Assembly: GCF_003856975.1 (NCBI RefSeq)
Contig: NZ_CP033107.1
Location: forward strand, 806,001-870,000
Source: Plantibacter sp. PA-3-X8
Lineage (GTDB): Bacteria; Actinomycetota; Actinomycetes; Actinomycetales; Microbacteriaceae
Length of the DNA stretch: 64,000 nt
Direction: 5' to 3'
Part shown: piece by piece, positions 1-64,000 of the stretch
Position numbering within the stretch: the first letter of the stretch is position 1
Layout: each line of letters begins with the position of its first letter
Translations under genes and position numbers: made by a program
The notes under the pieces: generated by a model
Database searches by the model: none
What the model was told of the DNA's origin: nothing
The model's input: only the letters and a program-made list of their open reading frames with translations

Positions 1-1476
1 CTCGAACTGCGGACACGCGTGTCGGCACGCATCGTGTCGTTGCCAATGAGTCGCGTGCAACGGGTGCCACAGGGTGAGTTCCTCTCTCGAATGATCTCCG
101 ACACCGCCGCCTCATCATCCGTTCTGACGACGGGTGTATTCAAACTCCTCGCTGCGGTCGTCACCTTCGCGGTCGCGGCCGTCCTCATGGCCACCATCGA
201 CCCGATTCTGTTCGCTCTGTCGTTGGTGATCACCGTTGTTGCTACGGTGCTGTCCACCGTCATGGGGCGACTGGTGCGCTCAGCGTCCGGGAGAACTCAG
301 GCGGCGACTGCGACGCTCGCAGGCAGCTTCGAACGCACGCTGACTGCGCTGCCGCTGATCCGAGCCTACGGAGTGGGCGGACAGCAGCTTGCCCTCATCG
401 CCGCCGACGCCAGTGACGTCAGGGCGAACGCAATCAAGGTGGCGCGGTTGGGTGCATACATGCAACCAGTCATGACCCTCGCCACCCAAGCACTCCTCAT
501 CGTCACACTTGCTCTCGGTGGCGTCCGAGTCGCTGAGGGCAGCCTGTCACTCGGAGGGCTCATCGCGTTCATGATGTACCTCATGATGATGGTCGGACCG
601 GTCTCTCAGGTCGGTTCGACGTTCGTGAGCATTCAGACGGGACTTGCGGCGATAGACCGCGTCGATGAAATTGTCTCCGCGCCGCAAGAGAGCGATCTCC
701 TGTCGGATGGCACTCACGCCGACTTGGGGTGCGCGGGTGAGGTGCTCGTCGAACTCGAGAGCGTCACTTTCGAGTATCCGCAAGCGTCGGCCGGGTCGGC
801 GACTCGCATCGGGCCGCTCGATGTCACGATCCGTGACGGTGAGCACGTCGCTCTCGTGGGCCCGTCCGGGTCTGGGAAGTCCACCGTGTTCGCTCTTCTC
901 GAGAGGTTCTACGAACCCAGCAGTGGCACCATACGGATGCGTGGAGTGCCGGCTCACGACGGTCCGCTCGGCGATTACCGAGCTCGTATGGCGTGGGTGC
1001 CGCAGAACTCGCCGCCGGTGGGAGGAACCCTTCGAGACAATCTCGACATCGAGCACCGCGGCCTTCCGGACAGTGCGCTCTTGCAGACGTTGGCTGACGT
1101 GGGCCTGTTCGCCAGCATAGGCGGGGACGTCCTCGACCGACCTGTCGCAGTGTCAGGTAGCAACCTCTCAGGGGGTGAGCGGCAGCGGCTGGGTGTTGCC
1201 CGAGCGTTGCTCTCTGACCGAGAGATGCTGCTCCTTGACGAACCGACATCGAGCCTTGACGCCATCTCCGCCGAGGGACTGTCGTCGCTGCTGCGGGAGC
1301 GTGCGCAGGCGAAGACCATCGTTATGGCCTCCCACCGTCTGGCGGAGGTACGCGACTTCGACAAGATCATCGTGATGGAGCACGGACGCATCGTGGACGT
1401 CGGTGCGCACGACGATCTCCTCGACAGATGCGAGCTCTACCGGACACTGTGCGCGCAGCAACACGTTCCTGCGTGA
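1..1476 (+). CDS. ABC exporter, fused membrane and ATPase domains (5' end cut by window)
   Basis: The reading frame is open from base 1, so the start lies outside the window; about 491 residues are present. The first half holds part of an exporter transmembrane domain, with hydrophobic helices around residues 45-85, 150-175 and 190-215. The second half is a complete ATPase domain: Walker A GPSGSGKST, a Q-loop in WVPQNSP, signature LSGGERQR, Walker B LLLDEPTSSLD and an H-loop histidine in ASHR. This architecture is the half-size exporter type, which works as a homo- or heterodimer to move drugs, lipids or peptides outward. Substrate is unknown. Codon choice looks slightly less GC-extreme than in the genes after 2 kb. 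Confidence 0.9.
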   Translation, partial: LELRTRVSARIVSLPMSRVQRVPQGEFLSRMISDTAASSSVLTTGVFKLLAAVVTFAVAAVLMATIDPILFALSLVITVVATVLSTVMGRLVRSASGRTQAATATLAGSFERTLTALPLIRAYGVGGQQLALIAADASDVRANAIKVARLGAYMQPVMTLATQALLIVTLALGGVRVAEGSLSLGGLIAFMMYLMMMVGPVSQVGSTFVSIQTGLAAIDRVDEIVSAPQESDLLSDGTHADLGCAGEVLVELESVTFEYPQASAGSATRIGPLDVTIRDGEHVALVGPSGSGKSTVFALLERFYEPSSGTIRMRGVPAHDGPLGDYRARMAWVPQNSPPVGGTLRDNLDIEHRGLPDSALLQTLADVGLFASIGGDVLDRPVAVSGSNLSGGERQRLGVARALLSDREMLLLDEPTSSLDAISAEGLSSLLRERAQAKTIVMASHRLAEVRDFDKIIVMEHGRIVDVGAHDDLLDRCELYRTLCAQQHVPA

Positions 1477-1996
1477 AGGCAACCCTCATGGCAGCATGAA
1501 CACACGACCCAGGGTATGAGCGTCATGACCGAGAAGCCGCGTTGCTCCCATGGGCCTAGGATCGCGTACCCGTCAGCAGCGGAATAACGGTCGGCGGCCG
1601 CTCCCCGTCCGTGGGCGTGTACTCGCTCCCGTGCGGGGTGCGTGCCGCGGCGATATCGAACAAACCTCGAGGCGCGCGAGCCTGGTCGATGAGGGATTCC
1701 CGGGTAATTCCTGCGGAGCAAGTAGCTCGATGGGTGCCGGCAGTAGTGAAGTTGCTCTGTCGCAGTGGCGAGCCCGGGCTCTCGGCGGCGCGTGCAGGCA
1801 AGTTCAGATCCGCGGAATCTCAAGGGCTTCCGGGGCATCGCGGAAAAATCGGGGGGCTTAGCGTGGAAAACACCAAAAACCCCCTTCTGCGAGCCCCGCT
1901 CCCGACCGGGATCGCGGCTTTCATGAACCCTCCCACCAGTGAATGTGACACGAAGGCCCCCGAGGAACCGGGGGCGTTCGTCGTTTCCGGGGTCGT
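1477..1996. other. 520-bp stretch without a supported gene
   Basis: Several short frames cross this stretch on both strands, but none has a good ribosome binding site, a recognisable domain or codon use like its neighbours. It contains a run of six G (1851-1856) facing five C (1880-1884) around an A-rich segment, and a hairpin at its right end that probably terminates the LtrA-like gene. The base composition looks less GC-rich than the surroundings. It may be a decayed gene or an old insertion boundary; I see no integrase, IS end or att-like duplication. Confidence 0.5.
1956..1975 (-). terminator. Hairpin after the LtrA-like gene
   Basis: GCCCCCG and CGGGGGC form a perfect 7-bp stem with a six-base loop (AGGAAC), 21 bases beyond the stop codon of the minus-strand gene. 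There is no strong U-tract, as is common in high-GC actinobacteria. Called a terminator from shape and position only. Confidence 0.6.
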
Positions 1997-3166
1997 TCAG
2001 CGAGCCGGTTCCCGTCGTTCACGGACGCGCTGCACCTCGAGGACGACGACCGCGACACCGACCGCCGTGGCCGTCCCGAGCACGGTCACGATCGGGAGTG
2101 CCGCCGAGGCGAGGACGACCGCCGCCGCCCCGAGGAATAGCGCGGAGGCACCGGTGGAGATCCGCCCGCGGAGAAGGACGAACCACACCGCGACCATGAA
2201 CACGGCGACCGGCACTGTGAGTGAGAACGAGGCGTCGGCAGCTGGGAGATGCTCGCCGGCCTCGGTCAGCAGGTCGAGTTCCACCTCGATCCCCGCGGAG
2301 ACGGCACCGGCGGCGGCGAAGACGACGTAGTGGGCATACCCGAAGGCGAACCCCTGGCGGGACGAGGCCAGGCGACCCCCCTGCTCCCGGCTGAAGTAGA
2401 TCCACCACATCCCGGCGGCGAGGACGATGCCTGCCACGGCCAAGCCGACGAGCCCGTCGATCCGCTCGTCGCTGTTCGCCGCGTCGATGATGGCGTTCGC
2501 CGAACCGAGAAGGCTCTCGCCGAGCAGGATCAGCGTGAACAGGCCGTACCGCTCGGCGACGTGATGCGGGTGCCAGGGCGTGCGGTGGACCCGTTCCGCC
2601 CAGACGGGCACGAGCACCTCGAGCAGCATCGCGGGCCAGAAGGTCCAGAACTGCCCCTCCACCGGAAGGGCCAGTCGCGCGACCCAGAGGACCTGCACGA
2701 GGCTGATCCCGATCGCGAACCGGAGGGCCACCGCGCGTTGCTCCGGATCGGACAACGCGAGTCGGAGCCACTGCGCCACCATCGCCAGTCGCATGATGAC
2801 GTAGCCGATGGTGATGATCGCCCACTCGCCGTCGACCATAGCGTCGTGCACGCCGGCGGCGAGCACGAGGACCCCGCCCATCTGCACGATGGTGGTCGTG
2901 CGGTAGAGCCAGTCATCGGTGTCGAACGCGGACGCGAACCAGGTGAAGTTCATCCACGCCCACCAGATGGCGAAGAAGATCATCGCGTAGGAGACGGTCG
3001 TCTCCGCCGCGTGACCCTCGACGATCCCGTGGTGGAGGTTCTGCGAGGCCTGGGAGACGGCGACGACGAACACGAGGTCGAAGAGCAGCTCCAACGGGCT
3101 CGCCACCCGGTGCCCCTCGCCGGGGTCGCGGCCGGTCATACGGAGGAGACCCAGTCGGTTCAGCAC
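1997..3166 (-). CDS. Low temperature requirement protein A (LtrA) family membrane protein
   Basis: A polytopic membrane protein of about 389 residues. The N-terminal part has the family hallmark: a short charged segment with an HR pair followed by PLELLFDLVFVVAVSQAS, then a WAWMNFTWFASAFDTDD region typical of LtrA proteins. About ten hydrophobic segments follow. LtrA was named from Listeria growth at low temperature; the biochemical role is unknown. I chose a GTG start at 3166 because AGGA lies seven bases upstream; an ATG at 3139 would give a shorter protein that still keeps the motif. It is divergent from the ABC-2 operon and shares its dyad-rich control region. Confidence 0.85.
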   Translation of the reverse strand: MLNRLGLLRMTGRDPGEGHRVASPLELLFDLVFVVAVSQASQNLHHGIVEGHAAETTVSYAMIFFAIWWAWMNFTWFASAFDTDDWLYRTTTIVQMGGVLVLAAGVHDAMVDGEWAIITIGYVIMRLAMVAQWLRLALSDPEQRAVALRFAIGISLVQVLWVARLALPVEGQFWTFWPAMLLEVLVPVWAERVHRTPWHPHHVAERYGLFTLILLGESLLGSANAIIDAANSDERIDGLVGLAVAGIVLAAGMWWIYFSREQGGRLASSRQGFAFGYAHYVVFAAAGAVSAGIEVELDLLTEAGEHLPAADASFSLTVPVAVFMVAVWFVLLRGRISTGASALFLGAAAVVLASAALPIVTVLGTATAVGVAVVVLEVQRVRERREPAR

Positions 3167-3194
3167 GATCCCATCCTGCCGTGCCTGTCGTTGC

Positions 3195-3254
3195 CAAGGA
3201 AGCTTGACACGTCGCCGGATGACAAGCATGCTTGACGTATGTCAGGTTTCCTTG
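3195..3254. promoter_or_regulatory. Dyad-rich divergent control region (LtrA / ABC-2 operon)
   Basis: Two copies of TGTCA(A/G)G(C/T)TTCCTTG face each other: on the minus strand at 3195-3209 and on the plus strand at 3240-3254, with two differences between them. Between them, at 3221-3236, lies GACAAGCATGCTTGAC, a 16-bp palindrome with one mismatch. TTGACA at 3204-3209 and TTGACG at 3232-3237 could act as -35 elements. The arrangement looks like a multi-site operator over back-to-back promoters. The XRE protein at 4778-5002 is an obvious candidate binder; that link is inference. Confidence 0.5.
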
Positions 3255-3288
3255 TCATTTCGGACTCGATCGTCCAGATGCGCCGACG

Positions 3289-4362
3289 ATGACGAACGAC
3301 AGGTCGGCCCGCTGCGGCGGCACCGCGTTCCGGCGGCTGGCGTCGATGAGCGCTCGCGACGTGCTCAGGAACCCGCTCACCGGGATCTCGATGTGGTTCA
3401 TGACCGGCATCATCCTCGTGATCTACGTCTCCATGTGGCTCGCGTTCGTCGTCCTGGGCCCTGCTCCGGTCGCAGCGCTGGACACGGACGAACCGGGAGT
3501 CTCGTCGGCGCTCGAGCGGGCCGGTGTGCAGGTGGTCGCCCCCGACGACCCCGATCGGAACACGCGGGTGACCGTGCACGAGGGGCGCGCCCTGGTGGTG
3601 CTCGACGCTGCGGACCAGGCTGCATGGGACCCGATCTGGCGAGGGCTGCGCGACGCAGGCGTCCCGGCCCACGGGGTGACGGTGATGGACGACGAGGGTG
3701 ACGTGAAGATCGACCCGCTCCAGGAGAACCTCGGCATCGTGGTCCTGGTCGGGGTCGCGAGCCTGGCGTTCATCGGCACGACCGTCCCACTCGTGGCGAT
3801 GCGGGAGCGCGGGCTGCTCCGGCTGCTCGGCGTGACGCCGCTCCGCCGGTCGACCTTCCTCCTCGCGCAGCTCCCCTTGCGCGCGCTGGTGGCGGCGGGG
3901 ATCCTGGTGCTGACGACCGGGATCGCGGTCTGGCGCAGGTACGTCGACGGTGTGGACCTCCCGGCCCTGGGGGTCTCGTTCCTCCTCGGAGCGGCGATGC
4001 TGTTCGCTCTGGCGCTCGTGTTCGCCGCGCGATCGCGGAACGCCGAGGCGACACAACAGACGATGGTGATGGTGACGATCGGGCTCGTGTTCGCGTCGGG
4101 TGGGCTCCTGCCGCAGTCCATCCTTCCTGCCGCCGTGCAGGTCGCCATGAACTGCCTGCCGACCACCTGGTTCGTCGCCGCCGCGAGTGCCTCACTGACC
4201 GGGGCCGAACCGTTCCTCCCCGTCCCCGCGCTCTGGGGGCTCATGTCGCTCGTCACCGTCGCAGCAGGCGTGCTCGCCGTGCGGTGGTTCGAGTGGGATC
4301 AGTCCGAGCGCGATGGGCGGGCGACCACGATGTCCGACACGCAACGAGAGGTGGCTGCATGA
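3289..4362 (+). CDS. ABC-2 type transporter permease
   Basis: A membrane protein of about 357 residues with the ABC-2 permease layout: one N-terminal helix (GIILVIYVSMWLAFVVLG), an extracytoplasmic segment of about 90 residues, then five helices in the C-terminal half. The motif SGGLLPQSILP before the last helices is typical of the family, and the paralogue at 5955-6728 has the equivalent SGALFPLAILPEW. It probably pairs with that shorter permease and the ATPase at 4999-5958 to make one exporter. No clear ribosome binding site marks the start; ATG 3289 is my choice, and ATG 3346 is possible. Its stop overlaps the next start (ATGA). Confidence 0.85.
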   Translation: MTNDRSARCGGTAFRRLASMSARDVLRNPLTGISMWFMTGIILVIYVSMWLAFVVLGPAPVAALDTDEPGVSSALERAGVQVVAPDDPDRNTRVTVHEGRALVVLDAADQAAWDPIWRGLRDAGVPAHGVTVMDDEGDVKIDPLQENLGIVVLVGVASLAFIGTTVPLVAMRERGLLRLLGVTPLRRSTFLLAQLPLRALVAAGILVLTTGIAVWRRYVDGVDLPALGVSFLLGAAMLFALALVFAARSRNAEATQQTMVMVTIGLVFASGGLLPQSILPAAVQVAMNCLPTTWFVAAASASLTGAEPFLPVPALWGLMSLVTVAAGVLAVRWFEWDQSERDGRATTMSDTQREVAA

Positions 4363-4781
4363 ACGAGCACACGACACGGGGATCGACACCGCAGGAGCGT
4401 CGTGCGTCCCGTAGATACATGTGGGAGATCGCGGCCGGTGCCGTCGGGTTCCTCGTGACGTTCCTCTTCCTGCCGGAGCTGTTCCCCACCGAGCCGGGAT
4501 CGCCCGCAGCCGTCGCGGTCGCACTCGTCCCGCTCGTGCCGGTGGTGTGGATCGTGATCGCACTCGTCCGACACGTGCGCCGCGTCGACGAACTGCAGCG
4601 CGGAGTGATCGTGCTGAGTCTCGCCATCGGGTTCGGTGCGGCGATGCTGATCAGCCTCGCGGTCGTGTTCCTGTCGACCGCCGGTGTCGTCGTCGCCCAG
4701 CCGGAATGGTGGGTGTTCATCGGCGGGATGGCGGTGTGGGGCGTGACCATCGGTGTCGTCTCCTTCCGGGCCACCCGATGA
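4359..4781 (+). CDS. Four-helix membrane protein paired with an XRE regulator
   Basis: A 140-residue protein with a basic N-terminus and four hydrophobic segments (about residues 22-42, 48-68, 82-105 and 115-135). The loop RHVRRVDELQRGV between helices 2 and 3 recalls small membrane proteins commonly encoded directly before a short XRE regulator in bacteria. The start is well supported by AGAGGTGG upstream, and it overlaps both neighbours by four bases. Its role is unknown; sensing or modulating the downstream regulator is plausible because the pair is kept together. Confidence 0.75.
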   Translation: MNEHTTRGSTPQERRASRRYMWEIAAGAVGFLVTFLFLPELFPTEPGSPAAVAVALVPLVPVVWIVIALVRHVRRVDELQRGVIVLSLAIGFGAAMLISLAVVFLSTAGVVVAQPEWWVFIGGMAVWGVTIGVVSFRATR

Positions 4782-5002
4782 AGAACGACGTCCGCGCCCT
4801 GCGCACCGAACGCGGGTGGACCCAGGTCCAGTTCGCTGAAGCACTCGGCGTCTCCAGGCAGACGGTGAACGCGCTCGAGACCGGGCGCTACGACCCGTCC
4901 CTGCCGTTGGCGTTCCGGGTCTCCGCACTGCTCTCCCGCCCGATCGAGGAGATCTTCTTCCCGGGTGAACACGATGCCCCGCCGTCGGGAGGACGACGAT
5001 GA
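4778..5002 (+). CDS. Small XRE-family helix-turn-helix regulator
   Basis: A 74-residue protein that is almost only a helix-turn-helix: VRALRTERGWTQVQFAEALG then VSRQTVNALETGRYDPSL, followed by the FxVSALL and IEEIFFP ending typical of YozG/YgzD-like XRE proteins. No sensing domain is present, so the signal may come through the membrane protein encoded just upstream. Start and stop overlap the neighbouring genes by four bases each, so the regulator is made together with the transporter it probably controls. Confidence 0.9.
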   Translation: MKNDVRALRTERGWTQVQFAEALGVSRQTVNALETGRYDPSLPLAFRVSALLSRPIEEIFFPGEHDAPPSGGRR

Positions 5003-5958
5003 ACGAATCGGACCGAGTGGTCGTCACCGTCGACCGGCTCAGCAAGCGCTACGGCGACCGGAGCGTCCTGCGCGACGTCTCCCTCCGAGTCCACGCGGGG
5101 GAGGTGTTCGGGCTGCTGGGACCGAACGGCGCCGGGAAGACCACCACGCTCGAGACCATCGTCGGACTCCGCCGTCCCACCGACGGAACCGTCCGGGTGC
5201 TTGGACGAGACCCGTCGATCGACCGCCGATACGTGACCGAGCGGATGGCGGTGCAGCCGCAGGCCGCCACCCTGTTCCCGACGCTCACGGTCACGGAGAC
5301 GCTCGACCTCTTCGCGTCGTTCTACCGGGATGTGCGGCGTCCCGAGGAGGTCTTGGACGAGCTCGATCTGGGGGAGGCACGGCGCGTGCGCGTGAAGCAC
5401 CTCTCAGGCGGCCAGGAGCGTCGCCTGCTGATCGCCATCGCGTTGATCGGCAATCCGGAGATCGTCGTCCTCGACGAGCCGTCGGCCGGACTCGACCCGC
5501 AGGCCCGACGGAACCTCTGGGGCATCATCCGGCGCCAGCAGGAACGCGGGACCACGATCCTGCTCTCGACGCATCACATGGACGAGGCCACCCAGGTCTG
5601 CGACCGGATCGCCGTCCTCGTGGACGGCTCGATCGCCGCCTCGGGGGAGCCGGAGACCCTGGTCCGGGAACACGCCGCGACGGCCACGGTGACCTTCGAG
5701 GTCCCCGGCCGGACCACCGCGGACGAGTTGCGTTCGCACGACATCCCCGGCGAGATCACCGTGACGGCGAAGGGCGCCGTCAGCCTGGTCGGGATCGTGA
5801 CCGACGACCCTGACGCCGTGCTGCGCCGACTCACCTTCTCCACCGGTCTCAGACCGCGGGGGTTCCGAGTGGCGCACGGGTCGCTCGAGGATCTCTTCAT
5901 CGATCTCGCGAATCGGCCGACGTCCGCAGCCGACGGCGACCGGGCCCACAGCCCATGA
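4999..5958 (+). CDS. ABC transporter ATP-binding protein (ABC-2 / drug-resistance type)
   Basis: A 319-residue cytoplasmic ATPase. Visible motifs in order: Walker A GPNGAGKTT (about residue 41), Q-loop AVQPQA, signature LSGGQERR, Walker B IVVLDEPSAGLD and H-loop STHH. The C-terminal 80-90 residues form the DrrA-like extension that ends GSLEDLFIDL. It energises export with the ABC-2 permeases at 3289-4362 and 5955-6728, to which it is linked by overlaps. Export substrate unknown; antibiotic or lipid-like molecules are common for this class. Confidence 0.92.
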   Translation: MNESDRVVVTVDRLSKRYGDRSVLRDVSLRVHAGEVFGLLGPNGAGKTTTLETIVGLRRPTDGTVRVLGRDPSIDRRYVTERMAVQPQAATLFPTLTVTETLDLFASFYRDVRRPEEVLDELDLGEARRVRVKHLSGGQERRLLIAIALIGNPEIVVLDEPSAGLDPQARRNLWGIIRRQQERGTTILLSTHHMDEATQVCDRIAVLVDGSIAASGEPETLVREHAATATVTFEVPGRTTADELRSHDIPGEITVTAKGAVSLVGIVTDDPDAVLRRLTFSTGLRPRGFRVAHGSLEDLFIDLANRPTSAADGDRAHSP

Positions 5959-6728
5959 GCACGACGCCTGCGTTCCCAGCTCAGGTCCGGAGCTTCGCCG
6001 CGGCCCACGCGCGCGACCTCGTCCGGGACCCGCGCTCGATCATCGCACTCGTGGCGAGTTTCCTCGCCTTGATCGGACTGCTCGGGGGTGTGGACGCCCT
6101 CGTGGCGACGGCGTCCGACACGCCTGCCGGTGTGCTGGAGCGCGCCCTCCCGCTCGTTTCGAGCACGGGGACGATGGCGATCGCCTTCATGCTCACCACG
6201 GTGCCGCTGGTCCGGCATCGCAGCACCGGCCTGCTGCGGGCGCTGTCGACCTCGCCGGCCCGTCGCGACGCGTATCTGCTCGGACACCTGCCGATCCGCG
6301 TGGGGTTGGTCGTCGTCGAGGCCGCGGTGATCATCGCCCTGGCCGCCTGGACGGTGCCCACCCGTCCACTCTCCGACCTCGTCGCGATCGCCGGCACGAT
6401 CCTGCTCGGTGGCGCGATGCTGCTCGGCTTCGGCTACCTCCTCGCGGCGCGGTTGTCGAACCCGGACATCGCCATGCAACTCGCGTACCTGCTGCCGATG
6501 CTCGCTCTCGCCACGTCCGGGGCCCTCTTCCCGCTCGCGATCCTTCCGGAGTGGGTCGCCGGTCTCTTCCGGGTCCTGCCCACGACCTGGATCGTCGGCG
6601 CGCTCGAGGCGACCATCTCCCGAGGCCCTCAGCCCGTGCCGCTCGCAGTGGTCTGGAGCCTGATGGCGGCGTGCGCGCTCGTGTCGGGTCTCGCGGCCGC
6701 CCGGCTCCACCGATGGGACGTCGGCTGA
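5955..6728 (+). CDS. ABC-2 type transporter permease (short)
   Basis: A 257-residue membrane protein with six hydrophobic segments and the ABC-2 motif ATSGALFPLAILPEW in the fourth inter-helix region. It lacks the large extracytoplasmic insert of its operon partner at 3289-4362, so the exporter may be asymmetric, with one long and one short permease. The start overlaps the ATPase stop (ATGA). It closes the operon 24 bases from the end of the convergent LacI gene. Confidence 0.88.
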   Translation: MSTTPAFPAQVRSFAAAHARDLVRDPRSIIALVASFLALIGLLGGVDALVATASDTPAGVLERALPLVSSTGTMAIAFMLTTVPLVRHRSTGLLRALSTSPARRDAYLLGHLPIRVGLVVVEAAVIIALAAWTVPTRPLSDLVAIAGTILLGGAMLLGFGYLLAARLSNPDIAMQLAYLLPMLALATSGALFPLAILPEWVAGLFRVLPTTWIVGALEATISRGPQPVPLAVVWSLMAACALVSGLAAARLHRWDVG

Positions 6729-6752
6729 TCGGCGGAGCTGCCGTCCGCCGCG

Positions 6753-7718
6753 TCAGTCCCGACGCGGGGCTGCGGTCGAATCGCGCACGATGAGCTGCGA
6801 GTCGAGACTCGCGACCGAACGGGGTGACCCTCCGGCCATGGCCTGGAGCAGCACCTCGACCGCCAACGACCCGCACCGGTTGATCGCGAGCCGCACGGTG
6901 GTGAGACCGGGCTGGCGGATGGACGCCATCTCGATGTCGTCGGTGCCGATGATGCTGAGGTCGTCGGGGCAGCGCTTGCCCATCGACGTGATCCCGGCGT
7001 CGATGCCGAGGGCGACCAGGTCGTTGTAGGCGATGACCGCCGTCGCACCGCTCGCCACGATCGTGGCCGCTGCGGCGAGGCCGCCCTGGATCGAGGCCGC
7101 CTGGTGGCCCAGGCGGGTGAACTCGATGTCGAGCTGCTCGCATGCAGCCGCGACCGCGTCGCCACGGCGGAGGTCCGCCCAGGAGTGCTTCGGACCGGCC
7201 GCATAGGCGATGTGTCGGTGACCCAGTGCGGCGAGGTGTTCGACCGCCTGCCGTGGCCCGCTCTCGGTGTCCATCACGACGTAGGGGAGGCCGTCGATGA
7301 TGCGGTTGACCACCACGACCGGGGTGTCGCCCACGAGCGCGCGGATCTCGTCGTCGGGGAGGCGTGGCGAGCAGAGGAGCATCCCGTTGAGCTTCCGCGC
7401 CAGTTCGAGCTGCTCGTGCTCGCGATGCAGGTCCTCATCGGTGTCGAACAACACCGGGCGGTGGCGTCCCTGCCAGGCCTGGGCGTGGACGCCCTTCAGG
7501 AGGGTCGCGTAGACCGGGCTGGCGATGTCGGGGACGATGACGCCGAACGTCTTCTCCGCCGTCGAACCGTTCGGGTTCGAGTACCCGAGGTCCGCCGCGG
7601 CCGTGAGGACCCGCTCGAGCGTCGCGTTCGCAAGGCGATCCGGCTCGCCGAACGCCCGCGACGCGGTGGCGATGGAGACGCCCGCGTGACGGGCGACATC
7701 GGTGAGGGTGGCGGTCAC
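6753..7718 (-). CDS. LacI-family transcriptional regulator of the hexonate operon
   Basis: A 321-residue LacI-type repressor: an N-terminal helix-turn-helix (TLTDVARHAGVSIATASRAF), hinge helix region, then a periplasmic-binding-protein-like sensor with FGVIVPDIASPVYATLLKGV and the C-terminal ILIGTDD-type strand (LSIIGTDDIEMAS). I place the start at the GTG at 7718, where GAAGGA sits seven to eight bases upstream; an in-frame ATG lies further upstream at 7760. It is divergent from the fructuronate reductase operon and a LacI-type operator overlaps that promoter, so it most likely represses that operon until an aldonate or hexuronate inducer binds. Confidence 0.92.
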   Translation of the reverse strand: MTATLTDVARHAGVSIATASRAFGEPDRLANATLERVLTAAADLGYSNPNGSTAEKTFGVIVPDIASPVYATLLKGVHAQAWQGRHRPVLFDTDEDLHREHEQLELARKLNGMLLCSPRLPDDEIRALVGDTPVVVVNRIIDGLPYVVMDTESGPRQAVEHLAALGHRHIAYAAGPKHSWADLRRGDAVAAACEQLDIEFTRLGHQAASIQGGLAAAATIVASGATAVIAYNDLVALGIDAGITSMGKRCPDDLSIIGTDDIEMASIRQPGLTTVRLAINRCGSLAVEVLLQAMAGGSPRSVASLDSQLIVRDSTAAPRRD

Positions 7719-7779
7719 GGTTGATCCTTCGCGGGGTCGGGTGTACTCATGATGCGGCATCGTGCTGCCATGAAACTAC

Positions 7780-7817
7780 TTGACAAACTTTGTACAAACC
7801 ATTCAGAATCGCTTTCA
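7780..7817 (+). promoter_or_regulatory. Promoter and LacI-type operator of the hexonate operon
   Basis: TTGACA at 7780-7785 and CAGAAT at 7804-7809 with 18-bp spacing form a credible sigma70-type promoter. TGAAAGCGATTCTG (minus strand, 7804-7817) matches the LacI-family pattern TGnAAnCGnTTnCA except at its last two bases and overlaps the -10 box, as expected for repression. A second palindrome, TTTGTACAAA (7789-7798), fills the spacer. A start at 7780 for the next gene would fall inside the -35, so the gene must begin further downstream. Confidence 0.65.
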
Positions 7818-7872
7818 TGATGATCGACGTGGATCTCCTCCAGCCGACGACGCGGTGCCCCGAGGCTCGGCG

Positions 7873-9390
7873 ATGACGGCCCTGCCGCCGCGACTGGGCG
7901 CCGGCTCGGGCCCGCGTCCGGAGCACCCGGCACCGTCCGCCGCCGGCATCCTGCACCTCGGTCTCGGCAACTTCCACCGAGCACACCAGGCCGTCTACAC
8001 GGCGGCTGCGCTCAGCGCGGGCGGCGATGAATGGGGCATCGTCGGTGTCGCATCCCGGTCCCGAGCGGTCGTCGACGCGATGCGGGCGCAGGATCTCCGC
8101 TACACGGTCGCCGAGATCTCACCCACCGGGGCCTCGTTCTCCGTGCCTGCCGTGCACACCGACGTGTTCGTCGCGGCGGAGGATCCGGAGCGTGTGGTCG
8201 GTACCCTCGCGGACGACCGCATCCGGGTCGTCACGCTGACCGTGACGGAGCACGGCTACAGCGCCTCGCCGTCGACCGGCCTCCTCGATCTGAACGACCC
8301 GCTGATCGCAGCCGACCTCCGGGGAGGTGCCCCACAGACGACCATCGGCCAACTCGCCCGCGGCCTCCAGCGGCGGGCCTCCGGCAGCGGCGCCCCGATC
8401 ACGATCCTGAGCTGCGACAACCTGAGCGAGAACGGCGCTCGCACGGAGGCGCTCGTCCGAGCCTTCCTCTCCGAACTGCGCGGCACCGAGGGCGTGGAAG
8501 CGCTCGCCTACCTCGACAGCGCGGTCGCCTTCCCGTCCAGCATGGTCGACCGCATCGTCCCGGCGACGACCCCGCGACTGCGCGAGCTCGTGGCAGCCCG
8601 GCTCGGCGTCCGGGACGACGCGCCGGTCTCCGCCGAACCGTTCACGATGTGGGCGATCGAGGACCGCTTCGCCGCTGCGCGTCCCGCCTGGGAGGCCGGA
8701 GGCGCCGTGTTCACCGACGAGGTGGGGGCGTACGAGCAGATGAAGGTGCGGCTCCTCAACGGGACGCACTCGCTCATCGCCTACCTCGGTGCGCTCCGCG
8801 GGGTGGCCACGATCTCGGAGTCGATCGCCGACACCGCCGTCGAATCCGCCGCACTGGCGATCCTCCGCGACGAGTACGAACCGTCGGTGCGGTTCCCGTC
8901 CGGCGTCGACGTCCGCACGTATGAGCGGCAGCTCTTCGAACGCTGGGCCAACCACGCCCTCGGGCACCGCACGGCGCAGGTGGGCACCGACGGATCGGTG
9001 AAGCTCCGCCAGCGCATCCCGGAGCCCGCCCTCCGTCTGCTCGAGGCCGGGTCCGTTCCACACCTCATCGCCCTCACGGTCGCGGCCTACCTGTCCTGCA
9101 TCGCCCCGATGCCGGGGTTCGACCCCGGTCCGCACGCGCGCGCCATGGTCGATCCGGCCCGCGAGGAGCTCGCCCGGCTGGCGGACACGTCGACGGACGG
9201 TCGGCACCTCGCGCATCGGGTGATCGCGGAGCTGCACCTCTTCGGGCAGGACCTCGCCGAGCAGCCGACCTTCATCTCGCGGGTCGGTGAACTGATCGAC
9301 ACCATCCGTCGACACGGCGTCGACGCGGCCATCCGCGACAGCATCGCCGCCTCGCAGGCACCCATGACCAGGACAGGAGCCAACCGATGA
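7873..9390 (+). CDS. uxuB: Mannitol dehydrogenase-family protein, probable fructuronate reductase (D-mannonate oxidoreductase)
   Basis: A 505-residue polyol-specific long-chain dehydrogenase. The N-terminal Rossmann fold starts with ILHLGLGNFHRAHQA; SCDNLSENG and MVDRIVPAT follow; the catalytic KxxxxNxxH signature is present as KVRLLNGTH. These enzymes interconvert D-fructuronate and D-mannonate, or fructose and mannitol, using NAD(H). A ManD-type mannonate dehydratase in the same operon favours the fructuronate/mannonate reaction. The start at ATG 7873 has GAGG about nine bases upstream and lies downstream of the promoter. Its stop overlaps the next start by four bases. Confidence 0.88.
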   Translation: MTALPPRLGAGSGPRPEHPAPSAAGILHLGLGNFHRAHQAVYTAAALSAGGDEWGIVGVASRSRAVVDAMRAQDLRYTVAEISPTGASFSVPAVHTDVFVAAEDPERVVGTLADDRIRVVTLTVTEHGYSASPSTGLLDLNDPLIAADLRGGAPQTTIGQLARGLQRRASGSGAPITILSCDNLSENGARTEALVRAFLSELRGTEGVEALAYLDSAVAFPSSMVDRIVPATTPRLRELVAARLGVRDDAPVSAEPFTMWAIEDRFAAARPAWEAGGAVFTDEVGAYEQMKVRLLNGTHSLIAYLGALRGVATISESIADTAVESAALAILRDEYEPSVRFPSGVDVRTYERQLFERWANHALGHRTAQVGTDGSVKLRQRIPEPALRLLEAGSVPHLIALTVAAYLSCIAPMPGFDPGPHARAMVDPAREELARLADTSTDGRHLAHRVIAELHLFGQDLAEQPTFISRVGELIDTIRRHGVDAAIRDSIAASQAPMTRTGANR

Positions 9391-10391
9391 AGACGCTCGC
9401 GATCCACGGCGCGGAGGACATCCGCTGGGAGGATGCCCCCACCCCGGAACCACGCGACGGCGAGGTCCGCCTCCGGGTGCGGTACGTCGGTATCTGCGGC
9501 TCCGACCTGCACTACTACTTCAACGGGGCGAACGGCGAGTACGTCATCCGCGAATCGCTCACCCCCGGCCACGAGCTCTCGGCCGTCGTCGACGTGGACC
9601 CCTCCGGGCGGCTCGCCCCCGGCACCCGGGTCACCGTGCACCCGGCGCGATACGGCCCGAGCCTGCAGGGGCTCGAGGACCGCCCACACCTGCGACCCGG
9701 CGGCGACTACCTCGGGAGCGCGGCGGCGGACCCGCACCGACAGGGTGGGGCCTCGGAGTACCTGATCGTCGAACACTCGATGGTGCGCGTCCTGCCCGAC
9801 GGGCTCCCGCTCGAGCGGGCGGCGCTCGCCGAACCCCTCGCGGTCGCCATGCACGCGGTCGGGCTGGCCGGCGACGTGCGCGGTGCGCGGGTCCTCGTCA
9901 TCGGTGCAGGGCCCATCGGTCTGCTCGTGATCGCCGCGGCCGCCCGGGCCGGTGCAGCGAGGATCGCGGCGAGCGACATGCGCGAACAGGCACTGGAACG
10001 CGCCGCGACCGTCGGAGCCGGTGAGCTCCTCCTCGTGGGTCGCGACGCTGTCGCCGACGAGTCCTACGACGTCGTCTTCGAATGCTCCGGCGCACCGGTC
10101 GCCCTGACCCAGGCGGTTCGTGCCGCGAAACGAGGCGGGTCGATCGTCCAGGTCGGCATGCTCCCCGACGCCGACAGCCCGATCAACCTCGCCCCCATGC
10201 TCGCCAAGGAGCTCACCATCCGCGGTGCGTTCCGCTTCTCCACCGAGATCGACGACGCGATCGCGTTCCTCGCCGAGGGCGATCTCCTCGACGCCGTCGT
10301 GACCCAGGTCATCCCAGCCGAGCAGGCGGTCGACGCCTTCGCCGTCGCTCGGGACTCATCCCGCTCGGCGAAGGTGCTCCTCGCCTTCTGA
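9387..10391 (+). CDS. Zinc-dependent alcohol dehydrogenase, L-idonate/gulonate 5-dehydrogenase type
   Basis: A 334-residue medium-chain dehydrogenase. It has the catalytic zinc ligands in CGSDLHYYF, the HE of PGHELSAVVD and a later glutamate, and a nucleotide site VLVIGAGPIG. The GICGSDLHYYFNG block matches L-idonate 5-dehydrogenases and RspB-like proteins. The four-cysteine structural zinc lobe usual for the family appears absent: the segment after VTVHPARYG has no cysteines. It probably oxidises an aldonate such as L-idonate or L-gulonate to a keto acid that feeds the mannonate/fructuronate steps. AGGAG precedes the ATG. Confidence 0.87.
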   Translation: MKTLAIHGAEDIRWEDAPTPEPRDGEVRLRVRYVGICGSDLHYYFNGANGEYVIRESLTPGHELSAVVDVDPSGRLAPGTRVTVHPARYGPSLQGLEDRPHLRPGGDYLGSAAADPHRQGGASEYLIVEHSMVRVLPDGLPLERAALAEPLAVAMHAVGLAGDVRGARVLVIGAGPIGLLVIAAAARAGAARIAASDMREQALERAATVGAGELLLVGRDAVADESYDVVFECSGAPVALTQAVRAAKRGGSIVQVGMLPDADSPINLAPMLAKELTIRGAFRFSTEIDDAIAFLAEGDLLDAVVTQVIPAEQAVDAFAVARDSSRSAKVLLAF

Positions 10392-10454
10392 GCCACCCAC
10401 CGCACACTCCCACCCCCACTTCCGCTGCATCCCGTAGGTCCGAAGGAGTACCTC

Positions 10455-11846
10455 ATGTCAGAACCCAAGTCGTCCGTCGCCACCGGCGACCCCACCGCGA
10501 ACCGATCCGTCCGCGACCTCGTCCGGGCCGCCATCTCCGGGTGGCTCGGCACCGCGCTCGAGTTCATGGACTACCAGCTCTACTCGCTGGCCGCCGCGCT
10601 CGTGTTCGCCGACCTCTTCTTCTCCAACGAGGACCCGGCCATGGCCGTCGTCGCCGCGATGGCGACGTACGGGGTCGGCTACGTCGCCCGTCCGGTCGGC
10701 GCGTTCTTCTTCGCCCGGCTCGGCGACAAGACCGGCCGGACCAAGGTCCTCTTCTACACGATCCTGCTCATGGGCCTGTCGACGACGCTCATCGGATTCC
10801 TGCCGACCTACTCGCAGGTCGGCATCCTCGCGCCGATCCTGCTGGTCCTCCTGCGGATCGCGCAGGGCTTCGGAGCCGGTGCCGAGATCTCGGGCGCCGG
10901 CGTCATGCTCGCTGAGTACGCCCCGGCCAAGCGACGCGGCATCATCGCGTCGCTCGTGGCGCTCGGGACCAACTGCGGCACCCTGCTCGCCTCCGCGCTG
11001 TGGGCCGGTCTGCTCCTGGCGTTCAGCGAGGACGAGGTCATCGCCTGGGCCTGGCGCATCCCGTTCATCGGCAGCGTCGTGATCATGCTCTTCGCGGTCT
11101 GGGTCCGCTTCAACCTCAAGGAGAGCCCGGTCTTCGAGGAGCGCGACGACGTCGTCGACGGCAAGGCGCTCACCAAGCAGGAGACGATCGCCCTCGCGAC
11201 CGAGACCGGCAACCTCCGCACGCTCGAGGCCATGAACCGCAAGCCGATCAAGGCGTTCAGCATCGCGCTCCTGCTGCGGTTCGGTCAGGCCGGCAACTCG
11301 GGACTCGTCCAGACGTACCTCATCAGCTACATCACCGTCGTCCTGCTGCTGGACCGGTCGATCGGTGTGAACGCCGTCATCGTCTCCTCGCTCGTCGCCT
11401 TCATCACCGTGCCGCTCTCCGGTTGGCTCGGTGACCGGTACGGACGGAAGCGCATGTACATGGTGTGGGCGATCATCGCGCTCATCATCATCGTCCCGAC
11501 CATGCTCATGATCCACAGCAAGGACACCGTCCAGGTGTTCGTCGGCTACGTCGTCCTGCACAACCTGGCCGTGATGAGCTTCGCGTCGCTCGAGAACCTG
11601 ACCCTGCCGGAGCTGTTCGGCGCGCGGAACCGCTACACCTACACCGCGATGGCCCGGGAGATCGCTGCGATCGTCGCGACCGGCGCTGGCCCCGTCATCG
11701 CCGCCGCCTGGGTGTCCGCCGCCACCGGTTCGTTCATCCCGATCATCATCATGCTCGGCGTCTTCACCCTCTGCGCCCTGGTCGCGTCCATCTGGATGCC
11801 CGAGGTCGCCGGTCGGGACCTCACCGACCCGCGCGACGCCATCTGA
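10455..11846 (+). CDS. MFS transporter, metabolite:H+ symporter (MHS) family
   Basis: A 463-residue permease with twelve hydrophobic segments and the MHS hallmarks: GTALEFMDYQLYS near the N-terminus, GAFFFARLGDKTGRTK in loop 2-3, RIAQGFGAGAEISGA in helix 4 and GWLGDRYGRKR in loop 8-9. It most likely brings the aldonate or uronate substrate of the operon into the cell with protons. AAGGAG lies nine bases before the ATG. Position between the two dehydrogenases and the dehydratase supports the substrate guess. Confidence 0.9.
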   Translation: MSEPKSSVATGDPTANRSVRDLVRAAISGWLGTALEFMDYQLYSLAAALVFADLFFSNEDPAMAVVAAMATYGVGYVARPVGAFFFARLGDKTGRTKVLFYTILLMGLSTTLIGFLPTYSQVGILAPILLVLLRIAQGFGAGAEISGAGVMLAEYAPAKRRGIIASLVALGTNCGTLLASALWAGLLLAFSEDEVIAWAWRIPFIGSVVIMLFAVWVRFNLKESPVFEERDDVVDGKALTKQETIALATETGNLRTLEAMNRKPIKAFSIALLLRFGQAGNSGLVQTYLISYITVVLLLDRSIGVNAVIVSSLVAFITVPLSGWLGDRYGRKRMYMVWAIIALIIIVPTMLMIHSKDTVQVFVGYVVLHNLAVMSFASLENLTLPELFGARNRYTYTAMAREIAAIVATGAGPVIAAAWVSAATGSFIPIIIMLGVFTLCALVASIWMPEVAGRDLTDPRDAI

Positions 11847-11876
11847 CCGGCATCCGACCTCCTCGAAAGGAACCTC

Positions 11877-13118
11877 ATGAGCATCGAACGCGCGGACGTC
11901 ATCGTGACGAGTCCCGGCCGGAACTTCGTCACCCTGAAGATCACCACCAGCGACGGCGTCGTGGGCTGGGGCGACGCGACCCTCAACGGGCGCGAACTCG
12001 CCGTCGCTTCGTACCTCGGCGACCACGTCGCGTCGATACTGATCGGTCGCGACGAGGACCGCATCGAGGACACCTGGCAGTACCTGTACCGCGGACCGTA
12101 CTGGCGGCGCGGCCCCGTCACGATGGCGGCCATCGCCGCGGTGGACATGGCGCTCTGGGACATCAAGGCCAAGAAGGCCGGGGTGCCGTTGTACCAGCTG
12201 CTCGGCGGCGCGAGTCGATCGGGGATCCGGGCGTACGCCCACGCCTCGGGGACGGACTACCAGGCGCTCGCCAACGCGATCACCGGGTACCAGGAGCTCG
12301 GGTTCACCGCGGTGCGCGTCCAGACCGGTGTGCCGGGGCTCGGGCAGGTCTACGGGGTGTCCGCCTCGGGGCCCGGCGTCCGCTACGACTACGAGCCGGC
12401 GAAGCGCGCGGCGGACGGCTCGGCAGCCACGGCACCGACCGAGGAGTCCTGGGACACTGCCGGCTACCTCGCGCACATGCCGGGCGTCTTCGAACGGATC
12501 CGCGAGGACTTCGGGACGGGCCTCCGGATCCTGCATGACGGACACCACCGCATGTCGCCGATCGAGGCTGCCCGGTTCGCGAAGGACATCGAGCCGTACA
12601 AGCTCTTCTGGCTCGAGGACTGCACACCGGGGGAGGACCAGACCGCCCTGCGACTCGTCCGCCAGCACTCGACCACGCCGCTGGCCATCGGCGAGGTCTT
12701 CAACTCGGTGTACGACTACCAGACCCTCATCACCGAGCGCCTCATCGACTACGTCCGCTCGGCGGTGACGCACACCGGTGGCATCACGGCGATGAAGAAA
12801 CTGCTCGACTTCGCGGCGATCTACGGGATCCGTTCCGGCATCCACGGCCCCACCGACATCTCGCCCATCGGGATGGCCGCAGCGCTGCACCTCGACCTCG
12901 CGATCCACAACTTCGGGATCCAGGAGTACATGCCGCACAACGAGCAGACCCTCGAGGTGTTCCAGACCTCCTTCACCTTCGACGACGGCTTCCTGCACCC
13001 CGGCGAGCAGCCCGGCCTCGGCGTCGAACTCGACGAGGACGCGGCCGCCGCGTTCGAGTACACGAAGGCGTACCTGCCGGTGAACCGGCTGACGGACGGC
13101 ACCGTCCACGACTGGTGA
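11877..13118 (+). CDS. manD: D-mannonate dehydratase, ManD/RspA type (enolase superfamily)
   Basis: A 413-residue enolase-superfamily enzyme. The N-terminal capping domain ([20 protein letters not shown]) is followed by a barrel with the characteristic VRVQTGVPG loop, [18 protein letters not shown] and AIGEVF motifs that supply the metal ligands, and a C-terminal HNFGIQEY block. ManD enzymes convert D-mannonate to 2-keto-3-deoxy-D-gluconate; some relatives act weakly or on D-gluconate. It ends the operon. No KDG kinase or aldolase is present nearby, so the product must be handled elsewhere in the genome. AAAGGA precedes the ATG. Confidence 0.9.
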
Positions 13119-13281
13119 GCGGCGGCGGCGGTGGCATCTGGTGCTCCGCGGCTGTGAGGTGAGATGATGCGGTGCTGCCTCGAACGCGTGCGGTCCTCCG
13201 CCACGTCCGTCCCGATGCGCGAGGCGCTGCGGGTTCCGGGACGGCAGCTCCTCCCTGCGACCCGGAATCGAAGGATGCCCG

Positions 13282-14370
13282 GTGCACGAGGACCCGACCG
13301 TCGGCGCGGCCGACACCGCTGAACCAGTCACCCGAGGCGGCAGCGTCGCCCCCGTCGCTTCGCCGTCGCACCGACTGCGTCCGGTCGCGTTCGGCGGTGT
13401 CATCGCCGCCACGGTCGTCGTCGCCGCGGCCTGGGTGGTCGGCGCGTCGGTGTCGCTGACGGCGGCCACGGCACCGTCGGTGATGCTGCAGCCGTACCTC
13501 GACGCACTGGAGGACGGGCACCTCGAACGGGCGGTCGCGATGGACGGCACCGCTGCCGCCGCCGCCGAACTCGGCTACAGCGCCGACCTCCTGACCGATG
13601 AGCGGTACGCGCTCGCGACCGACCGCCCGACGGCTTATCGCGTCGGAGCGACCCGGACCGAGAACGGGGTCGCCACGGTCGACGTCGCGTTCGAGCGCGG
13701 CGGTGAACGACAGACCACGGCGTTCACGCTGCGCTCACAGCCGTCCGGCTTCCTGTGGTTCAGCGCGTGGCGCATCGAACCGGCGAGCCTGCCGACCATC
13801 ACGGTGCCCACGGTCAGGTTCGGTGCGCTGGACCTCTCCGTCGGAGGCGAGCACGTGGGCACGGTGGATGAGACGACGGTCTACGTCGTCGGACCGGGGA
13901 AGTACGACATCGCGGCCGACTCGACCACCGGCTTCTTCGACTTCGAGGTGCCCAGCGTGGAGGCCGAGTGGGACGGCAGGCCGACGGCGTATCTGTACCC
14001 GACGCTGACGGCGCTCGGGCAGGAGGGGGCGACCGCTGCGGTCCACGCGTACGTGGACGCCTGCATCGCATCGACGTCCTATGAACCCGAGGGCTGCTCC
14101 ATCGCGATCGACAATTCGGAGGGCGACGAGATGTCGGGCGTCACCTGGCTGTTGACCCGTGGTCCCGAGTTCGAGTTCTCGGAGTACTCCGCGACGGCGG
14201 GGTTCCTCGTGACCACCACCCGTCGGGGTAGTGCCGACTTCCTCGCCGCGTTCGCCTCGGCGTCGGGCGAATACGGCATCGTGACCGCGGAGGACTGCGA
14301 GGTGTGGGTGGACGGTGCCGTCGTGTTGTCGACCGACGGCACGTGGACCTTCGACCCGTACACCTGGTGA
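13282..14370 (+). CDS. Membrane-anchored hypothetical protein
   Basis: 362 residues from a GTG with AAGGAT upstream. One transmembrane helix (about residues 37-57, FGGVIAATVVVAAAWVVGA) follows a roughly 30-residue cytoplasmic tail, so about 300 residues face outside. The first extracytoplasmic part (LQPYLDALEDGHLERAVAMDG through LGYSADLLTDERY) resembles DUF4878-like or NTF2-like lipoprotein segments; two cysteines (DACIASTSYEPEGC) may form a disulphide. No enzyme motif is seen. I do not recognise the family. Confidence 0.75.
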   Translation: MHEDPTVGAADTAEPVTRGGSVAPVASPSHRLRPVAFGGVIAATVVVAAAWVVGASVSLTAATAPSVMLQPYLDALEDGHLERAVAMDGTAAAAAELGYSADLLTDERYALATDRPTAYRVGATRTENGVATVDVAFERGGERQTTAFTLRSQPSGFLWFSAWRIEPASLPTITVPTVRFGALDLSVGGEHVGTVDETTVYVVGPGKYDIAADSTTGFFDFEVPSVEAEWDGRPTAYLYPTLTALGQEGATAAVHAYVDACIASTSYEPEGCSIAIDNSEGDEMSGVTWLLTRGPEFEFSEYSATAGFLVTTTRRGSADFLAAFASASGEYGIVTAEDCEVWVDGAVVLSTDGTWTFDPYTW

Positions 14371-14410
14371 GCGTGGGCGATGTCATGCACCAGATGAGGG
14401 GTGGGGACGC

Positions 14411-14923
14411 GTGAAGTACGTTCCAGCGTTCGGCCTGAAGGCGCAGGTGTTCATGCTCTGTGTGGCGCCGCTCTTCCTCTTCCTGGTGACTCCGAAGGAC
14501 AAACTCGCGTCCGCCGGACCGGTCCTGGCCGTGGCCTTCGTCGTGCTTGCAGCGGCGGCATGGACCACACTCGTCGTGACGGCACACCGGATCGTCGTGC
14601 TCGATGAGCACCTGGTGGTGTACACGGCCTTCCGCTCTCGCGTCGTCCGTATCGACGACGTCAGCTCGATCGGACCGAACTGGAGACCTCAGAGCTTCCG
14701 CATCGCTCTGAGGGATGGTCCGAGCATCAGGGGCCACTGCCGCAACGGCTACGCCGCGTTCGCGGAGGACCTGACGACCGGACACCCGTCGATCGAGTTC
14801 CGATACTCCATGCTGAAGCCGAAGACCGATCAGTTCATGGAATCGGGCTACTCGGAGCTGACGGAGGACGAACGTCGCGAAGCCGAGGCCCTCGTCCTGG
14901 CCGCCCAGTCGGCCGCGAGCTGA
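14411..14923 (+). CDS. Small membrane protein with PH-like domain
   Basis: 170 residues from a GTG with a G-rich GAGGGG upstream. Two hydrophobic segments (about 11-28 and 36-56) are followed by a soluble tail with alternating strands (HRIVVLDEHLVVYTAFRSRVVRIDDVSSI) that recalls bacterial PH-like membrane proteins. Function unknown. It lies 40 bases after the previous gene and 30 bases before the EamA permease on the same strand, so the three could be co-transcribed. Confidence 0.72.
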   Translation: MKYVPAFGLKAQVFMLCVAPLFLFLVTPKDKLASAGPVLAVAFVVLAAAAWTTLVVTAHRIVVLDEHLVVYTAFRSRVVRIDDVSSIGPNWRPQSFRIALRDGPSIRGHCRNGYAAFAEDLTTGHPSIEFRYSMLKPKTDQFMESGYSELTEDERREAEALVLAAQSAAS

Positions 14924-14953
14924 GCTGCCCGCGCGACGATAGGGTGAGGACCC

Positions 14954-15859
14954 GTGACGGCCGCCCTTCCCCCTGAGCATCGCGAGACGACGCCCCGCGG
15001 GGTCCTCGTCTCCGTCGTCGCCTCGTTCCTGTTCGCGGCGCTGTTCTTCCTGCCACCGCTGCTGGAGCCGTTCGGGGCGAACGAGATCTTCGCCTGGCGC
15101 GTGATCGCGACGGTGCCGGTGCTGGCGACGCTCATCGTCGTGTTCGGGTGGTGGCGGGACGTCCGCGACATCGCGGTCCGTCTCGTGCGTCGTCCGCTCC
15201 TCGTCCTCGTGGTCGTCCTCGACGGGCTCCTGTTGTCCCTGCAGCTGTGGCTCTTCGGTTGGGCACCGCAGACGGGGCACGGGCTGGAACTCGCGCTCGG
15301 CTACCTGCTGATGCCACTGGCGATGGTCGTGGTCGGCGTCGTCCTGCATCGGGAGCGACTCGCACCGCTCCGGATCGCTGCGGTCGCTGCAGCCGCCATC
15401 GGCGTCACCGCCGCGATCGTCGTGGCCGGTGGGCTGTCCTGGGCGACCATCGCGGTCGCGGTCGGCTACCCGGTGTACTTCGCGATCCGGCGCCGAGCCG
15501 GGCTCGACTCCATCGGTGCGTTCTGCTTCGAGCTGGCGGTCCTCGTCCCCGTCGCGATCGTGCTGGCGCTGCAACCGGCCTCACTCGCCGTCCTGGCCGC
15601 GCACCCGCAGCTGGGCTGGGGGATCGTGCTCCTCGGGGTGATCGGTGGCGTCGCCCTCGTGCTGTACCTCGTCGCGAGTCGCCTGCTGTCGTTCGGCGTC
15701 TTCGGACTGCTCAGCTACCTGGAACCGGTGCTACTGGTCCTCGTGGCGGTCCTCCTCCTCGGCGAATCACTGACGCTCGCCGACGGGTTCGTCTACGGCC
15801 CGATCGTCGTCGCGCTCATCCTGCTGGGGCTCGAGACCTCGCGCCGGTCACCGCGCTGA
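14954..15859 (+). CDS. EamA/RarD-family membrane transporter
   Basis: About 301 residues with ten hydrophobic segments in two repeats of five, the drug/metabolite transporter layout. RarD-like features are FFLPPLLEPFGANEIFAWRV near the N-terminus and LSYLEPVLLVLVAVLLLGE in the second repeat, which is the EamA signature region. Such proteins export or import small metabolites; RarD was named from chloramphenicol sensitivity. A GTG start with GGTGAGG upstream is used. Confidence 0.85.
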   Translation: MTAALPPEHRETTPRGVLVSVVASFLFAALFFLPPLLEPFGANEIFAWRVIATVPVLATLIVVFGWWRDVRDIAVRLVRRPLLVLVVVLDGLLLSLQLWLFGWAPQTGHGLELALGYLLMPLAMVVVGVVLHRERLAPLRIAAVAAAAIGVTAAIVVAGGLSWATIAVAVGYPVYFAIRRRAGLDSIGAFCFELAVLVPVAIVLALQPASLAVLAAHPQLGWGIVLLGVIGGVALVLYLVASRLLSFGVFGLLSYLEPVLLVLVAVLLLGESLTLADGFVYGPIVVALILLGLETSRRSPR

Positions 15860-15945
15860 CCGTCCTCCCACCGCACGGCGCGTCGCCGTGAACCTGTGAA
15901 GTCAAGCCTCGTGGACCGGTCCGTGCGCCGACGTAGCCTGAGGTC

Positions 15946-16245
15946 ATGGTCACGAAGCATGCTCCAGCAGTGTCGCTCGAGCCGTCCTTTCCCTCGCAGC
16001 ACGATGTGTCTCCAGCGCGAGACTCGTCCGAACGGCACCACGTCGTCCCGATCGGTGCCCGGCAATGGCGGATCTCGAACGACGCCGATCCCTCCTCACC
16101 CGAATGTTGTCTCGCATACGTCGAGGCACAGGGCGCCGGTTACGACGTCCTCATCGTGGCGCCCAGCCCGCCTGAATGGCTGCATGTGGACACCTTCGAC
16201 GAGGCCAAGCGCGCCGCGATCCGACGGCCGTCGCCGCAGCTCTGA
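15946..16245 (+). CDS. Small hypothetical protein
   Basis: 99 residues from an ATG with GAGGTC upstream. The middle (HHVVPIGARQWRISNDADP, then LAYVEAQGAGYDVLIVAP) could form a small strand-rich domain related to short actinobacterial proteins of unknown role. No motif or neighbour indicates a function. It ends 15 bases before an intergenic inverted repeat that could terminate it. Confidence 0.55.
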   Translation: MVTKHAPAVSLEPSFPSQHDVSPARDSSERHHVVPIGARQWRISNDADPSSPECCLAYVEAQGAGYDVLIVAPSPPEWLHVDTFDEAKRAAIRRPSPQL

Positions 16246-16260
16246 GTCGCTCCACCGGCA

Positions 16261-16318
16261 TTCATTCGCCCATTCTTGGGCGACGGAGTGCTGGTTCGCC
16301 CAAGAATGGGCGAACGAA
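16261..16318. repeat. Intergenic two-arm inverted repeat, copy A
   Basis: Arms at 16261-16283 and 16296-16318 are reverse complements over 23 bases with one mismatch, separated by 12 bases. Each arm is itself a short palindrome (TTCGCCCA...TGGGCGA), so two small hairpins or one long hairpin can form. It lies between convergent genes and could terminate both. Related elements occur at 25429-25486 and 41611-41664. Confidence 0.85.
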
Positions 16319-16323
16319 GAGGG

Positions 16324-17346
16324 TCAGACGCTCCCGCGACGCACGATCGACGTGGGGACGAACGAGCCGACAGGCGAGATCGTCTCACCCCGGAGCTGCG
16401 CGAGGAGCACCTCCGCCGCGCGCTGACCGACGGCCGCCGCCGGCTGGTGGACGGTGGTGAGGGGCGGGTGGCAACGGAGCGCCCACGCCGAGTCGTCGAA
16501 GCCGACGACCGACACGTCCTCCGGCACATTCCGCCCCGCCGCACGGAGGGCTTCGAGTGCTCCGGCCGCGACGGCGTCCGAAGCCGCGAACACGCCGTCG
16601 ACGGCCGGCTCCCGGCGGAGCAGCTCCGACATGCCGGCGAAGCCGTCCTGGTGCGAGTACAGCGGGACCTCCACGACGAGTCGTTCGTCGAAGCGGTCGC
16701 CGAGCGCATCGCGGAATCCGGCGAGTCGGTCTGAGCCGGAGTCCCGGTCGAGGGCTGCCGCGATCATGCCGATGTGCCGTCGGCCGGCGCCGATCAACTC
16801 ACCGGTGATGTCGACCGACGCCGACCGGTTGTCGATCCCGACGAAGGGGAGCTCACGGAGGTCGGGCGGGTGGCCGACGAAGGTCGCGGGGAGACCGAGG
16901 CGCTCGATGACGCGCGTGATCGGGTCGTTCTGGCGAGCGGAGACCATGATCACCCCGTCGACGAAGCCGCCCGAGAGGTACCGGGTGATGCGGTCGGTGT
17001 CGCGCTCGGAGTCGACGACCAGGCAGACGAGCTGGTGGTCGGCCTGTGACAGGGCCTCGTTCGCCCCGAGCAGGATGTTGCCGATGTTGGGGTCGTCGAC
17101 GAACAGGCTGTGCGGCTCGTGGACGACGAACCCGACGGCCTGGGTGCGCTGCATGACGAGGTTCCGGGCGGCCGTGTTCGGCACGTAGCCGACCTTCTCG
17201 ATGGCGGCCTCGATCGCCTCGCGCGCTTCAGCGGACACGTAGCGCTCGCCGTTGACGACCCGGCTGACCGTGCCCCGGGAGACGCCGGCCTCGACGGCGA
17301 CATCGTGCACCGTCGCTCGTTTGCGTCGGGTCGGCGGAGGGGTCAC
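16324..17346 (-). CDS. LacI-family regulator of the galactoside operon
   Basis: A 340-residue LacI-type repressor: helix-turn-helix ATVHDVAVEAGVSRGTVSRV near the N-terminus, YVPNTAARNLVMQRT hinge, and a sugar-binding sensor domain (AVGFVVHEPHSLF, DGVIMVSARQ, VFAASDAVAAGALEAL, VSVVGFDDS). It starts at a GTG with GGTGGAG upstream. It is divergent from the beta-galactosidase operon, whose leader has two nearly identical LacI-type operators; repression relieved by a galactoside or galactose is the likely mode. Confidence 0.93.
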   Translation of the reverse strand: MTPPPTRRKRATVHDVAVEAGVSRGTVSRVVNGERYVSAEAREAIEAAIEKVGYVPNTAARNLVMQRTQAVGFVVHEPHSLFVDDPNIGNILLGANEALSQADHQLVCLVVDSERDTDRITRYLSGGFVDGVIMVSARQNDPITRVIERLGLPATFVGHPPDLRELPFVGIDNRSASVDITGELIGAGRRHIGMIAAALDRDSGSDRLAGFRDALGDRFDERLVVEVPLYSHQDGFAGMSELLRREPAVDGVFAASDAVAAGALEALRAAGRNVPEDVSVVGFDDSAWALRCHPPLTTVHQPAAAVGQRAAEVLLAQLRGETISPVGSFVPTSIVRRGSV

Positions 17347-17392
17347 GGCTCCACCCTAGCGCCGGTCCGGGCGGCCTTCGGCGGGCTCCGTG

Positions 17393-17422
17393 TTGACAGA
17401 TTCAGAAACGCACGCCTACTCT
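17393..17422 (+). promoter_or_regulatory. Promoter of the galactoside operon
   Basis: TTGACA at 17393-17398 is a consensus -35. TACTCT at 17417-17422 with 18-bp spacing is a plausible -10. Transcription would start inside the first operator, which fits repression by steric block. Confidence 0.6.
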
Positions 17423-17437
17423 GTGTACGTTCACAGA
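17420..17437. promoter_or_regulatory. LacI-type operator 1 (galactoside operon)
   Basis: TCTGTGTACGTTCACAGA is an 18-bp inverted repeat with one mismatch pair and a central CG, the form LacI-family dimers recognise. It begins inside the -10 box. Confidence 0.85.
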
Positions 17438-17463
17438 CTCTCAACGTGGAGTTGTCGCTCTTC

Positions 17464-17485
17464 GATCTGTGCACGTTCACAGATC
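17464..17485. promoter_or_regulatory. LacI-type operator 2 (galactoside operon)
   Basis: The core TCTGTGCACGTTCACAGA (17466-17483) differs from operator 1 at one base, and flanking bases extend the dyad to 22 bp or more. It lies 46 bp centre to centre from operator 1 and 12 bp before the ATG, so a bound repressor would also cover the ribosome binding site DNA. Paired sites suggest cooperative or looping repression. Confidence 0.85.
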
Positions 17486-17497
17486 GCGGAAGGCACC

Positions 17498-19507
17498 ATG
17501 AGCACGACCCCCACGTTCAGCCACGACGGCATCGCCTACGGCTGCGACTACAACCCCGAGCAGTGGGATCGGTCCGTCTGGCGCGAAGATGTCGCGCTCA
17601 TGCAGGAGGCGGGCGTCGACCTCGTCGCCCTCAACATCTTCGGCTGGTCGCACCTCGAGCCACGGCCGGGGGAGTTCGACTTCGCCGGGCTCGACGAGAT
17701 CCTCGACCTGCTCCACGAGGCCGGTATCCGGGTCAACCTCGGGACCGGCACCGCATCGGCCCCACCGTGGCTGACGTTCCGGCACCCGGAGATCCTCCCC
17801 GAGACCGAGGACGGGACGACGCGCTTCCCCGGCGGTCGCCAGGCCTGGTGTCCGTCGTCCGCGGTCTTCCGTCGCTACGCCCTCGAACTCGTCGAGCGCG
17901 TCGCCGTCCGTTACGGCGCGCACCCCGCCGTCGAGCTCTGGCACGTGTCGAACGAACTCGGCTGCCACAACGCGCTCTGCTACGACGACGAGAGTGCCGA
18001 GGCCTTCCGGGGCTGGCTCCGCGCCCGCTACGAGACGATCGAGCGTCTGAACACCGCGTGGGGCACGTCGTTCTGGAGTCAGCAGTACAGCGACTTCGCC
18101 GAGATCCTGCCGCCGCGCCTGACCCTGTCGAGCCGGAACCCGAGCCAGGTCATCGACTTCCACCGCTTCTCCTCCGACGAGCTCCTCGGCTACTACCGGG
18201 CCGAGCTCGAGGTCCTGCGCCGCCACAGCTCCGTACCCGTCACGACCAACTTCATGGTCACCGCGCACATCCGGAACCTCGACTACTGGCAGTGGGCGCC
18301 CGAGATGGACGTCGTCGCCAACGACCACTACCTCGACAACCGCCTCGCGGACCCCACGGCCGAACTCGCGTTCGCAAGCGACCTCACGCGCGGTCTCGCG
18401 AGTGGCGGTGCGTGGTTGCTCATGGAGCAGTCCACCGGTGCGGTCAACTGGCAGCCGCAGAACCTCGCGAAAGCACCGGGCGAGATGACCCGGAACTCCC
18501 TCACGCACGTCGCGAAGGGCGCGGAGGCGATCTGCTTCTTCCAGTGGCGTGCGTCGCTGCAGGGCTCGGAGAAGTTCCACTCGGCCCTGCTGCCGCACGC
18601 GGGCACCGACTCCGACGTGTGGCGCGAGGTCGTCGAGCTGGGTGGCACGCTCGACCGACTCGACGAGATCACCGGCACGCGCGTCCAGGCCGATGTCGCC
18701 CTCCTCTTCTCCTGGGAGAACTGGTGGGCCGCCGACGGCGAGAGCCGCCCGACCCACGCGATCGACCACCTCTCGCAGGTCCACGCGGTCCACGCGTCGC
18801 TGCGTCGTCTGGGTCACACCGTCGACGTCGTGCGTCCGGGCGCCGACCTCTCCGCCTACCGGCTCGTCGTCGTCCCGAACCTGTACCTGGTGCGCGACAG
18901 CGAGGCCGCGGTCGTCTCGGACTTCGTCGCAGCCGGTGGGCACGCCGTCGTCACCTTCTTCAGCGGGATCGCCGACGAGGAGGACCGGGTCCGCCCCGGC
19001 GGCTACCCCGGTGCGTTCCGCGAGCTGCTCGGCGTCAACGTCGAGGAGTTCGCCCCCGTCCTCCCCGGCCAGGTGCTGACGCTCGCGTCGGGCCGGAGCG
19101 CGACAGCATGGTCCGAGCGGACTCGCGCCCGAGGAGCCGAGGTCGTCGACTCCTTCGCCGACGGCCCGTCGACCGGTCGCCCGGCCATCACGCGCAACCG
19201 CATCGCGGGCGGCGGCGACGCCTGGTACCTCGCGACGAACCTGGACGCCGGCGCACTCGACGAGGTGCTCCGCGACGCAGCCGCGGGGGCCGGGGCGCTG
19301 CCACAGGGTGATCCGGACCAGCCGGGCCTCGAGGTCGTCCGCCGCGCCGATGAGGGACGGAGCTACCTCTTCCTCATCAACCACTCGACGAACGACGTCG
19401 AGCTGCCGGCCCGCGGGCGCGAGCTCGTCACCGGCGAACCCGTCGACTCCATCGCACGCGTGCCAGCCGGCGCCGTGCGCGTCATCAGAGAGGACCGCAC
19501 GCGATGA
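17498..19507 (+). CDS. Beta-galactosidase, glycoside hydrolase family 42
   Basis: 669 residues, the usual GH42 length. The N-terminal barrel begins GIAYGCDYNPEQW; the proposed acid/base glutamate is E153 in HVSNELGCHN and the nucleophile is E310 in LLMEQSTGAVNWQ. The trimerisation domain (ADVALLFSWENWWA onward) and a small C-terminal beta domain follow. No signal peptide, so it acts in the cytoplasm on beta-galactosides or short galacto-oligosaccharides imported by the ABC system encoded next. The start at 17498 has GGAAGG upstream; the longer frame from 17390 would run through both operators. Confidence 0.95.
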   Translation: MSTTPTFSHDGIAYGCDYNPEQWDRSVWREDVALMQEAGVDLVALNIFGWSHLEPRPGEFDFAGLDEILDLLHEAGIRVNLGTGTASAPPWLTFRHPEILPETEDGTTRFPGGRQAWCPSSAVFRRYALELVERVAVRYGAHPAVELWHVSNELGCHNALCYDDESAEAFRGWLRARYETIERLNTAWGTSFWSQQYSDFAEILPPRLTLSSRNPSQVIDFHRFSSDELLGYYRAELEVLRRHSSVPVTTNFMVTAHIRNLDYWQWAPEMDVVANDHYLDNRLADPTAELAFASDLTRGLASGGAWLLMEQSTGAVNWQPQNLAKAPGEMTRNSLTHVAKGAEAICFFQWRASLQGSEKFHSALLPHAGTDSDVWREVVELGGTLDRLDEITGTRVQADVALLFSWENWWAADGESRPTHAIDHLSQVHAVHASLRRLGHTVDVVRPGADLSAYRLVVVPNLYLVRDSEAAVVSDFVAAGGHAVVTFFSGIADEEDRVRPGGYPGAFRELLGVNVEEFAPVLPGQVLTLASGRSATAWSERTRARGAEVVDSFADGPSTGRPAITRNRIAGGGDAWYLATNLDAGALDEVLRDAAAGAGALPQGDPDQPGLEVVRRADEGRSYLFLINHSTNDVELPARGRELVTGEPVDSIARVPAGAVRVIREDRTR

Positions 19508-20448
19508 GCGTCAACATCGAGACGGCCGAGGCGACGTCGCCACGGCCCGTCCGCCCGCCGAGGGCGGCCAAGCTGCCGAAGGCGGTGGTGCAGCACAAGC
19601 GGGCGATCGCCATCTTCATCGTCCCGTTCGCCGTGCTGTTCGCGCTGTTCTACCTCGTGCCGATCGGGTACGCGGTCTACCAGTCGCTGCTCGTGATCGA
19701 GCGTGACGGCACCTTCGGTCAGGCCCGGGAGGTGTTCGGCGGACTGGCGCAGTACGTGCAGGTCTTCCAGAACGGCCCGTTCTGGCAGTCCGTCGGACGG
19801 GTGCTCCTGTTCGGCGTCGTCCAGGTGCCGGTGATGCTCGGGCTCGCGCTCCTCTTCGCACTGCTGCTCGACTCGCCGCTCCTGCGGGGCAAACGGTTCT
19901 TCCGCCTCGCGTTCTTCGTCCCGTACGCGGTGCCCGGCGTGATCGCCGCCATCATGTGGGGCTTCCTCTACTCGCCGAACCTGTCGCCGTTCACCGCGGT
20001 CACGCAGAGCGTGGACTTCCTCTCGGCCGATCTCGTGCTCTGGGCCATCGCGAACGTCGTCACCTGGGTGTTCGTCGGCTACAACATGCTCATCATCTAC
20101 TCCTCGTTGCTCTCCATCCCCACCGAGATCTACGAGGCCGCCCGGCTCGACGGCGCCGGTCAGGCGCGCATCGCCTGGTCGATCAAGATCCCGCTCGTGA
20201 TGCCGGCGATCGTACTCACGGCGATCTTCTCGATCATCGGCACGCTGCAGCTCCTCGCCGAGCCGCAGGTGTTCCGCACCTTCAGCTCGGCCGTCAGCAG
20301 CACCTTCACCCCGAACCTCACCGTCTACACCACCTCGTCCATCCCGAACGTGAACCTCGCAGCCGCCTTCTCGGTCGTGCTCGCGTTGGCGACCTTCGTC
20401 CTCTCCTTCGGGTTCCTGAAGTTCACGCAGCGAAAGGAAGGCAAATGA
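19504..20448 (+). CDS. Sugar ABC transporter permease (MalF type)
   Basis: 314 residues, six hydrophobic segments after a cytoplasmic N-terminal tail. The permease EAA loop is visible as YEAARLDGAGQARIAWSIKIP, the contact point for the ATPase. It starts four bases inside the GH42 gene and ends overlapping the next permease. With the protein at 20445-21314 it forms the channel of a galactoside importer. No ATPase gene accompanies it; actinobacterial importers of this class are often served by a shared MsiK-type ATPase. Confidence 0.93.
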   Translation: MSVNIETAEATSPRPVRPPRAAKLPKAVVQHKRAIAIFIVPFAVLFALFYLVPIGYAVYQSLLVIERDGTFGQAREVFGGLAQYVQVFQNGPFWQSVGRVLLFGVVQVPVMLGLALLFALLLDSPLLRGKRFFRLAFFVPYAVPGVIAAIMWGFLYSPNLSPFTAVTQSVDFLSADLVLWAIANVVTWVFVGYNMLIIYSSLLSIPTEIYEAARLDGAGQARIAWSIKIPLVMPAIVLTAIFSIIGTLQLLAEPQVFRTFSSAVSSTFTPNLTVYTTSSIPNVNLAAAFSVVLALATFVLSFGFLKFTQRKEGK

Positions 20449-21314
20449 CCGCCATCCTGTCCACCGGCCGCGGCCCGCAGGAGAGCCGCCTGTCGCGCGC
20501 CGGCGCGCTCATCGTGATGCTCGTCTTCACGCTCTACTTCCTCATCCCCATCTGGTGGCTGTTCATCGCCTCGACGAAGTCGTCAGCGCAGTTCGGCAAC
20601 TCGGCTCCGCTCTGGTTCGCGGACTTCAACCTGTTCGAGAACATCGGCCAGCTCGTCGCCTACCGCGACGGCGTCTACCTCAAGTGGATGCTGAACTCGG
20701 TCCTGTACGCCGGCCTCGGCGCACTGCTCGGCACGCTCTTCGCGGCCATGTGCGGCTACGCCCTCGCGAAGTACCGGTTCCCGGGACGCGACCTGATCTT
20801 CAACGTCGTCCTCGGCGGTGTGCTCGTCCCCGCGACCGCGCTCGCGCTCCCGCTGTTCCTCATCTTCAGCCAGGTGGGCCTCACGAACACGTTCTGGGCG
20901 GTCTTCCTGCCCTCGTTGGTGAGCCCCTTCGGTGTCTACCTGACGCGGATCTTCGCGGCGTCGAGCGTGCCCGAGGAACTCCTCGAGGCCTCGCGTCTCG
21001 ACGGCGCCGGTGAGATCCGGACCTTCTTCACCATCTCCGTGCGACTCATGTTCCCGGCGCTCGTCACCGTGTTCCTCTTCCAGTTCGTCGCCATCTGGAA
21101 CAACTTCTTCCTGCCGCTCATCATGCTGCGCGACGAAGCCCTGTTCCCGGTCACCCTCGGGCTCTACTCCTGGAACTCGCAGGTCAACCAGATCCCCGAA
21201 CTGCGCCTCTACGTCCTCGTCGGCGCATTCCTGTCGATCATCCCGCTCGTCATCACCTTCCTCCTGCTCCAGCGGTTCTGGCGCTCCGGCCTCGGTGCCG
21301 GCGCCGTGAAGTAG
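20445..21314 (+). CDS. Sugar ABC transporter permease (MalG type)
   Basis: 289 residues with six hydrophobic segments. The EAA loop reads LEASRLDGAGEIRTFFTISV, and the C-terminus ends RSGLGAGAVK, as in many MalG-like proteins. AAAGGAAGG precedes the ATG, which overlaps the stop of the preceding permease. A longer upstream frame exists but only by reading through the partner gene out of frame. Confidence 0.93.
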   Translation: MTAILSTGRGPQESRLSRAGALIVMLVFTLYFLIPIWWLFIASTKSSAQFGNSAPLWFADFNLFENIGQLVAYRDGVYLKWMLNSVLYAGLGALLGTLFAAMCGYALAKYRFPGRDLIFNVVLGGVLVPATALALPLFLIFSQVGLTNTFWAVFLPSLVSPFGVYLTRIFAASSVPEELLEASRLDGAGEIRTFFTISVRLMFPALVTVFLFQFVAIWNNFFLPLIMLRDEALFPVTLGLYSWNSQVNQIPELRLYVLVGAFLSIIPLVITFLLLQRFWRSGLGAGAVK

Positions 21315-21392
21315 TCGGACCGACGAGCTGACACTCCTCTCCATCCCGCACCAACACCCATCCCGCACCATTCACAGAAGAACGGATTCGCT

Positions 21393-22715
21393 ATGAACCT
21401 CAAGAGAACAGCGGTCGCCGCAGCGGTGCTGTCGGCCGTCGTCCTGAGCGGCTGCTCCTCCACCGGGTCGGAGGGCGGCAGTGCTGCTGCCTCCTGCGCC
21501 CCGGCCGAGGGCAAGGTCGACCTCAGCTTCACCTCCTGGATCCCCGGCATCGAAGAGGTCGTCGACGTCTGGAACAAGGAGAACCCCGACATCCAGGTCA
21601 AGGTCCAGACCGGCCCGAACGGCAACAGCGGTACCTACCAGAACTTCTTCAACCAGCTGAAGGCCGGCAACGCCCCCGACCTCGGCCAGATCGAGTACGA
21701 CGCCCTGCCGAACTTCCGCGTGCAGAACGGCCTCATGGACCTCGGTGTGTGCGACGACGTCATGGCCGCCAAGGACGACTTCGTCGACTGGACCTGGGGT
21801 CAGGTCTCGCTCGGTGAGTCCGACTCGGTCTACGCCGTCCCGCAGGACTCCGGCCCGATGGCCATGTTCTACCGCGCCGACCTGTTCGAGCAGAACGGGA
21901 TCGCCATCCCGACGACGTGGGCCGAGTACAAGGAGGCCGCCAAGAAGGTCCGCGCCACCGGTGCGTACATCACGAACTTCTCGCAGGGCGACATCAACCA
22001 GTTCGCCGGCTTCGTCTGGCAGGCCGGCGGCAGCTGGTTCAACAACGACGGCTCCGACTGGACCGTCGACCTGACCGACCCCGCCTCCAAGAAGGTCGCC
22101 GACTACTGGCAGGACCTGATCGACGAGGACCTCGTCTCGACCGTCCCCACCTGGACGACCGAGTGGGACAACGCCTACAACTCCAGCGCCGCCTGGACCT
22201 GGAACTCCGCCGTCTGGGGCGCGAACTCCATCGCGTCGGGTGCTCCCGACACCGCCGGCAAGTGGGCCGTCGCGAAGGCTCCGCAGTGGGAGGCCGGCGA
22301 CTCCGCGGCCGGCAACTGGGGCGGTTCCTCGACCGCCGTCTTCACCGGTTCCAAGCACCCCTATGAGGCGTCGAAGTTCGCGCTGTGGCTGAACACCTCC
22401 GATGAGGCGCTCACCATGCTCAACAAGAGCGCCAACATCTACCCGGCGACGAAGGAGGGCCTGAACCTGCCCGTCCTCAAGGAGGGCGTCGACTTCTACG
22501 GCGGCCAGCCGATCTACGATGTCTTCGCGGAGGCTTCCTCCGAGGTGTCTGAGGACTTCGCCTGGGGTCCGACGATGACGCAGACGTACAACGAAGTGTC
22601 CGACGGTTTCAAGGCTGCGGTCTCCGGTGACGGAACCCTGCTCGACGCCCTCACCAAGGGCCAGTCCGCGACGATCGACGCCCTGAAGGCGCAGTCCATC
22701 CCCGTCAAGGAGTAA
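21393..22715 (+). CDS. Sugar-binding lipoprotein (extracellular solute-binding family 1)
   Basis: 440 residues. A signal sequence with lipobox (VVLSGC, cysteine at about residue 23) anchors it to the membrane outside. The mature protein has the family 1 fold markers: VDLSFTSWIPGIEEVVDVW, PDLGQIEYDALPNF and AVPQDSGPMAMFYRADLFE. Many tryptophans (WTTEWDNAY, SSAAWTWNSAVW) may form the sugar site. It delivers a galactoside to the two permeases encoded just upstream. It sits 78 bases after the permease, and a stable hairpin follows it within the next gene. Confidence 0.94.
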   Translation: MNLKRTAVAAAVLSAVVLSGCSSTGSEGGSAAASCAPAEGKVDLSFTSWIPGIEEVVDVWNKENPDIQVKVQTGPNGNSGTYQNFFNQLKAGNAPDLGQIEYDALPNFRVQNGLMDLGVCDDVMAAKDDFVDWTWGQVSLGESDSVYAVPQDSGPMAMFYRADLFEQNGIAIPTTWAEYKEAAKKVRATGAYITNFSQGDINQFAGFVWQAGGSWFNNDGSDWTVDLTDPASKKVADYWQDLIDEDLVSTVPTWTTEWDNAYNSSAAWTWNSAVWGANSIASGAPDTAGKWAVAKAPQWEAGDSAAGNWGGSSTAVFTGSKHPYEASKFALWLNTSDEALTMLNKSANIYPATKEGLNLPVLKEGVDFYGGQPIYDVFAEASSEVSEDFAWGPTMTQTYNEVSDGFKAAVSGDGTLLDALTKGQSATIDALKAQSIPVKE

Positions 22716-22722
22716 CAGAACA

Positions 22723-24825
22723 GTGATCCACCACCTTCGTGCCGCGGGCGTCAGCCTGATCGTCGACGCCCGCGGCACGAAGGTGCCCACCATCCTCCAC
22801 TGGGGAGCCGATGTCGGCGAACTCGCCGCCGACTCCCTCATCGCCCTCGCCGACGGGCTGACGCCGGCGATCCCGCCCTCCTCCATCGACGCCCCGCCGC
22901 GCCTCAGCCTCCTGCCCACCGTGTTCGACGGTTGGAGCGGCCGCCCGGGTGTCGGCGTGCACCGGCCGGGCGGAACCGATGCGTCGAACCTGCTCGCGCT
23001 GCGGCTGATCGACCAGCAGGCCACCGACACCTCGCTGGTCCTGACGACGTCCGACGAGCGTGCCGCGGTGACGATCGTCTCGACGATCGAGTTGACCCCC
23101 CAGGGCGTGCTTCGCGTCCGGCACACCGTGCGGAACGACGCCGAGGTCGACCGACCACTCGCCGTCGACGCCCTCGCCGTTGTGCTCCCGGTTCCCGACC
23201 GCGCCACCGAACTCCTCGACTTCACCGGTCTCTGGACGCACGAGCGCACGCCGCAGCGCCACCGCCTCGGGCAGGGTGCCTGGACGCGCGAGCACCGTCA
23301 CGGACGACCCGGTCACGACGACGCGTTCCTGTCCGTCACGGGCGCACCAGGCTTCGACTTCCGCAGCGGCGAGGTGTGGGCGACGCACCTCGCGTGGAGC
23401 GGCGACAAGGTGATCTGGAGCGAGCGCTCGCCACTCGGCCCCGTGGTCACCGGCTCCGGTGAACTCCTCGCGCCCGGCGAAGTCACGCTAGCGCCGGGGG
23501 AGACCTACGAGTCGCCGTGGACGGTCGCCGTCTACTCCGACGCGGGTCTCGACGGCGTCTCCGCGCGACTGCACCCCTGGATCCGCTCGTGGAGCACGAT
23601 CACGAAGCCCCGCCCGGTGGTGCTGAACACCTGGGAGGCCGTGTACTTCGACCACGACCTGCCGACACTGCTCACCCTCGTCGAGCAGGCGAAGCGCGTC
23701 GGTGTCGAACGGTTCGTCCTCGACGACGGCTGGTTCACCGGTCGCACGGACGACCGCCGTGCGCTGGGCGACTGGTTCGTCGACCCGGAACGCTGGGCGG
23801 GCGGGCTGTCGCCACTCATCGACGCGGTGACCGGTGCCGGCATGGACTTCGGACTGTGGGTCGAGCCGGAGATGGTCAACCCCGACTCGGAGCTCGCGCG
23901 CACGCATCCCGATTGGGTCCTCGGGCATCCGGACGCTCCGAGCTGGCGCTTCCAACGGGTGCTCGACCTGGACAACCCGGACGCCTTCGCCTACCTCCTC
24001 GGCCGACTCGACGCGTTGCTGACCGAGTACGACATCGCGTTCCTCAAGTGGGACCACAACCGCGACCTCCTCGGCGGCTCGGCGCACCGGCAGACGACGG
24101 CGCTCTACCGACTGCTCGACGAGGTGCGTGCCCTGCATCCCGGTGTCGACATCGAGTCGTGCGCGTCAGGTGGCGCGAGGATCGACCTCGGCATCCTCGA
24201 ACGGGTCGAGCGGGTGTGGACGAGCGACACGAACGACCCGCTCGAGCGGCAGTCGATCCAGCGCTATACGGGGCTCGTGATCCCACCGGAGTATCTCGGC
24301 GGTCACCTCGGTGCGGCGCGCTCGCACACCACCTGGCGCACCTCGGACCTCGCGTTCCGCCTGGCCACAGCCCTCTTCGGGAGCGCTGGCATCGAGTGGA
24401 ACCTCAACGAGGCGAGCGAGTCGGAACTCGAGCTGATCGCGGCATGGATCGCGCACTACAAACGCCTCCGCTCGCTGCTGCACGCGGGCGAGGTCGTCCG
24501 CATGGACAGCGCCGACCTGGCACTGCATGCGCACGGGGTGATCGCCCAGGACCGCTCGTCCGCGATCGTCGCGCAGGTGGCGCTCGCCGCACCGCTGACG
24601 GCGATCCCCGCGCCACTTCGCGTGCCCGGCCTCGATCCCGAGCGTCGCTATCGGGTCCGCCCGCTCGACCTCGGCGCGCCCGCCCGGTCGATCCAGGACG
24701 TGCCGCCGGTGTGGCTGACCGAGGGCTCGGTCGTGCTCACCGGCCGCGCGCTGGCCGAGGTCGGGATCGCGATGCCGCTCCTCGCTCCCGAGCAGGCGCA
24801 GCTCTTCACCCTCGACATGGAGTGA
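22723..24825 (+). CDS. Alpha-galactosidase, glycoside hydrolase family 36
   Basis: 700 residues, typical for cytoplasmic GH36. An N-terminal beta-supersandwich is followed by the catalytic barrel. D444 in FLKWDHNRD is the expected nucleophile and D502 in WTSDTNDPLERQ the acid/base; VEPEMVNPDSEL and LNEASESELEL are also conserved. It would release galactose from alpha-linked oligosaccharides such as raffinose or melibiose, complementing the beta-galactosidase. The GTG start has AAGGAG upstream, and the LRAAGVSL and LHWGADVG segments fit the family N-terminus. A perfect inverted repeat covers codons 4-21. Confidence 0.95.
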   Translation: MIHHLRAAGVSLIVDARGTKVPTILHWGADVGELAADSLIALADGLTPAIPPSSIDAPPRLSLLPTVFDGWSGRPGVGVHRPGGTDASNLLALRLIDQQATDTSLVLTTSDERAAVTIVSTIELTPQGVLRVRHTVRNDAEVDRPLAVDALAVVLPVPDRATELLDFTGLWTHERTPQRHRLGQGAWTREHRHGRPGHDDAFLSVTGAPGFDFRSGEVWATHLAWSGDKVIWSERSPLGPVVTGSGELLAPGEVTLAPGETYESPWTVAVYSDAGLDGVSARLHPWIRSWSTITKPRPVVLNTWEAVYFDHDLPTLLTLVEQAKRVGVERFVLDDGWFTGRTDDRRALGDWFVDPERWAGGLSPLIDAVTGAGMDFGLWVEPEMVNPDSELARTHPDWVLGHPDAPSWRFQRVLDLDNPDAFAYLLGRLDALLTEYDIAFLKWDHNRDLLGGSAHRQTTALYRLLDEVRALHPGVDIESCASGGARIDLGILERVERVWTSDTNDPLERQSIQRYTGLVIPPEYLGGHLGAARSHTTWRTSDLAFRLATALFGSAGIEWNLNEASESELELIAAWIAHYKRLRSLLHAGEVVRMDSADLALHAHGVIAQDRSSAIVAQVALAAPLTAIPAPLRVPGLDPERRYRVRPLDLGAPARSIQDVPPVWLTEGSVVLTGRALAEVGIAMPLLAPEQAQLFTLDME
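22732..22785 (+). repeat. Perfect 21-bp inverted repeat inside the start of the GH36 gene
   Basis: The 21 bases at 22732-22752 and those at 22765-22785 are exact reverse complements with a 12-base loop (22753-22764). In mRNA this is a very stable hairpin beginning nine bases after the first base of the GTG start codon. Both arms encode residues that look conserved in the family. It could slow translation of the alpha-galactosidase, stop transcription after the binding-protein gene, or protect the upstream mRNA. Confidence 0.9.
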
Positions 24826-24862
24826 CCGCCGCGTTCGTCCGCCCGTTCCCGAGCGAACGAGA

Positions 24863-24892
24863 ACTCCCTCGCCCGAACACGGGCGAGGGAGT
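24863..24892. terminator. Bidirectional terminator hairpin
   Basis: ACTCCCTCGCCCG and CGGGCGAGGGAGT form a perfect 13-bp stem with loop AACA, between the convergent ends of the GH36 gene and the peptidoglycan-binding-domain gene. The core TCGCCCGAACACGGGCGA resembles one arm of the intergenic repeat family seen at 41611-41664. Confidence 0.85.
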
Positions 24893-24910
24893 GTCGTCGT
24901 GCGGGTCCGG

Positions 24911-25312
24911 TCAGATGTTGCAGCCGGAGGCGCGAGCCGCGTCGTACGGGTACCACGAGATCGGGCCGGGGCCCATCTGCGGCCCGCAGAGGATGTTCCA
25001 GGTCTCGGCGCCCACGACGCCGTCGACCTGCATGCCCCAGTACGTCTGGAAGGCGACGACGGCCGCCCGGGTCTGCTCGCCGAACTGACCGTCGACCTCC
25101 AGCTGCGGGCCGCCGACCTTGAAGGCGTTGAGGAGCGTCTGGATGTTGGCGACGCAACTCCCGTCGCCACCGGCGGAGTACTGGTAGTCGACGCACTGGC
25201 CGGCGGCTTGGGCCGGTGCGGCGGTCGCCACGCCGCCGACGGAGCCGGCGATGGCAAGGCCGAGGGCGGCCCCCGCGAGGGCGATCCTGCTGCGCATCGT
25301 TCGTCTGGTCAT
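24911..25312 (-). CDS. Secreted peptidoglycan-binding-domain protein
   Basis: 133 residues with an N-terminal signal peptide (hydrophobic run AGAALGLAIAGSVGGVATA, likely cleavage near APAQA|AG). The mature part is essentially one PG_binding_1 domain: VANIQTLLNAF, VDGQFGEQTRAAVVAFQ and GVVGAETWNILC. Four cysteines probably form two disulphides. No catalytic domain is attached, so it may act as a cell-wall ligand or inhibitor-like protein. GAGGAAG precedes the ATG. Confidence 0.88.
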   Translation of the reverse strand: MTRRTMRSRIALAGAALGLAIAGSVGGVATAAPAQAAGQCVDYQYSAGGDGSCVANIQTLLNAFKVGGPQLEVDGQFGEQTRAAVVAFQTYWGMQVDGVVGAETWNILCGPQMGPGPISWYPYDAARASGCNI

Positions 25313-25428
25313 GAGACTTCCTCTCGTTCGACTGCTCGGACATCACGAGCGTAGGTCGAGCGTCTCGAGCGGTGAATGGGGAGTGGTGCCCATGCCGAGG
25401 TTCAGTCCGCGAGGAGATCGGCGTGCTG

Positions 25429-25486
25429 TTCGTTCGCCCATCTTCGGGCGAATGTTTGTTCGTTCGCCCAAAGATGGGCGAACGAA
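25429..25486. repeat. Intergenic two-arm inverted repeat, copy B
   Basis: Arms 25429-25452 and 25463-25486 are reverse complements over 24 bases with one mismatch and a 10-base spacer. The arms contain TTCGTTCGCCCA and TGGGCGAACGAA, the same core as copies A and C. It lies between two minus-strand genes, just after the stop of the upstream one. Confidence 0.85.
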
Positions 25487-25492
25487 GCGCGG

Positions 25493-26032
25493 TCAGTCGA
25501 TGCCGATGTCCTCGCCGACGACGGTGATCTGGGCCGGGACGGGCCAGGGGTGGTCGCCGACGGGTGCGAGACGGACGAGCTCGGTGACCCTGGGCGCGGG
25601 CGCCCCCGCGGAACCGATGAGCCAGCCGCCCACGAGGAAGGTGGTGCCGGGGACTGACCAGACGGCGATGCCGGTCACTCCGAAGTCGCCGTAAGCGCCA
25701 TCGGAGAACCGCACCGTGACGAGGTCGCCGTGTGAGAGCTCGGCGAGCTGCGCGACGACGGCGCCGGGATCAGGGTCGACGGGGTCGAGCTCAGGGATCG
25801 ACTCGAGCACCTGCAGCGGCTTCGTCGGCTTGCCGTTCTGATCGAGTGCCGTGCCGGCCAGGAGGAGTCCGCCGATGATCGGCGAGCGGCGGGCCCGGCC
25901 TGCGAGGTCGAACACGCCGTAGCGGGGCACGCTCAGACGCGCTTGCAGTGAAGCAGCATCCTCGGCCGACTCGATGGCAGCCGTGAGGCCTTTGATGTCG
26001 CGACGGGCAGGAGCGCTGAGGTCGTAGTTCAC
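25493..26032 (-). CDS. Hypothetical protein
   Basis: 179 residues from a GTG with GGAGAG seven bases upstream. No signal peptide or membrane segment. The central part (YGVFDLAGRARRSPIIGGLLLAG) and the strand-rich C-terminus (DLVTVRFSDGAYGDFGVTGIAVW) suggest a small beta-rich soluble protein. I do not recognise it. The following intergenic inverted repeat may terminate it. Confidence 0.7.
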   Translation of the reverse strand: MNYDLSAPARRDIKGLTAAIESAEDAASLQARLSVPRYGVFDLAGRARRSPIIGGLLLAGTALDQNGKPTKPLQVLESIPELDPVDPDPGAVVAQLAELSHGDLVTVRFSDGAYGDFGVTGIAVWSVPGTTFLVGGWLIGSAGAPAPRVTELVRLAPVGDHPWPVPAQITVVGEDIGID

Positions 26033-26112
26033 CCATCAACTCTCCCATGTCCACTCCGGCAGCGGACGGACGCTGTGAAGAGACAGTTTCAATCAAGTAT
26101 GAACAGTCCGTT

Positions 26113-26164
26113 ACGGAACCGTGACCACCGCGCGTTGACCTGTCACGCGGACACCGGGCATGCT
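26113..26164 (+). promoter_or_regulatory. Candidate promoter/operator of the second sugar ABC operon
   Basis: TTGACC at 26135-26140 could be a -35, followed after 18 bp by a weak CATGCT (26159-26164). Two imperfect dyads surround it: GTTACGG-AA-CCGTGAC around 26109-26124, and TGTC-n5-GACA at 26141-26153. The regulator is not obvious, because the only LacI-like protein of this operon has no DNA-binding domain. Confidence 0.35.
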
Positions 26165-26244
26165 GAACAACACTTGGCCGCTGATAAGAGCGCCGCCGCC
26201 CCAGGAAGCCCCGCGTGCAGCGGAATGCTCCTCACAAGGATGTG

Positions 26245-27153
26245 AGTATGACGACTTCACAGTTAGATACAGTTTCGGACAAACCAAGACGGATGCCGGA
26301 CGGGATGTTCGCGTTCGTCCTCGTCCTCCCGGGGCTCGCGCTCCTGGTGGCGGTCGTCGCCTATCCGCTGCTGACCGCGCTCGTCACGGCGTTCTTCAAG
26401 CAGAGCCTGGTCGTCCCCGGACGCGAGTTCGTCGGACTCCAGAACATCATCGACGTGCTCCAGGGTGACTTCCTCAAGCTGCTCGGGCAGACCATGGTCT
26501 TCACCCTCGGGACGACCATCGCCCCCTTCATCATCGGCTTCGCGCTCGCCCTCGCACTCAACACGCGCATCCGCGGTGCCAAGATGCTGCGCGGACTCAT
26601 GCTGATCCCGTGGCTCGTGCCGGGCGTCGTGGTGTCGTTCCTCTGGATGTGGATCTTCAACGCGAACTACGGGGTGGCGAACGCCGTCCTCGGCCTGTTC
26701 GGGGTCGACGCGCAGGCCTGGCTCGCCCAACCGCAGACGGCGATGTTCGCCGTGATCGTCGCCAAGACCTGGCAGTCCTTCCCGTGGATCATGGTGATGC
26801 TCCTCGCCGGCCTGCAGACCGTGCCACAGGAACTCCATGAGGCGGCCGAGATGGACGGCGCAGGGACCATCCGACGCTTCTTCTCGATCACGGTCCCGCA
26901 GCTGAAGGGCATCATCGGCCTCGTCCTGCTGCTCGAGTTCATCTGGAACTTCCAGCACTTCGACATCATCTACGTTCTGACGGGCGGCGGTCCGGCTGGG
27001 AGCACCCAGACCTTCGCCACCGCCGTGTACGAGACCGCCTTCCGCGGGTTCGACCTCGGCCACGCGGGCGCCCTCGGGCTGCTCTGGCTCATCCTCCTGA
27101 TGGCGCTCGTCGTCGTCTACGTCCGATTCTCGGAGAAAGGCGAGCAGAAATGA
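26245..27153 (+). CDS. Sugar ABC transporter permease (MalF/UgpA type)
   Basis: 302 residues with six hydrophobic segments. The EAA loop reads LHEAAEMDGAGTIRRFFSITVP. TGGGPAGSTQTFATAVYE before the last helix is typical of UgpA/MalF-like permeases. AAGGAT precedes the ATG at 26245. First gene of an operon that continues with a MalG-type permease, a binding protein, a secreted propeller protein and a LacI-like sensor. As in the galactoside operon, no ATPase gene is present. Confidence 0.92.
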   Translation, partial: SMTTSQLDTVSDKPRRMPDGMFAFVLVLPGLALLVAVVAYPLLTALVTAFFKQSLVVPGREFVGLQNIIDVLQGDFLKLLGQTMVFTLGTTIAPFIIGFALALALNTRIRGAKMLRGLMLIPWLVPGVVVSFLWMWIFNANYGVANAVLGLFGVDAQAWLAQPQTAMFAVIVAKTWQSFPWIMVMLLAGLQTVPQELHEAAEMDGAGTIRRFFSITVPQLKGIIGLVLLLEFIWNFQHFDIIYVLTGGGPAGSTQTFATAVYETAFRGFDLGHAGALGLLWLILLMALVVVYVRFSEKGEQK

Positions 27154-28088
27154 GCGTCTCCACCGCACCCCCTGCGCCGCAGGACACCACGCCGGACCCG
27201 CAGCCCCCGTTCGCCGCCACTGAGCTCGGCACGCTCCGGCGTCGTCCGTCGCTCTTCCGATCCGAGAGCCGGGCGGTGCGGATCAGCGCCTGGGTCGCGG
27301 TGATCGTCTGCGGCGGCTTCGGGCTGCTGCCGGTCTACTGGTTGCTGGCGACCTCGCTGACCCCACGGGCCCAGGTCTTCTCGTACCCACCGAAGCTCTT
27401 CCCCACGGAGATCAGCTTCGAGGCCTACACCGCCCTCGCATCGAACCCGGACCTGTTCGGCTACCTGCGGAACAGCATCATCGTGTCCGTCATCACCGCC
27501 CTGCTGTCCGTGATCGTCTCGGCCTACATGGGGTACTCGTTCTCGAAGTTCCGCTACCGCGGCCGTCGATCCCTCATGTACTTCGTGCTCGCCTCGCAGA
27601 TGTTCCCGCAGGCGTTGCTGCTGATCACCCTGTACTCGGTGTTCAGCGCCTACGGACTCCTGAACACCTATGCGGCGCTGGTGCTCTCGTTCACGACGTT
27701 CACCCTGCCGCTGTGCGTCTGGATGCTGAAGGGCTTCTTCGACACGATCCCGGACGAACTCATCGAGGCGGCTCGCGTCGACGGGGCGTCTCGACTGCGG
27801 ATCATCCACTCCATCGTGCTGCCGCTGTCCGCACCCGGCCTGGTCGCCGCGGGCCTGTTCGCCTTCGTCCGCGGGTGGAACGACTTCATCTTCGCGCTCA
27901 CCCTGGCGGGTCCCGACAAGCAGACGCTCCCGCCCGGCCTCGTGAACACCTTCGTCGGCGAGGCCGCCACGGCCTGGCCCGAGCTCATGGCCGCATCGCT
28001 CGTCGTCTCCCTACCCGTGGCGATCGCGTTCATGGCCCTGCAGCGTCACCTCGTCGGCGGACTGACCGCCGGTGCCGTGAAGGGCTGA
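27150..28088 (+). CDS. Sugar ABC transporter permease (MalG type)
   Basis: 312 residues: a cytoplasmic N-terminal tail of about 45 residues, then six hydrophobic segments. The EAA loop is LIEAARVDGASRLRIIHSIVLP and the protein ends GGLTAGAVKG. The ATG overlaps the stop of the partner permease. Together they form an importer for an unknown carbohydrate. Confidence 0.92.
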   Translation: MSVSTAPPAPQDTTPDPQPPFAATELGTLRRRPSLFRSESRAVRISAWVAVIVCGGFGLLPVYWLLATSLTPRAQVFSYPPKLFPTEISFEAYTALASNPDLFGYLRNSIIVSVITALLSVIVSAYMGYSFSKFRYRGRRSLMYFVLASQMFPQALLLITLYSVFSAYGLLNTYAALVLSFTTFTLPLCVWMLKGFFDTIPDELIEAARVDGASRLRIIHSIVLPLSAPGLVAAGLFAFVRGWNDFIFALTLAGPDKQTLPPGLVNTFVGEAATAWPELMAASLVVSLPVAIAFMALQRHLVGGLTAGAVKG

Positions 28089-28183
28089 GCGCAGCACCCC
28101 GAACCGGCCCGCCGCCGGGCCTCCCCACAATCCGTTCCACCAACCCAGACACGTCCCACCAGGATCACGCTCGAGGAGGAGCC

Positions 28184-29518
28184 ATGTCCCACATCACCCC
28201 GTCCTTCGCCACCGCCGCACAGCAGACCGTCATCACCCGCCGCCGCGCCCTGCAGTTCCTCGGCATCGGCGTCGCCGCGGCCACCCTCGCAGGGTGCGCC
28301 CCGACCGGAGGCGCCCCAGGAGCCGGCTCCATCCCGAAGGCGACCGCCGGCGGAACCGCGACCGACTTCGACTTCGCGAGCTGGTCGCTCACCGAGAAGG
28401 CCTCGGCACCGGCCATCCAGAGCCTCCTGCAGAAGTACGAGGGCAAGGCCAAGATCGACGTCGGCGAGGTGTCCTTCCCCTACAACGAGTACATCAACCA
28501 GCTCATGCTGCAGGTGCGCGGCGGGCAGTTCTCCGGCGTCGCCCACGTCGACGTCGCCTGGCTCGGTTCGCTCGCGAGCCTCGGCAAGCTGCAGGACGTG
28601 TCCGGGTTGACCGAAGGACGTGGCTACACGAAGGCGGGACTCACGGCCGCGTCGTTCGACGGCGTGCAGTACGGACTCCCGTGGACGATCGGCGCGATCG
28701 GCCTCGTCACCAACCAGGCGATCCTCGACCAGGCCGGCATCGGCGAGTTCCCCACGACGATCGACGAGTTCGAGGGCTCGCTCAAGCAGCTCAAGGGCCT
28801 CGGCAACGGCATGATCCCCTACGCGGCGTCGACGAAGGCCGCGCAGCTGAAGGACATCCTCATCTGGATGCAGACCTTCGGCAGCCCGCTGGTCGACGGG
28901 GACACCGTCACGATCGGCGACGACGCGAGCATCGAGGCGGTCACCTGGTACAAGAGCCTGTACGACCAGGGCCTCATCGCAGCAGACGTCGACCGCTTCG
29001 ACGCCCGCTCGCTGTTCGCGCAGGGACGCACCGCGATCTACGACGACGCGATCGTCGGACGGAGCGCCGTGACCGGCGAATCGCCCGACCCCGACTTCGC
29101 GAGCAAGCTGCAGCCGGTCTCCCGGCCGGTCCTCAAGCAGGGTGACACGCCGCGTGCGCTCGTGTGGGGCGGGGCGCTCGCCGTCGTCGACGGTCCGGCC
29201 GCCGGCACCGCAGCGGACTTCGCCCAGTGGGTGACGTCCGACCCGGAGACCGTGCTCGAGGACTTCGCCGCCCGTGGTCTGCCGCCGGCGACCGAGGACG
29301 CGCTCAACTCCGACGCCGTGAAGAACGACTCGTTCGCCACGAACTTCAGCGACCGCATCACCAAGACGAGCTCGACCAACCCGTTCTGGAAGTTCGTCCA
29401 GTACTCGCAGATCGAGACGAAGATCGCGGAGAAGGTGCAGGCGGTCCTCGTCGGCCAGGAGCAACCGGCCGAAGCCATGAAGGCCGCCGGGGCGGCCGCG
29501 CAGAAGCTCGTCGGCTGA
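28184..29518 (+). CDS. Sugar-binding lipoprotein with twin-arginine signal
   Basis: 444 residues from an ATG with GAGGAGGAG upstream. The N-terminus has ITRRRALQFLGIG followed by a hydrophobic run and lipobox TLAGC, so it is probably exported by the Tat route and lipid-anchored. The mature part is family 1 solute-binding (FDFASWSLTEKASAPAIQSL, GLPWTIGAIGLVTNQAILD, ALVWGGALAVVDG). It should feed the permeases at 26245-28088. Its close link to the secreted propeller enzyme suggests that enzyme makes the ligand. Confidence 0.92.
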   Translation: MSHITPSFATAAQQTVITRRRALQFLGIGVAAATLAGCAPTGGAPGAGSIPKATAGGTATDFDFASWSLTEKASAPAIQSLLQKYEGKAKIDVGEVSFPYNEYINQLMLQVRGGQFSGVAHVDVAWLGSLASLGKLQDVSGLTEGRGYTKAGLTAASFDGVQYGLPWTIGAIGLVTNQAILDQAGIGEFPTTIDEFEGSLKQLKGLGNGMIPYAASTKAAQLKDILIWMQTFGSPLVDGDTVTIGDDASIEAVTWYKSLYDQGLIAADVDRFDARSLFAQGRTAIYDDAIVGRSAVTGESPDPDFASKLQPVSRPVLKQGDTPRALVWGGALAVVDGPAAGTAADFAQWVTSDPETVLEDFAARGLPPATEDALNSDAVKNDSFATNFSDRITKTSSTNPFWKFVQYSQIETKIAEKVQAVLVGQEQPAEAMKAAGAAAQKLVG

Positions 29519-29564
29519 GCCGCGGATCGACGATCGGACGACTGTGACCGGCACCGGGGGAACC

Positions 29565-31469
29565 ATGCGACGCAGCCCATCGAACACCGTCCGCGCGCTC
29601 GCCGCGGCCGCGCTCACGGTCCTCGCGCTGGGGGTGACGGCGCCGGCGGTCGCCGCCCCCGGAGGACCGGTGCGGAGCGACGAGGGCGGGAGTGCGGTGA
29701 CCGACACGGTCGAGACCGTGCCCGTCACCGTCGACACGTCGAACCAGGCCGGCTGGTGGCGACCGCTCGACGTCGTCGACGGTGTCTCCTACTTCGCCTT
29801 CAACGCGCCGGCGTCCACCGCGTCCAAGCACGAGGTCCACCTGGCCTCGCGGGGCGCGGACGGGACGTGGACCGAAGGGTGCCTGCGCTCGACGGCCGGC
29901 GGTGCCTGCGTGACCTTCACCGACGACAACGGCCACAACCAGCCGTCGATCGTGGTCGACGGCGACGGCATCATCCACGCCTTCGTGTCGATGCACAACG
30001 AGCAGTGGAACGTGTTCCGATCCAGTGCACCCGGCGACGTCACCTCGCTCGTCGAGGCGACGTCGTCCATGCCGGACCTCGACGCGGCGATCACCTATCC
30101 GGTGACGGCGCGCGGGCCGGACGGCGACGCCTGGGTGCTCGTGCGCGTCGGGACGGACACGCAGGGGCGGCGGGAGGGTCGGCTCTACCGGTACGACCTC
30201 GACAGCGGTGTCTGGGAACGTGAGGCGGTGGTCGCCGCGGCGACCGGCTACTCCTTCTACCCCGACGACCTCGAGGTCGACGCCGACGGCCGCGTCCACG
30301 TGCTGTGGGAATGGGGCCCATTCCCGGCGGACCCGGCGCGGCACCTCGGCTCGTACGCGACGTACGACCCGTCCGACGGTTCCTTCGCCGACGTCGCGGG
30401 GACCGCGCTCACCGGACCGATCACCCCGACCACCCCGGGATCCGTCGTCTGGCGCCCCTTCGGTGCCGGTGAGGCCATCGGCAGCTACACGCCGGCGCTG
30501 CAGACCGCGAAGCTCGCCCTCGACGGCACGGAGCTCGCGGGGATCGTCTACCGGTTCGTCGAAGCCGATCAGACCGCGTACGACGTGCGATACACCTCGT
30601 GGGACGGCGGCGCCTGGAGCGACGAGTCACTCATCGACGTCTCCGCGCTCGGTTCGGGCGTCTCGACGGTCGCCGGCATCGATGCGACGAGCGCCGGTGG
30701 TGTCGACCGCGTGTACGCGGTCCTCGCCGTGCAGGTGTGCGGCGAGAACCGCAGCCAGGTGGTCCGACTCGAGCGCGGGGGAGCCGGCTCGGGCTGGGCG
30801 GCTCGTGCGGTGGGTGATCCGGCGGCTGGCCCGCAGCGGCTGCGAGCGGAGACCGCGAGCGGGACGGACGTCCTGTATCTGACGGCACCGGTCAGCGAGA
30901 CCACCCGCGGAACCCTGCGCTGGGCCTCGATCCCCCGCGGCACGTCCGCGGAGACCGGTGGCACGACGCTCGCGGACATCGTGTCCGGGCTCAGAGGCGA
31001 GCTCGGCGGGACGAACGTGGCGCTCGGAGCCACCGTGACGGCCTCCTCCGCGCTCCGCGCCGACACCGGCGGGGCGCTCGCCGTCGACGGCGTGTGCACG
31101 GACGCGAGTCGCTGGATCTCCGCGGTCGGCGACACTGCACCCACGATCACGGCCACCTGGCAGACCCCGACGGCGCTCGCCGAGGTCAGGGTCAAGAGCG
31201 GCTACGCCGGGGGAGCCTCGACCGATTCGGTGCTCCGTGACTTCACGATCGAGGTCCGGACGGGCGGTGCCTGGGTCGAGGTCGGACGGTTCGACGACAA
31301 CACCGCAGGCACCGTCACCGCGTCCGTGGACGGACTCGTGGCCGACGCGGTGCGCCTCCTCATCACCGACCCGTCCGCCTCGGCGACCGACGTCGCGCGG
31401 GTCTTCGAGATCGAGGCGATCGCGGCACCGGCCACCGAATCCGCGAGGAACGACGATGTCCCGGGATAG
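29565..31469 (+). CDS. Secreted BNR-4-type beta-propeller with C-terminal F5/8C-like domain, putative polysaccharide-active enzyme
   Basis: About 634 residues from ATG 29565 with GGGGGAA upstream. A signal peptide (LAAAALTVLALGVTAPAVAA) is followed by a propeller of about 420 residues. The segment NGHNQPSIVVDGDGIIHAF near residues 120-140 matches the BNR-4 family, which includes ulvan-type lyases (PL24/PL25) and GH145-type enzymes acting next to uronic acids; conserved histidines there serve in catalysis. From about residue 480 a discoidin-like carbohydrate-binding domain begins (NVALGATVTASSALRAD). Exact substrate and reaction are unknown; co-location with an importer and deacetylases argues for a decorated polysaccharide. 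Confidence 0.82.
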   Translation: MRRSPSNTVRALAAAALTVLALGVTAPAVAAPGGPVRSDEGGSAVTDTVETVPVTVDTSNQAGWWRPLDVVDGVSYFAFNAPASTASKHEVHLASRGADGTWTEGCLRSTAGGACVTFTDDNGHNQPSIVVDGDGIIHAFVSMHNEQWNVFRSSAPGDVTSLVEATSSMPDLDAAITYPVTARGPDGDAWVLVRVGTDTQGRREGRLYRYDLDSGVWEREAVVAAATGYSFYPDDLEVDADGRVHVLWEWGPFPADPARHLGSYATYDPSDGSFADVAGTALTGPITPTTPGSVVWRPFGAGEAIGSYTPALQTAKLALDGTELAGIVYRFVEADQTAYDVRYTSWDGGAWSDESLIDVSALGSGVSTVAGIDATSAGGVDRVYAVLAVQVCGENRSQVVRLERGGAGSGWAARAVGDPAAGPQRLRAETASGTDVLYLTAPVSETTRGTLRWASIPRGTSAETGGTTLADIVSGLRGELGGTNVALGATVTASSALRADTGGALAVDGVCTDASRWISAVGDTAPTITATWQTPTALAEVRVKSGYAGGASTDSVLRDFTIEVRTGGAWVEVGRFDDNTAGTVTASVDGLVADAVRLLITDPSASATDVARVFEIEAIAAPATESARNDDVPG

Positions 31470-31475
31470 CGTTGT

Positions 31476-31504
31476 GCTCAGTCGGGACCGCAACGGTCCT
31501 GAGC
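31476..31504 (+). other. Intercistronic hairpin before the LacI-like sensor gene
   Basis: GCTCAG...GGACCG and CGGTCC...TGAGC pair with a three-base bulge and a three-base loop (CAA), directly after the stop of the propeller gene. It could attenuate transcription or protect the upstream mRNA, lowering expression of the last gene of the operon. Confidence 0.5.
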
Positions 31505-31542
31505 GGCCGGGATCCACCCGGTCAGCAGTGAGGAGCAGCACC

Positions 31543-32436
31543 ATGTCGGACGCCGCCTTCGGCTCTCAGCGGTCGGCACCGGTACCGCGCCGTTCGCGCA
31601 CGGGCATGGTGGCGCTCGCCGTCCCGAACCTCGACGAACCGTACTTCGCGGAGCTCACGACGCTCCTCGTCCGCGGCGCCGACGAGCGTGGACTGTCGAT
31701 CCTCATCCAGCACACGGAGGGCGACCACGACCGCGAGGTCGACATCGCCAACGGGGTGGGCCTGCCGCTCACGGACGGACTCATCCACATCCCCCGCTCG
31801 CTGACGGTCGGCGACCTCACGCGGCGGACCTCCCCGGGGCCCCTGGTGCTCCTCGGCGAGCACATCCAGGTCAGCCCGTTCACGCACATCTCGATCGACA
31901 ACCGGGCGGCCGCCGACGCCGCGACGACGCACCTCGCCGAGGCCGGCTGCTCCCGTATCGCGTTCATCGGGCCCAGGGACGAACGTCCGTCCGACGCGGC
32001 GGATCAGCGGTACGCCGGGTATCGGGATGTGGTCGCGCGGCTCGAGCTCGCGCAGGAGCCGTCGCTGATCGGGCACGTCGACGCGTTCACCCCCGAAGAG
32101 GGACGTCGCGTGATGCGTCGGATGACCGCCGAGGGCGTCGAGCTCGACGGCGTCGTCTGCTCCAACGACTCGATCGCCTTCGGCGTGCTCGCGGCCCTCC
32201 ACGAAGCCGGCCGACGGGTGCCCGAGGAGGTCGCGGTGATCGGCATCGACGACGTCCACGCCGCCCAGTTCTCGACCCCGTCGCTCACGACGGTCGCTCC
32301 CGACTACGACGCGATCGTGCGCGCGGCCTTCACCGAGCTCGAACGCCAGATCGCCGCCCCGCCCGGAGCCGACACGCCGGTCCGGCACGTGGTCGTCGAC
32401 GCACGGATCGTCGTGCGGGACAGCACGGCGCGCTGA
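31543..32436 (+). CDS. LacI-like sensor protein lacking the DNA-binding domain
   Basis: 297 residues from an ATG with GAGGAG upstream. After about 20 residues it enters the LacI/GalR sugar-binding fold directly (RTGMVALAVPNLDEPYFAEL), with DGLIHIPRSL, DNRAAADAATTHLAEAG, DGVVCSNDSIAFGVLAAL, VAVIGIDDVHAAQ and a C-terminal VVRDSTAR as in normal LacI proteins. The helix-turn-helix and hinge (about 55 residues) are absent, and the 73 bases between it and the preceding gene leave no room for them. It may sense the operon's sugar, form mixed dimers with a full-length repressor, or be a decaying regulator. No signal peptide. Confidence 0.85.
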   Translation: MSDAAFGSQRSAPVPRRSRTGMVALAVPNLDEPYFAELTTLLVRGADERGLSILIQHTEGDHDREVDIANGVGLPLTDGLIHIPRSLTVGDLTRRTSPGPLVLLGEHIQVSPFTHISIDNRAAADAATTHLAEAGCSRIAFIGPRDERPSDAADQRYAGYRDVVARLELAQEPSLIGHVDAFTPEEGRRVMRRMTAEGVELDGVVCSNDSIAFGVLAALHEAGRRVPEEVAVIGIDDVHAAQFSTPSLTTVAPDYDAIVRAAFTELERQIAAPPGADTPVRHVVVDARIVVRDSTAR

Positions 32437-32497
32437 GGTCCGTGAACGGGAGGACAGGCCGGCGTTCCGCTGGCGCGGGGTGCTGGAGGTGTCGCGG

Positions 32498-33319
32498 TCA
32501 GGCGTCCATGCGGTCGTCGTCGGCGGAAGCGGAAGCGACCGGCGCGAGCCAGACCTCGCCGAACTGCGCGCGGAGCGTGGTCTCGACGTCCTCGGCCACG
32601 TCGTCGTCCATCACGAGGTGGTCCACCTCGCGGAGGTCGACGATCGTCGTCAGTCCGACGGCGCCCCACTTCGAGTGGTCGGCGAGGACCACGGAGCGAC
32701 GCCCGGCGCCGACGAACGCCCGGTTGGTCTCGGCCTCGAGGAGGTTCGAGGTCGTCAGCCCCGCCTGCAGGTCGATCCCGCGGACGCCGAGGAAGACGAC
32801 GTCGCAGTGCAGGGACTCGATCGCGCGCACGGCGACCGGGCCGACCAGGGCGTCCGAGGGGGTACGGACGCCGCCGGTCAGCACGACCGTCTGGGTGTAC
32901 GGCTCGTCGGCGCGGTCGGGCCGCGCGAACACGTCGGCCACCGGGAGGGAGTTCGTGACGATGGTGAGCTCCGGGATGGCTCGCAGCTCCTGCGCGAGGG
33001 CCCAGGTGGTGGTCCCGCCGGACAGGCCGACCGACATGCCGGGCTCGACGAGGATGGCCGCGCGTCGGGCGATGGCGCGCTTCTCGGCGAGCAGTCGGCG
33101 TGCCTGGTTGGGAAAGCCCAGCTCGGCACGGTCGGGCAGTCTGGGCGTGGTGGCGCCACCACGGACGCGGTCGACGAGGCCCTCCGTCGCGAGTTGCTCG
33201 ATGTCACGTCGCACGGTCATCTCGCTGACGCCGAGTGCGGTCGCGAGGTCGACGACGCTCGCCGCACCGTTGCGGCGCACCTCCGACATGATCTGCGATC
33301 TGCGTTCCGCACCGAGCAC
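32498..33319 (-). CDS. DeoR-family transcriptional regulator
   Basis: 273 residues from a GTG with GAAGGAGG upstream. The N-terminal helix-turn-helix is ERRSQIMSEVRRNGAASVVD through GVSEMTVRRDIEQL, the DeoR signature. The C-terminal DeoRC domain has GLSGGTTTWALAQEL, TIVTNSLPVADVFA, LTGGVRTPSDALVG and VFLGVRGID, and would bind a phosphorylated sugar. It is divergent from the esterase gene at 33415, with a perfect 13-bp palindrome between them, and is probably autoregulated. Confidence 0.92.
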   Translation of the reverse strand: MLGAERRSQIMSEVRRNGAASVVDLATALGVSEMTVRRDIEQLATEGLVDRVRGGATTPRLPDRAELGFPNQARRLLAEKRAIARRAAILVEPGMSVGLSGGTTTWALAQELRAIPELTIVTNSLPVADVFARPDRADEPYTQTVVLTGGVRTPSDALVGPVAVRAIESLHCDVVFLGVRGIDLQAGLTTSNLLEAETNRAFVGAGRRSVVLADHSKWGAVGLTTIVDLREVDHLVMDDDVAEDVETTLRAQFGEVWLAPVASASADDDRMDA

Positions 33320-33340
33320 AGCGTCCTCCTTCGACCCGGT

Positions 33341-33353
33341 TGCCAGTCTGGCA
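33341..33353. promoter_or_regulatory. Palindromic operator between DeoR and esterase genes
   Basis: TGCCAGTCTGGCA is a perfect palindrome with 6-bp arms around one central base. It lies 22 bases from the GTG of the DeoR gene and 61 bases from the ATG of the esterase gene, a suitable place to control both. Binding by the DeoR protein is inferred from position. Confidence 0.6.
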
Positions 33354-33414
33354 CGCGCGCACGGCGAACCTCGGCACCGGCGATCCACGACGACGAGACG
33401 GAGGCGGACAACGC

Positions 33415-34413
33415 ATGCGTGAGGGACGACATCGGGACTGGTTCGGCGACGAGGTGCGCGACGGCACCTACGGCTACGACCTCGAGGGGCTCCTGGCGGT
33501 CGAACCGGTCGTGCCGCCGGCTGGATTCGAGGAGCTGTGGCGCGGGTGGTACGCGGCGGCACGCGAGGTGTCCCCGGATCCGGTCCTGACCCCGATCGGC
33601 CGGCAGGGTGCGCACGAGGTCTTCGTCGTCGAGCACACGGTCGCCGACGGCCTCCGCCTGCGTGGATGGCTCGCGACGCCGGCGGACGGGCAGGCGCGCT
33701 TCGGGATGGTGCACGGGCACGGCTACGGCGGACGGGACGCACCAGATTGGTCCCGCGTCCCGGACGACGCCGCCGTCATCTTCCCGATCGCCCGCGGTCA
33801 GGGCGTCTTCAACACCGGACTCGGGGCACCGACGCCGGAGGACGGACACGTCCTGTTCGGCATCGACAGCGTCGAGCGGTACGCGCTCGGCCGCTGTGCC
33901 GTCGACCTCTGGCACGCGGCGTCGGCGCTGCTCGACGTCGTCGGACCGCTCCCGCTCTACTTCGTCGGTGAGAGCTTCGGCGGTGGGATCGGCGCGCTCG
34001 CCCTGCCGTGGGACGACCGCTTCGTCGGAGCGACGCTCGTGGTGCCGAGCTTCGGTCAGTACGACGTGCGCCTGCGCCTGCCGTGCGAGGGGAGCGGGGA
34101 GCGGGTGCGACACCACGTCGCCGAGCACCCCGAGGCGCGCGAGGTTCTGCGGTTCTTCGACGCGTCGACGGCCGCGGGGTTCGTCCACGTGCCGGTGCGG
34201 GTGGAGGCCGCGCTCTGGGACGGACACGTGCCACCACCCGGGCAGTTCGCCGTAGCCAACGCGCTCGAGGACCTCGAGCTGAGTGTCCTCCCCGCCGGGC
34301 ACACCGAGTACCCGGGGCTCGAAGCCGTGCTGGAGGAGTCGTACGCGGCGACGAGGGCGCACGCACTCCGGTCGGTCGCGCGGGCGGTGGACGGATCGAC
34401 GATCGAGAGGTGA
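33415..34413 (+). CDS. AXE1-like carbohydrate esterase / alpha-beta hydrolase
   Basis: 332 residues, cytoplasmic. The overall layout follows the acetyl xylan esterase/cephalosporin-C deacetylase group: FEELWRGWYAAAREVSPDP at the N-terminus, VHGHGYGG as the oxyanion region, nucleophile S187 in FVGESFGGG, and a C-terminal histidine in LPAGHTEY. It would remove ester groups, probably acetyl, from imported sugars. It is more divergent than the second AXE1 protein at 40637-41605. The longer frame from 33340 lies over the operator, so ATG 33415 is preferred. Confidence 0.82.
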   Translation: MREGRHRDWFGDEVRDGTYGYDLEGLLAVEPVVPPAGFEELWRGWYAAAREVSPDPVLTPIGRQGAHEVFVVEHTVADGLRLRGWLATPADGQARFGMVHGHGYGGRDAPDWSRVPDDAAVIFPIARGQGVFNTGLGAPTPEDGHVLFGIDSVERYALGRCAVDLWHAASALLDVVGPLPLYFVGESFGGGIGALALPWDDRFVGATLVVPSFGQYDVRLRLPCEGSGERVRHHVAEHPEAREVLRFFDASTAAGFVHVPVRVEAALWDGHVPPPGQFAVANALEDLELSVLPAGHTEYPGLEAVLEESYAATRAHALRSVARAVDGSTIER

Positions 34414-34425
34414 GAGGGTGGACGG

Positions 34426-34947
34426 ATGATCGCTGCGCTCACGCTCCCCGCCACCCTCACCACGCCAGGACAGGAGCTACTGCTGCGCCGGGCCACCCTC
34501 GCCGACCTCGATGCGCTGATGGCGCTCCTCGCAGACGACCCGATCAGCGCGTCCCGTGGTGACCAGGCCCAGGAGAGCGACCTCCCCGCCTACGAGCGTG
34601 CGCTCGCGGACCTCATCGACGATCCGGCGAACGAGATCCTGCTGGTCGTCGACGCGGCGGACGCCGTCATCGCGACGATGCAGCTGACCCGCATCCCCGG
34701 GATGGCCCGTCGCGGCTCGACACGGCTGCTGGTCGAAGCGGTGCGTGTGTCCTCGAGCCTGCGATCCGGCGGCGTCGGAACGGCCATGATGCGCTGGGTG
34801 ACGGACATCGCCGCTCCGACGACCGGTTCGTCGATCGTGCAGTTGACCTCCGACGAGGCCCGGGTCGACGCCCACCGCTTCTACGAACGCCTCGGCTTCG
34901 TCGGCTCGCACCGCGGCTTCAAGTACGCCGTGACGGCCGTGAGCTGA
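34426..34947 (+). CDS. GNAT-family N-acetyltransferase
   Basis: 173 residues with the GNAT fold: LLLRRATLADLDALMALLAD at the N-terminus, acetyl-CoA loop VSSSLRSGGVGTAMM (the Q/RxxGxG/A site) and a C-terminal AHRFYERLGFVGSHRGFKY. GAGAGGGTGG precedes the ATG. It follows the esterase gene by 12 bases and is probably co-transcribed. Acceptor unknown. Confidence 0.9.
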   Translation: MIAALTLPATLTTPGQELLLRRATLADLDALMALLADDPISASRGDQAQESDLPAYERALADLIDDPANEILLVVDAADAVIATMQLTRIPGMARRGSTRLLVEAVRVSSSLRSGGVGTAMMRWVTDIAAPTTGSSIVQLTSDEARVDAHRFYERLGFVGSHRGFKYAVTAVS

Positions 34948-34948
34948 C

Positions 34949-35368
34949 ATGGAGTTCGTCCGCACACTCGCCCGCTGGCTCCTCGGAGCCGTCCTCACCT
35001 TCGCCGGCGTCGGCCACCTCACCTTCGCGCGGCAGTCGTTCGTCGCCCAGGCGCCGCAGTGGTTGCCCCTGCCGGTCGACGTGGTCGTCGTTGCGTCGGG
35101 AGTCGTCGAGATCCTGCTCGGCCTCTCGCTGATCCTGCTCGCCCGGTACCGCGTCGCCGTCGGCTGGATCGTCGCCGCCTTCTTCGTCGCCGTCTTCCCC
35201 GGCAACCTCGAGCAGTTCGTCCGCGGAACCGACGCCTTCGGGTTGGACAGCGACATCGCCCGTGCCGTCCGCCTGGTCTTCCAGCCCGTCCTCGTCCTCT
35301 GGGCCCTGTGGTCCACCGGTGCCTGGCGCGCGTGGCGGTCGCGGCGCCGCCGGAACACGACGCGCTGA
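34949..35368 (+). CDS. DoxX-like small membrane protein
   Basis: 139 residues with four hydrophobic segments: LLGAVLTFAGVGHLTF, VVVVASGVVEILLGLSLILL, VGWIVAAFFVAVFPGNLEQF and VRLVFQPVLVLWALW. The first helix with FAGVGHLTFA and the NxxQF after helix 3 match DoxX-type proteins of actinobacteria. Role unknown; redox or thiol stress has been proposed for relatives. It starts one base after the GNAT stop. Confidence 0.82.
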   Translation: MEFVRTLARWLLGAVLTFAGVGHLTFARQSFVAQAPQWLPLPVDVVVVASGVVEILLGLSLILLARYRVAVGWIVAAFFVAVFPGNLEQFVRGTDAFGLDSDIARAVRLVFQPVLVLWALWSTGAWRAWRSRRRRNTTR

Positions 35369-35454
35369 GCGCGATCGCTAGGACGCCTAGTCATCTCGCC
35401 CGGGTGCCTGTCAAGGGGCCCTGGTTCGCAGCATCCGTCCGGCAGGGTTGATCC

Positions 35455-35829
35455 ATGCGATGCATTACCTATGCCGGCGAGAACGTCGTGACGACCGACG
35501 AGGTCGCGCAGCTCCTGGTCGAACTGACGGCGGAACTGGCCAAGCGCGGCCGTGCCGAGGCCGTCACCATCCCGATCGTGGTCGAGTCCGACGGCGATGA
35601 GGACGGGCCGGCGTCCGCGCAGCTCGTCATCGGCCTCGGCAACGACGTCCTCTCGGTGCCCCACAGCTGGACCGACGAGGTCCCCGACTTCAGTGAGGGA
35701 CGAGACCGCCTGCAGGGCTACCTCGACGACATCCGCCCGTCAACGACGGCCTACGAGCCGCGCGACTCCATCGAGACCACGGACGTGCTCGAAGACCCTG
35801 ACCTCGACCTGCGCGACTTCACCCGCTGA
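35455..35829 (+). CDS. Hypothetical protein, Imm1-like size
   Basis: 124 residues, acidic and soluble. It starts MRCITYAGENVVTTDEVAQL and has a strand-rich middle (VTIPIVVESDGDEDGPASAQLVIGLG) followed by VLSVPHSW. The layout is reminiscent of Imm1-family immunity proteins of actinobacteria, but I cannot confirm that. No toxin gene is near. The ribosome binding site is weak (CAGGGTT). A strong terminator follows. Confidence 0.65.
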   Translation: MRCITYAGENVVTTDEVAQLLVELTAELAKRGRAEAVTIPIVVESDGDEDGPASAQLVIGLGNDVLSVPHSWTDEVPDFSEGRDRLQGYLDDIRPSTTAYEPRDSIETTDVLEDPDLDLRDFTR

Positions 35830-35846
35830 GTCGTCCCTGAACGACG

Positions 35847-35881
35847 ACGCCGGCGTCGACCCCTCGGGTCGACGCCGGCGT
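35847..35881. terminator. Strong bidirectional terminator
   Basis: ACGCCGGCGTCGACCC and GGGTCGACGCCGGCGT form a perfect 16-bp stem with loop CTC, followed by TCGTTCG. It lies between convergent genes ending at 35829 and 35896. Confidence 0.9.
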
Positions 35882-35895
35882 TCGTTCGGGTCCGC

Positions 35896-37245
35896 TCAGC
35901 GCGGGAGCGGCAGCTTGGCCGTCTCGCGGGCCCGCAGCACGACGATCAACGTGATGAGCGCCGCCGCCATCACGTAGAACGCGGGCGCGAACCGGTTGCC
36001 CGTCGAGGCGATCAGGAACGTCGCGAAGTAGGGTGTGATCCCACCGAACACGGCGACCGACAGGTTGTACGCGATCGCCATCGAGCCGTAACGGATACTG
36101 GTCGGGAACAGCTCGGCCATCGCAGCACTCGACGCACCGTCGTACGCCGCCATGAAGACGCCGAGGATCACCATCGCGACAGCAGCGGCGGCGAAGTTGC
36201 CCGCACTCATGAGCATGAGCGTCGGATACGTCAACACCAGGAACCCGACGCAACCGGCGATCATCACGGGCTTCCGTCCGATGCGGTCGCTCAGCAGGCC
36301 CATGAAGGGTACGAGGATCGCGATCGCGAGCAGCCCGAGCACCGTGACCCCGTAGCTGAGCGGCTGCGAGTAGCCGAGGTCGGTCTGCAGGTACGACGGC
36401 ATGAAGGTCTGCAGGATCCAGTGGCCGACCGCCTTGATCACGACGAAGCCGACGCAGAAGAGCAGCGCCTTCCACGAGGTCCGCAACGACGTGCGCAGCG
36501 GTGACTTCGAGACGGCCCCCTTCGCTTGGATCGCCTGGAACTCCGGGGTGTCCTCGAGCTTGTTCCGCAGGTAGAGGCCGGCGAGGCCGAGTGGCAGGGC
36601 GAGGAAGAAGAGGGCGCGCCAACCCCACTCGTTGAGGGCGTCCGTGCCGAGTGTGGAGGTGAAGAGGAGGACGAGACCTGCCCCGACCACGAAGGCCGCG
36701 AAGCCGAACACGTCGATGAAGCTCGTCACGAAGCCGCGTCGGTTGGACGGGGCGTACTCGGCGAGGAGCGTCGTGGCGCCGGAGCTCTCGCCGCCGGCGG
36801 CGAAGCCCTGCACGAGCCGCACGATGACGAGCAGGATCGGCGCCCAGAGGCCGATGAGGTCGAACGTCGGTAGCAGACCCATCACGACCGTCGCCCCGGA
36901 GGTCACGAGGATCACCGTCGCGAGGACCGTCTTGCGCCCGATGCGGTCGCCGAGCGAGCCCCAGAAGAGGCCACCGAGGGGGCGCATCACGAAGCCGGCG
37001 CCGAACACCGCGAACGCGGACAGGAGGGCCGCCTGCGTGTTGCCCTGCTGGAAGAAGTTGAGGCTGATGACCGTCGCGAGCGTGCCGTACAGACCGAAGT
37101 CGAACCATTCGACGAAGTGTCCGGCCCCCGCGGCCCAGATGACCTTCCGCATCCGGCGTGATCGCTCAGCGTCGTCGTAGGGGGTCTGCGCACTGTGCGC
37201 GGCGGCTTCGGCCAGGGCTGTGGCCTGGGTCCTGCTCTCGTCCAT
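35896..37245 (-). CDS. MFS transporter, metabolite:H+ symporter (MHS) family
   Basis: 449 residues, twelve hydrophobic segments. Hallmarks: AAGAGHFVEWFDFGLYGTLA at the start, GGLFWGSLGDRIGRKT in loop 2-3, RLVQGFAAGGESSGATT in helix 4, and LLSDRIGRKPVM in loop 8-9. Relatives carry proline/betaine, alpha-ketoglutarate, shikimate or uronates. Divergence from the FAD oxidoreductase gene across a shared control region suggests it imports that enzyme's substrate. GAGG lies just before the ATG. Confidence 0.92.
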   Translation of the reverse strand: MDESRTQATALAEAAAHSAQTPYDDAERSRRMRKVIWAAGAGHFVEWFDFGLYGTLATVISLNFFQQGNTQAALLSAFAVFGAGFVMRPLGGLFWGSLGDRIGRKTVLATVILVTSGATVVMGLLPTFDLIGLWAPILLVIVRLVQGFAAGGESSGATTLLAEYAPSNRRGFVTSFIDVFGFAAFVVGAGLVLLFTSTLGTDALNEWGWRALFFLALPLGLAGLYLRNKLEDTPEFQAIQAKGAVSKSPLRTSLRTSWKALLFCVGFVVIKAVGHWILQTFMPSYLQTDLGYSQPLSYGVTVLGLLAIAILVPFMGLLSDRIGRKPVMIAGCVGFLVLTYPTLMLMSAGNFAAAAVAMVILGVFMAAYDGASSAAMAELFPTSIRYGSMAIAYNLSVAVFGGITPYFATFLIASTGNRFAPAFYVMAAALITLIVVLRARETAKLPLPR

Positions 37246-37300
37246 CGGTCCTCACATCGTTGTCGGGGTGCTTCGAGGTTCACCTGCCGAAGAATCTTAC

Positions 37301-37332
37301 CCACTGAATGGGAAAGTCGTACCGCTGAATGG
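37301..37332. promoter_or_regulatory. Tandem 11-bp operator half-repeats, probable IclR sites
   Basis: CCACTGAATGG at 37301-37311 and CCGCTGAATGG at 37322-37332 are direct repeats spaced exactly 21 bp, two helical turns. Each is also partly palindromic. They sit between the divergent MHS transporter and FAD oxidoreductase genes. The IclR protein at 39810-40592 is the natural candidate; IclR proteins often bind as dimers of dimers. Confidence 0.65.
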
Positions 37333-37407
37333 TAGCGTGGCAACCGTCCGGTGGTCGACACGTGTCCGAAGGCTTCCAGGATCACGCATCACGAAGGAGT
37401 GTCTCCC

Positions 37408-39756
37408 ATGCAGCACCGCACCCAGTCCGCCGACGTCGTCGTCATCGGCGGTGGTCTCGCGGGGGTCTCGGCCGCCGTCGCGGCCGCCCGTCTCGGCTCC
37501 CGGGTCTCGCTCGTCACGAACCGGCCGGTGCTCGGTGGCAACTCGTCGAGCGAGGTGCGGGTGTGGGTCGTCGGAGCGACCGCGCACGGGCACCAGCGGT
37601 TCGCGCGGGAGACCGGCATCATGGGGGAGCTCTTCCTCGAGAACCAGTACCGCAACCCGGAGGGCAACCCGTTCTACTGGGACCAGACGGTCCTCGACCT
37701 CGTACGGGCCGAGCCGAACCTGCAGCTGCACCTCAACACCGACGTCCGCATCGTCACGATGGCGGAGGGCGCTGAGGGCGTGGTGTCGCCGACACCGAGG
37801 ATCGCGTCCGTCACCGGATGGACGATGGGCAGCGAGATCGAGACGGAGTTCGTCGCACCCGTCTTCATCGACTGCACCGGAGACGGGCTGGTGGGGCATC
37901 TCGCGGGCGCGACTTCCCGCATCGGGCGCGAGGGCCGCGCTGAGCTCGGCGAGCCGTGGGCGCCCGAGGTCGCGGACGACGAGCTCCTCGGCAGTTCGAT
38001 CTTCTTCTACACGAAGGACACGGGACGCCCCGAGCGGTTCGTCGCCCCCGACATCGCGCGCGACATCCGCGACACCCCGATCCTCACCAACCGGATCATC
38101 CGGACCGGCGACAACGGCTGCAACTACTGGTGGATCGAGTGGGGCGGCGAGCTCGACACCGTCGCCGAGAACGAGCAGATCCGCGACGAGCTGTGGAGCG
38201 TCGTCTTCGGGATCTGGGACTACATCAAGAACTCCGGCGAGTTCGACGCCGACACCCTGACGCTCGAGTGGGTCGGATCGATCCCGGGGAAGCGCGAGTA
38301 CCGGCGGCTGCTGGGTGACCACACCCTCACGCAGAACGACCTGCTCGACCAGGTCGACTTCGAGGACACGGTCGCCTTCGGTGGCTGGTCGATCGACCTG
38401 CACCCGGTTGAGGGCGTCTACGCCGAGACCGCCGGCGCGCAGCAGCGGTTCAGCAACGGCACCTACGGGATCCCCTTCCGCAGCCTGTACTCGCACGACG
38501 TCGACAACCTGCTGTTCGCCGGACGCAACATCTCCGCCTCCCACGTCGCGTTCGGGTCCACCCGCGTCATGGCGACCTGCGCGACGCAGGGTCAGGCGGT
38601 GGGGACGGCCGCGGCGCTCATCGCCCGCCATGGACTGACGCCGCGGGAGCTCGCCGGGCAGGCGCTCCCGCTCCTGCAGCGCACGCTCCTGCGCGAGGAC
38701 GCCCCGGTCATCGGCATCACCACGGACGACCCCGACGATCTGGCCGGGCGGGCGACGGTCTCCGCTTCGAGCGCGCTCGACACCATCTCCACGCTGGAGC
38801 ACCTCGGCTCCGGCGAGCGGTTCGCCCTCGACCGCGACGTCGCGATCCTCGTGCCCGTCGCCCCGACACTCGACCGGATAACCCTGCTCGTCGACGCCGC
38901 GAGCGACACCACCCTCCGGGTCGAACTGTGGAGCGCGGGCAAGCGGCAGAACGCCGTCCCCGTCGAGCACCTCCTCGACGGCACGGCCGACGTCACCGCC
39001 GGGGTGGGCGTGCCCGCCACCGTCCGCTTCGGATGGACGCCCGAGATCGAGCAGAACGCCGTGCTCGTCGTCCGCGCCAACCCGGACGTCAGCCTGCTCC
39101 TCACCGAGGGCCACCCTTACGGGCTCCTCATCCTGACGGCCAAGCACGCGACCGACGAGGTGTTCGACGACCACATCCCCGAGGAGCAGGACCAGGCGAT
39201 CCTCGACTGGAACGCTCGGAAGCTCCGCGGCCGGAGCGTCGCGCTGACCGTCGGCGGGGAGACCACGGCGTACCGGCCTGAGCGGATCGTCGACGGGTAC
39301 CAGCGCCCCTACGGCGGACCGCACCTGTGGTCCTCGGCGCGGCTCCAGGACAACCGCGACCTGATCACCGAGCCCGAGGTCCTCACCCTGCACTGGGATG
39401 AGCCGGTCGATGTCGCGTCCGTCCGGATCGTGTTCAACGACGACGTCGACGTGGACCTCATCAACCTGCACCACCACCGCACGGACTTCGAGGCGGTGCC
39501 GGAGCTCGTCGCCGCGTACCGCCTCGAGGCACGACCGGCGGGTGCTCCTGAGGGGACGTGGACGGTGTTGGTCGAGGTCGAGGGGAACCGGCACCGGCAT
39601 CGGATCCACGACGTCGAACCCGTGCGGGTCGACGCCCTCCGTGTCGTCGTCACGGCCACGAACGGGTCGCCCTACGTGAGCGTCGCGAGTGTGAAGCTCT
39701 TCGAGCAGCCGAGCGGGCGCACCACCCGGCCGCGCCGAGCCCGACCGCTACGCTGA
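37408..39756 (+). CDS. FAD-dependent oxidoreductase with C-terminal carbohydrate-module-like domain
   Basis: 782 residues from ATG 37408, with AAGGAG eight bases upstream. The N-terminal FAD-binding fold begins DVVVIGGGLAGVSAAVAAAR, followed by the RPVLGGNSSSEVRVW motif of the FAD_oxidored (PF12831-type) group often found in polysaccharide loci. FAGRNISASHVAFGSTRVMATC closes the FAD site near residue 390. From about residue 440 to the end are strand-rich domains, the last (VDVASVRIVFNDDVD...ALRVVVTATNGS) resembling an F5/8-type-C module. No signal peptide. Relatives have no well-established reaction; sugar or uronate oxidation is a reasonable guess. Confidence 0.83.
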   Translation: MQHRTQSADVVVIGGGLAGVSAAVAAARLGSRVSLVTNRPVLGGNSSSEVRVWVVGATAHGHQRFARETGIMGELFLENQYRNPEGNPFYWDQTVLDLVRAEPNLQLHLNTDVRIVTMAEGAEGVVSPTPRIASVTGWTMGSEIETEFVAPVFIDCTGDGLVGHLAGATSRIGREGRAELGEPWAPEVADDELLGSSIFFYTKDTGRPERFVAPDIARDIRDTPILTNRIIRTGDNGCNYWWIEWGGELDTVAENEQIRDELWSVVFGIWDYIKNSGEFDADTLTLEWVGSIPGKREYRRLLGDHTLTQNDLLDQVDFEDTVAFGGWSIDLHPVEGVYAETAGAQQRFSNGTYGIPFRSLYSHDVDNLLFAGRNISASHVAFGSTRVMATCATQGQAVGTAAALIARHGLTPRELAGQALPLLQRTLLREDAPVIGITTDDPDDLAGRATVSASSALDTISTLEHLGSGERFALDRDVAILVPVAPTLDRITLLVDAASDTTLRVELWSAGKRQNAVPVEHLLDGTADVTAGVGVPATVRFGWTPEIEQNAVLVVRANPDVSLLLTEGHPYGLLILTAKHATDEVFDDHIPEEQDQAILDWNARKLRGRSVALTVGGETTAYRPERIVDGYQRPYGGPHLWSSARLQDNRDLITEPEVLTLHWDEPVDVASVRIVFNDDVDVDLINLHHHRTDFEAVPELVAAYRLEARPAGAPEGTWTVLVEVEGNRHRHRIHDVEPVRVDALRVVVTATNGSPYVSVASVKLFEQPSGRTTRPRRARPLR

Positions 39757-39809
39757 ACACGGCCTCCGAGGCCGGACATCCGAACCGACACCGACACCGT
39801 GGAGGACCC

Positions 39810-40592
39810 GTGGCAGGTGAGATCCAGCAGGGCATCGGCCGTGCAGCATCCGTGCTCGCCGTTCTCGGCGCATCGACCACCGGACCGTTGCGGGCCTCCG
39901 ACATCGCCCGTGCGACCGGTCTCGGCACCTCGACGACCGCACGCCTCCTCGGCACGCTCGAGGAGCTCGGCTATGTGACGAAGGCGCCCGACAGTCCGTC
40001 CTACGCCATCGGCGCGACCATCCTGGCGCTGGCGAGCGAGGGGCTCAACCAGAACCCGGTGCACCGGGAGTCGCGTGCTCCCGCTCAGGAACTCGCACAG
40101 CGGATCGGCCTCAGCGTGAACGTCGGCGTGCTCGACGGCTCGAGCCTCATCTACCTCTGCCACTTCGAGGGAGCCCTCGCCCCGAAGTCGCACTCGATGA
40201 TCGGGTTGCGCCAGCCGTTGCACGCTTCCGCGCTCGGCAAGTGTCTGCTCCTCGACCTCGACGCCGACGGCCTCCGTGCGCTGCTGGGAGATGAGCCGCT
40301 CCCGCGCTACACGGCCAACACCGTCACGGAGCACGCGGCTCTTGCCGCCGAGCTCGCGACGGCGCGGGAACGCGGCGTCTGCATGGAGGACCAGGAGCTC
40401 GCGTTGGGTCGTCTCGGGATCGCGGCGCCGATCCGCGACGCGAACGCCAGAGTCGTGGCGGCGATCTCCATCTCGGGTCGGCTGAGCCTGATGCGAGAGC
40501 GCAACCTCGACGTCCTCACCGAGGACCTCATCGAGGTGGCCGACCGCATCAGCGTCGGTCTCGGCCTCATCTCCGCGATCCCCTCCTCCTGA
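39810..40592 (+). CDS. IclR-family transcriptional regulator
   Basis: 260 residues from a GTG with GGAGG upstream. Winged helix-turn-helix at residues 7-65 (GIGRAASVLAVLGAS, RASDIARATGLGTSTTARLL), then the IclR ligand domain (SVNVGVLDGSSLIYLCHFEG, QPLHASALGKCLLLDL, CMEDQELALGRLGIAAPI). It follows the FAD oxidoreductase by 53 bases and precedes the esterase, so it is embedded in the unit it likely controls. It probably binds the tandem repeats at 37301-37332 and responds to an aromatic or sugar acid. Confidence 0.93.
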   Translation: MAGEIQQGIGRAASVLAVLGASTTGPLRASDIARATGLGTSTTARLLGTLEELGYVTKAPDSPSYAIGATILALASEGLNQNPVHRESRAPAQELAQRIGLSVNVGVLDGSSLIYLCHFEGALAPKSHSMIGLRQPLHASALGKCLLLDLDADGLRALLGDEPLPRYTANTVTEHAALAAELATARERGVCMEDQELALGRLGIAAPIRDANARVVAAISISGRLSLMRERNLDVLTEDLIEVADRISVGLGLISAIPSS

Positions 40593-40636
40593 CCTCTTCC
40601 CCACCCGTATCCGATCTCACGAACCGAAGGTGACCC

Positions 40637-41605
40637 GTGGCGCAATTCGACCTGCCCCTCGCCCAGCTCCAGCAGTACCTGCCCGACCGCGAGGAGGCGC
40701 CGGACTTCGACGCGTTCTGGACGGACACCCTCGCCGAAGCCCACGCCCTCGCGCAGCCGACGGTGCGTGAACGATCCAACCCTGAGCTGACGGGTCTCGT
40801 CGTCGAGGACGTCACGTTCTCCGGGTTCGGTGGCGACCCGATCAAGGGGTGGTTCATCCGACCGGCCGGCGCGACCGAGCCGCTCCCGTGCATCGTGCAC
40901 TACATCGGCTACAGCGGCGGTCGTGGGCTCGCCCACCAGTGGACGATGCACCCGTCCGCGGGCTACGCGGTGTTCGTCATGGACACGCGCGGCCAGGGGA
41001 GCGCGAACCTGCCGGGCGCGACGGCCGACCCGTTCGGGAGCGGTCCGCAGGTCGCCGGGAAGATGAGCGCCGGGCTCGGCAGCCCCGAGACCTACTACTA
41101 CCGTCGGGTCTTCACGGATGCGGCACTCGCCGTCGACGTGGTGCGCAGCTTCCCGGAGGTCGACCCCGCCCGGGTCGTCGTCGCCGGTGGCAGCCAGGGT
41201 GGCGGCATCGCGCTCGCCGCGGCCGGACTCTGCGAGGGACTCGCGGCGGCGCTCGTCGACGTCCCGTTCCTGTCGCACTTCCGTCGTGCCCTGCAGATCA
41301 CCGACGCGAGCCCCTTCGCGGAGCTGAAGACGTACCTCATCAGCCGACGCGGCCACGAGGAGGAGGTGTTCCGGACGCTCTCGTACTTCGACGCGACGAA
41401 CTTCGCCGCCCGCGCGACCGCCCCCGCGCTGTTCTCCGTCGCGCTCTGCGACGCGGTGTGTCCGCCCTCGACGGTGTACGCGGCGTTCAACCACTACGCG
41501 GGCACGCAGAAGGACATCGCCGTCTATCCGTACAACGGGCACGAGGGTGGCGGGCCGGTGCAGCAGCAGGCTCAGCTGAGCTTCCTCGCGGACCTCCTCG
41601 CCTGA
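40637..41605 (+). CDS. Acetyl xylan esterase / cephalosporin-C deacetylase (CE7, AXE1 family)
   Basis: 322 residues, the usual CE7 length. N-terminus FDLPLAQLQQYLPDREEAPDFDAFW matches the family; the oxyanion region is YIGYSGGRG; the RGQGSANLPG motif is present; the catalytic triad is S186 in GGSQGGG, D272 in ALCDAVCPPST and H302 in YNGHEGG. These cytoplasmic hexameric enzymes deacetylate small acetylated sugars after uptake. Presence here suggests the locus handles an acetylated oligosaccharide. Start is a GTG; AAGGTG lies nearby upstream. Confidence 0.94.
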   Translation: MAQFDLPLAQLQQYLPDREEAPDFDAFWTDTLAEAHALAQPTVRERSNPELTGLVVEDVTFSGFGGDPIKGWFIRPAGATEPLPCIVHYIGYSGGRGLAHQWTMHPSAGYAVFVMDTRGQGSANLPGATADPFGSGPQVAGKMSAGLGSPETYYYRRVFTDAALAVDVVRSFPEVDPARVVVAGGSQGGGIALAAAGLCEGLAAALVDVPFLSHFRRALQITDASPFAELKTYLISRRGHEEEVFRTLSYFDATNFAARATAPALFSVALCDAVCPPSTVYAAFNHYAGTQKDIAVYPYNGHEGGGPVQQQAQLSFLADLLA

Positions 41606-41610
41606 CGCGT

Positions 41611-41664
41611 CGTTCGCCCATCTTCGGGCGAGCAGGCTCCCGTTCGCCCGAACGTGGGCGAACG
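41611..41664. repeat. Intergenic two-arm inverted repeat, copy C
   Basis: Arms 41611-41631 and 41644-41664 pair over 21 bases with two mismatches and a 12-base spacer. CGTTCGCCCATCTTCGGGCGA is nearly the same as part of copy B. It begins six bases after the esterase stop, so it may act as its terminator. Confidence 0.82.
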
Positions 41665-41683
41665 GGCGTGGGACGATGTGCAC

Positions 41684-42415
41684 GTGACTGAGACCGGCGG
41701 CACCGACCCGACCCTGACGACCACCCGGCGTCGGACGCGTGCCGGCATGATCGCGGCGATGGCGCTCGTGCTGTCGTTCGCGGCCGGGGCGACCGACGCC
41801 TTCGCGTTCCTGCAGCTCGGCGGCGTCTTCACCGCGAACATGACCGGCAACTTCGTGCTGGCCGGACTCACGAGCCGGCCCGACTTCGGCGAGGTGCTGC
41901 TCGGGGCGACCGTCGCCGTGCTGCTGTTCTCCGTCGGGACGTTCCTCGCCTTCCGCTTCACGAGGCTCGTCGCCACCGCTGACAGACCGACCCCGGAGGC
42001 GCCGCAGCACCGGCTCGTCCTCGTGCTCGGCGGTGCGGTGATCGCGCAGGCGTGCGTCCTCATCGGATGGATCGTGTCTCCCGAGACGCGCACGACGCCC
42101 GTGATCTGTGTCCTCATCGCGCTCTCCACGCTCGCGATGGCGGGGCAGACGGTCGTCGCCCGTCGCATCGAACGCTCAGGCGTGACCACCACCTTCGTGA
42201 CCGGCACCCTCACGAGTCTCATGCAGAGCCTCGCCGACGGCGTCCACGACCACCACCTCATCCGGATCGGCGCGATCGTGCTGCTCGTGGTGGGCGCCCT
42301 CTGCGGCGCGCTCCTCACCGGCGTGGACCCGGTGTTCGGTGCGGCGCTGCCCCTCCTCCCGTCGATCGTCGGGCTGGTCCTCCTCCGGCTCGCGCCGACA
42401 GCCTCCAGCGACTGA
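41684..42415 (+). CDS. DUF1275 (YoaK-like) membrane protein
   Basis: 243 residues with about six hydrophobic segments. Family marks are SFAAGATDAFAFLQLGGVFTANMTGN in the first helix pair and VTTTFVTGTLTSLMQSLADG in the second half, a near-repeat typical of DUF1275. Function is not known; membership in transporters has been suggested. I use GTG 41684; the frame opens 30 bases earlier within the upstream repeat. Confidence 0.88.
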   Translation: MTETGGTDPTLTTTRRRTRAGMIAAMALVLSFAAGATDAFAFLQLGGVFTANMTGNFVLAGLTSRPDFGEVLLGATVAVLLFSVGTFLAFRFTRLVATADRPTPEAPQHRLVLVLGGAVIAQACVLIGWIVSPETRTTPVICVLIALSTLAMAGQTVVARRIERSGVTTTFVTGTLTSLMQSLADGVHDHHLIRIGAIVLLVVGALCGALLTGVDPVFGAALPLLPSIVGLVLLRLAPTASSD

Positions 42416-42440
42416 CGACGAGCATCGGCACCGATCGGTG

Positions 42441-42842
42441 TCAGGCTACGGCGGCGGTCGCCTCGATCTCGACGAGCTGGTCGTCGTAGCCGAGCACGGT
42501 GACCCCGAGGAGCGTCGACGGCACGTCGTGATCGCCGAAGGCGGCGCGTACGACCTCCCATGCGGTGACGAGGTCGGACTGCTTCGTCGACGCGACGAGC
42601 ACCCGGGTACTGGCCACGTCGCCGAGCGTCGCACCGGCGGCCTCGAGGGCGATGACGAGGTTCTCGACGCACTTCTCCGCCTGGCCGGCGACGTCCCCGA
42701 CGGCAGCGGTCGAGCCGTCGACGTTGAGCGGGCAGGATCCGGCCAGGAACAACAGCCGGGCGCTCGCCGGAACGGATGACGCGTAGGCGTACTCCGCGGC
42801 GTCGGAGAGCTCGTCGGATCGGATCAGCGTGACGACGGACAT
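42441..42842 (-). CDS. RidA (YjgF/YER057c/UK114) family protein
   Basis: 133 residues from an ATG with AAGGAA upstream. The fold markers are RLLFLAGSCPLNVDGS, VGDVAGQAEKCVENLVIALEAAGA, the conserved arginine in VASTRVLVAS, and LVEIEATA near the end. RidA proteins hydrolyse reactive enamine/imine intermediates. Variation around the active site makes a RidA-like side branch possible. Monocistronic as far as can be seen. Confidence 0.88.
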   Translation of the reverse strand: MSVVTLIRSDELSDAAEYAYASSVPASARLLFLAGSCPLNVDGSTAAVGDVAGQAEKCVENLVIALEAAGATLGDVASTRVLVASTKQSDLVTAWEVVRAAFGDHDVPSTLLGVTVLGYDDQLVEIEATAAVA

Positions 42843-42946
42843 GGTTCCTTCTCGTGGTGCGGGCGCGATCGTACGACCGCTCTCGATCCATCGTGCCCGA
42901 CATCGTCGGACGGCGTCGGCGAGGACACCTCGGCGTCTGATCGCCG

Positions 42947-43759
42947 TCAGTGGGTGAGCTGCGCCCGGATGAGGATGGGGAAGTGGTCGCTCGCCTCCGA
43001 GGTGGGGTCCTGCTCGTCGACGAGGGCTTCGATCGGTTCCAGTCGGGTGTGCGGAGCGACGCTGCCTGAGCGACCGAGCACCCAGTCGATGCGTGCGTTC
43101 CCGGGACGCTGGGGACCGTAGCCCTGGAACGTGCCGATACCGTCGCTCTCGACCGGCGAGAGGTCGACGAACCCGGCGTCCGCCAGGGAGTCGTGCGCCG
43201 CCGATCCGCGTTCGGTGTTGAAGTCGCCGGTGAGGAGGACGGGGACGTCGACGCCGGAGAATCGGTCGGCGATCAGCTTCGCGCTGCGCGTGCGGACGTC
43301 GTCGCTGTGCGGTGAGCTCTCGTGGTCGAGGTGGGTGTTGGCGAAGACGAGCTCGTCGCCGGTGCGACGCTCGCGGAGCCTGACCCAGGTGACGAACCGT
43401 GCGTGCAGCGACGGCCAGGTGTTCGAGCCCGGTTCGTCGGGGGTGTCCGACAGCCAGAATTCGCCGGCGTCGAGCTGTTCGAACCGCGAGCGGCGGAAGC
43501 ACACCGGCCCGTACTCGCCGGCCGAACCGCCGTCACGGCCCTGCCCGAACCAGTCGTACTCGGCGAGGCCCGGGAGCAGGTCGTGCAGCTGGTGCTCGCG
43601 GACCTCCTGCAGCCCGAGTAGGTCTGGGGCGTTGCGGGCGATGACCTGTGAGACGAGCGGTGCACGGTCCACCCACTCGTGACCGGGCTGGGCGACGGCG
43701 GTGCGGATGTTGTAGCTCATGACGGTCAGGACGTTCTGGGTCAGGATGGATTCGCTCAC
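42947..43759 (-). CDS. Endonuclease/exonuclease/phosphatase-family hydrolase
   Basis: 270 residues from a GTG. It has the full EEP motif set: MSYNIR, LGLQEVREHQ, FANTHLDHESS, TGDFNTERGS, RIDWVLGR and SDHFPILIR. No signal peptide or membrane anchor is visible, so it acts in the cytoplasm or is released. Proteins of this sort hydrolyse phosphodiester or phosphomonoester bonds in nucleic acids, sphingolipids or inositol phosphates; the substrate cannot be told. Confidence 0.9.
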   Translation of the reverse strand: MSESILTQNVLTVMSYNIRTAVAQPGHEWVDRAPLVSQVIARNAPDLLGLQEVREHQLHDLLPGLAEYDWFGQGRDGGSAGEYGPVCFRRSRFEQLDAGEFWLSDTPDEPGSNTWPSLHARFVTWVRLRERRTGDELVFANTHLDHESSPHSDDVRTRSAKLIADRFSGVDVPVLLTGDFNTERGSAAHDSLADAGFVDLSPVESDGIGTFQGYGPQRPGNARIDWVLGRSGSVAPHTRLEPIEALVDEQDPTSEASDHFPILIRAQLTH

Positions 43760-43836
43760 CCGGCCAGCGTAGGGGAGCCGGGTGACGGGGAGCTGTCCCC
43801 ATGTCGCTGGGCGGCCCGGCTGCCTAGACTCGCCCC

Positions 43837-44316
43837 ATGACCTTCGACCTCCGCGACGCCCAGGCCCGGATCCTCGCGCTCAACAGCGAAGAACTCCCCT
43901 TCATCTACGACCCGACACCCGACGGCATCGTCGCGCACTGGCGGTACGCCGACCAGCGCTGGCTCGGCTTCATCGGCGCCGGGATGTTCAGTGCCGAGTA
44001 CGAGCTGCGGGTCGAGCTGCACCCCGAGGACGGCGAGTGGGAGTTCCACGAGCAGTCGTCCTCCTCGAAGACGACCGTCGGCCTCGACGGGCTCTCGACG
44101 AAGCGCACGTGGCAGTCGGGGCCCCAGAAGACCTTCACCTTCGGTGGGCGCGCCGCGCCGATCGCACAGTCGACCGACCGGAACGGCACCACGACCGGCC
44201 ACCTCATGGGCTACCAGTTCACGACGGACGAGGTGAAGCAACCCGTCATCGACGCCCTGACCGCCGCCGGCTGGAAGCCGCGAAAAGGGTTCTTCGGCAA
44301 GCTGTTCGGGGGCTGA
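43837..44316 (+). CDS. Conserved hypothetical protein
   Basis: 159 residues, soluble. A strand-rich body (FIYDPTPDGIVAHWRYADQRWLGFIGAG, then WEFHEQSSSSKTTVGLDGL) is followed by a helical tail (VKQPVIDALTAAGWKPRKGFF). It ends with a basic KLFGG stretch. No motif recognised. It is divergent from the EEP gene and separated from the RNA repair genes by a long hairpin. Confidence 0.75.
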   Translation: MTFDLRDAQARILALNSEELPFIYDPTPDGIVAHWRYADQRWLGFIGAGMFSAEYELRVELHPEDGEWEFHEQSSSSKTTVGLDGLSTKRTWQSGPQKTFTFGGRAAPIAQSTDRNGTTTGHLMGYQFTTDEVKQPVIDALTAAGWKPRKGFFGKLFGG

Positions 44317-44326
44317 TCAGCCGGCC

Positions 44327-44383
44327 TGAGTCGCCCGGAACTGCACGGAAATCGCCGAAACCCGTGCAGATTCGGGCGACTCA
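44327..44383. terminator. Long inverted repeat upstream of the Hen1-Pnkp genes
   Basis: Arms 44327-44348 and 44362-44383 pair over 22 bases with two mismatches around a 13-base A-rich loop. It starts ten bases after the preceding stop codon, so termination is likely. Its core (GAGTCGCCC...GGGCGACTC) differs from the TTCGCCCA repeat family. Confidence 0.7.
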
Positions 44384-44446
44384 CGCACGCGCGACGACCG
44401 CCGCTAGGCTTTCAGGAACCTCGACGCCGACCGGACGGATGGACCT

Positions 44447-45850
44447 GTGCTCGTCACCATCACCTCGACCGCGCCGTCGGCCGCCGACCTGGGGCACCTC
44501 GTCCGCAAGCATCCCGCGCGGGCGCAGAGCTTCGACCTCAGCGTCGGGCGCGCCCACGTGTTCTACCCGGAGGCGACCGACGAGCGGTGCACCATCGCCC
44601 TGCTGCTCGAGGTCGACGCGATCGCGCTCGTCCGTCAGAAGCGGTTCGGCGGCGGTGACAGCGCGTCGCTCTCGCAGTACGTGAACGACCGACCGTACGC
44701 GTCGTCGTCGATGGTCGCCGTCGCGATCGGGCAGGTGTTCCGCAGCGCCATGACCGGCCGCAGCGACTCCCACCCGGAGCTCGCCGCGGCAGCGCTCCCG
44801 CTGACGATCACGGTCGCGGCGGTGCCGTCGCGAGGCCTGGAGCAGCTGGCGACCCGACTCTTCGGTCCGCTCGGCTGGACCGTCGTCGAACGGGCGATCC
44901 CGCTCGACCCGACGGTCCCCGCCTGGGGCGACTCGCGATACGTCGACCTCGAACTGACCGGGCACCTCCGCCTCGCGGACGCCCTCCGCCAGCTCTACGT
45001 CCTGCTGCCCGTCCTCGACGACGCCAAGCACTACTGGGTCTCCGACGACGAGGTCGGCAAACTCCTGCGCGCCGGCGAGGGGTGGCTGGCCGACCACCCC
45101 GACCGGGACCTGATCACCAAGCGGTATCTCGCGCACCAGTCGCGGATGGTCACCGATGCGCAGTCGCAGCTGGACCCGGAAGCGCGGACCGACGGTGCCG
45201 ACGGGGACGAAGCGGCCACCGCCTCACAGACGAAGCGCGCCCCGGCGCTCGCCGGCCTGCGCGCCGAGGCGGTCCTGCAGGCGCTCGCCGACGTGCGGGC
45301 GCGGTCGGTCGCCGACGTCGGGTGCGGCGAGGGCGCCCTCCTGACTCGCCTGATGGCGGATCCCTTGGTCAGCACGGTGATCGGTACCGACGTCTCCGCA
45401 CGCGCGCTCGCAGCCGCGTCGCAGCGGCTCGGGCTCCGCGACGCGAGCGATCGCGTCCGCGAGCGTGTCCAGCTGCTGCAGTCCTCGGCCACCTACGCCG
45501 ACGGCCGGCTGCGCGGACTCGATGCGATCGTGCTCATGGAGGTCGTCGAGCACATCGACGCCGAGCGCCTCGATGCACTCGAGGCCTCGATCTTCGGTGC
45601 TGCGGCTCCCGAAGCCGTGATCGTCACGACGCCGAACCGCGAATACAACGCGTTGTACCCCTCGTTGCCGGCGGGCGGGTTCAGACACCCCGACCACCGG
45701 TTCGAGTGGGACCGTCAAGAGTTCGCGACCTGGTGCACCACCGCGGCCGAGCGGTACGGCTACGGCGTCGAGCACCGCACGGTCGGCGACGTCGACCCGC
45801 AGCTCGGCTCGCCGACGCAGCTCGCCATCTTCCGGAAGGCCATCTCATGA
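44447..45850 (+). CDS. hen1: Hen1-type 3'-terminal RNA ribose 2'-O-methyltransferase
   Basis: 467 residues. The N-terminal half is the bacterial Hen1 ligase-activating domain (TITSTAPSAADLGHLVRKHP, HVFYPEATDERCTIALLLEVD, KRFGGGDSASLSQYVNDRPY). The C-terminal half is a Rossmann methyltransferase: VADVGCGEGALLTRL binds SAM near residue 288. EVVEHID near 365 and HPDHRFEW near 413 supply the Mn-binding residues that mark Hen1. It methylates the 3'-terminal ribose at the break before ligation, protecting the repaired RNA from cutting again at that site. GTG start; the stop overlaps the start of Pnkp. Confidence 0.95.
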   Translation: MLVTITSTAPSAADLGHLVRKHPARAQSFDLSVGRAHVFYPEATDERCTIALLLEVDAIALVRQKRFGGGDSASLSQYVNDRPYASSSMVAVAIGQVFRSAMTGRSDSHPELAAAALPLTITVAAVPSRGLEQLATRLFGPLGWTVVERAIPLDPTVPAWGDSRYVDLELTGHLRLADALRQLYVLLPVLDDAKHYWVSDDEVGKLLRAGEGWLADHPDRDLITKRYLAHQSRMVTDAQSQLDPEARTDGADGDEAATASQTKRAPALAGLRAEAVLQALADVRARSVADVGCGEGALLTRLMADPLVSTVIGTDVSARALAAASQRLGLRDASDRVRERVQLLQSSATYADGRLRGLDAIVLMEVVEHIDAERLDALEASIFGAAAPEAVIVTTPNREYNALYPSLPAGGFRHPDHRFEWDRQEFATWCTTAAERYGYGVEHRTVGDVDPQLGSPTQLAIFRKAIS

Positions 45851-48408
45851 GCGACCTCGAGCAGACCCCCGCCGCCCTGCCGATCCCCGAACTGTCGCTC
45901 GTGGTCCTCATCGGGGTGAGCGGGTCCGGCAAGTCGACCTTCGCCGCCACGCACTTCGGCCGGTTCGAGACCCTGTCGAGCGACTTCTTCCGCGGGCTCG
46001 TCTCCAACGACGAGAACAACCAGGCCGCCAGCGCCGACGCCTTCGCCGCGCTCCGCGATGTCGCAGCTCGCCGCCTGGACGCCGGGCTCCTCACGGTCAT
46101 CGACGCGACCAACGTTCAGCCGGCCTCGCGCAAGTCGCTCATCGACCTGGCACGCAACCACGACGTCCTCCCGGTCGCCGTGGTGCTCGACGTCCCGGAG
46201 CGCGTCTGCATCGAGCGCAACGAGGCCCGCGAGGACCGCTCGTTCGGCGCGGCCGTCATCACCCGGCAGCAGGACCAACTGCGCCGGTCGATGCGGCACC
46301 TCAGCAAGGAGGGCTTCCGGAAGGTCCACGTCCTCTCCGGGGTGGAGGCGATCGCGCAGGCGTCGTTCGTGCGCGAGCCGCTGCTCAACGACCGCCGGGA
46401 GGAGCGCGGTCCCTTCGACGCGATCGGCGACGTGCACGGGTGCCGGAGCGAGCTCGAGACGCTGCTCACGAAGCTCGGGTACGTGATCGAGCGCGACATG
46501 GAGGGTCGACCGATCGACGCCGCGCATCCCGAGGGACGCCGGGCGATCTTCCTCGGCGACCTCGTCGACCGCGGGCCGGACACCCCTGGCGTGCTGCGGT
46601 TGGCGATGGGGATGGTCGGCGCGGGGCATGCCTTGGCGGTGCCCGGCAACCACGAGTCGAAGCTCGTCCGCGCGCTGCAGGGCAAGCGGGTGCAGACCAG
46701 TCACGGGCTCGCTGAGTCGCTCGCGCAACTGGCCGAGGAGCCGGAGGAGTTCCGTGCCGAGGTCGAGCGGTTCTGTCGCGAGCTCGTCGCGCACCTCGTC
46801 CTCGACGACGGGAAGCTCGTCGTCGCGCACGCCGGGCTGATCGAGCAGTATCACGGACGCGCCTCCGGGCGGGTGCGGTCGTTCGCGCTCTATGGCGACA
46901 CCACGGGGGAGACCGACGAGTACGGCCTGCCCGTGCGGCTGCCGTGGGCGGAGGACTACCGCGGCAAGGCGACCGTCCTCTACGGCCACGTGCCGACCCT
47001 CGACGCCGAGTGGGTCAACAACACGATGTGTCTCGACACCGGCTGCGTCTTCGGCGGCAAGCTGAGTGCCCTGCGGTGGCCGGAGCGCGAGGTCGTCGAC
47101 GTGCCGGCCGAGCAGGTCTGGTATGAACCCGTCGTGCCGCTCGGCCGCCCGACCGGTCCCGCGGGCGAGCAGCGGGATCCCGGGCTGCTGCGCATCGAGG
47201 ACGTCCTCGGCAAGCAGGTCGTCGAGACCCGTGTCTCGGGCCGGGTCGGCATCCGCGAAGATGCGGCGGCCGGCGCACTCGAGGTCATGAGCCGGTTCGC
47301 GATCGACCCGCGGCGCCTGGTCTACCTGCCGCCGACGATGAGTCCGCCGAGCACCTCGCAGCGGAAGGACCTCCTGGAGCACCCCGCTGAGGCGTTCGAG
47401 GCGTATCGCCGGGATGGGCTCGACCGGGTGGTCTGCGAGGAGAAGCACATGGGCTCGCGTGCCGTCGTCCTGCTCACGCGGGATCCGGCACCCTTCGGTG
47501 CGCCTGCCGGGTGGCGCGGCACCGTCCACACCCGAACCGGTCGGCCGTTCTTCGACGAGGAGACGACGCAGACGCTCCTGACCCGGCTCGACGCCGCCGC
47601 GGAGCGAGCCGGTCTCTGGGAGGAACTCGACGCCTCCTGGCTGCTCGTCGACAGCGAGCTGCTGCCGTGGTCGGTGAAGGCGGAGAGCTTGATCCGCGAC
47701 CAGTACGCCTCGGTCGGAGCTGCGGCGACTGCCGCACTCCCGGCGGCCGTGCACGTGCTGGAGCAGGCGACGGCGACGGGTGTCGACGTCTCGGACCTGC
47801 TCGAGCGGACGCGTCGACGGGCCGAGGCCGCCGACGCCTACGTTGCGGCCTACCGCCCGTACACCGCGCCCTCGAACGGTCTGGAGGGCGTGCAGATCGC
47901 TCCGTTCCAGCTCCTCGCCTCGACCGGGGCGAGTCACCTGGGCCGCGACCACGCCTGGCATCTCGCGGTCGCGGATCGCCTGGCGGACGCCGACCCGGAG
48001 CTCATCCGTCGGACCCGCTCGATCGAGGTCGACCTCACCTCGTCGGCCTCCGAGAATGCCGCGACCGCGTGGTGGGAGGAGCTGACCGGTGCGGGTGGTG
48101 AGGGCATGGTCGTGAAGCCTGTGGCCGGTCTCGTCCGCGGTGAGAAGTCGCTCGCGCAGCCCGGCATCAAGGTGCGGGGCCGTGAGTACCTGCGCATCAT
48201 CTACGGTCCCGACTACACGGAGCCGCACAACCTCGAGCGCCTGCGCGATCGGGACATCGGCCACAAGCGGTCGATGGCGCTGCGCGAGTACGCGCTCGGC
48301 GTCGAGGCGGTCGAACGGTTCGTCGCCGGTGAACCGACCTGGCGGGTGCACCAGGCCGTCTTCGGCGTGCTCGCCATGGAGTCCGAGCCGATCGACCCGC
48401 GCCTCTAG
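45847..48408 (+). CDS. pnkp: Polynucleotide kinase-phosphatase (Pnkp), bacterial RNA repair enzyme
   Basis: 853 residues, full length for the family. Three domains appear in order: a 5' kinase with P-loop GVSGSGKST (residues 24-32) and DATNVQPASR; a calcineurin-like 2',3' phosphatase with GDVHGC (about 194), GDLVDRGPD, GNHE and GHVP; and an adenylyltransferase/ligase-like domain with the nucleotidyl lysine in CEEKHMGSR (about 532), GEGMVVKP (about 753) and GIKVRG (about 774). It heals both ends of cleaved RNA, typically tRNA anticodon loops cut by ribotoxins, and seals them with Hen1. ATGA overlap with hen1. Confidence 0.96.
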   Translation: MSDLEQTPAALPIPELSLVVLIGVSGSGKSTFAATHFGRFETLSSDFFRGLVSNDENNQAASADAFAALRDVAARRLDAGLLTVIDATNVQPASRKSLIDLARNHDVLPVAVVLDVPERVCIERNEAREDRSFGAAVITRQQDQLRRSMRHLSKEGFRKVHVLSGVEAIAQASFVREPLLNDRREERGPFDAIGDVHGCRSELETLLTKLGYVIERDMEGRPIDAAHPEGRRAIFLGDLVDRGPDTPGVLRLAMGMVGAGHALAVPGNHESKLVRALQGKRVQTSHGLAESLAQLAEEPEEFRAEVERFCRELVAHLVLDDGKLVVAHAGLIEQYHGRASGRVRSFALYGDTTGETDEYGLPVRLPWAEDYRGKATVLYGHVPTLDAEWVNNTMCLDTGCVFGGKLSALRWPEREVVDVPAEQVWYEPVVPLGRPTGPAGEQRDPGLLRIEDVLGKQVVETRVSGRVGIREDAAAGALEVMSRFAIDPRRLVYLPPTMSPPSTSQRKDLLEHPAEAFEAYRRDGLDRVVCEEKHMGSRAVVLLTRDPAPFGAPAGWRGTVHTRTGRPFFDEETTQTLLTRLDAAAERAGLWEELDASWLLVDSELLPWSVKAESLIRDQYASVGAAATAALPAAVHVLEQATATGVDVSDLLERTRRRAEAADAYVAAYRPYTAPSNGLEGVQIAPFQLLASTGASHLGRDHAWHLAVADRLADADPELIRRTRSIEVDLTSSASENAATAWWEELTGAGGEGMVVKPVAGLVRGEKSLAQPGIKVRGREYLRIIYGPDYTEPHNLERLRDRDIGHKRSMALREYALGVEAVERFVAGEPTWRVHQAVFGVLAMESEPIDPRL

Positions 48409-48449
48409 CGTCGGCTCGTCGCACCCGTCCGTTCCCTGCGCTCCCCGTC

Positions 48450-48556
48450 CGGTCCCTGAGCCTGTCGAAGGGCGGGGTCAGGCCGTGTGCCCTTCGACAA
48501 GCTCAGGGACCGGGTTTCAGCTCAGGGACCGGGTTTCAGCTCAGGGGCCGGGGCTG
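48450..48556. repeat. REP-like inverted repeat with tandem 19-bp units
   Basis: Arms 48450-48473 and 48489-48512 pair over 24 bases with one mismatch (core CCCTTCGACAAGCTCAGGG, a sequence I recall as a common intergenic repeat in actinobacteria). The right arm then runs into tandem 19-bp units AGCTCAGGGACCGGGTTTC at 48500-48518 and 48519-48537, with a third, diverged unit to 48556. It lies between the convergent pnkp and AsnC genes. Confidence 0.85.
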
Positions 48557-48575
48557 AAGCGCCGCGACCGGGTCG

Positions 48576-49007
48576 TCAGCGCAGGACGGAACTCAGCAGG
48601 AGGCTCGTCTCGCTGTTGACGACGCCCTCGATGCGCCGGATGCCGCCGAGCACGCGGTCGAAGTCGGTGAGGGTCTCGGTGCGGAGTTCCGCGACCAGGT
48701 CCCACCCGCCGTTGGTGGTGTGGAGTGCGCTGATCTCGGGGAAGCCGCGCAGTTGGCGGATGACGTGGTCCGTGGAGCGGCCCTCGACCTCGATGAAGGC
48801 GATCGCGCGAATGGTCCCCGGGTCCAGTTCGTCGCGCACCCGGACCGAGAACCCGACGACGGTGCCCGAGGAGACGAGGCGCTCCAGGCGGCTGGTGACC
48901 GTGGCCCGGGTGACGTCGAGCGACCGCGCGAGGCTCGCGACCGATGCCCGGCCGTCGGCTCGGAGCGCAGCCAGCAGCCTTCGGTCGAGATCGTCGAGCG
49001 CTGCCAT
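48576..49007 (-). CDS. Lrp/AsnC-family transcriptional regulator
   Basis: 143 residues. Helix-turn-helix: LDDLDRRLLAALRADGRASV then LARSLDVTRATVTSRLERL; the C-terminal RAM domain includes GTIRAIAFIEVEGRSTDHVI and EISALHTTNGGWDLVAEL. ATG 49007 is preferred over the slightly longer frame from 49022. It is divergent from the ornithine cyclodeaminase gene and probably activates or represses it in response to an amino acid such as ornithine or arginine. It may be leaderless: TACATT lies eleven bases upstream. Confidence 0.92.
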   Translation of the reverse strand: MAALDDLDRRLLAALRADGRASVASLARSLDVTRATVTSRLERLVSSGTVVGFSVRVRDELDPGTIRAIAFIEVEGRSTDHVIRQLRGFPEISALHTTNGGWDLVAELRTETLTDFDRVLGGIRRIEGVVNSETSLLLSSVLR

Positions 49008-49010
49008 GCT

Positions 49011-49057
49011 CACAATGTACAACCGACTTACTCACATTGTGCATAACCTGTGCACAA
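49011..49057. promoter_or_regulatory. AsnC/Lrp operator cluster
   Basis: CACAATGT (49011-49018) and ACATTGTG (49034-49041) are an 8-bp inverted pair. Overlapping it, TTGTGCA (49037-49043) and TGCACAA (49051-49057) form a second 7-bp pair with a 7-bp spacer. Repeated TTGTGCA-like half-sites a helical turn or two apart suit an Lrp-type octamer. The AT-rich stretch also supplies the promoters. Confidence 0.65.
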
Positions 49058-49168
49058 ATCGCGCATCTCTGGAATGGAAAGTGCAGATCGTCGAAATCTA
49101 GGCTCGAAGCACCGGGTGCGATCTGCGCACGGTGGCTCTCACACCCCGACCCGTCTGGAGGGAACGTC

Positions 49169-50197
49169 ATGACGCGTTTCGTCGATGTCCGCAACATGAT
49201 CCGTTGGACGGCCGACCGAGGTCCCGAGCGCATCATCGCCGGCATGATCGACTACCTCGAGGCCGACTTCCGCCGCTGGCCGTCGTTCGACAAGAGCCCG
49301 CGCGTCGCGAGTCACACGCCCTTCGGCGTCATCGAGCTCATGCCGACGAGCGACCACGAGACCTACGCCTTCAAGTACGTGAACGGCCACCCCTCCAACC
49401 CGGCACGCGGCTACCAGACGGTCACGGCCTTCGGTGTCCTCGCCGACGTGCACAACGGCTACCCCACCTTCCTCGCTGAGATGACGCTCCTCACGGCCCT
49501 CCGGACCGCCGCGACCTCGGGCATGGTCGCCAAGCACCTCGCCCGTCCCGACTCGAGCGTCCACGCCCTCATCGGCGCGGGCAGCCAGGCCGAGTTCCAG
49601 GCCCTCGGCATGCGGGCCGCCCTCGGGATCAACACCGTCCGGATCTGGGACGTCGACCCGCTCGCGATGGACAAGTTCGCGCGCAACCTGGAGCCGCTCG
49701 GATTCGAGGTCGTCATCGGGACGAGTGCCGCCGACGCCGTGGCGGGCGCGGACGTCGTCACGACCTGCACGGCCGATAAGGCGCTCGCGACCGTGCTCAC
49801 GAACGACCTGGTCGAGCCCGGCATGCACCTGAACGCCATCGGTGGCGACTGCCCCGGCAAGACGGAACTCGAGGCGTCGATCCTCGATCGCGCCGACGTC
49901 TTCGTCGAGTTCCCGCCGCAGACCCGCATCGAGGGCGAGATCCAGCAGATGGCTCCCGACTTCCCGGTGATCGAGTTCTGGCAGGTCCTCACGGGTGCCG
50001 TCCCCGGCCGCAGCTCGCGGGAGCAGATCACGCTCTTCGACTCCGTCGGCTTCGCCATCGAGGACTTCACGGCGCTGCGCTTCCTCCGCGACTCCGTCGA
50101 CGGCAGCGAGTACTTCGAGGAGATCGATCTCGTCGCGGCCCCCGACGACCCGAAGGACCTCTTCGGACTCGTCGGCGCGCTCTCTCCCGTCGGCTGA
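49169..50197 (+). CDS. Ornithine cyclodeaminase-family protein
   Basis: 342 residues from an ATG with GGAGGGAAC upstream. Family blocks: GVIELMPTSDHETYAFKYVNGHP near residue 50, LTALRTAATSGMVAKHLARP, and the nucleotide-binding segment HALIGAGSQAEFQALGM with DVVTTCTADK after it. The enzyme converts ornithine to proline and ammonia using bound NAD. The adjacent CtlX-type hydrolase fits a route from arginine/citrulline through ornithine to proline. Confidence 0.93.
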   Translation: MTRFVDVRNMIRWTADRGPERIIAGMIDYLEADFRRWPSFDKSPRVASHTPFGVIELMPTSDHETYAFKYVNGHPSNPARGYQTVTAFGVLADVHNGYPTFLAEMTLLTALRTAATSGMVAKHLARPDSSVHALIGAGSQAEFQALGMRAALGINTVRIWDVDPLAMDKFARNLEPLGFEVVIGTSAADAVAGADVVTTCTADKALATVLTNDLVEPGMHLNAIGGDCPGKTELEASILDRADVFVEFPPQTRIEGEIQQMAPDFPVIEFWQVLTGAVPGRSSREQITLFDSVGFAIEDFTALRFLRDSVDGSEYFEEIDLVAAPDDPKDLFGLVGALSPVG

Positions 50198-50204
50198 GTC
50201 CGAC

Positions 50205-51182
50205 ATGTCCGTCCAGGCGCCGTCGGCAGTGGTGCTCATCCGGCCGCACCGGTTCACGCCGAACCCGCTGACCGCGGCCGACAACGTGTTCCAGGTCGCG
50301 GACGGCGTCCCGTCGGCGTCCGTGACCGGGGTGGCTCACGCGGCGTTCGACGAGGTCACCGCCGTGGCACAGGCGCTCGATGCGGCGGGCGTCCGCGTCC
50401 ACCTGTTCGACGACGAGGACCCGGACCGCCCCGACAGCGTCTTCCCCAACAACTGGCTGTCCACCCATGCGGGCGGGCACCTGGCGGTCTACCCGATGTA
50501 CGCGGTGAACCGCCGGCGCGAGCGTCGCTGGGACATCGTCGAGATGCTGAAGCGCGAGTACCGCGTGCAGGACGTCATCGACTACTCGGGGCTGGAGCTC
50601 GACGACGTGTTCCTCGAGGGCACCGGTGCGATGGTGCTCGACCACGCGGCACGGGTGGCGTTCGTCGCGCGATCCCACCGGGCCGACCCGATCGCCCTCG
50701 AGCGGTTCTGCACCAACTTCGGCTACGAGCCGCTCGTCTTCGACGCGGTCGACCCGCACGGGGTCCCGATCTACCACACCAACGTCATGATGGGCGTGGC
50801 GACCGAGTTCGCCCTCGTCGGCCTCGACCTCATCGCCTCACCGGTGCGCCGCGAGCAGGTGGTGGAGCGCCTGACCGCGCATGGACGCGACATCGTGGAC
50901 CTCAGTTACGAGCAGGTCTGCGACTTCGCCGGCAACGCGATCGAGTTGCGGTCGGCGGCGGGGGAGCGCCTCCTCGCGATCTCGAGTCGCGCCGTCCAGA
51001 GCCTGCGGTCGGACCAGTTGGCGGTCATCGAGCGCAGCTGCCGGATCCTGCCACTGGACGTCCCGACCATCGAGCTCGCCGGGGGCTCCGTCCGCTGCAT
51101 GATCGCCGGGATCCATCTGGACCGCCGGCCGTCCGCACCGGAGCCTGCGCCGAACGCCGATCCACGGCTCGCGAGGGCTTGA
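50205..51182 (+). CDS. ctlX: CtlX-type citrulline/arginine hydrolase (guanidino-group-modifying superfamily)
   Basis: 325 residues. It begins AVVLIRPHRFTPNP, has SVFPNNWLSTHAGGHLAVYPM, DDVFLEGTGAMVLDH, the catalytic histidine in IYHTNVMMGV and the catalytic cysteine in GGSVRCMIAG near residue 300, as in the DDAH/arginine deiminase fold. CtlX proteins hydrolyse citrulline or related ureido/guanidino compounds to ornithine. Seven bases separate it from the cyclodeaminase gene, so the two act in sequence. Confidence 0.9.
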   Translation: MSVQAPSAVVLIRPHRFTPNPLTAADNVFQVADGVPSASVTGVAHAAFDEVTAVAQALDAAGVRVHLFDDEDPDRPDSVFPNNWLSTHAGGHLAVYPMYAVNRRRERRWDIVEMLKREYRVQDVIDYSGLELDDVFLEGTGAMVLDHAARVAFVARSHRADPIALERFCTNFGYEPLVFDAVDPHGVPIYHTNVMMGVATEFALVGLDLIASPVRREQVVERLTAHGRDIVDLSYEQVCDFAGNAIELRSAAGERLLAISSRAVQSLRSDQLAVIERSCRILPLDVPTIELAGGSVRCMIAGIHLDRRPSAPEPAPNADPRLARA

Positions 51183-51275
51183 TCTGCGCCGCTCGATCGT
51201 CCGATTAACGCGAATCGCCGCCCGCTGCGCTCTCAAGCAGCTCGCCGACGGACGATCGCGCGCTGATCGGCTAGA

Positions 51276-53009
51276 TTGACGATCGATCAGCTGATCGACG
51301 TGGAATCCGGCCGACGACCCCTCGGCCAGCGCTGGAGAGAGTGGGCGATCGTGCCGCTGTTGGAACCCGAAGCCTCGCGACACGGCCGCCTCCGGGTCTT
51401 CGCCCGCGCCCAGTTGCCGTTCGCGATCGCCTTCGCGATCGTCGCGATCCTCGTGGCGGTCGTCCTGCCGGAGCGGTTCTTCACCCTCGCCGTGCTCGGG
51501 GGCACGGCGATCGCGGTGGTCAGCACCGTCCTCGCCGCGGTCCTCCCGTGGGAGCGCTGGCCGACGTCCGCCATGGCCGCGATCGCCGTCCTCGACCTGC
51601 TGGCCGTCGCCTGCGTCCGCATGGAGCTCATCAGCGTGGCCCCGGGGGCGAGCCTGCTCTGCATCTTCCCCGTCCTCTGGCTGGCGTTCGGCTTCACCCC
51701 GCGGATGATCATCCTGGCTGTCGTGGGGACCCTGTTCATCAGCAGTGCCCCCTACCTGCTCCGTGCGCGCACGCCGACCAGCGCCGTGGACTGGCTGAAC
51801 GTGGCCCTGCTGCCGTTGCTCACGATCGGCATCGCCGTTGCGGTCAACATCGGCGCCCGCCAACTGCGACGGGGCCAGCGGGCGATCCGCGAGCAGGCGG
51901 CGGAGCTCGAAGTCTCGCTCGCGAGGGCCCTCGATGCTGAGGCGCTCGCCGAGTCGATCCTCGAGACGGTCGACGCCGGCGTCGCCTTCTACACCGCCGA
52001 CGGCACCCTGCGTCTGGCCAACGCGCACGCCGTCGACATGGTCAGCGCCGTCGGGTTCCGGCTGGACACCCCGCCGTACGCCGGTCCGCACGTCCTCCAG
52101 GCCGACCGGCGGACGCCCATCCCGTTCGACGAGCAGATCATCCCGAGAGCGCTCCGCGGTGAGCTGCTGTCGAACCACCTCGAATGGGTGGGGGAGGCCG
52201 GCCGCCAGCGGGCGATCCTGGCGAGTTCCACCCGGGTGGTCCGGAACGGCGACACGCACCTGGGGACGGTCATCGTGGCGCACGACGTCACCGAACTCGC
52301 GAACGCGATCAACGTCCGTGAGGCGTTCCTCACGACGGTGTCGCACGAGCTGCGGACACCGCTCACCTCCATCCACGGTTACCTCGAACTGATCATGGAC
52401 GACGCCGAGGTCGACGCCCCCGGTCTCCTTCCGGCCCTGCGGGTGGTCCAGCGCAACGCGGTCGCGCTCGAGCAGCGCGTGCAGGAGCTGCTGGCCGCAT
52501 CGGACTCCACGGTCCAGATCGAGCCGAGCCGTATCGACCTCACTGACGTCGCCGCGCGTGCGATCGAGACGGCGACCGCGGGAGTCTCCGGTCCGGTCGT
52601 CCGACTGCACGCCGATGCGGCGGCGGTCGTCTCTGCGGACCCCGAGCAGGTCCACCGTGCGATCACCGAGCTCGTCGCCAACGCCGTGAAGTTCACGCCG
52701 GCCGATGGGACGGTCGACGTGGTCGTCGAGCCGGGTGCCGGGCACGTCGAGGTGACCGTCAGCGACACGGGCGTCGGGATGAGCACCGACGAACTCCGTC
52801 AGGCCTTCGACAAGTTCTACCGGGCCGACTACGCCCGGGACCAGGCGGTGCAGGGCGTAGGGCTCGGCCTGCCGGCGGCGCGAGCGATCGCCGACGCGCA
52901 CGGCGGTTCCGTTACCCTGCGGAGTTCTCCCGCTGGTGCCGGCGTTCCCGGCTCGACCGTGGCGACCCTGACGCTCCCGACGGAGCCCGTGCTCACGCCG
53001 TCACGGTGA
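51276..53009 (+). CDS. Sensor histidine kinase with PAS domain (orphan)
   Basis: About 577 residues from TTG 51276; GTG 51300 or GTG 51351 are alternatives and none has a strong ribosome binding site. Five hydrophobic segments between residues 45 and 190 form a membrane sensor, followed by a coiled coil (IREQAAELEVSLARALDAEAL), a PAS domain (ESILETVDAGVAFYTADGTL), the H-box VSHELRTPLTSIHGY and the ATPase boxes ELVANAVKF, DTGVGMS and GVGLGLPAARAI. No response regulator gene is adjacent. A 16-bp palindrome overlaps the 5' end. Confidence 0.88.
   Translation: MTIDQLIDVESGRRPLGQRWREWAIVPLLEPEASRHGRLRVFARAQLPFAIAFAIVAILVAVVLPERFFTLAVLGGTAIAVVSTVLAAVLPWERWPTSAMAAIAVLDLLAVACVRMELISVAPGASLLCIFPVLWLAFGFTPRMIILAVVGTLFISSAPYLLRARTPTSAVDWLNVALLPLLTIGIAVAVNIGARQLRRGQRAIREQAAELEVSLARALDAEALAESILETVDAGVAFYTADGTLRLANAHAVDMVSAVGFRLDTPPYAGPHVLQADRRTPIPFDEQIIPRALRGELLSNHLEWVGEAGRQRAILASSTRVVRNGDTHLGTVIVAHDVTELANAINVREAFLTTVSHELRTPLTSIHGYLELIMDDAEVDAPGLLPALRVVQRNAVALEQRVQELLAASDSTVQIEPSRIDLTDVAARAIETATAGVSGPVVRLHADAAAVVSADPEQVHRAITELVANAVKFTPADGTVDVVVEPGAGHVEVTVSDTGVGMSTDELRQAFDKFYRADYARDQAVQGVGLGLPAARAIADAHGGSVTLRSSPAGAGVPGSTVATLTLPTEPVLTPSR
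51283..51298. promoter_or_regulatory. Perfect 16-bp palindrome at the histidine kinase start
   Basis: TCGATCAGCTGATCGA is a perfect palindrome lying just after TAGATT (51272-51277), a plausible -10 box. If that box is used, transcription starts near 51284, inside the palindrome, and the kinase must start at 51300 or later. Confidence 0.5.
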
Positions 53010-53034
53010 CGTCGGGCGTCCGTCCTCCGTCGGG

Positions 53035-53688
53035 TCACGCCTCGCCGTGGAGCATCGGTCGTGCCGCGTCGAGGCCGGTGACCTCGGCGGTCCAGTCGGG
53101 TCGCACGAACTCGTCGCGGTGCAGTCGGAGGCCCTGCGACTCGACGAGCTCGCCCGGCCGCCCGATGAAGCGTTGCAGGCCGTTGTCCCGATAGCCGAGT
53201 CGTCGCGAGACGCCCAGCGATGCGCCGTTCCAGACGGCCGCGTCCGACACCGCGACCTGCGCGTCGAGGTGGTCGAAGGCGAACTGCAGCATGCCCGCCC
53301 GCATCTCGATGCCGAGCCCCTTGCCCTGCTGCGCCTGCGTCAACCATGAACCGCTCCCGACCGTCCGGGTGACGGCGAAGTCGCGGGCGCCGATGTCCTG
53401 CAGACCGATCGGCGTCCCGTCCAGGAGGATCGCGAGGTTGAGCGTCCAGGACGACGGCGTCGCGCCTGCACGCTGGGTCCAGAGGTGCCGCGCGGTCTCG
53501 CGGATGAGTTGTTCGCGCGGCTGGTCGGTCCACGGCGTGGAGAACGGCATGACGGCGGGATCGTGGACGCCGGCGAGGGCGGCTTCGATCAATCCGGGGA
53601 GGTCCTCGTCGCGTACGAGGCGCAGGACGAGTCTCGGCGTGCGGATCTCCAGGCCGAAGAGCGGCCAGACGTCGGTGAGGCTGAGCAT
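53035..53688 (-). CDS. GNAT-family acetyltransferase (RimJ/RimL type)
   Basis: 217 residues from ATG 53688. N-terminus GLEIRTPRLVLRLVRDEDLPGLIEA is the usual RimJ/RimL-like opening; the acetyl-CoA site is WLTQAQQGKGLGIEMRAGML; ASLGVSRRLGYRDNGLQRF follows. It may acetylate a protein N-terminus, an amino acid or an antibiotic. The frame continues upstream, but without a better start. Confidence 0.9.
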   Translation of the reverse strand: MLSLTDVWPLFGLEIRTPRLVLRLVRDEDLPGLIEAALAGVHDPAVMPFSTPWTDQPREQLIRETARHLWTQRAGATPSSWTLNLAILLDGTPIGLQDIGARDFAVTRTVGSGSWLTQAQQGKGLGIEMRAGMLQFAFDHLDAQVAVSDAAVWNGASLGVSRRLGYRDNGLQRFIGRPGELVESQGLRLHRDEFVRPDWTAEVTGLDAARPMLHGEA

Positions 53689-53823
53689 CAGGCCACGGTA
53701 TCGCCTCGGGCTGTAGCCGGTCGAGGCCGCCCTGTCGAGCCGGGGGTGCCGGGGACGGCTTCCGTGACACACTCGACGCGCCGCGGGATCGCGGCCCGGT
53801 TCGACGATGAGAAGGGCTCAACG

Positions 53824-54813
53824 ATGAAGTACACGCACCTCGGCCGCACGGGGACGGCGGTCTCCCGGATCGTGCTCGGCACGATGAACTTCGGCGACCG
53901 GACCAGCGAGGAGGACTCGTTCGCGATCATGGACCGGGCGTTCGACCTCGGCGTCAACTTCTTCGACACCGCCAACGCCTACGGCGGCAGCGCCGGTCGT
54001 GGGGCGACGGAGGAGATCATCGGCCGGTGGTTCGCAGCCCGTCCCGGCGTCCGTGACGACATCGTCCTGGCGACGAAGGTCCACTCGCCCATGGTCGCCC
54101 CGAACGACGACGGCTCGGACGTCGTGAACGCGCGTGGCGCGTCGGCCTGGCAGGTCCGTCGTGAGGCGATCGCGTCGCTCGAGCGCCTGCAGACGGACCG
54201 GATCGACCTGTACCAGTTCCACCACATCGACCGGCACATCTCCTGGCAGGAGCTGTGGCAGGCGATGGAGGTGCTCGTCGCGCGCGGCGAGGTCGTCTAC
54301 ACCGGTAGCTCGAACTTCGCGGCGTGGAACATCGCGCAGGCGAACGAGGTCGCATCACAGCGGCACTTCCTCGGCCTCGTCAGCGAGCAGTCGCTCTACA
54401 ACCTCGCGCAGCGCTCGATCGAACTCGAGGTCATCCCCGCCGCGCAGCACTACGGGCTCGGCATCCTGCCCTGGTCGCCGTTGTCGGGCGGGCTGCTGAG
54501 CGGCGGCTCCTCCGACAAGCGCGCTCGATCGGGCGAGTCCCGCATCACCGAGGCCCGAGCCAAGCAGCAGGACCAGCTCGACGCCTACGACCGTTTCGCG
54601 GCCGAGCGTGGCTGGACCTCGGCGTCCCTCGGTCTCGCGTGGCTCCTGCATCAGCCCGGCGTCACCGGCCCGATCATCGGACCGCGCACGATCGAGCAGC
54701 TCGAGTCCGCCGTCGCAGCAGTCGACATCGAGCTGAGCGCCGACGATCTCACCGCCCTCGACGAGCTCTTCCCCGGCCCCGGTGGCCAGGCCCCGGAGGC
54801 CTACGCCTGGTAG
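53824..54813 (+). CDS. Aldo/keto reductase
   Basis: 329 residues from an ATG with AAGGG upstream. Barrel motifs: MKYTHLGRTGTAVSRIVLGTMNFG, FDLGVNFFDTANAYGG with the catalytic D and Y, LATKVHSPM with the K, and YQFHHIDRH. The C-terminal IIGPRTIEQLESAVAA binds NADPH. It belongs to the AKR group related to YajO/GSP69. Its last 13 bases overlap the convergent reductase gene. Confidence 0.94.
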   Translation: MKYTHLGRTGTAVSRIVLGTMNFGDRTSEEDSFAIMDRAFDLGVNFFDTANAYGGSAGRGATEEIIGRWFAARPGVRDDIVLATKVHSPMVAPNDDGSDVVNARGASAWQVRREAIASLERLQTDRIDLYQFHHIDRHISWQELWQAMEVLVARGEVVYTGSSNFAAWNIAQANEVASQRHFLGLVSEQSLYNLAQRSIELEVIPAAQHYGLGILPWSPLSGGLLSGGSSDKRARSGESRITEARAKQQDQLDAYDRFAAERGWTSASLGLAWLLHQPGVTGPIIGPRTIEQLESAVAAVDIELSADDLTALDELFPGPGGQAPEAYAW

Positions 54814-55526
54814 GCGTGTGCGATGCGGCCGACCGCCTCGGTGATGGCGGTCGGCCCGGTGTTCAGTTCGAGGATCTGTCGGCTGATGTTCGGCTCGAGG
54901 ATGAGTGCCTCGAGGACAGTAGCCACGTCTGCGCGCGTGATCTCGTCGTGGAGTTCGGCGGGCCCCAGGGCGACCGTTCCCCGGGCCGGGTCATCGGTCA
55001 GCAGCGACGGGCGGAGGATGACCCAGTCGATCGGCTGGCGGGTCAGCGCGACCTCCGCCCGCTTCTTGACGGCGAAGTAATGCTCTTCGTCGTCGCTCAG
55101 TTGCCGTTCGCGCCAAGCCTCCGGCATGACGGACAGCAGTATGAGGCGCTTCCCCGGTGACGCAGTGACCGCTTCCGACACGCGCTGGAGCGCCGCGTCG
55201 TCGATGTCGTCCGTCACGCTCTGGGGTCCGGCGTTCGACCCTGCCGCGAAGACGATGACGTCCCAGTCCGAGATCATCGCCGTGATCTCCTCCGTGGTGG
55301 CGACCCCGAGCTCGCCGGTGACGGTCGTCACTCCATTGGCGAGGGCGGGAGCCGGCAGCGACGACCTCGTGAGGCCTGAGACGACGACACCTCTGGCGCG
55401 GAGCCGGGTCGCCAGGAGGCGACCGACTCTGCCCGTGATCCCGAAGATGAACACGCGCGTAGTGGGTGCGGCTGAATAGTCGTGGGATGCGTTCTCGGTC
55501 GCGGCGGTGGTGTCTCGTGACGTCAT
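54801..55526 (-). CDS. NAD(P)-binding reductase, atypical SDR (NmrA-like)
   Basis: 241 residues from an ATG with GAGAGGATC upstream. TTRVFIFGITGRVGRLLATRL is a GxxGxxG NADP site; VIVFAAGSNAG, KRLILLSVMPEAW and HYFAVKKRAEVALTRQPIDWVILRPS follow, placing it with SDR_a5-like proteins. The YxxxK pair is present as YFAVK. It is divergent from the TetR gene and probably its target, suggesting a stress or redox role. Confidence 0.88.
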   Translation of the reverse strand: MTSRDTTAATENASHDYSAAPTTRVFIFGITGRVGRLLATRLRARGVVVSGLTRSSLPAPALANGVTTVTGELGVATTEEITAMISDWDVIVFAAGSNAGPQSVTDDIDDAALQRVSEAVTASPGKRLILLSVMPEAWRERQLSDDEEHYFAVKKRAEVALTRQPIDWVILRPSLLTDDPARGTVALGPAELHDEITRADVATVLEALILEPNISRQILELNTGPTAITEAVGRIAHAYQA

Positions 55527-55549
55527 GGGTGATCCTCTCGATCCATTAC

Positions 55550-55583
55550 CTACCGATAGTAACTTACTAACAGTAGATAGGAT
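55550..55583. promoter_or_regulatory. TetR operator and TetR-gene -10 box
   Basis: Arms CTACCGATAGTAA (55550-55562) and TTACTAACAGTAG (55564-55576) are reverse complements with two mismatches around one central base; the inner TAGTAA-C-TTACTA is perfect. TAGGAT at 55578-55583 is a good -10 box whose start point would fall on the ATG of the TetR gene at 55590, implying a leaderless mRNA. Confidence 0.75.
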
Positions 55584-55589
55584 TGAGGG

Positions 55590-56225
55590 ATGGACAACAC
55601 CGCGGACGATAGCTTCAGCTCTGGGCCGAGACGTCGCCTCTCGTGGGACGCGCGCCACGCGCAGTTGCTTGATGCGTTCCGCGACCTCATCCGTACGCAT
55701 GACCTCGCGGACGTCACGCTGGCGCGGGTGGCTGCGCACGCCGGCGTGACGAAGCCCGTGGCCTATGACCATTTCGGCGATCTGTCGGGCTTGCTGTCCG
55801 AGGTCTACCGGGCCTTCGAATCCCATCAGCGAGACGCCCTGGTCGCGGCGCTCGCGCGTGCACCGCAGGATCTCACTGCCGTCGCGGACCTGGTCGCCGA
55901 GGCCTACATCGGCTGCTGCATCGCGGAAGGGATTGAGCTTGCAGCCGTCGTGTCCGCACTTCGCGGATCGACGACGTTGAGTGCCCTGCGGTCGGAGGCA
56001 GAGCTGGCGTATCTCGAGATCTGCCGCGAGGCGCTGGAACCATGGACCGGCGCAATCGACCCGGTGCCGTTGAGTGCCATCCCCGGCGCCGGGGACGCCC
56101 TCGCCCGAAGCATCCTGTCCGGGGCCCTCTCAACCGCCCAGGGCTCCTCGACCCTCGCCGCGGTGGTTCGGGCCGTCGCGTCGGCCTCGGCCGTTCCCGA
56201 TGCGACTCGAGAGCTCGGCACCTGA
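55590..56225 (+). CDS. TetR-family transcriptional regulator
   Basis: 211 residues. Helix-turn-helix in the first 65 residues: ARHAQLLDAFRDLIRTHDLADVTLARVAAHAG then VTKPVAYDHFGDLSGLLSEVYRAF. The C-terminal ligand domain has two adjacent cysteines (IGCCIAEG) that might sense oxidation or electrophiles. It likely represses itself and the divergent reductase through the palindrome between them. Confidence 0.93.
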   Translation: MDNTADDSFSSGPRRRLSWDARHAQLLDAFRDLIRTHDLADVTLARVAAHAGVTKPVAYDHFGDLSGLLSEVYRAFESHQRDALVAALARAPQDLTAVADLVAEAYIGCCIAEGIELAAVVSALRGSTTLSALRSEAELAYLEICREALEPWTGAIDPVPLSAIPGAGDALARSILSGALSTAQGSSTLAAVVRAVASASAVPDATRELGT

Positions 56226-56270
56226 GCGGCGGCTTGCTCAGCGTGGGCCGCCCCCCGTTATGGTTGCTCC

Positions 56271-56423
56271 ATGGCTCGCGCACCCTGGAATCGACCCGGC
56301 GAATCTCCACAGACGCGGCGGCTTCGCATCGCGATGTTCTGGACCGCTGTCGTCCTCGTCGTGGCATTCGTCGCCATCCTCGTGTACTTCGTCGTGCGAT
56401 CGGCTGAAATCGCCGGTCTGTAA
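56271..56423 (+). CDS. 50-residue single-pass membrane protein
   Basis: A short ORF: MARAPWNRPGES, a basic stretch (QTRRLRIAMF), one transmembrane helix of about 21 residues (TAVVLVVAFVAILVYFVV) and a short RSAEIAGL tail. The charge pattern predicts N-in, C-out. It is on the same strand 45 bases after the TetR stop and is followed by a hairpin. Clean hydropathy and bacterial-style topology support a real gene; there is no good ribosome binding site, so confidence is moderate. Confidence 0.5.
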   Translation: MARAPWNRPGESPQTRRLRIAMFWTAVVLVVAFVAILVYFVVRSAEIAGL

Positions 56424-56425
56424 GG

Positions 56426-56444
56426 GCGGCTCGCGGCGAGCCGC
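56426..56444 (+). terminator. Hairpin after the 50-residue membrane protein
   Basis: GCGGCTCG and CGAGCCGC form a perfect 8-bp stem with loop CGG, three bases after the TAA. Confidence 0.65.
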
Positions 56445-56512
56445 TCGGGCTCGATACGACAACAGCCTCTTCGCTGTCGCGGCCTTCGGATGCCTTCCCG
56501 CGGCGGGGTCGG

Positions 56513-56971
56513 TCACCGACCCTTGGGGAAGCCGATCGGGCGCAGCTTGGGTGCCAGTTCCTCCCACTGCCAGGCGCGCTCAGCTTCTTCGGCGGTCTTA
56601 CCGTCTCCGTTGAGGCCCACGGCATTCGCGGCGTAGGTCGCAGCGTGCGGAGCGTGGTCGAACATGTGGGCTACCGCGCACGCCTGACCGGCTGCACGAG
56701 CAGCGGCGACGGCGGCGGCCGCTCCTGCTTCGGTCGCGTCGCGTGCGGCCGCATGTGCTGCGAACGCAGCGGTGCGGCACGCCGTCATCGGAAGTTCACC
56801 GCGTTCCCAAGCTCGGAGTGCCGCGATCGCTGCGCGTGGTCGATCGTCACCGGGGCGCTGTTGCTCGAAGATCGGCAAAGCGCGTTCTGCGCAGCTCGCC
56901 GCCCACAGTGCGATCGCGTGATGGATCGCCGGCTCAGGGTTCGCCCACTTCGGTTTCGTCTCTTCGCTCAC
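56513..56971 (-). CDS. Putative immunity protein (Imm-5-like helical family)
   Basis: 152 residues, alanine-rich and all-helical: ALWAASCAERALPIFEQ, DDRPRAAIAALRAWERGEL, TAAFAAHAAARDATE, AARAAGQACAVAHMFDHAPHAATYAANAVG. This pattern of repeated Ala-rich helices with DRPR and the AHxxxHA motif matches proteins annotated as putative immunity proteins in actinobacteria. No toxin or secretion gene is adjacent, so it is an orphan here. It starts at an ATG. Confidence 0.75.
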   Translation of the reverse strand: MSEETKPKWANPEPAIHHAIALWAASCAERALPIFEQQRPGDDRPRAAIAALRAWERGELPMTACRTAAFAAHAAARDATEAGAAAAVAAARAAGQACAVAHMFDHAPHAATYAANAVGLNGDGKTAEEAERAWQWEELAPKLRPIGFPKGR

Positions 56972-57151
56972 GCCTCGATCGTCTCAGGGATCAAGCGTGG
57001 AAAGATCGGCCCGCCGCAGGTTGTGTCGAGAGGGCACGCGCTTACGTAATGGAAGTGGCCCGGAAATCATGGTGGTCTCAACCGTTCAACGCACCACTGT
57101 TTGACACGTTATGAAACAGGTGGAAGGCCGGACAGTCGCGCTGACGGGTGG

Positions 57152-57604
57152 TCAGAACCCGAACGTGAGGACCGCTGACCCGCGCCCCTCGCGCAAGGCG
57201 TCCAGTGCGAGCCGCTCGTGAGCGGGCAGGTTGAGCGGTAGATCGTCGAGGCGAAACCACGACAGTTCTGCGCACTTGATTGGTTCTCGGATCAGTGGTT
57301 CGCCACCCCAGACGTCGCAGACGAAGAACCAGTCGACGCGCTGTTCCATCGGGTTCGCTGTGCCATCGGTTCTCTGCATGACAGCCACGGCCGATAGCGC
57401 CTCAGGTGCCACCTGGACGCCAAGTTCTTCTCTCGCCTCGCGGATTGCGGCAGACGCCGCAGTTTCACCAAACTCCACATGGCCGGCGGCACCCGCTGAC
57501 CAACAGTCGTCCATGTAGCCGGTGTTCTGCCGTCGTTGCAACAGGACTGATTGATCGCGGCGCAGGAAGACATACGACGCGGGAATAACGGAGAAGTGGC
57601 TCAT
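57152..57604 (-). CDS. NUDIX hydrolase
   Basis: 150 residues. The Nudix box is complete: GHVEFGETAASAAIREAREELG. The N-terminus (SHFSVIPASYVFLRRDQSVLLQRRQNTGYMDDCWSAGA) matches small MutT-like proteins. It probably hydrolyses a nucleoside diphosphate derivative with Mg. Start at ATG 57604; the frame opens at a TTG nine bases earlier. Codon use is a little less GC-rich than in most of the window. Confidence 0.92.
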   Translation of the reverse strand: MSHFSVIPASYVFLRRDQSVLLQRRQNTGYMDDCWSAGAAGHVEFGETAASAAIREAREELGVQVAPEALSAVAVMQRTDGTANPMEQRVDWFFVCDVWGGEPLIREPIKCAELSWFRLDDLPLNLPAHERLALDALREGRGSAVLTFGF

Positions 57605-57798
57605 GGTCGTCAAACCCTATGCCGCTGAGCGGAGATCAACATGCTCGCCCGTAGACGATTCCGGGTATCACTTGGTTCGAGCCGCGATCGACCATCACGG
57701 ACGACAGCGGACGTGCACCGTATGTCCTGATGTCCCGCAGCACCGATCTCGAATCTGCGTCGGGGTCGCGGAGTTCCTCGCGTCGATAAGCTCACCCC

Positions 57799-58158
57799 AT
57801 GGGCGTTCTCGGCATCGGCGGGTTGTTCTTCCGCAGTCATGACCCGTCGGCGCGCGCGGCGTGGTACCGCGAGCATCTCGGCATCGAAGCCGGCGCAGAG
57901 GGCGAAGACGCCGTCTGGATGCAGGAGGCCGGCATGACCGTCTTCGCGCCTGTTGCGGGGACGAGCGAGTCGTTCGCTCACGACCAGCCCTTCATGCTCA
58001 ACCTTCGCGTGAGCGACTTGGACGCCCTGACGGCGCATCTCGAGGGAGCCGGGATCGCCGTCGAGCGTCGAACTGAGTGGGAGACGGAATACGGCCGATT
58101 CGTCCGCATCCACGACCCCGAGGGACTCCCGATCGAACTCTGGGAAGTCCCCGAATAG
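57799..58158 (+). CDS. VOC-family (glyoxalase/bleomycin resistance-like) protein
   Basis: 119 residues, one VOC domain made of two beta-alpha-beta-beta-beta modules: GVLGIGGLFFRSHDPSARAAWYREHLG and HDQPFMLNLRVSDLDALTAHLEGAG, ending DPEGLPIELWEVPE, where the glutamate is a usual metal ligand. Such small proteins are metalloenzymes or binding proteins; the substrate is unknown. Confidence 0.92.
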   Translation: MGVLGIGGLFFRSHDPSARAAWYREHLGIEAGAEGEDAVWMQEAGMTVFAPVAGTSESFAHDQPFMLNLRVSDLDALTAHLEGAGIAVERRTEWETEYGRFVRIHDPEGLPIELWEVPE

Positions 58159-58215
58159 CCGCCTCGTCTACCTCACCCCCCGCGAATGCGCTCCCATATC
58201 CGCGGCGACGAGCGC

Positions 58216-58698
58216 CTAGCTGCCGCTGACGACGCTCACGGCCTGGAGGCCCACCACCACGGCGTTGATCGGCACGGCGATGATGAGCACGACGACTGCG
58301 CCGATGACGGCGACGATCGAGTGCCGAGGCGTCCGCTTGTGGACCCGCGCCTGCAGGATGAGCACGACGATGGGCGAACCGATCGCGATCGCGGCGCCGA
58401 GCATGAACCCGCCGAGCAAGCCGCCGTCGCTCAGCCGGTCCTCGGGTGGCCCGAACCCGCCCTGCAGGGCGAAGGACAGCTGGACGAGCCAGCTCACCAC
58501 CAGCAGCCCGAACAGGAGCAGCGTGATGCCGACGCCGGACGCTCGTCCGGTGACCGGTCCGTCCTGGTCGGCTGCTCCAGGGTCGGCGGCTGACACGGAT
58601 CCAGCGGCCGACGCGGCAGGCTCCCTGGCTGAGCTCGGCCCTGACAGCGGTTCGGCCGGCGGCCGCAGTCCGTCGCCAGCGCTCGGTTCATCGCTCAC
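58216..58698 (-). CDS. Membrane protein, DUF6264-like hypothetical
   Basis: 160 residues from a GTG. A disordered Ala/Ser/Pro-rich N-terminus of about 50 residues precedes three hydrophobic segments (TLLLFGLLVVSWLVQL, FMLGAAIAIGSPIVVLIL and SIVAVIGAVVVLIIAVPINAVVV). The layout resembles small actinobacterial membrane proteins of unknown function; the DUF assignment is a guess from memory of similar proteins. Confidence 0.7.
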   Translation of the reverse strand: MSDEPSAGDGLRPPAEPLSGPSSAREPAASAAGSVSAADPGAADQDGPVTGRASGVGITLLLFGLLVVSWLVQLSFALQGGFGPPEDRLSDGGLLGGFMLGAAIAIGSPIVVLILQARVHKRTPRHSIVAVIGAVVVLIIAVPINAVVVGLQAVSVVSGS

Positions 58699-58761
58699 GA
58701 CGTGCCCCCCCCGTCCCTTCGATCAGACGCCGGCGTGCCGGCATCCTCATCAGCCTATTCG

Positions 58762-59343
58762 TCACGTCGTGAGCGCCGCCCGCACCCGCGCGGCCAGCAG
58801 GGGAACCGTCTCCTCCTGGAACCAGGGGTTCTTGCTGCGCCAGCCGCGCGCGAGCGGCGACGGGTGCACGATCGGGAAGAGCGGGAGGTGGGTCTCCGCG
58901 GCACGGACGTTCTCCGTCAGGGTGCGACCGGCCCGCGGTCCGAGGTAGGCGCGCTGGGCGTAGGCGCCGATGAGGATCGTCAGGCGCACCTCGGTCAGCT
59001 GCTCGAGCAGGCGTGGATGCCAGCGCGGCGCGAAGTCGCGGCGCGGCGGCAGGTCGCCGCTCGCCCCCTTGCCCGGGAAGTAGAAGTCCATCGGGATGAT
59101 CGCGACGTTCGCCGGGTCGTAGAACTCCTCGGGCGTCACACCCATCCAGGAGCGGAGGAGGACGCCGCTCGGGTCGTTCCACGGGATGCCCGACTCCTGC
59201 GCCAGACGACCAGGCGCCTGACTGATGATGAGCACGCGGGCCTCCGGAGAGGCGACGAAGAGCGGTTTCCAGCCGAGCTCGTGGGCCCAAGCGTTCGACT
59301 CGTGCGCGGCGACCTCGGCTCGGAGTCGATCGATCGGATGCAT
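58762..59343 (-). CDS. Uracil-DNA glycosylase-family protein
   Basis: 193 residues. Family blocks: VLIISQAPGRLAQESGIPWNDPSG (motif 1 region), a middle VAIIPMDFYFPGKGASGDLPPR and the C-terminal FPIVHPSPLARGW, whose HPS is the leucine-loop region of the UDG superfamily. These proteins excise uracil or damaged bases, although activity of this subgroup is less tested. It is divergent from the dGTPase gene with only 39 bases between, linking two nucleotide-hygiene functions. ATG start. Confidence 0.88.
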   Translation of the reverse strand: MHPIDRLRAEVAAHESNAWAHELGWKPLFVASPEARVLIISQAPGRLAQESGIPWNDPSGVLLRSWMGVTPEEFYDPANVAIIPMDFYFPGKGASGDLPPRRDFAPRWHPRLLEQLTEVRLTILIGAYAQRAYLGPRAGRTLTENVRAAETHLPLFPIVHPSPLARGWRSKNPWFQEETVPLLAARVRAALTT

Positions 59344-59382
59344 CCCTGCAGTCTCCCACCCGCCGCGCAATACAGTGAGGGG

Positions 59383-60939
59383 ATGGACGACGACCAGCGG
59401 CGACGGCGACTCATCCCCGAGCCGGTGGACCGGTTCGCGACCGGCGAGGAGTACCCCGAGTACCGCGTCGACCTCGAGCGCATCCGGTTCTCCCCCTACT
59501 TCGCGCGGTTGTCCGCCGTGACGCAGGTCGTCTCGCCCTCCGGCGTCGGTCAGGTCGTCCACAACCGCCTCACGCACTCGATCAAGGTGACCGCTGTCGC
59601 GCGCGCGATCGCCATGCAGCTCACCACGACCGATCCCGAGCAGAACGCCATCGTCGAGCGACTCGGCGGCTGCGACCCGGTCGTGGTGCAGGCCGCCGCC
59701 TCCGCCCACGACCTCGGCCACCCACCGTTCGGCCACCTCGGTGAGCAGGTCCTCGACCGCCTGGCACGTGAGCGGCTCGGCCTCGCGGAGGGCTTCGAGG
59801 GCAACGCGCAGTCGTTCCGCATCCTCTCCGCACTCGACGTGTGCGAGACGGTGAAGGAGGGCCTCAACCTCACGGCCGCTTCCCGCGCCGCAGTGCTCAA
59901 GTACCCCTGGGGCCGCACCATCCACCGCCCCGACCTCGACCCGGCAGACCCCACCCGCATGCCTCGCGGGTCAACCGCCAGCCGCTGGGAGACCGCGCCG
60001 CCGAAGTTCTCCGCGTACACCCTCGATCTCGACGACATGCTCGACGCCCGCAGCGCGTTCACCGCGATCGCGCCCTGGCAGCAGACCGTCGAGTGCTCCG
60101 TGATGGACGTCGCCGACGACATCGCCTACTCGCTGCACGACCTCGACGACTTCTACCGCGCCGGCGTCCTGCAGCAGGCGGCGGTCGCGGTCGAGTTCCG
60201 CACCTTCCTCCGCGACCAGCACACCCTCGCCGCGCTCGACGCCGACGAACTCTGGAACCGCGCACCCGGCCACTCGCTCGAGCTGTTGCGCCGGCGGATC
60301 GTCTCACGCGACCCGTGGATCGCCAGCGATGAGCACTTCCGGGCGTCGGTCCAGCGGGTCGCGACCGAGCTCGTCGAAGGACTTCTCGCCGTCCCCTTCG
60401 ACGGCTCGAGCCGAACCGAACGCGCCATCGAGTCGTTCGTGTCGTCCTGGATCGGTCGGCTCCAGCGCTCCGTCCTCGTCGTCGAGGAGCCGAACGTGCG
60501 CTCCGGGCACGTGTCACTCCTGCCCGAGGCCTGGCACGACGTCACGGTGCTGAAGTTCGTCCACACCCGGTTCGTCATCGACCGGCCGGACTTCGCCACC
60601 TACCAGCGAGGCCAGTCCCGGGTGCTCGACGTGCTCGTCACCGAACTGGACAGCTGGCTCGACGACCCCCGCGACGGCCCGCGTGCGCCGCAGAAGCTCC
60701 TCGACTTCGTCGAACTCGCCACCGACGGCTACTTCCGACTCCGGGCGGACAACCCCGACTGGCTCCCGGCAGACCCCGAGTCCGACAGTGGCCGCCCGCA
60801 GAGCGACCCACGCGCCCTGGGGCGCCTCGGTCGGGCGCGTGGCATCCTCGACTACGTCGCCTCGCTGACCGACGAACAGGCGACGGCGCTCGCCGCCAGA
60901 CTGCGCGGAGACCGCGAGGCATGGGCCTTCGGCAGCTGA
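59383..60939 (+). CDS. dgt: Deoxyguanosinetriphosphate triphosphohydrolase (dGTPase)-like HD hydrolase
   Basis: 518 residues. HD-domain metal ligands appear as NRLTHSIKV, SAHDLGHPPFGHLGE and a later aspartate in VMDVADDIAYS; FEGNAQSFRIL and the C-terminal KFVHTRFV complete the pattern. The enzyme hydrolyses dNTPs to deoxynucleoside and triphosphate, adjusting dNTP pools. The ATG has GTGAGGGG upstream. The upstream open frame to 58702 is antisense to the glycosylase gene and is not used. Confidence 0.94.
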   Translation: MDDDQRRRRLIPEPVDRFATGEEYPEYRVDLERIRFSPYFARLSAVTQVVSPSGVGQVVHNRLTHSIKVTAVARAIAMQLTTTDPEQNAIVERLGGCDPVVVQAAASAHDLGHPPFGHLGEQVLDRLARERLGLAEGFEGNAQSFRILSALDVCETVKEGLNLTAASRAAVLKYPWGRTIHRPDLDPADPTRMPRGSTASRWETAPPKFSAYTLDLDDMLDARSAFTAIAPWQQTVECSVMDVADDIAYSLHDLDDFYRAGVLQQAAVAVEFRTFLRDQHTLAALDADELWNRAPGHSLELLRRRIVSRDPWIASDEHFRASVQRVATELVEGLLAVPFDGSSRTERAIESFVSSWIGRLQRSVLVVEEPNVRSGHVSLLPEAWHDVTVLKFVHTRFVIDRPDFATYQRGQSRVLDVLVTELDSWLDDPRDGPRAPQKLLDFVELATDGYFRLRADNPDWLPADPESDSGRPQSDPRALGRLGRARGILDYVASLTDEQATALAARLRGDREAWAFGS

Positions 60940-61036
60940 GTGCAGCCTGAACGCCGACCCGGTTCCGAGCAATACCCGACGCATTTCGGATAGGTCAGAG
61001 CGGGGGATTGCTAGAAGATCTAGCGTTAGCAACGGC

Positions 61037-61054
61037 GCCGGGAACCAGCCCGGC
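61037..61054 (+). other. Leader hairpin before the DUF7882-like gene
   Basis: GCCGGG-AACCAG-CCCGGC forms a perfect 6-bp stem in the leader, 28 bases before the ATG. Just upstream, GCTAG-AAGAT-CTAGC (61009-61023) is another small dyad. Either may be a control site; no regulator is implied. Confidence 0.4.
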
Positions 61055-61081
61055 ACCGAAACAGAACGGATGGCGCGCCTC

Positions 61082-61414
61082 ATGGGAAACCTCCTCTACG
61101 GAACCCCTCCGACCCCGCACGAGATCGAAGACCGACTGCTCGCACACCTGCAGACGGTCATCTTCACGAAGTTCCGCCGCAACGAGAGCTTCGCCTTCCA
61201 CCTCGAAGCCGTTCCCGGCCGCGGGACCGGACGTCAGTCGCTCTGGCTGAACCCGATGATCCCCCTCCAGTTCTCGTTCTACGGCAGCCGTGCCCCCGAG
61301 CTCAACCGTGAGTGGTTGGCCGCGCTCCTCGAGCAGGCCAACAGTGCCAAGGGCATGCGCGTCGTCCCCGAGCCGGCAGCCGGCGCCGCGAAGCGCGTCG
61401 AGTCCGCAGCGTAG
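61082..61414 (+). CDS. Small actinobacterial protein, DUF7882-like
   Basis: 110 residues from ATG 61082 (an in-frame ATG lies twelve bases upstream). It begins MGNLLYGTPPTPHEIEDRLLAHLQ, contains KFRRNESFAFHLE, SLWLNPMIPLQF and LNREWLAALLEQANSAKGMRVVPEP. I associate this pattern with a small family widespread in Microbacteriaceae, present in several copies per genome, with no known function. No signal peptide or membrane segment. Confidence 0.8.
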   Translation: MGNLLYGTPPTPHEIEDRLLAHLQTVIFTKFRRNESFAFHLEAVPGRGTGRQSLWLNPMIPLQFSFYGSRAPELNREWLAALLEQANSAKGMRVVPEPAAGAAKRVESAA

Positions 61415-61503
61415 ATCCGAACGGTCGGCGACAACTGACCGACCATCGTCTCGACGCGCTCCGGCCGTCGGACGTCTCTGAAACACCAGTTGGGGGTGCC
61501 ACC

Positions 61504-61875
61504 GTGACCACCGGACTCCAGGGCGCGCCCGACTTCCTCGACCTGGACGACGCACGCGCCTCCCGTCGTTCCCTCGACCGCACGGACATCGTGTTCCAGA
61601 CCTCGCACGCCAGCTTGGACGCGGAGGGCGGGCTGTCCCTCAGTCGGACGTCCCTCAGCCTCGGCGTCGACGGCGACACCGTCCGGGTTCCGGCGAATCA
61701 CATCGTCGCCTGGTCGCTCCGTGCCGAAGGCGGCCTCATCGTGGTGACCGTCTGGTCCGAGCGCCCGACCGCCGTCCACGAGACCACGGTCCTCCCGCGG
61801 TTCGCCCGCATGGCGTCGTCCGCGCTCACCGAGGTCCTGGGTGCGGAACACGGCTTCCTGCAAGGGACCGCCTGA
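61504..61875 (+). CDS. Hypothetical protein
   Basis: 123 residues from a GTG with GGGGGTG upstream. Strand-rich (DIVFQTSHASLDAEGGLSLSRTSLSLGVDG, VRVPANHIVAWSLRAEGGLIVVTVW), possibly a PH-like or small beta-barrel fold. It lies 89 bases after the DUF7882-like gene on the same strand. Not recognised. Confidence 0.65.
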   Translation: MTTGLQGAPDFLDLDDARASRRSLDRTDIVFQTSHASLDAEGGLSLSRTSLSLGVDGDTVRVPANHIVAWSLRAEGGLIVVTVWSERPTAVHETTVLPRFARMASSALTEVLGAEHGFLQGTA

Positions 61876-61952
61876 CATCGAGTGGTCTGCTCGGGCCGGA
61901 AACGACCCGCTACGGGATGACAGCCGGGCTCCGCCGTGAGATTCTATGAGCG

Positions 61953-62906
61953 ATGAGCGAAGAGACGGGACCCGCGGAGCGGTCCGAGGTCGCAGGCCGC
62001 GACGTCGATGAGGCTCGCGATCTGTTCGCCGGCGCGTACAACGCCGGCTCGATGATCATCGAACCCACCGAATCGGCGTTCACCTTCCGGTACACCGCGA
62101 TCGGCGACGACGAGCTGACCCTGCGCGCCACCCAGTTCACCGGACGCGTCACCGGGACGGTGCTCACGGAAGGCGAATACATCGTCTCCTGGCTGACGGC
62201 GGGCAGTGGGGCCACCGATCTCGCCGGCGCGCCGATGCAGCTCGTGCACGGGCAGCCGGCGATGTTCGCGAACAACCGGCTCGCCGAGTTCGACTTCACG
62301 GACTACCGGCAGAACCTCATGCACTTCGACGGGACGTTCCTCGAGCGGGTGGCCGGCGAGGTGGAGGGTACGAGCGGCCCGATCCTCTTCGACACGACAG
62401 CCCGACCGACCGGTGAGCAGCTCCGCCGGTGGGCCGCTTCGGTGACCTCCGTCGCCAGGGTCATCTACGACGACACCAGTCCGGCCGTCCTCCGCGCCGA
62501 GGCGAACCGGTCGGCGGCGATCGCGCTCCTCGAGACGTTCCCGCACACGGCCCTGCACGCGCCGGTGGAGATCGGCCTGCCGGACGCCGGGAAGACCCGC
62601 GCGGCCATCGAGTTCATGATCGCCAACGCGCACCTCCCGATCCGCACGGAGGACGTTGCCGAAGCGGTCGGCATGAGCCAGCGCAGCCTCCAGAGCGCGT
62701 TCCGTCGGGAGCACGACATCACCGCGATCGACTACCTGCGACGGGTCAGGCTCGACCGGGTGCAAGAGGAACTGCAGAAGGCCGACCCCGGGCTGGCCAC
62801 GGTCGCGGAGGTCGCCAGCCGGTGGGGGTTCGCGCACCTCGGGCGGTTCTCCGCCTCGTACACCAACCGCTTCGGCGAGTATCCGAGCACGACGCTCGGT
62901 TCCTAG
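61953..62906 (+). CDS. AraC-family transcriptional regulator
   Basis: 317 residues. The C-terminal 100 residues are the double helix-turn-helix AraC domain: IRTEDVAEAVGMSQRSLQSAFRRE and LATVAEVASRWGFAHLGRFSASY, ending FGEYPSTTL. The N-terminal 200 residues resemble the AraC-binding-like (cupin_6/AraC_binding_2) sensor. Target genes cannot be told from the context. Confidence 0.92.
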   Translation: MSEETGPAERSEVAGRDVDEARDLFAGAYNAGSMIIEPTESAFTFRYTAIGDDELTLRATQFTGRVTGTVLTEGEYIVSWLTAGSGATDLAGAPMQLVHGQPAMFANNRLAEFDFTDYRQNLMHFDGTFLERVAGEVEGTSGPILFDTTARPTGEQLRRWAASVTSVARVIYDDTSPAVLRAEANRSAAIALLETFPHTALHAPVEIGLPDAGKTRAAIEFMIANAHLPIRTEDVAEAVGMSQRSLQSAFRREHDITAIDYLRRVRLDRVQEELQKADPGLATVAEVASRWGFAHLGRFSASYTNRFGEYPSTTLGS

Positions 62907-62922
62907 CCGCCGGCCGTTCGGC

Positions 62923-63198
62923 TCAGAAGTCGCCGAACTCGTCGTACTCGTCGAGACCCGACAGCTTCTCCGTCTCGATGGCGGGAACGATCTCCAGCGC
63001 CCGGTTCGCGAAGGATTCCACGGTCACCTGCAGGCCCGGGCTGACCAGGACGTCCAGGTTGCGATCTGCGGAGAGCGGGACGTGGACGAAGCGACCACCG
63101 GCTTGGACGGCGGACTCGATCTCGCTCATCAGTGCCGAGATGTCGACACCCGACTCGATGTCGTACGAAACGCGGCCGATGGCGATGCTGTACTGCAT
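62923..63198 (-). CDS. Small hypothetical protein
   Basis: 91 residues from ATG 63198, with GGAGG eight bases upstream; an ATG six bases earlier is less well placed. MQYSIAIGRVSYDIESGVDI, then VQAGGRFVHVPLSADRNLDVLVSPGLQVTVE and an acidic tail ending DEYDEFGDF. The fold may be a short alpha/beta domain, similar in size to small Microbacteriaceae proteins of unknown role. Confidence 0.7.
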   Translation of the reverse strand: MQYSIAIGRVSYDIESGVDISALMSEIESAVQAGGRFVHVPLSADRNLDVLVSPGLQVTVESFANRALEIVPAIETEKLSGLDEYDEFGDF

Positions 63199-63290
63199 GA
63201 CCATCACCTCCGGGATCGGGTTGTTGCTGCAAGCGTATGGAACGTGCCTGTGGATCACGGTGGGTTGACCAAGGTCGCCACACGTGCAGG

Positions 63291-63339
63291 GGGTGTCGCC
63301 TCAGTCTCCCTCCTGCGCGGCGAAACTGCGGCGACACCC
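63291..63339 (-). terminator. Inverted repeat after the ABC-F gene
   Basis: GGGTGTCGCC (63291-63300) pairs with GGCGACACCC (63330-63339), and CAGT/ACTG extends the stem inward after a mismatch. It starts one base after the ABC-F stop on the minus strand. Confidence 0.7.
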
Positions 63340-63340
63340 G

Positions 63341-64000
63341 CTATCGCGCGCGGTCGACGCGGGTCTCCTCCCAGACGGGCTCGTCGGAGGCCTGCACCCG
63401 GCCGTCGGAGCCGAAGACGAGGAAGCGGTCGAAGCCGCGCGCGAACCAGCGGTCGTGGGTGACCGCGATCACCGTGCCCTCGAAACCCGCCAGACCCTGC
63501 TCGAGCGCCTCCGCCGAGACGAGGTCGAGGTTGTCGGTCGGCTCGTCGAGCAGGAGCAGCGTGGCGCCGGAGAGTTCGAGCAGGAGGACCTGCAGGCGCG
63601 CCTGCTGTCCGCCCGACAGGGATTCGAACGGCTGCTCGGCCGCGCCCGCCAGACCGTAGCGGTCGAGCACGCGGCTGGCGGCCTCGCGGGGGAGCCCCGA
63701 CCGGTGTTCGTCGCCGCGGTGCAGGATGTCGAGCAGGGTCCGGCCGACGAGTTCGGGGTGCCGGTGCGACTGTGCGAACCACCCCGGCTGCACGCGCGCG
63801 CCGAGCTTGGCGTCGCCGTCGTGCTCGACCGGGACGAGCGCGTCGCCCGCTGCGGCGAGGTGTCCGGCGCCCGGATCGGGATCCGTCCCACCGCCGGCGA
63901 GCAGCCGGAGGAAGTGCGACTTGCCCGATCCGTTCGAACCGAGGACGCCGATGCGCTCGCCGAACCAGATCTCCGCGTCGAACGGCTGCATGAGGCCGGT
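63341..64000 (-). CDS. ABC-F family ATPase, C-terminal part (5' end cut by window)
   Basis: The frame is open to base 64000, so only the last 219 residues are visible, corresponding to the second ATPase domain: Walker A GSNGSGKSHF, signature SLSGGQQARLQ, Walker B LLLLDEPTDNLD and H-loop VTHDRWF. ABC-F proteins act at the ribosome, as translation factors or antibiotic-protection proteins. No membrane segments are present. The serine-histidine ending of the Walker A (KSH instead of KST/KSS) is slightly unusual. Confidence 0.9.
   Translation of the reverse strand, partial: TGLMQPFDAEIWFGERIGVLGSNGSGKSHFLRLLAGGGTDPDPGAGHLAAAGDALVPVEHDGDAKLGARVQPGWFAQSHRHPELVGRTLLDILHRGDEHRSGLPREAASRVLDRYGLAGAAEQPFESLSGGQQARLQVLLLELSGATLLLLDEPTDNLDLVSAEALEQGLAGFEGTVIAVTHDRWFARGFDRFLVFGSDGRVQASDEPVWEETRVDRAR

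Follow-up and report, generated by a model that had tools for sequence, protein, structure and literature searches.

Plantibacter is a plant-associated bacterium, and within 15 kb of the Plantibacter sp. PA-3-X8 genome an earlier reading made from the letters alone (the sequence-only reading) had placed a sugar ABC importer, a BNR-4 propeller, a headless LacI sensor, a DeoR repressor, two AXE1-type deacetylases, an MHS transporter, a 782-residue FAD oxidoreductase and an IclR regulator. We asked whether these genes belong to one carbohydrate-utilization locus or are merely neighbors. Profile searches of the window (the whole stretch of 64,000 nucleotides analyzed here) bore out this gene content: every named gene is a long open reading frame with the expected third-position GC signal and a family match (Table 1), the FAD oxidoreductase is exactly 782 residues long, and the LacI-type sensor has a ligand domain and no HTH match in Pfam, its orthologues (71-78% identity) being likewise headless. 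The locus has what marks a Gram-positive polysaccharide-utilization locus, namely a clustered importer, a secreted glycan-active enzyme and a regulator that are kept together elsewhere. Overall, our data suggest that it may be a modular carbohydrate-catabolic system combining a propeller lyase, import, deacetylation, flavin oxidation and substrate-sensing regulators, a reading to which we assign a probability of roughly 50%; the interpretation given earlier is partly supported.

Table 1. Features of the locus, with positions in the window.
Feature	Coordinates	Strand	Evidence
Module A, discrete block of ~8.4 kb	26050..34410	.	blastn breakpoints vs G004, G005, G006; gene order
ABC sugar permease P1	26248..27153	+	PF00528 (BPD_transp_1) E 2.5e-19
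ABC sugar permease P2	27150..28088	+	PF00528 (BPD_transp_1) E 6.9e-19
Sugar-binding lipoprotein (SBP_bac_8)	28184..29518	+	PF13416 E 1.5e-29
Secreted BNR-4 propeller, PL42-like, putative lyase	29565..31469	+	BNR_4, F5_F8_type_C, residue alignment, profile search
Headless LacI, ligand-binding domain only	about 31546..32436, exact start uncertain	+	PF13377 E 7e-37
DeoR-family repressor	32498..33331	-	PF00455, PF08220
AXEa, divergent CE7-like esterase	33412..34413	+	PF05448 (AXE1) E 5.3e-11, weak
Bystanders: GNAT and two small ORFs	34426..35829	+	gene order, Pfam
MHS-type MFS transporter	35896..37245	-	PF00083, PF07690; TIGR00883 below cut-off
FAD-dependent oxidoreductase (FAD_oxidored), 782 aa	37408..39756	+	PF12831 E 7e-91
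IclR-family regulator	39804..40592	+	PF01614, PF09339
AXEb, CE7 acetyl esterase	40637..41605	+	PF05448 (AXE1) E 3.4e-103

The Plantibacter locus is a composite of two modules. Module A, which holds the ABC importer, the BNR-4 propeller, the headless LacI, the DeoR and AXEa, is present in four of seven Plantibacter genomes and missing from the other three as an indel delimited by blastn breakpoints, while module B (MHS–FAD–IclR–AXEb) is found in all seven. Between them lie a GNAT gene (34426-34947) and two small ORFs (34949-35368 and 35455-35829) without a Pfam match in our search, in an order that is constant in the Plantibacter genomes with module A present or absent. Furthermore, in the FAD tree the Plantibacter enzyme belongs to an MHS-associated clade and the FAD enzymes found inside propeller clusters belong to another, and module B occurs without module A in Curtobacterium, Glycomyces and Cellulomonas. 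These observations favor the explanation that two unrelated pathways are chance neighbors in Plantibacter, an ABC/propeller glycan module having landed next to an old organic-acid module made up of MHS, FAD and IclR. We consider this explanation possible but rather doubtful, since other genera join the same gene families in several combinations.

We found the order propeller, FAD enzyme, headless LacI, DeoR and esterase in five genomes from two other genera (G039, G467, G772, G776 and G777). The FAD gene of G1108 is also close to the propeller, with only the ABC genes between them; overall, the propeller is adjacent to or near the FAD gene in 6 of the 12 loci outside Plantibacter. G039 also has AXEa directly beside AXEb, both following the propeller and the FAD gene, which likewise argues against chance neighbors. 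The propeller adjoins an MHS gene (61% identical) with IclR nearby in G970 and G1126, and in Salinibacterium PAMC 21357 (L088/L106) ABC genes 69, 70 and 51% identical to P1, P2 and the binding protein face a FAD gene (66%) and an IclR gene (64%), the position held by MHS in all 13 clade-B rows of the FAD tree. The ABC and MHS importers therefore interchange between loci. Scoring 384.4 bits against TIGR00883 (MHS metabolite:H+ symporter, curated cut-off 443), the MHS-type transporter falls short of the family threshold and counts as a relative. The sequence-only reading had made its proposal depend on the two gene groups staying together in related genomes. By this test the linkage of propeller with FAD, or with MHS and IclR, stands in other genera, but within Plantibacter the first group is lacking from three genomes and the locus is composite, with its FAD enzyme drawn from the MHS-associated clade.

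The Plantibacter and G039 propellers form one group in the BNR-4 tree, and this group joins the g93 genomes. Since these tree neighbors outside Plantibacter all have the FAD gene in the cluster, loss of the in-cluster FAD gene in Plantibacter would be the simplest reading. Two counts speak against the link. Of 398 family genomes, 30 carry a near-full-length FAD gene, and a full-length propeller is present in 5 of these and lacking in 25; six of seven class-level propeller loci had no FAD gene within the 20 kb retrieved. Large groups were searched as drawn samples with few candidates scored per genome, so that absences there are soft. At lower-GC loci, tblastn recovered uncalled genes such as those for FAD (L088/L106), DeoR (L063, L164) and P1 (L067). 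The propeller match of G772, where the called ORF has 477 aa, contains an in-frame stop.

We turn to the propeller, which was said to be secreted and to carry a carbohydrate-binding-like tail. Both parts hold: a signal peptide is seen by inspection, BNR_4 (PF15892) matches residues 86-355 with an E value of 1e-32, and the C-terminal tail is an F5_F8_type_C (F5/8C, CBM32-like) domain. The profile search against the PDB ranks 5muk (BT3686 type, E 1.2e-18) first, and FoRham1 is of low similarity, with an E value of 3e-6 even with a profile. According to the available text of PMC8377490 and PMC10951650, FoRham1 is a PL42 (ex-GH145) L-rhamnose-alpha-1,4-D-glucuronate lyase with BT3686 relatives. 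The ulvan lyases of PL24 and PL25 are described as resembling PL42 in propeller fold and in a His-His-Asp/Arg catalytic group; no PL24 or PL25 structure was among the 16 chains that the window propeller profile returned at E<=1. By sequence the propeller is thus nearest PL42 (ex-GH145), and its placement among PL24/PL25/GH145-like enzymes, on which the sequence-only reading had staked its proposal, came out in favor of that proposal, with lyase-type catalytic residues in place. H124, H144, Y178, R194 and Y232 of the propeller align with His85, His105, Tyr150, Arg166 and Tyr202 of FoRham1 (numbered with an offset of two derived in this analysis), which include both catalytic histidines and the neutralizing arginine. 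All five are kept in 13 of 13 BNR-4 homologues, counted from a 16-row alignment after excluding three other proteins that had only the tail in common.

In addition to its F5/8C tail, the propeller differs from FoRham1 at two sites. The aligned site of Asp83, a member of the PL42 His-His-Asp triad, is N122 (N/S/I/L across the 13 homologues), and that of Arg220, which holds the glucuronate ring in place, is G251 (G/H/A). An invariant D121 lies one residue before N122 and could serve in place of Asp83; an invariant R259 stands eight residues past G251. The missing Asp83 and Arg220 equivalents are consistent with the propeller being a lectin or a hydrolase such as a BT3686-like alpha-L-rhamnosidase. 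So are the top match to 5muk and the sole NCBIfam match, NF052497 (BT3686-type alpha-L-rhamnosidase), although at 42.3 bits against a cut-off of 700. Moreover, BT3686 keeps the lyase residues and yet hydrolyses at its other face, as the available text of PMC8377490 describes; the position of its posterior-face catalytic His48 falls outside the stretch alignable with the propeller. The invariance of the lyase-face residues speaks against a hydrolase or lectin, which we judge unlikely. So does a GH88-type hydrolase gene, a type typical for lyase products, directly after the propeller gene in G980. On our best reading the propeller would represent a new subfamily of secreted lyases, with both the lyase activity and the substrate being inferred.

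The two deacetylases proved to be CE7-type but not alike. AXEb is a clear member of the CE7 cephalosporin-C/acetyl-xylan esterases by both the AXE1 profile and CE7 structures (E 2.6e-114 against 1vlq), while AXEa is only a distant relative, its PDB matches being to CE7 alone with a best E value of 5e-7. Given that neither has an evident signal peptide by inspection, the CE7-type esterases would act on imported material.

We found no function in the literature for PF12831 FAD_oxidored, the family of the window FAD enzyme. Its C-terminal ~350 residues had no confident Pfam match in the window protein, relatives show weak F5/8C hints in this part, and among the matches listed no solved structure extended past the N-terminal Rossmann motif. 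The neighbors of its relatives include GH2, GH31-like, GH38, GH42, GH78 and GH95 genes, so varied that no single substrate can be deduced, and a PF05426 lyase gene adjoins the FAD gene in four Microbacterium loci (two by Pfam, two by 90-95% identity). On inspection, the N-terminus is RR-type (Tat-like) in distant relatives from Bacteroidota and other phyla, which may therefore act outside the cytoplasm. In G950, SDR, dehydratase and aldolase genes lie by the propeller and two FAD copies lie elsewhere in the genome. The varied neighbors, the Tat-like N-termini and G950 all suit an enzyme that many carbohydrate loci have taken up as a general oxidoreductase of glycans or cofactors and that does not perform the first oxidation step here. 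Such a general role is somewhat improbable, given that transporter, FAD and regulator form a closed unit in 13 of 13 clade-B rows, that ABC genes precede FAD in the 12 clade-A rows, and that a full-length FAD gene is lacking throughout the genomes of G970 and G1126, whose propellers have SDR, MR_MLE and DapA genes close by. A strict exclusion between FAD and SDR was dropped since the G950 genome has both. Likewise, a single substrate (gum arabic, RG-I, a 6-deoxyhexose or a uronate) was not adopted from the neighborhoods because the neighboring enzymes vary.

The fucR operon of Campylobacter jejuni contains SDR and MFS genes. This IclR-repressed 6-deoxyhexose operon (fucR-cj0481 to cj0490) sets IclR beside a dapA-type gene, and IclR and DapA genes, with SDR, likewise accompany the propeller in G950, G970 and G1126; the available text of PMC12566272 does not refer to a propeller, a FAD enzyme or an ABC importer.

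Taken as a modular carbohydrate-catabolic system, the locus would work as follows. The secreted propeller, predicted to be seven-bladed and aided by its carbohydrate-binding-like tail, would cut a rhamnose/uronate-type linkage by beta-elimination with a PL42/PL24-type double histidine and neutralizing arginine. The product, a small sugar or sugar acid that is probably acetylated, would be taken up by either the ABC importer or the MHS symporter, lose its acetyl groups to the cytoplasmic CE7-type esterases and undergo a first oxidation by the cytoplasmic FAD enzyme; DeoR with the headless LacI, and IclR, may sense the substrate. More broadly, and only tentatively, these BNR-4 proteins may constitute a new family of lyases that cleave a rhamnosyl/uronosyl linkage. 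Within a single modular Actinomycetes pathway, where ABC and MHS are exchangeable and DeoR with headless LacI replaces IclR, the PF12831 FAD enzyme may be an undescribed flavin sugar/sugar-acid dehydrogenase that substitutes for an NAD-dependent SDR/lactonase/dehydratase/aldolase route. Full-text literature searches returned no relevant paper on the combination of FAD enzyme, lyase, esterase and Microbacteriaceae. If true, the pathway proposed here would add soil and plant Actinomycetes to the known range of PL42-type propeller lyases. It would also give a testable function to PF12831 flavin enzymes with a carbohydrate-binding-like tail, a family seen repeatedly in the glycan loci of several phyla. 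The conserved headless LacI sensor beside a DeoR repressor is a directly testable regulatory arrangement.

When the regions upstream of P1 and AXEa were scanned for operators, as palindromes or as 9-mers common to both, only GC-rich words and one palindrome came up, with nothing conserved. P1 has an alternative in-frame GTG start at 26215, and the palindrome is located 64 bases before the P1 start as called, in both Plantibacter sequences examined.

We found every gene that the sequence-only reading had placed in a polysaccharide-utilisation locus around a BNR-4 propeller and an FAD oxidoreductase, within a 4.08-Mb, single-contig genome. The FAD oxidoreductase is, as claimed, a 782-aa protein; PF12831 matches residues 9-420, and the Pfam search gave no confident match beyond residue 420. 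The LacI protein, described as headless, indeed lacks an HTH match in the domain search. Since orthologues (71-78% identity) share its start position and the gap of ~89 bases after the preceding stop in genomes G039 and G467 is too small for an HTH domain, the headless state is conserved. Headless LacI adjoins the DeoR repressor in all FAD-containing propeller clusters checked except that of G1108.

DNA similarity to three Plantibacter genomes (G004, G005, and G006) is interrupted across a block containing two ABC permeases, a solute-binding protein (with the permeases, the ABC trio), the propeller, headless LacI, DeoR, and the CE7-like esterase AXEa. This block occurs in 4/7 Plantibacter genomes, including the window genome; the MHS transporter, FAD, IclR, and the CE7 esterase AXEb occur in 7/7, separated from the block site by a GNAT gene and two small ORFs. 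G006 is the closest genome by FAD yet lacks both the block and further upstream sequence, so block presence is not a simple function of relatedness.

Features of the locus and its surroundings (window positions unless stated)
Feature	Position	Strand	Remark
Hexuronate-type module	7873-13118		mannitol-dehydrogenase-family gene, zinc dehydrogenase, second MFS transporter, D-mannonate dehydratase ManD
LacI gene	16324-17346
Galactoside operon	17498-24825		GH42, two permeases, solute-binding protein, GH36
Block	~26049 to ~34400-34427		similarity ends, then restarts
Propeller	29565-31469
Headless LacI	31546-32436
MHS transporter	35896-37245	-
FAD oxidoreductase	37408-39756
IclR	39804-40592
AXEb	40637-41605
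Endonuclease/exonuclease/phosphatase-family gene	42947-43759
Second BNR_4 gene (L002, L077)	G000:C1:3765981-3766496		window genome, outside the window

Among overlapping genome samples, any propeller match was found in 17 of 398 family genomes (full-length in 5, the remainder tail-only or weak partial), 2 of 396 order genomes and 8 of 394 class genomes (the last two counts including the window genome), 1/4 genomes of the G039 genus, and 4/18 of the genus of G772, G776, and G777. We gathered 16 propeller loci: four from Plantibacter, those of G039, G467, G772, G776, and G777, and seven from the class sample. Within 12.5 kb of the propeller lie the ABC trio (13/16), IclR (11/16), FAD at ≥50% identity (10/16), headless LacI and AXEa (9/16 each), DeoR (8/16, or 9/16 after tblastn), MHS and AXEb (6/16 each), and GH36 (4/16). 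The two gene groups are linked in that G039, G467, G772, G776, and G777 join propeller and FAD (P1-P2-SBP-propeller-FAD-headless LacI-DeoR(minus)-AXEa, with AXEb also in G039), and G970 and G1126 join MHS and propeller, then IclR, with divergent SDR, DapA, and enolase-type (MR_MLE) genes. Against a fixed unit, 6/7 class-level loci lack FAD in the 20 kb covered for each, and G950, G942, and G897 carry full-length FAD genes elsewhere in their genomes. In G950, SDR, DapA, and MR_MLE genes like those of G970 and G1126 accompany the propeller, an ABC trio, and IclR; the G970 locus also has an SMP-30 lactonase-type gene, and G242 and G197 carry the P1-to-AXEa cluster minus the propeller. The parts belong to known families; their combination and the flavin step are without description in the open-licence PMC literature searched.

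Near-full-length FAD (≥54% identity) was found in 30/398 family genomes; 227/398 had some match at E≤0.001, though many such matches were short. In a tree of 41 chosen FAD rows labelled by gene neighbourhood, the window FAD falls in an MHS clade (13 rows on one side of a branch, support 100/100), and an ABC clade (12 rows) is sister to the four propeller-type clusters. The propeller tree pairs Plantibacter with G039 (100/99) and places this pair with the g93 genomes (98/97), whose clusters contain FAD. On the simplest reading, the block in Plantibacter has lost the FAD it once carried and lies beside another member of that family. Salinibacterium sp. PAMC 21357, outside the FAD tree, has the ABC trio in the MHS position opposite FAD and IclR, which we take as evidence that both importers serve one pathway. 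Since MHS-type carriers are known to carry small organic acids, we take the same exchange as evidence that the imported molecule is small. FAD relatives from Bacteroidota and other phyla (L133, L138, L141, L142, and L144) have RR-type (Tat-like) starts by inspection, differing from those of Actinomycetes, and may therefore be exported. The gene of the endonuclease/exonuclease/phosphatase family turns up repeatedly close to FAD, with 36-45% identity in Curtobacterium FAD loci.

PDB profile searches matched the propeller to BT3686-type chains (E 1.2e-18) and the PL42 lyase FoRham1 (E 3e-6), and its tail to CBM32-type domains. For mapping we used FoRham1 His85, His105, Tyr150, Arg166, Tyr202, Asp83, and Arg220, as given in PMC8377490 and PMC10951650. 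By alignment, the first five correspond to H124, H144, Y178, R194, and Y232, all conserved in 13/13 homologues (16 rows less three other proteins). At the sites that align with Asp83 and Arg220, none of the 13 has the matching residue; D121 and R259, close to these sites, are invariant. On this basis, FoRham1-type lyase chemistry would be expected, but we do not assign the propeller to PL42. The second BNR_4 gene (34.4 bits; Pfam cut-off 27.3) lies in another sugar-transport neighbourhood.

The PL42-type residues suggest rhamnose on glucuronate as a substrate. A GH88-type gene adjoins the propeller homologue in G980, a heparinase II/III-like gene lies by the G772 cluster, and four Microbacterium genomes have a PF05426 lyase gene adjoining FAD. 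GH78 genes accompany FAD in G252 and in one Humibacter genome (L066/L127), and the G980 locus has GH78 too; the G1108 locus holds a GH29 gene, and three Lentisphaeria-type records have GH95-type genes close to FAD relatives. These clues point to rhamnose/fucose- and uronate-containing glycans, but the neighbours are raw occurrences with no background rate, and GH2, GH31-like, GH36, GH38, and GH42 genes are also present; a 6-deoxysugar or uronate is tentatively favoured as the imported unit. The galactoside operon just upstream of the locus is accompanied by the LacI gene at 16324-17346, and its GH36 has 48-49% identity to GH36 proteins encoded directly ahead of the G776 and G777 propeller clusters; ManD of the hexuronate-type module scores 673 bits, above the NCBIfam cut-off of 550.
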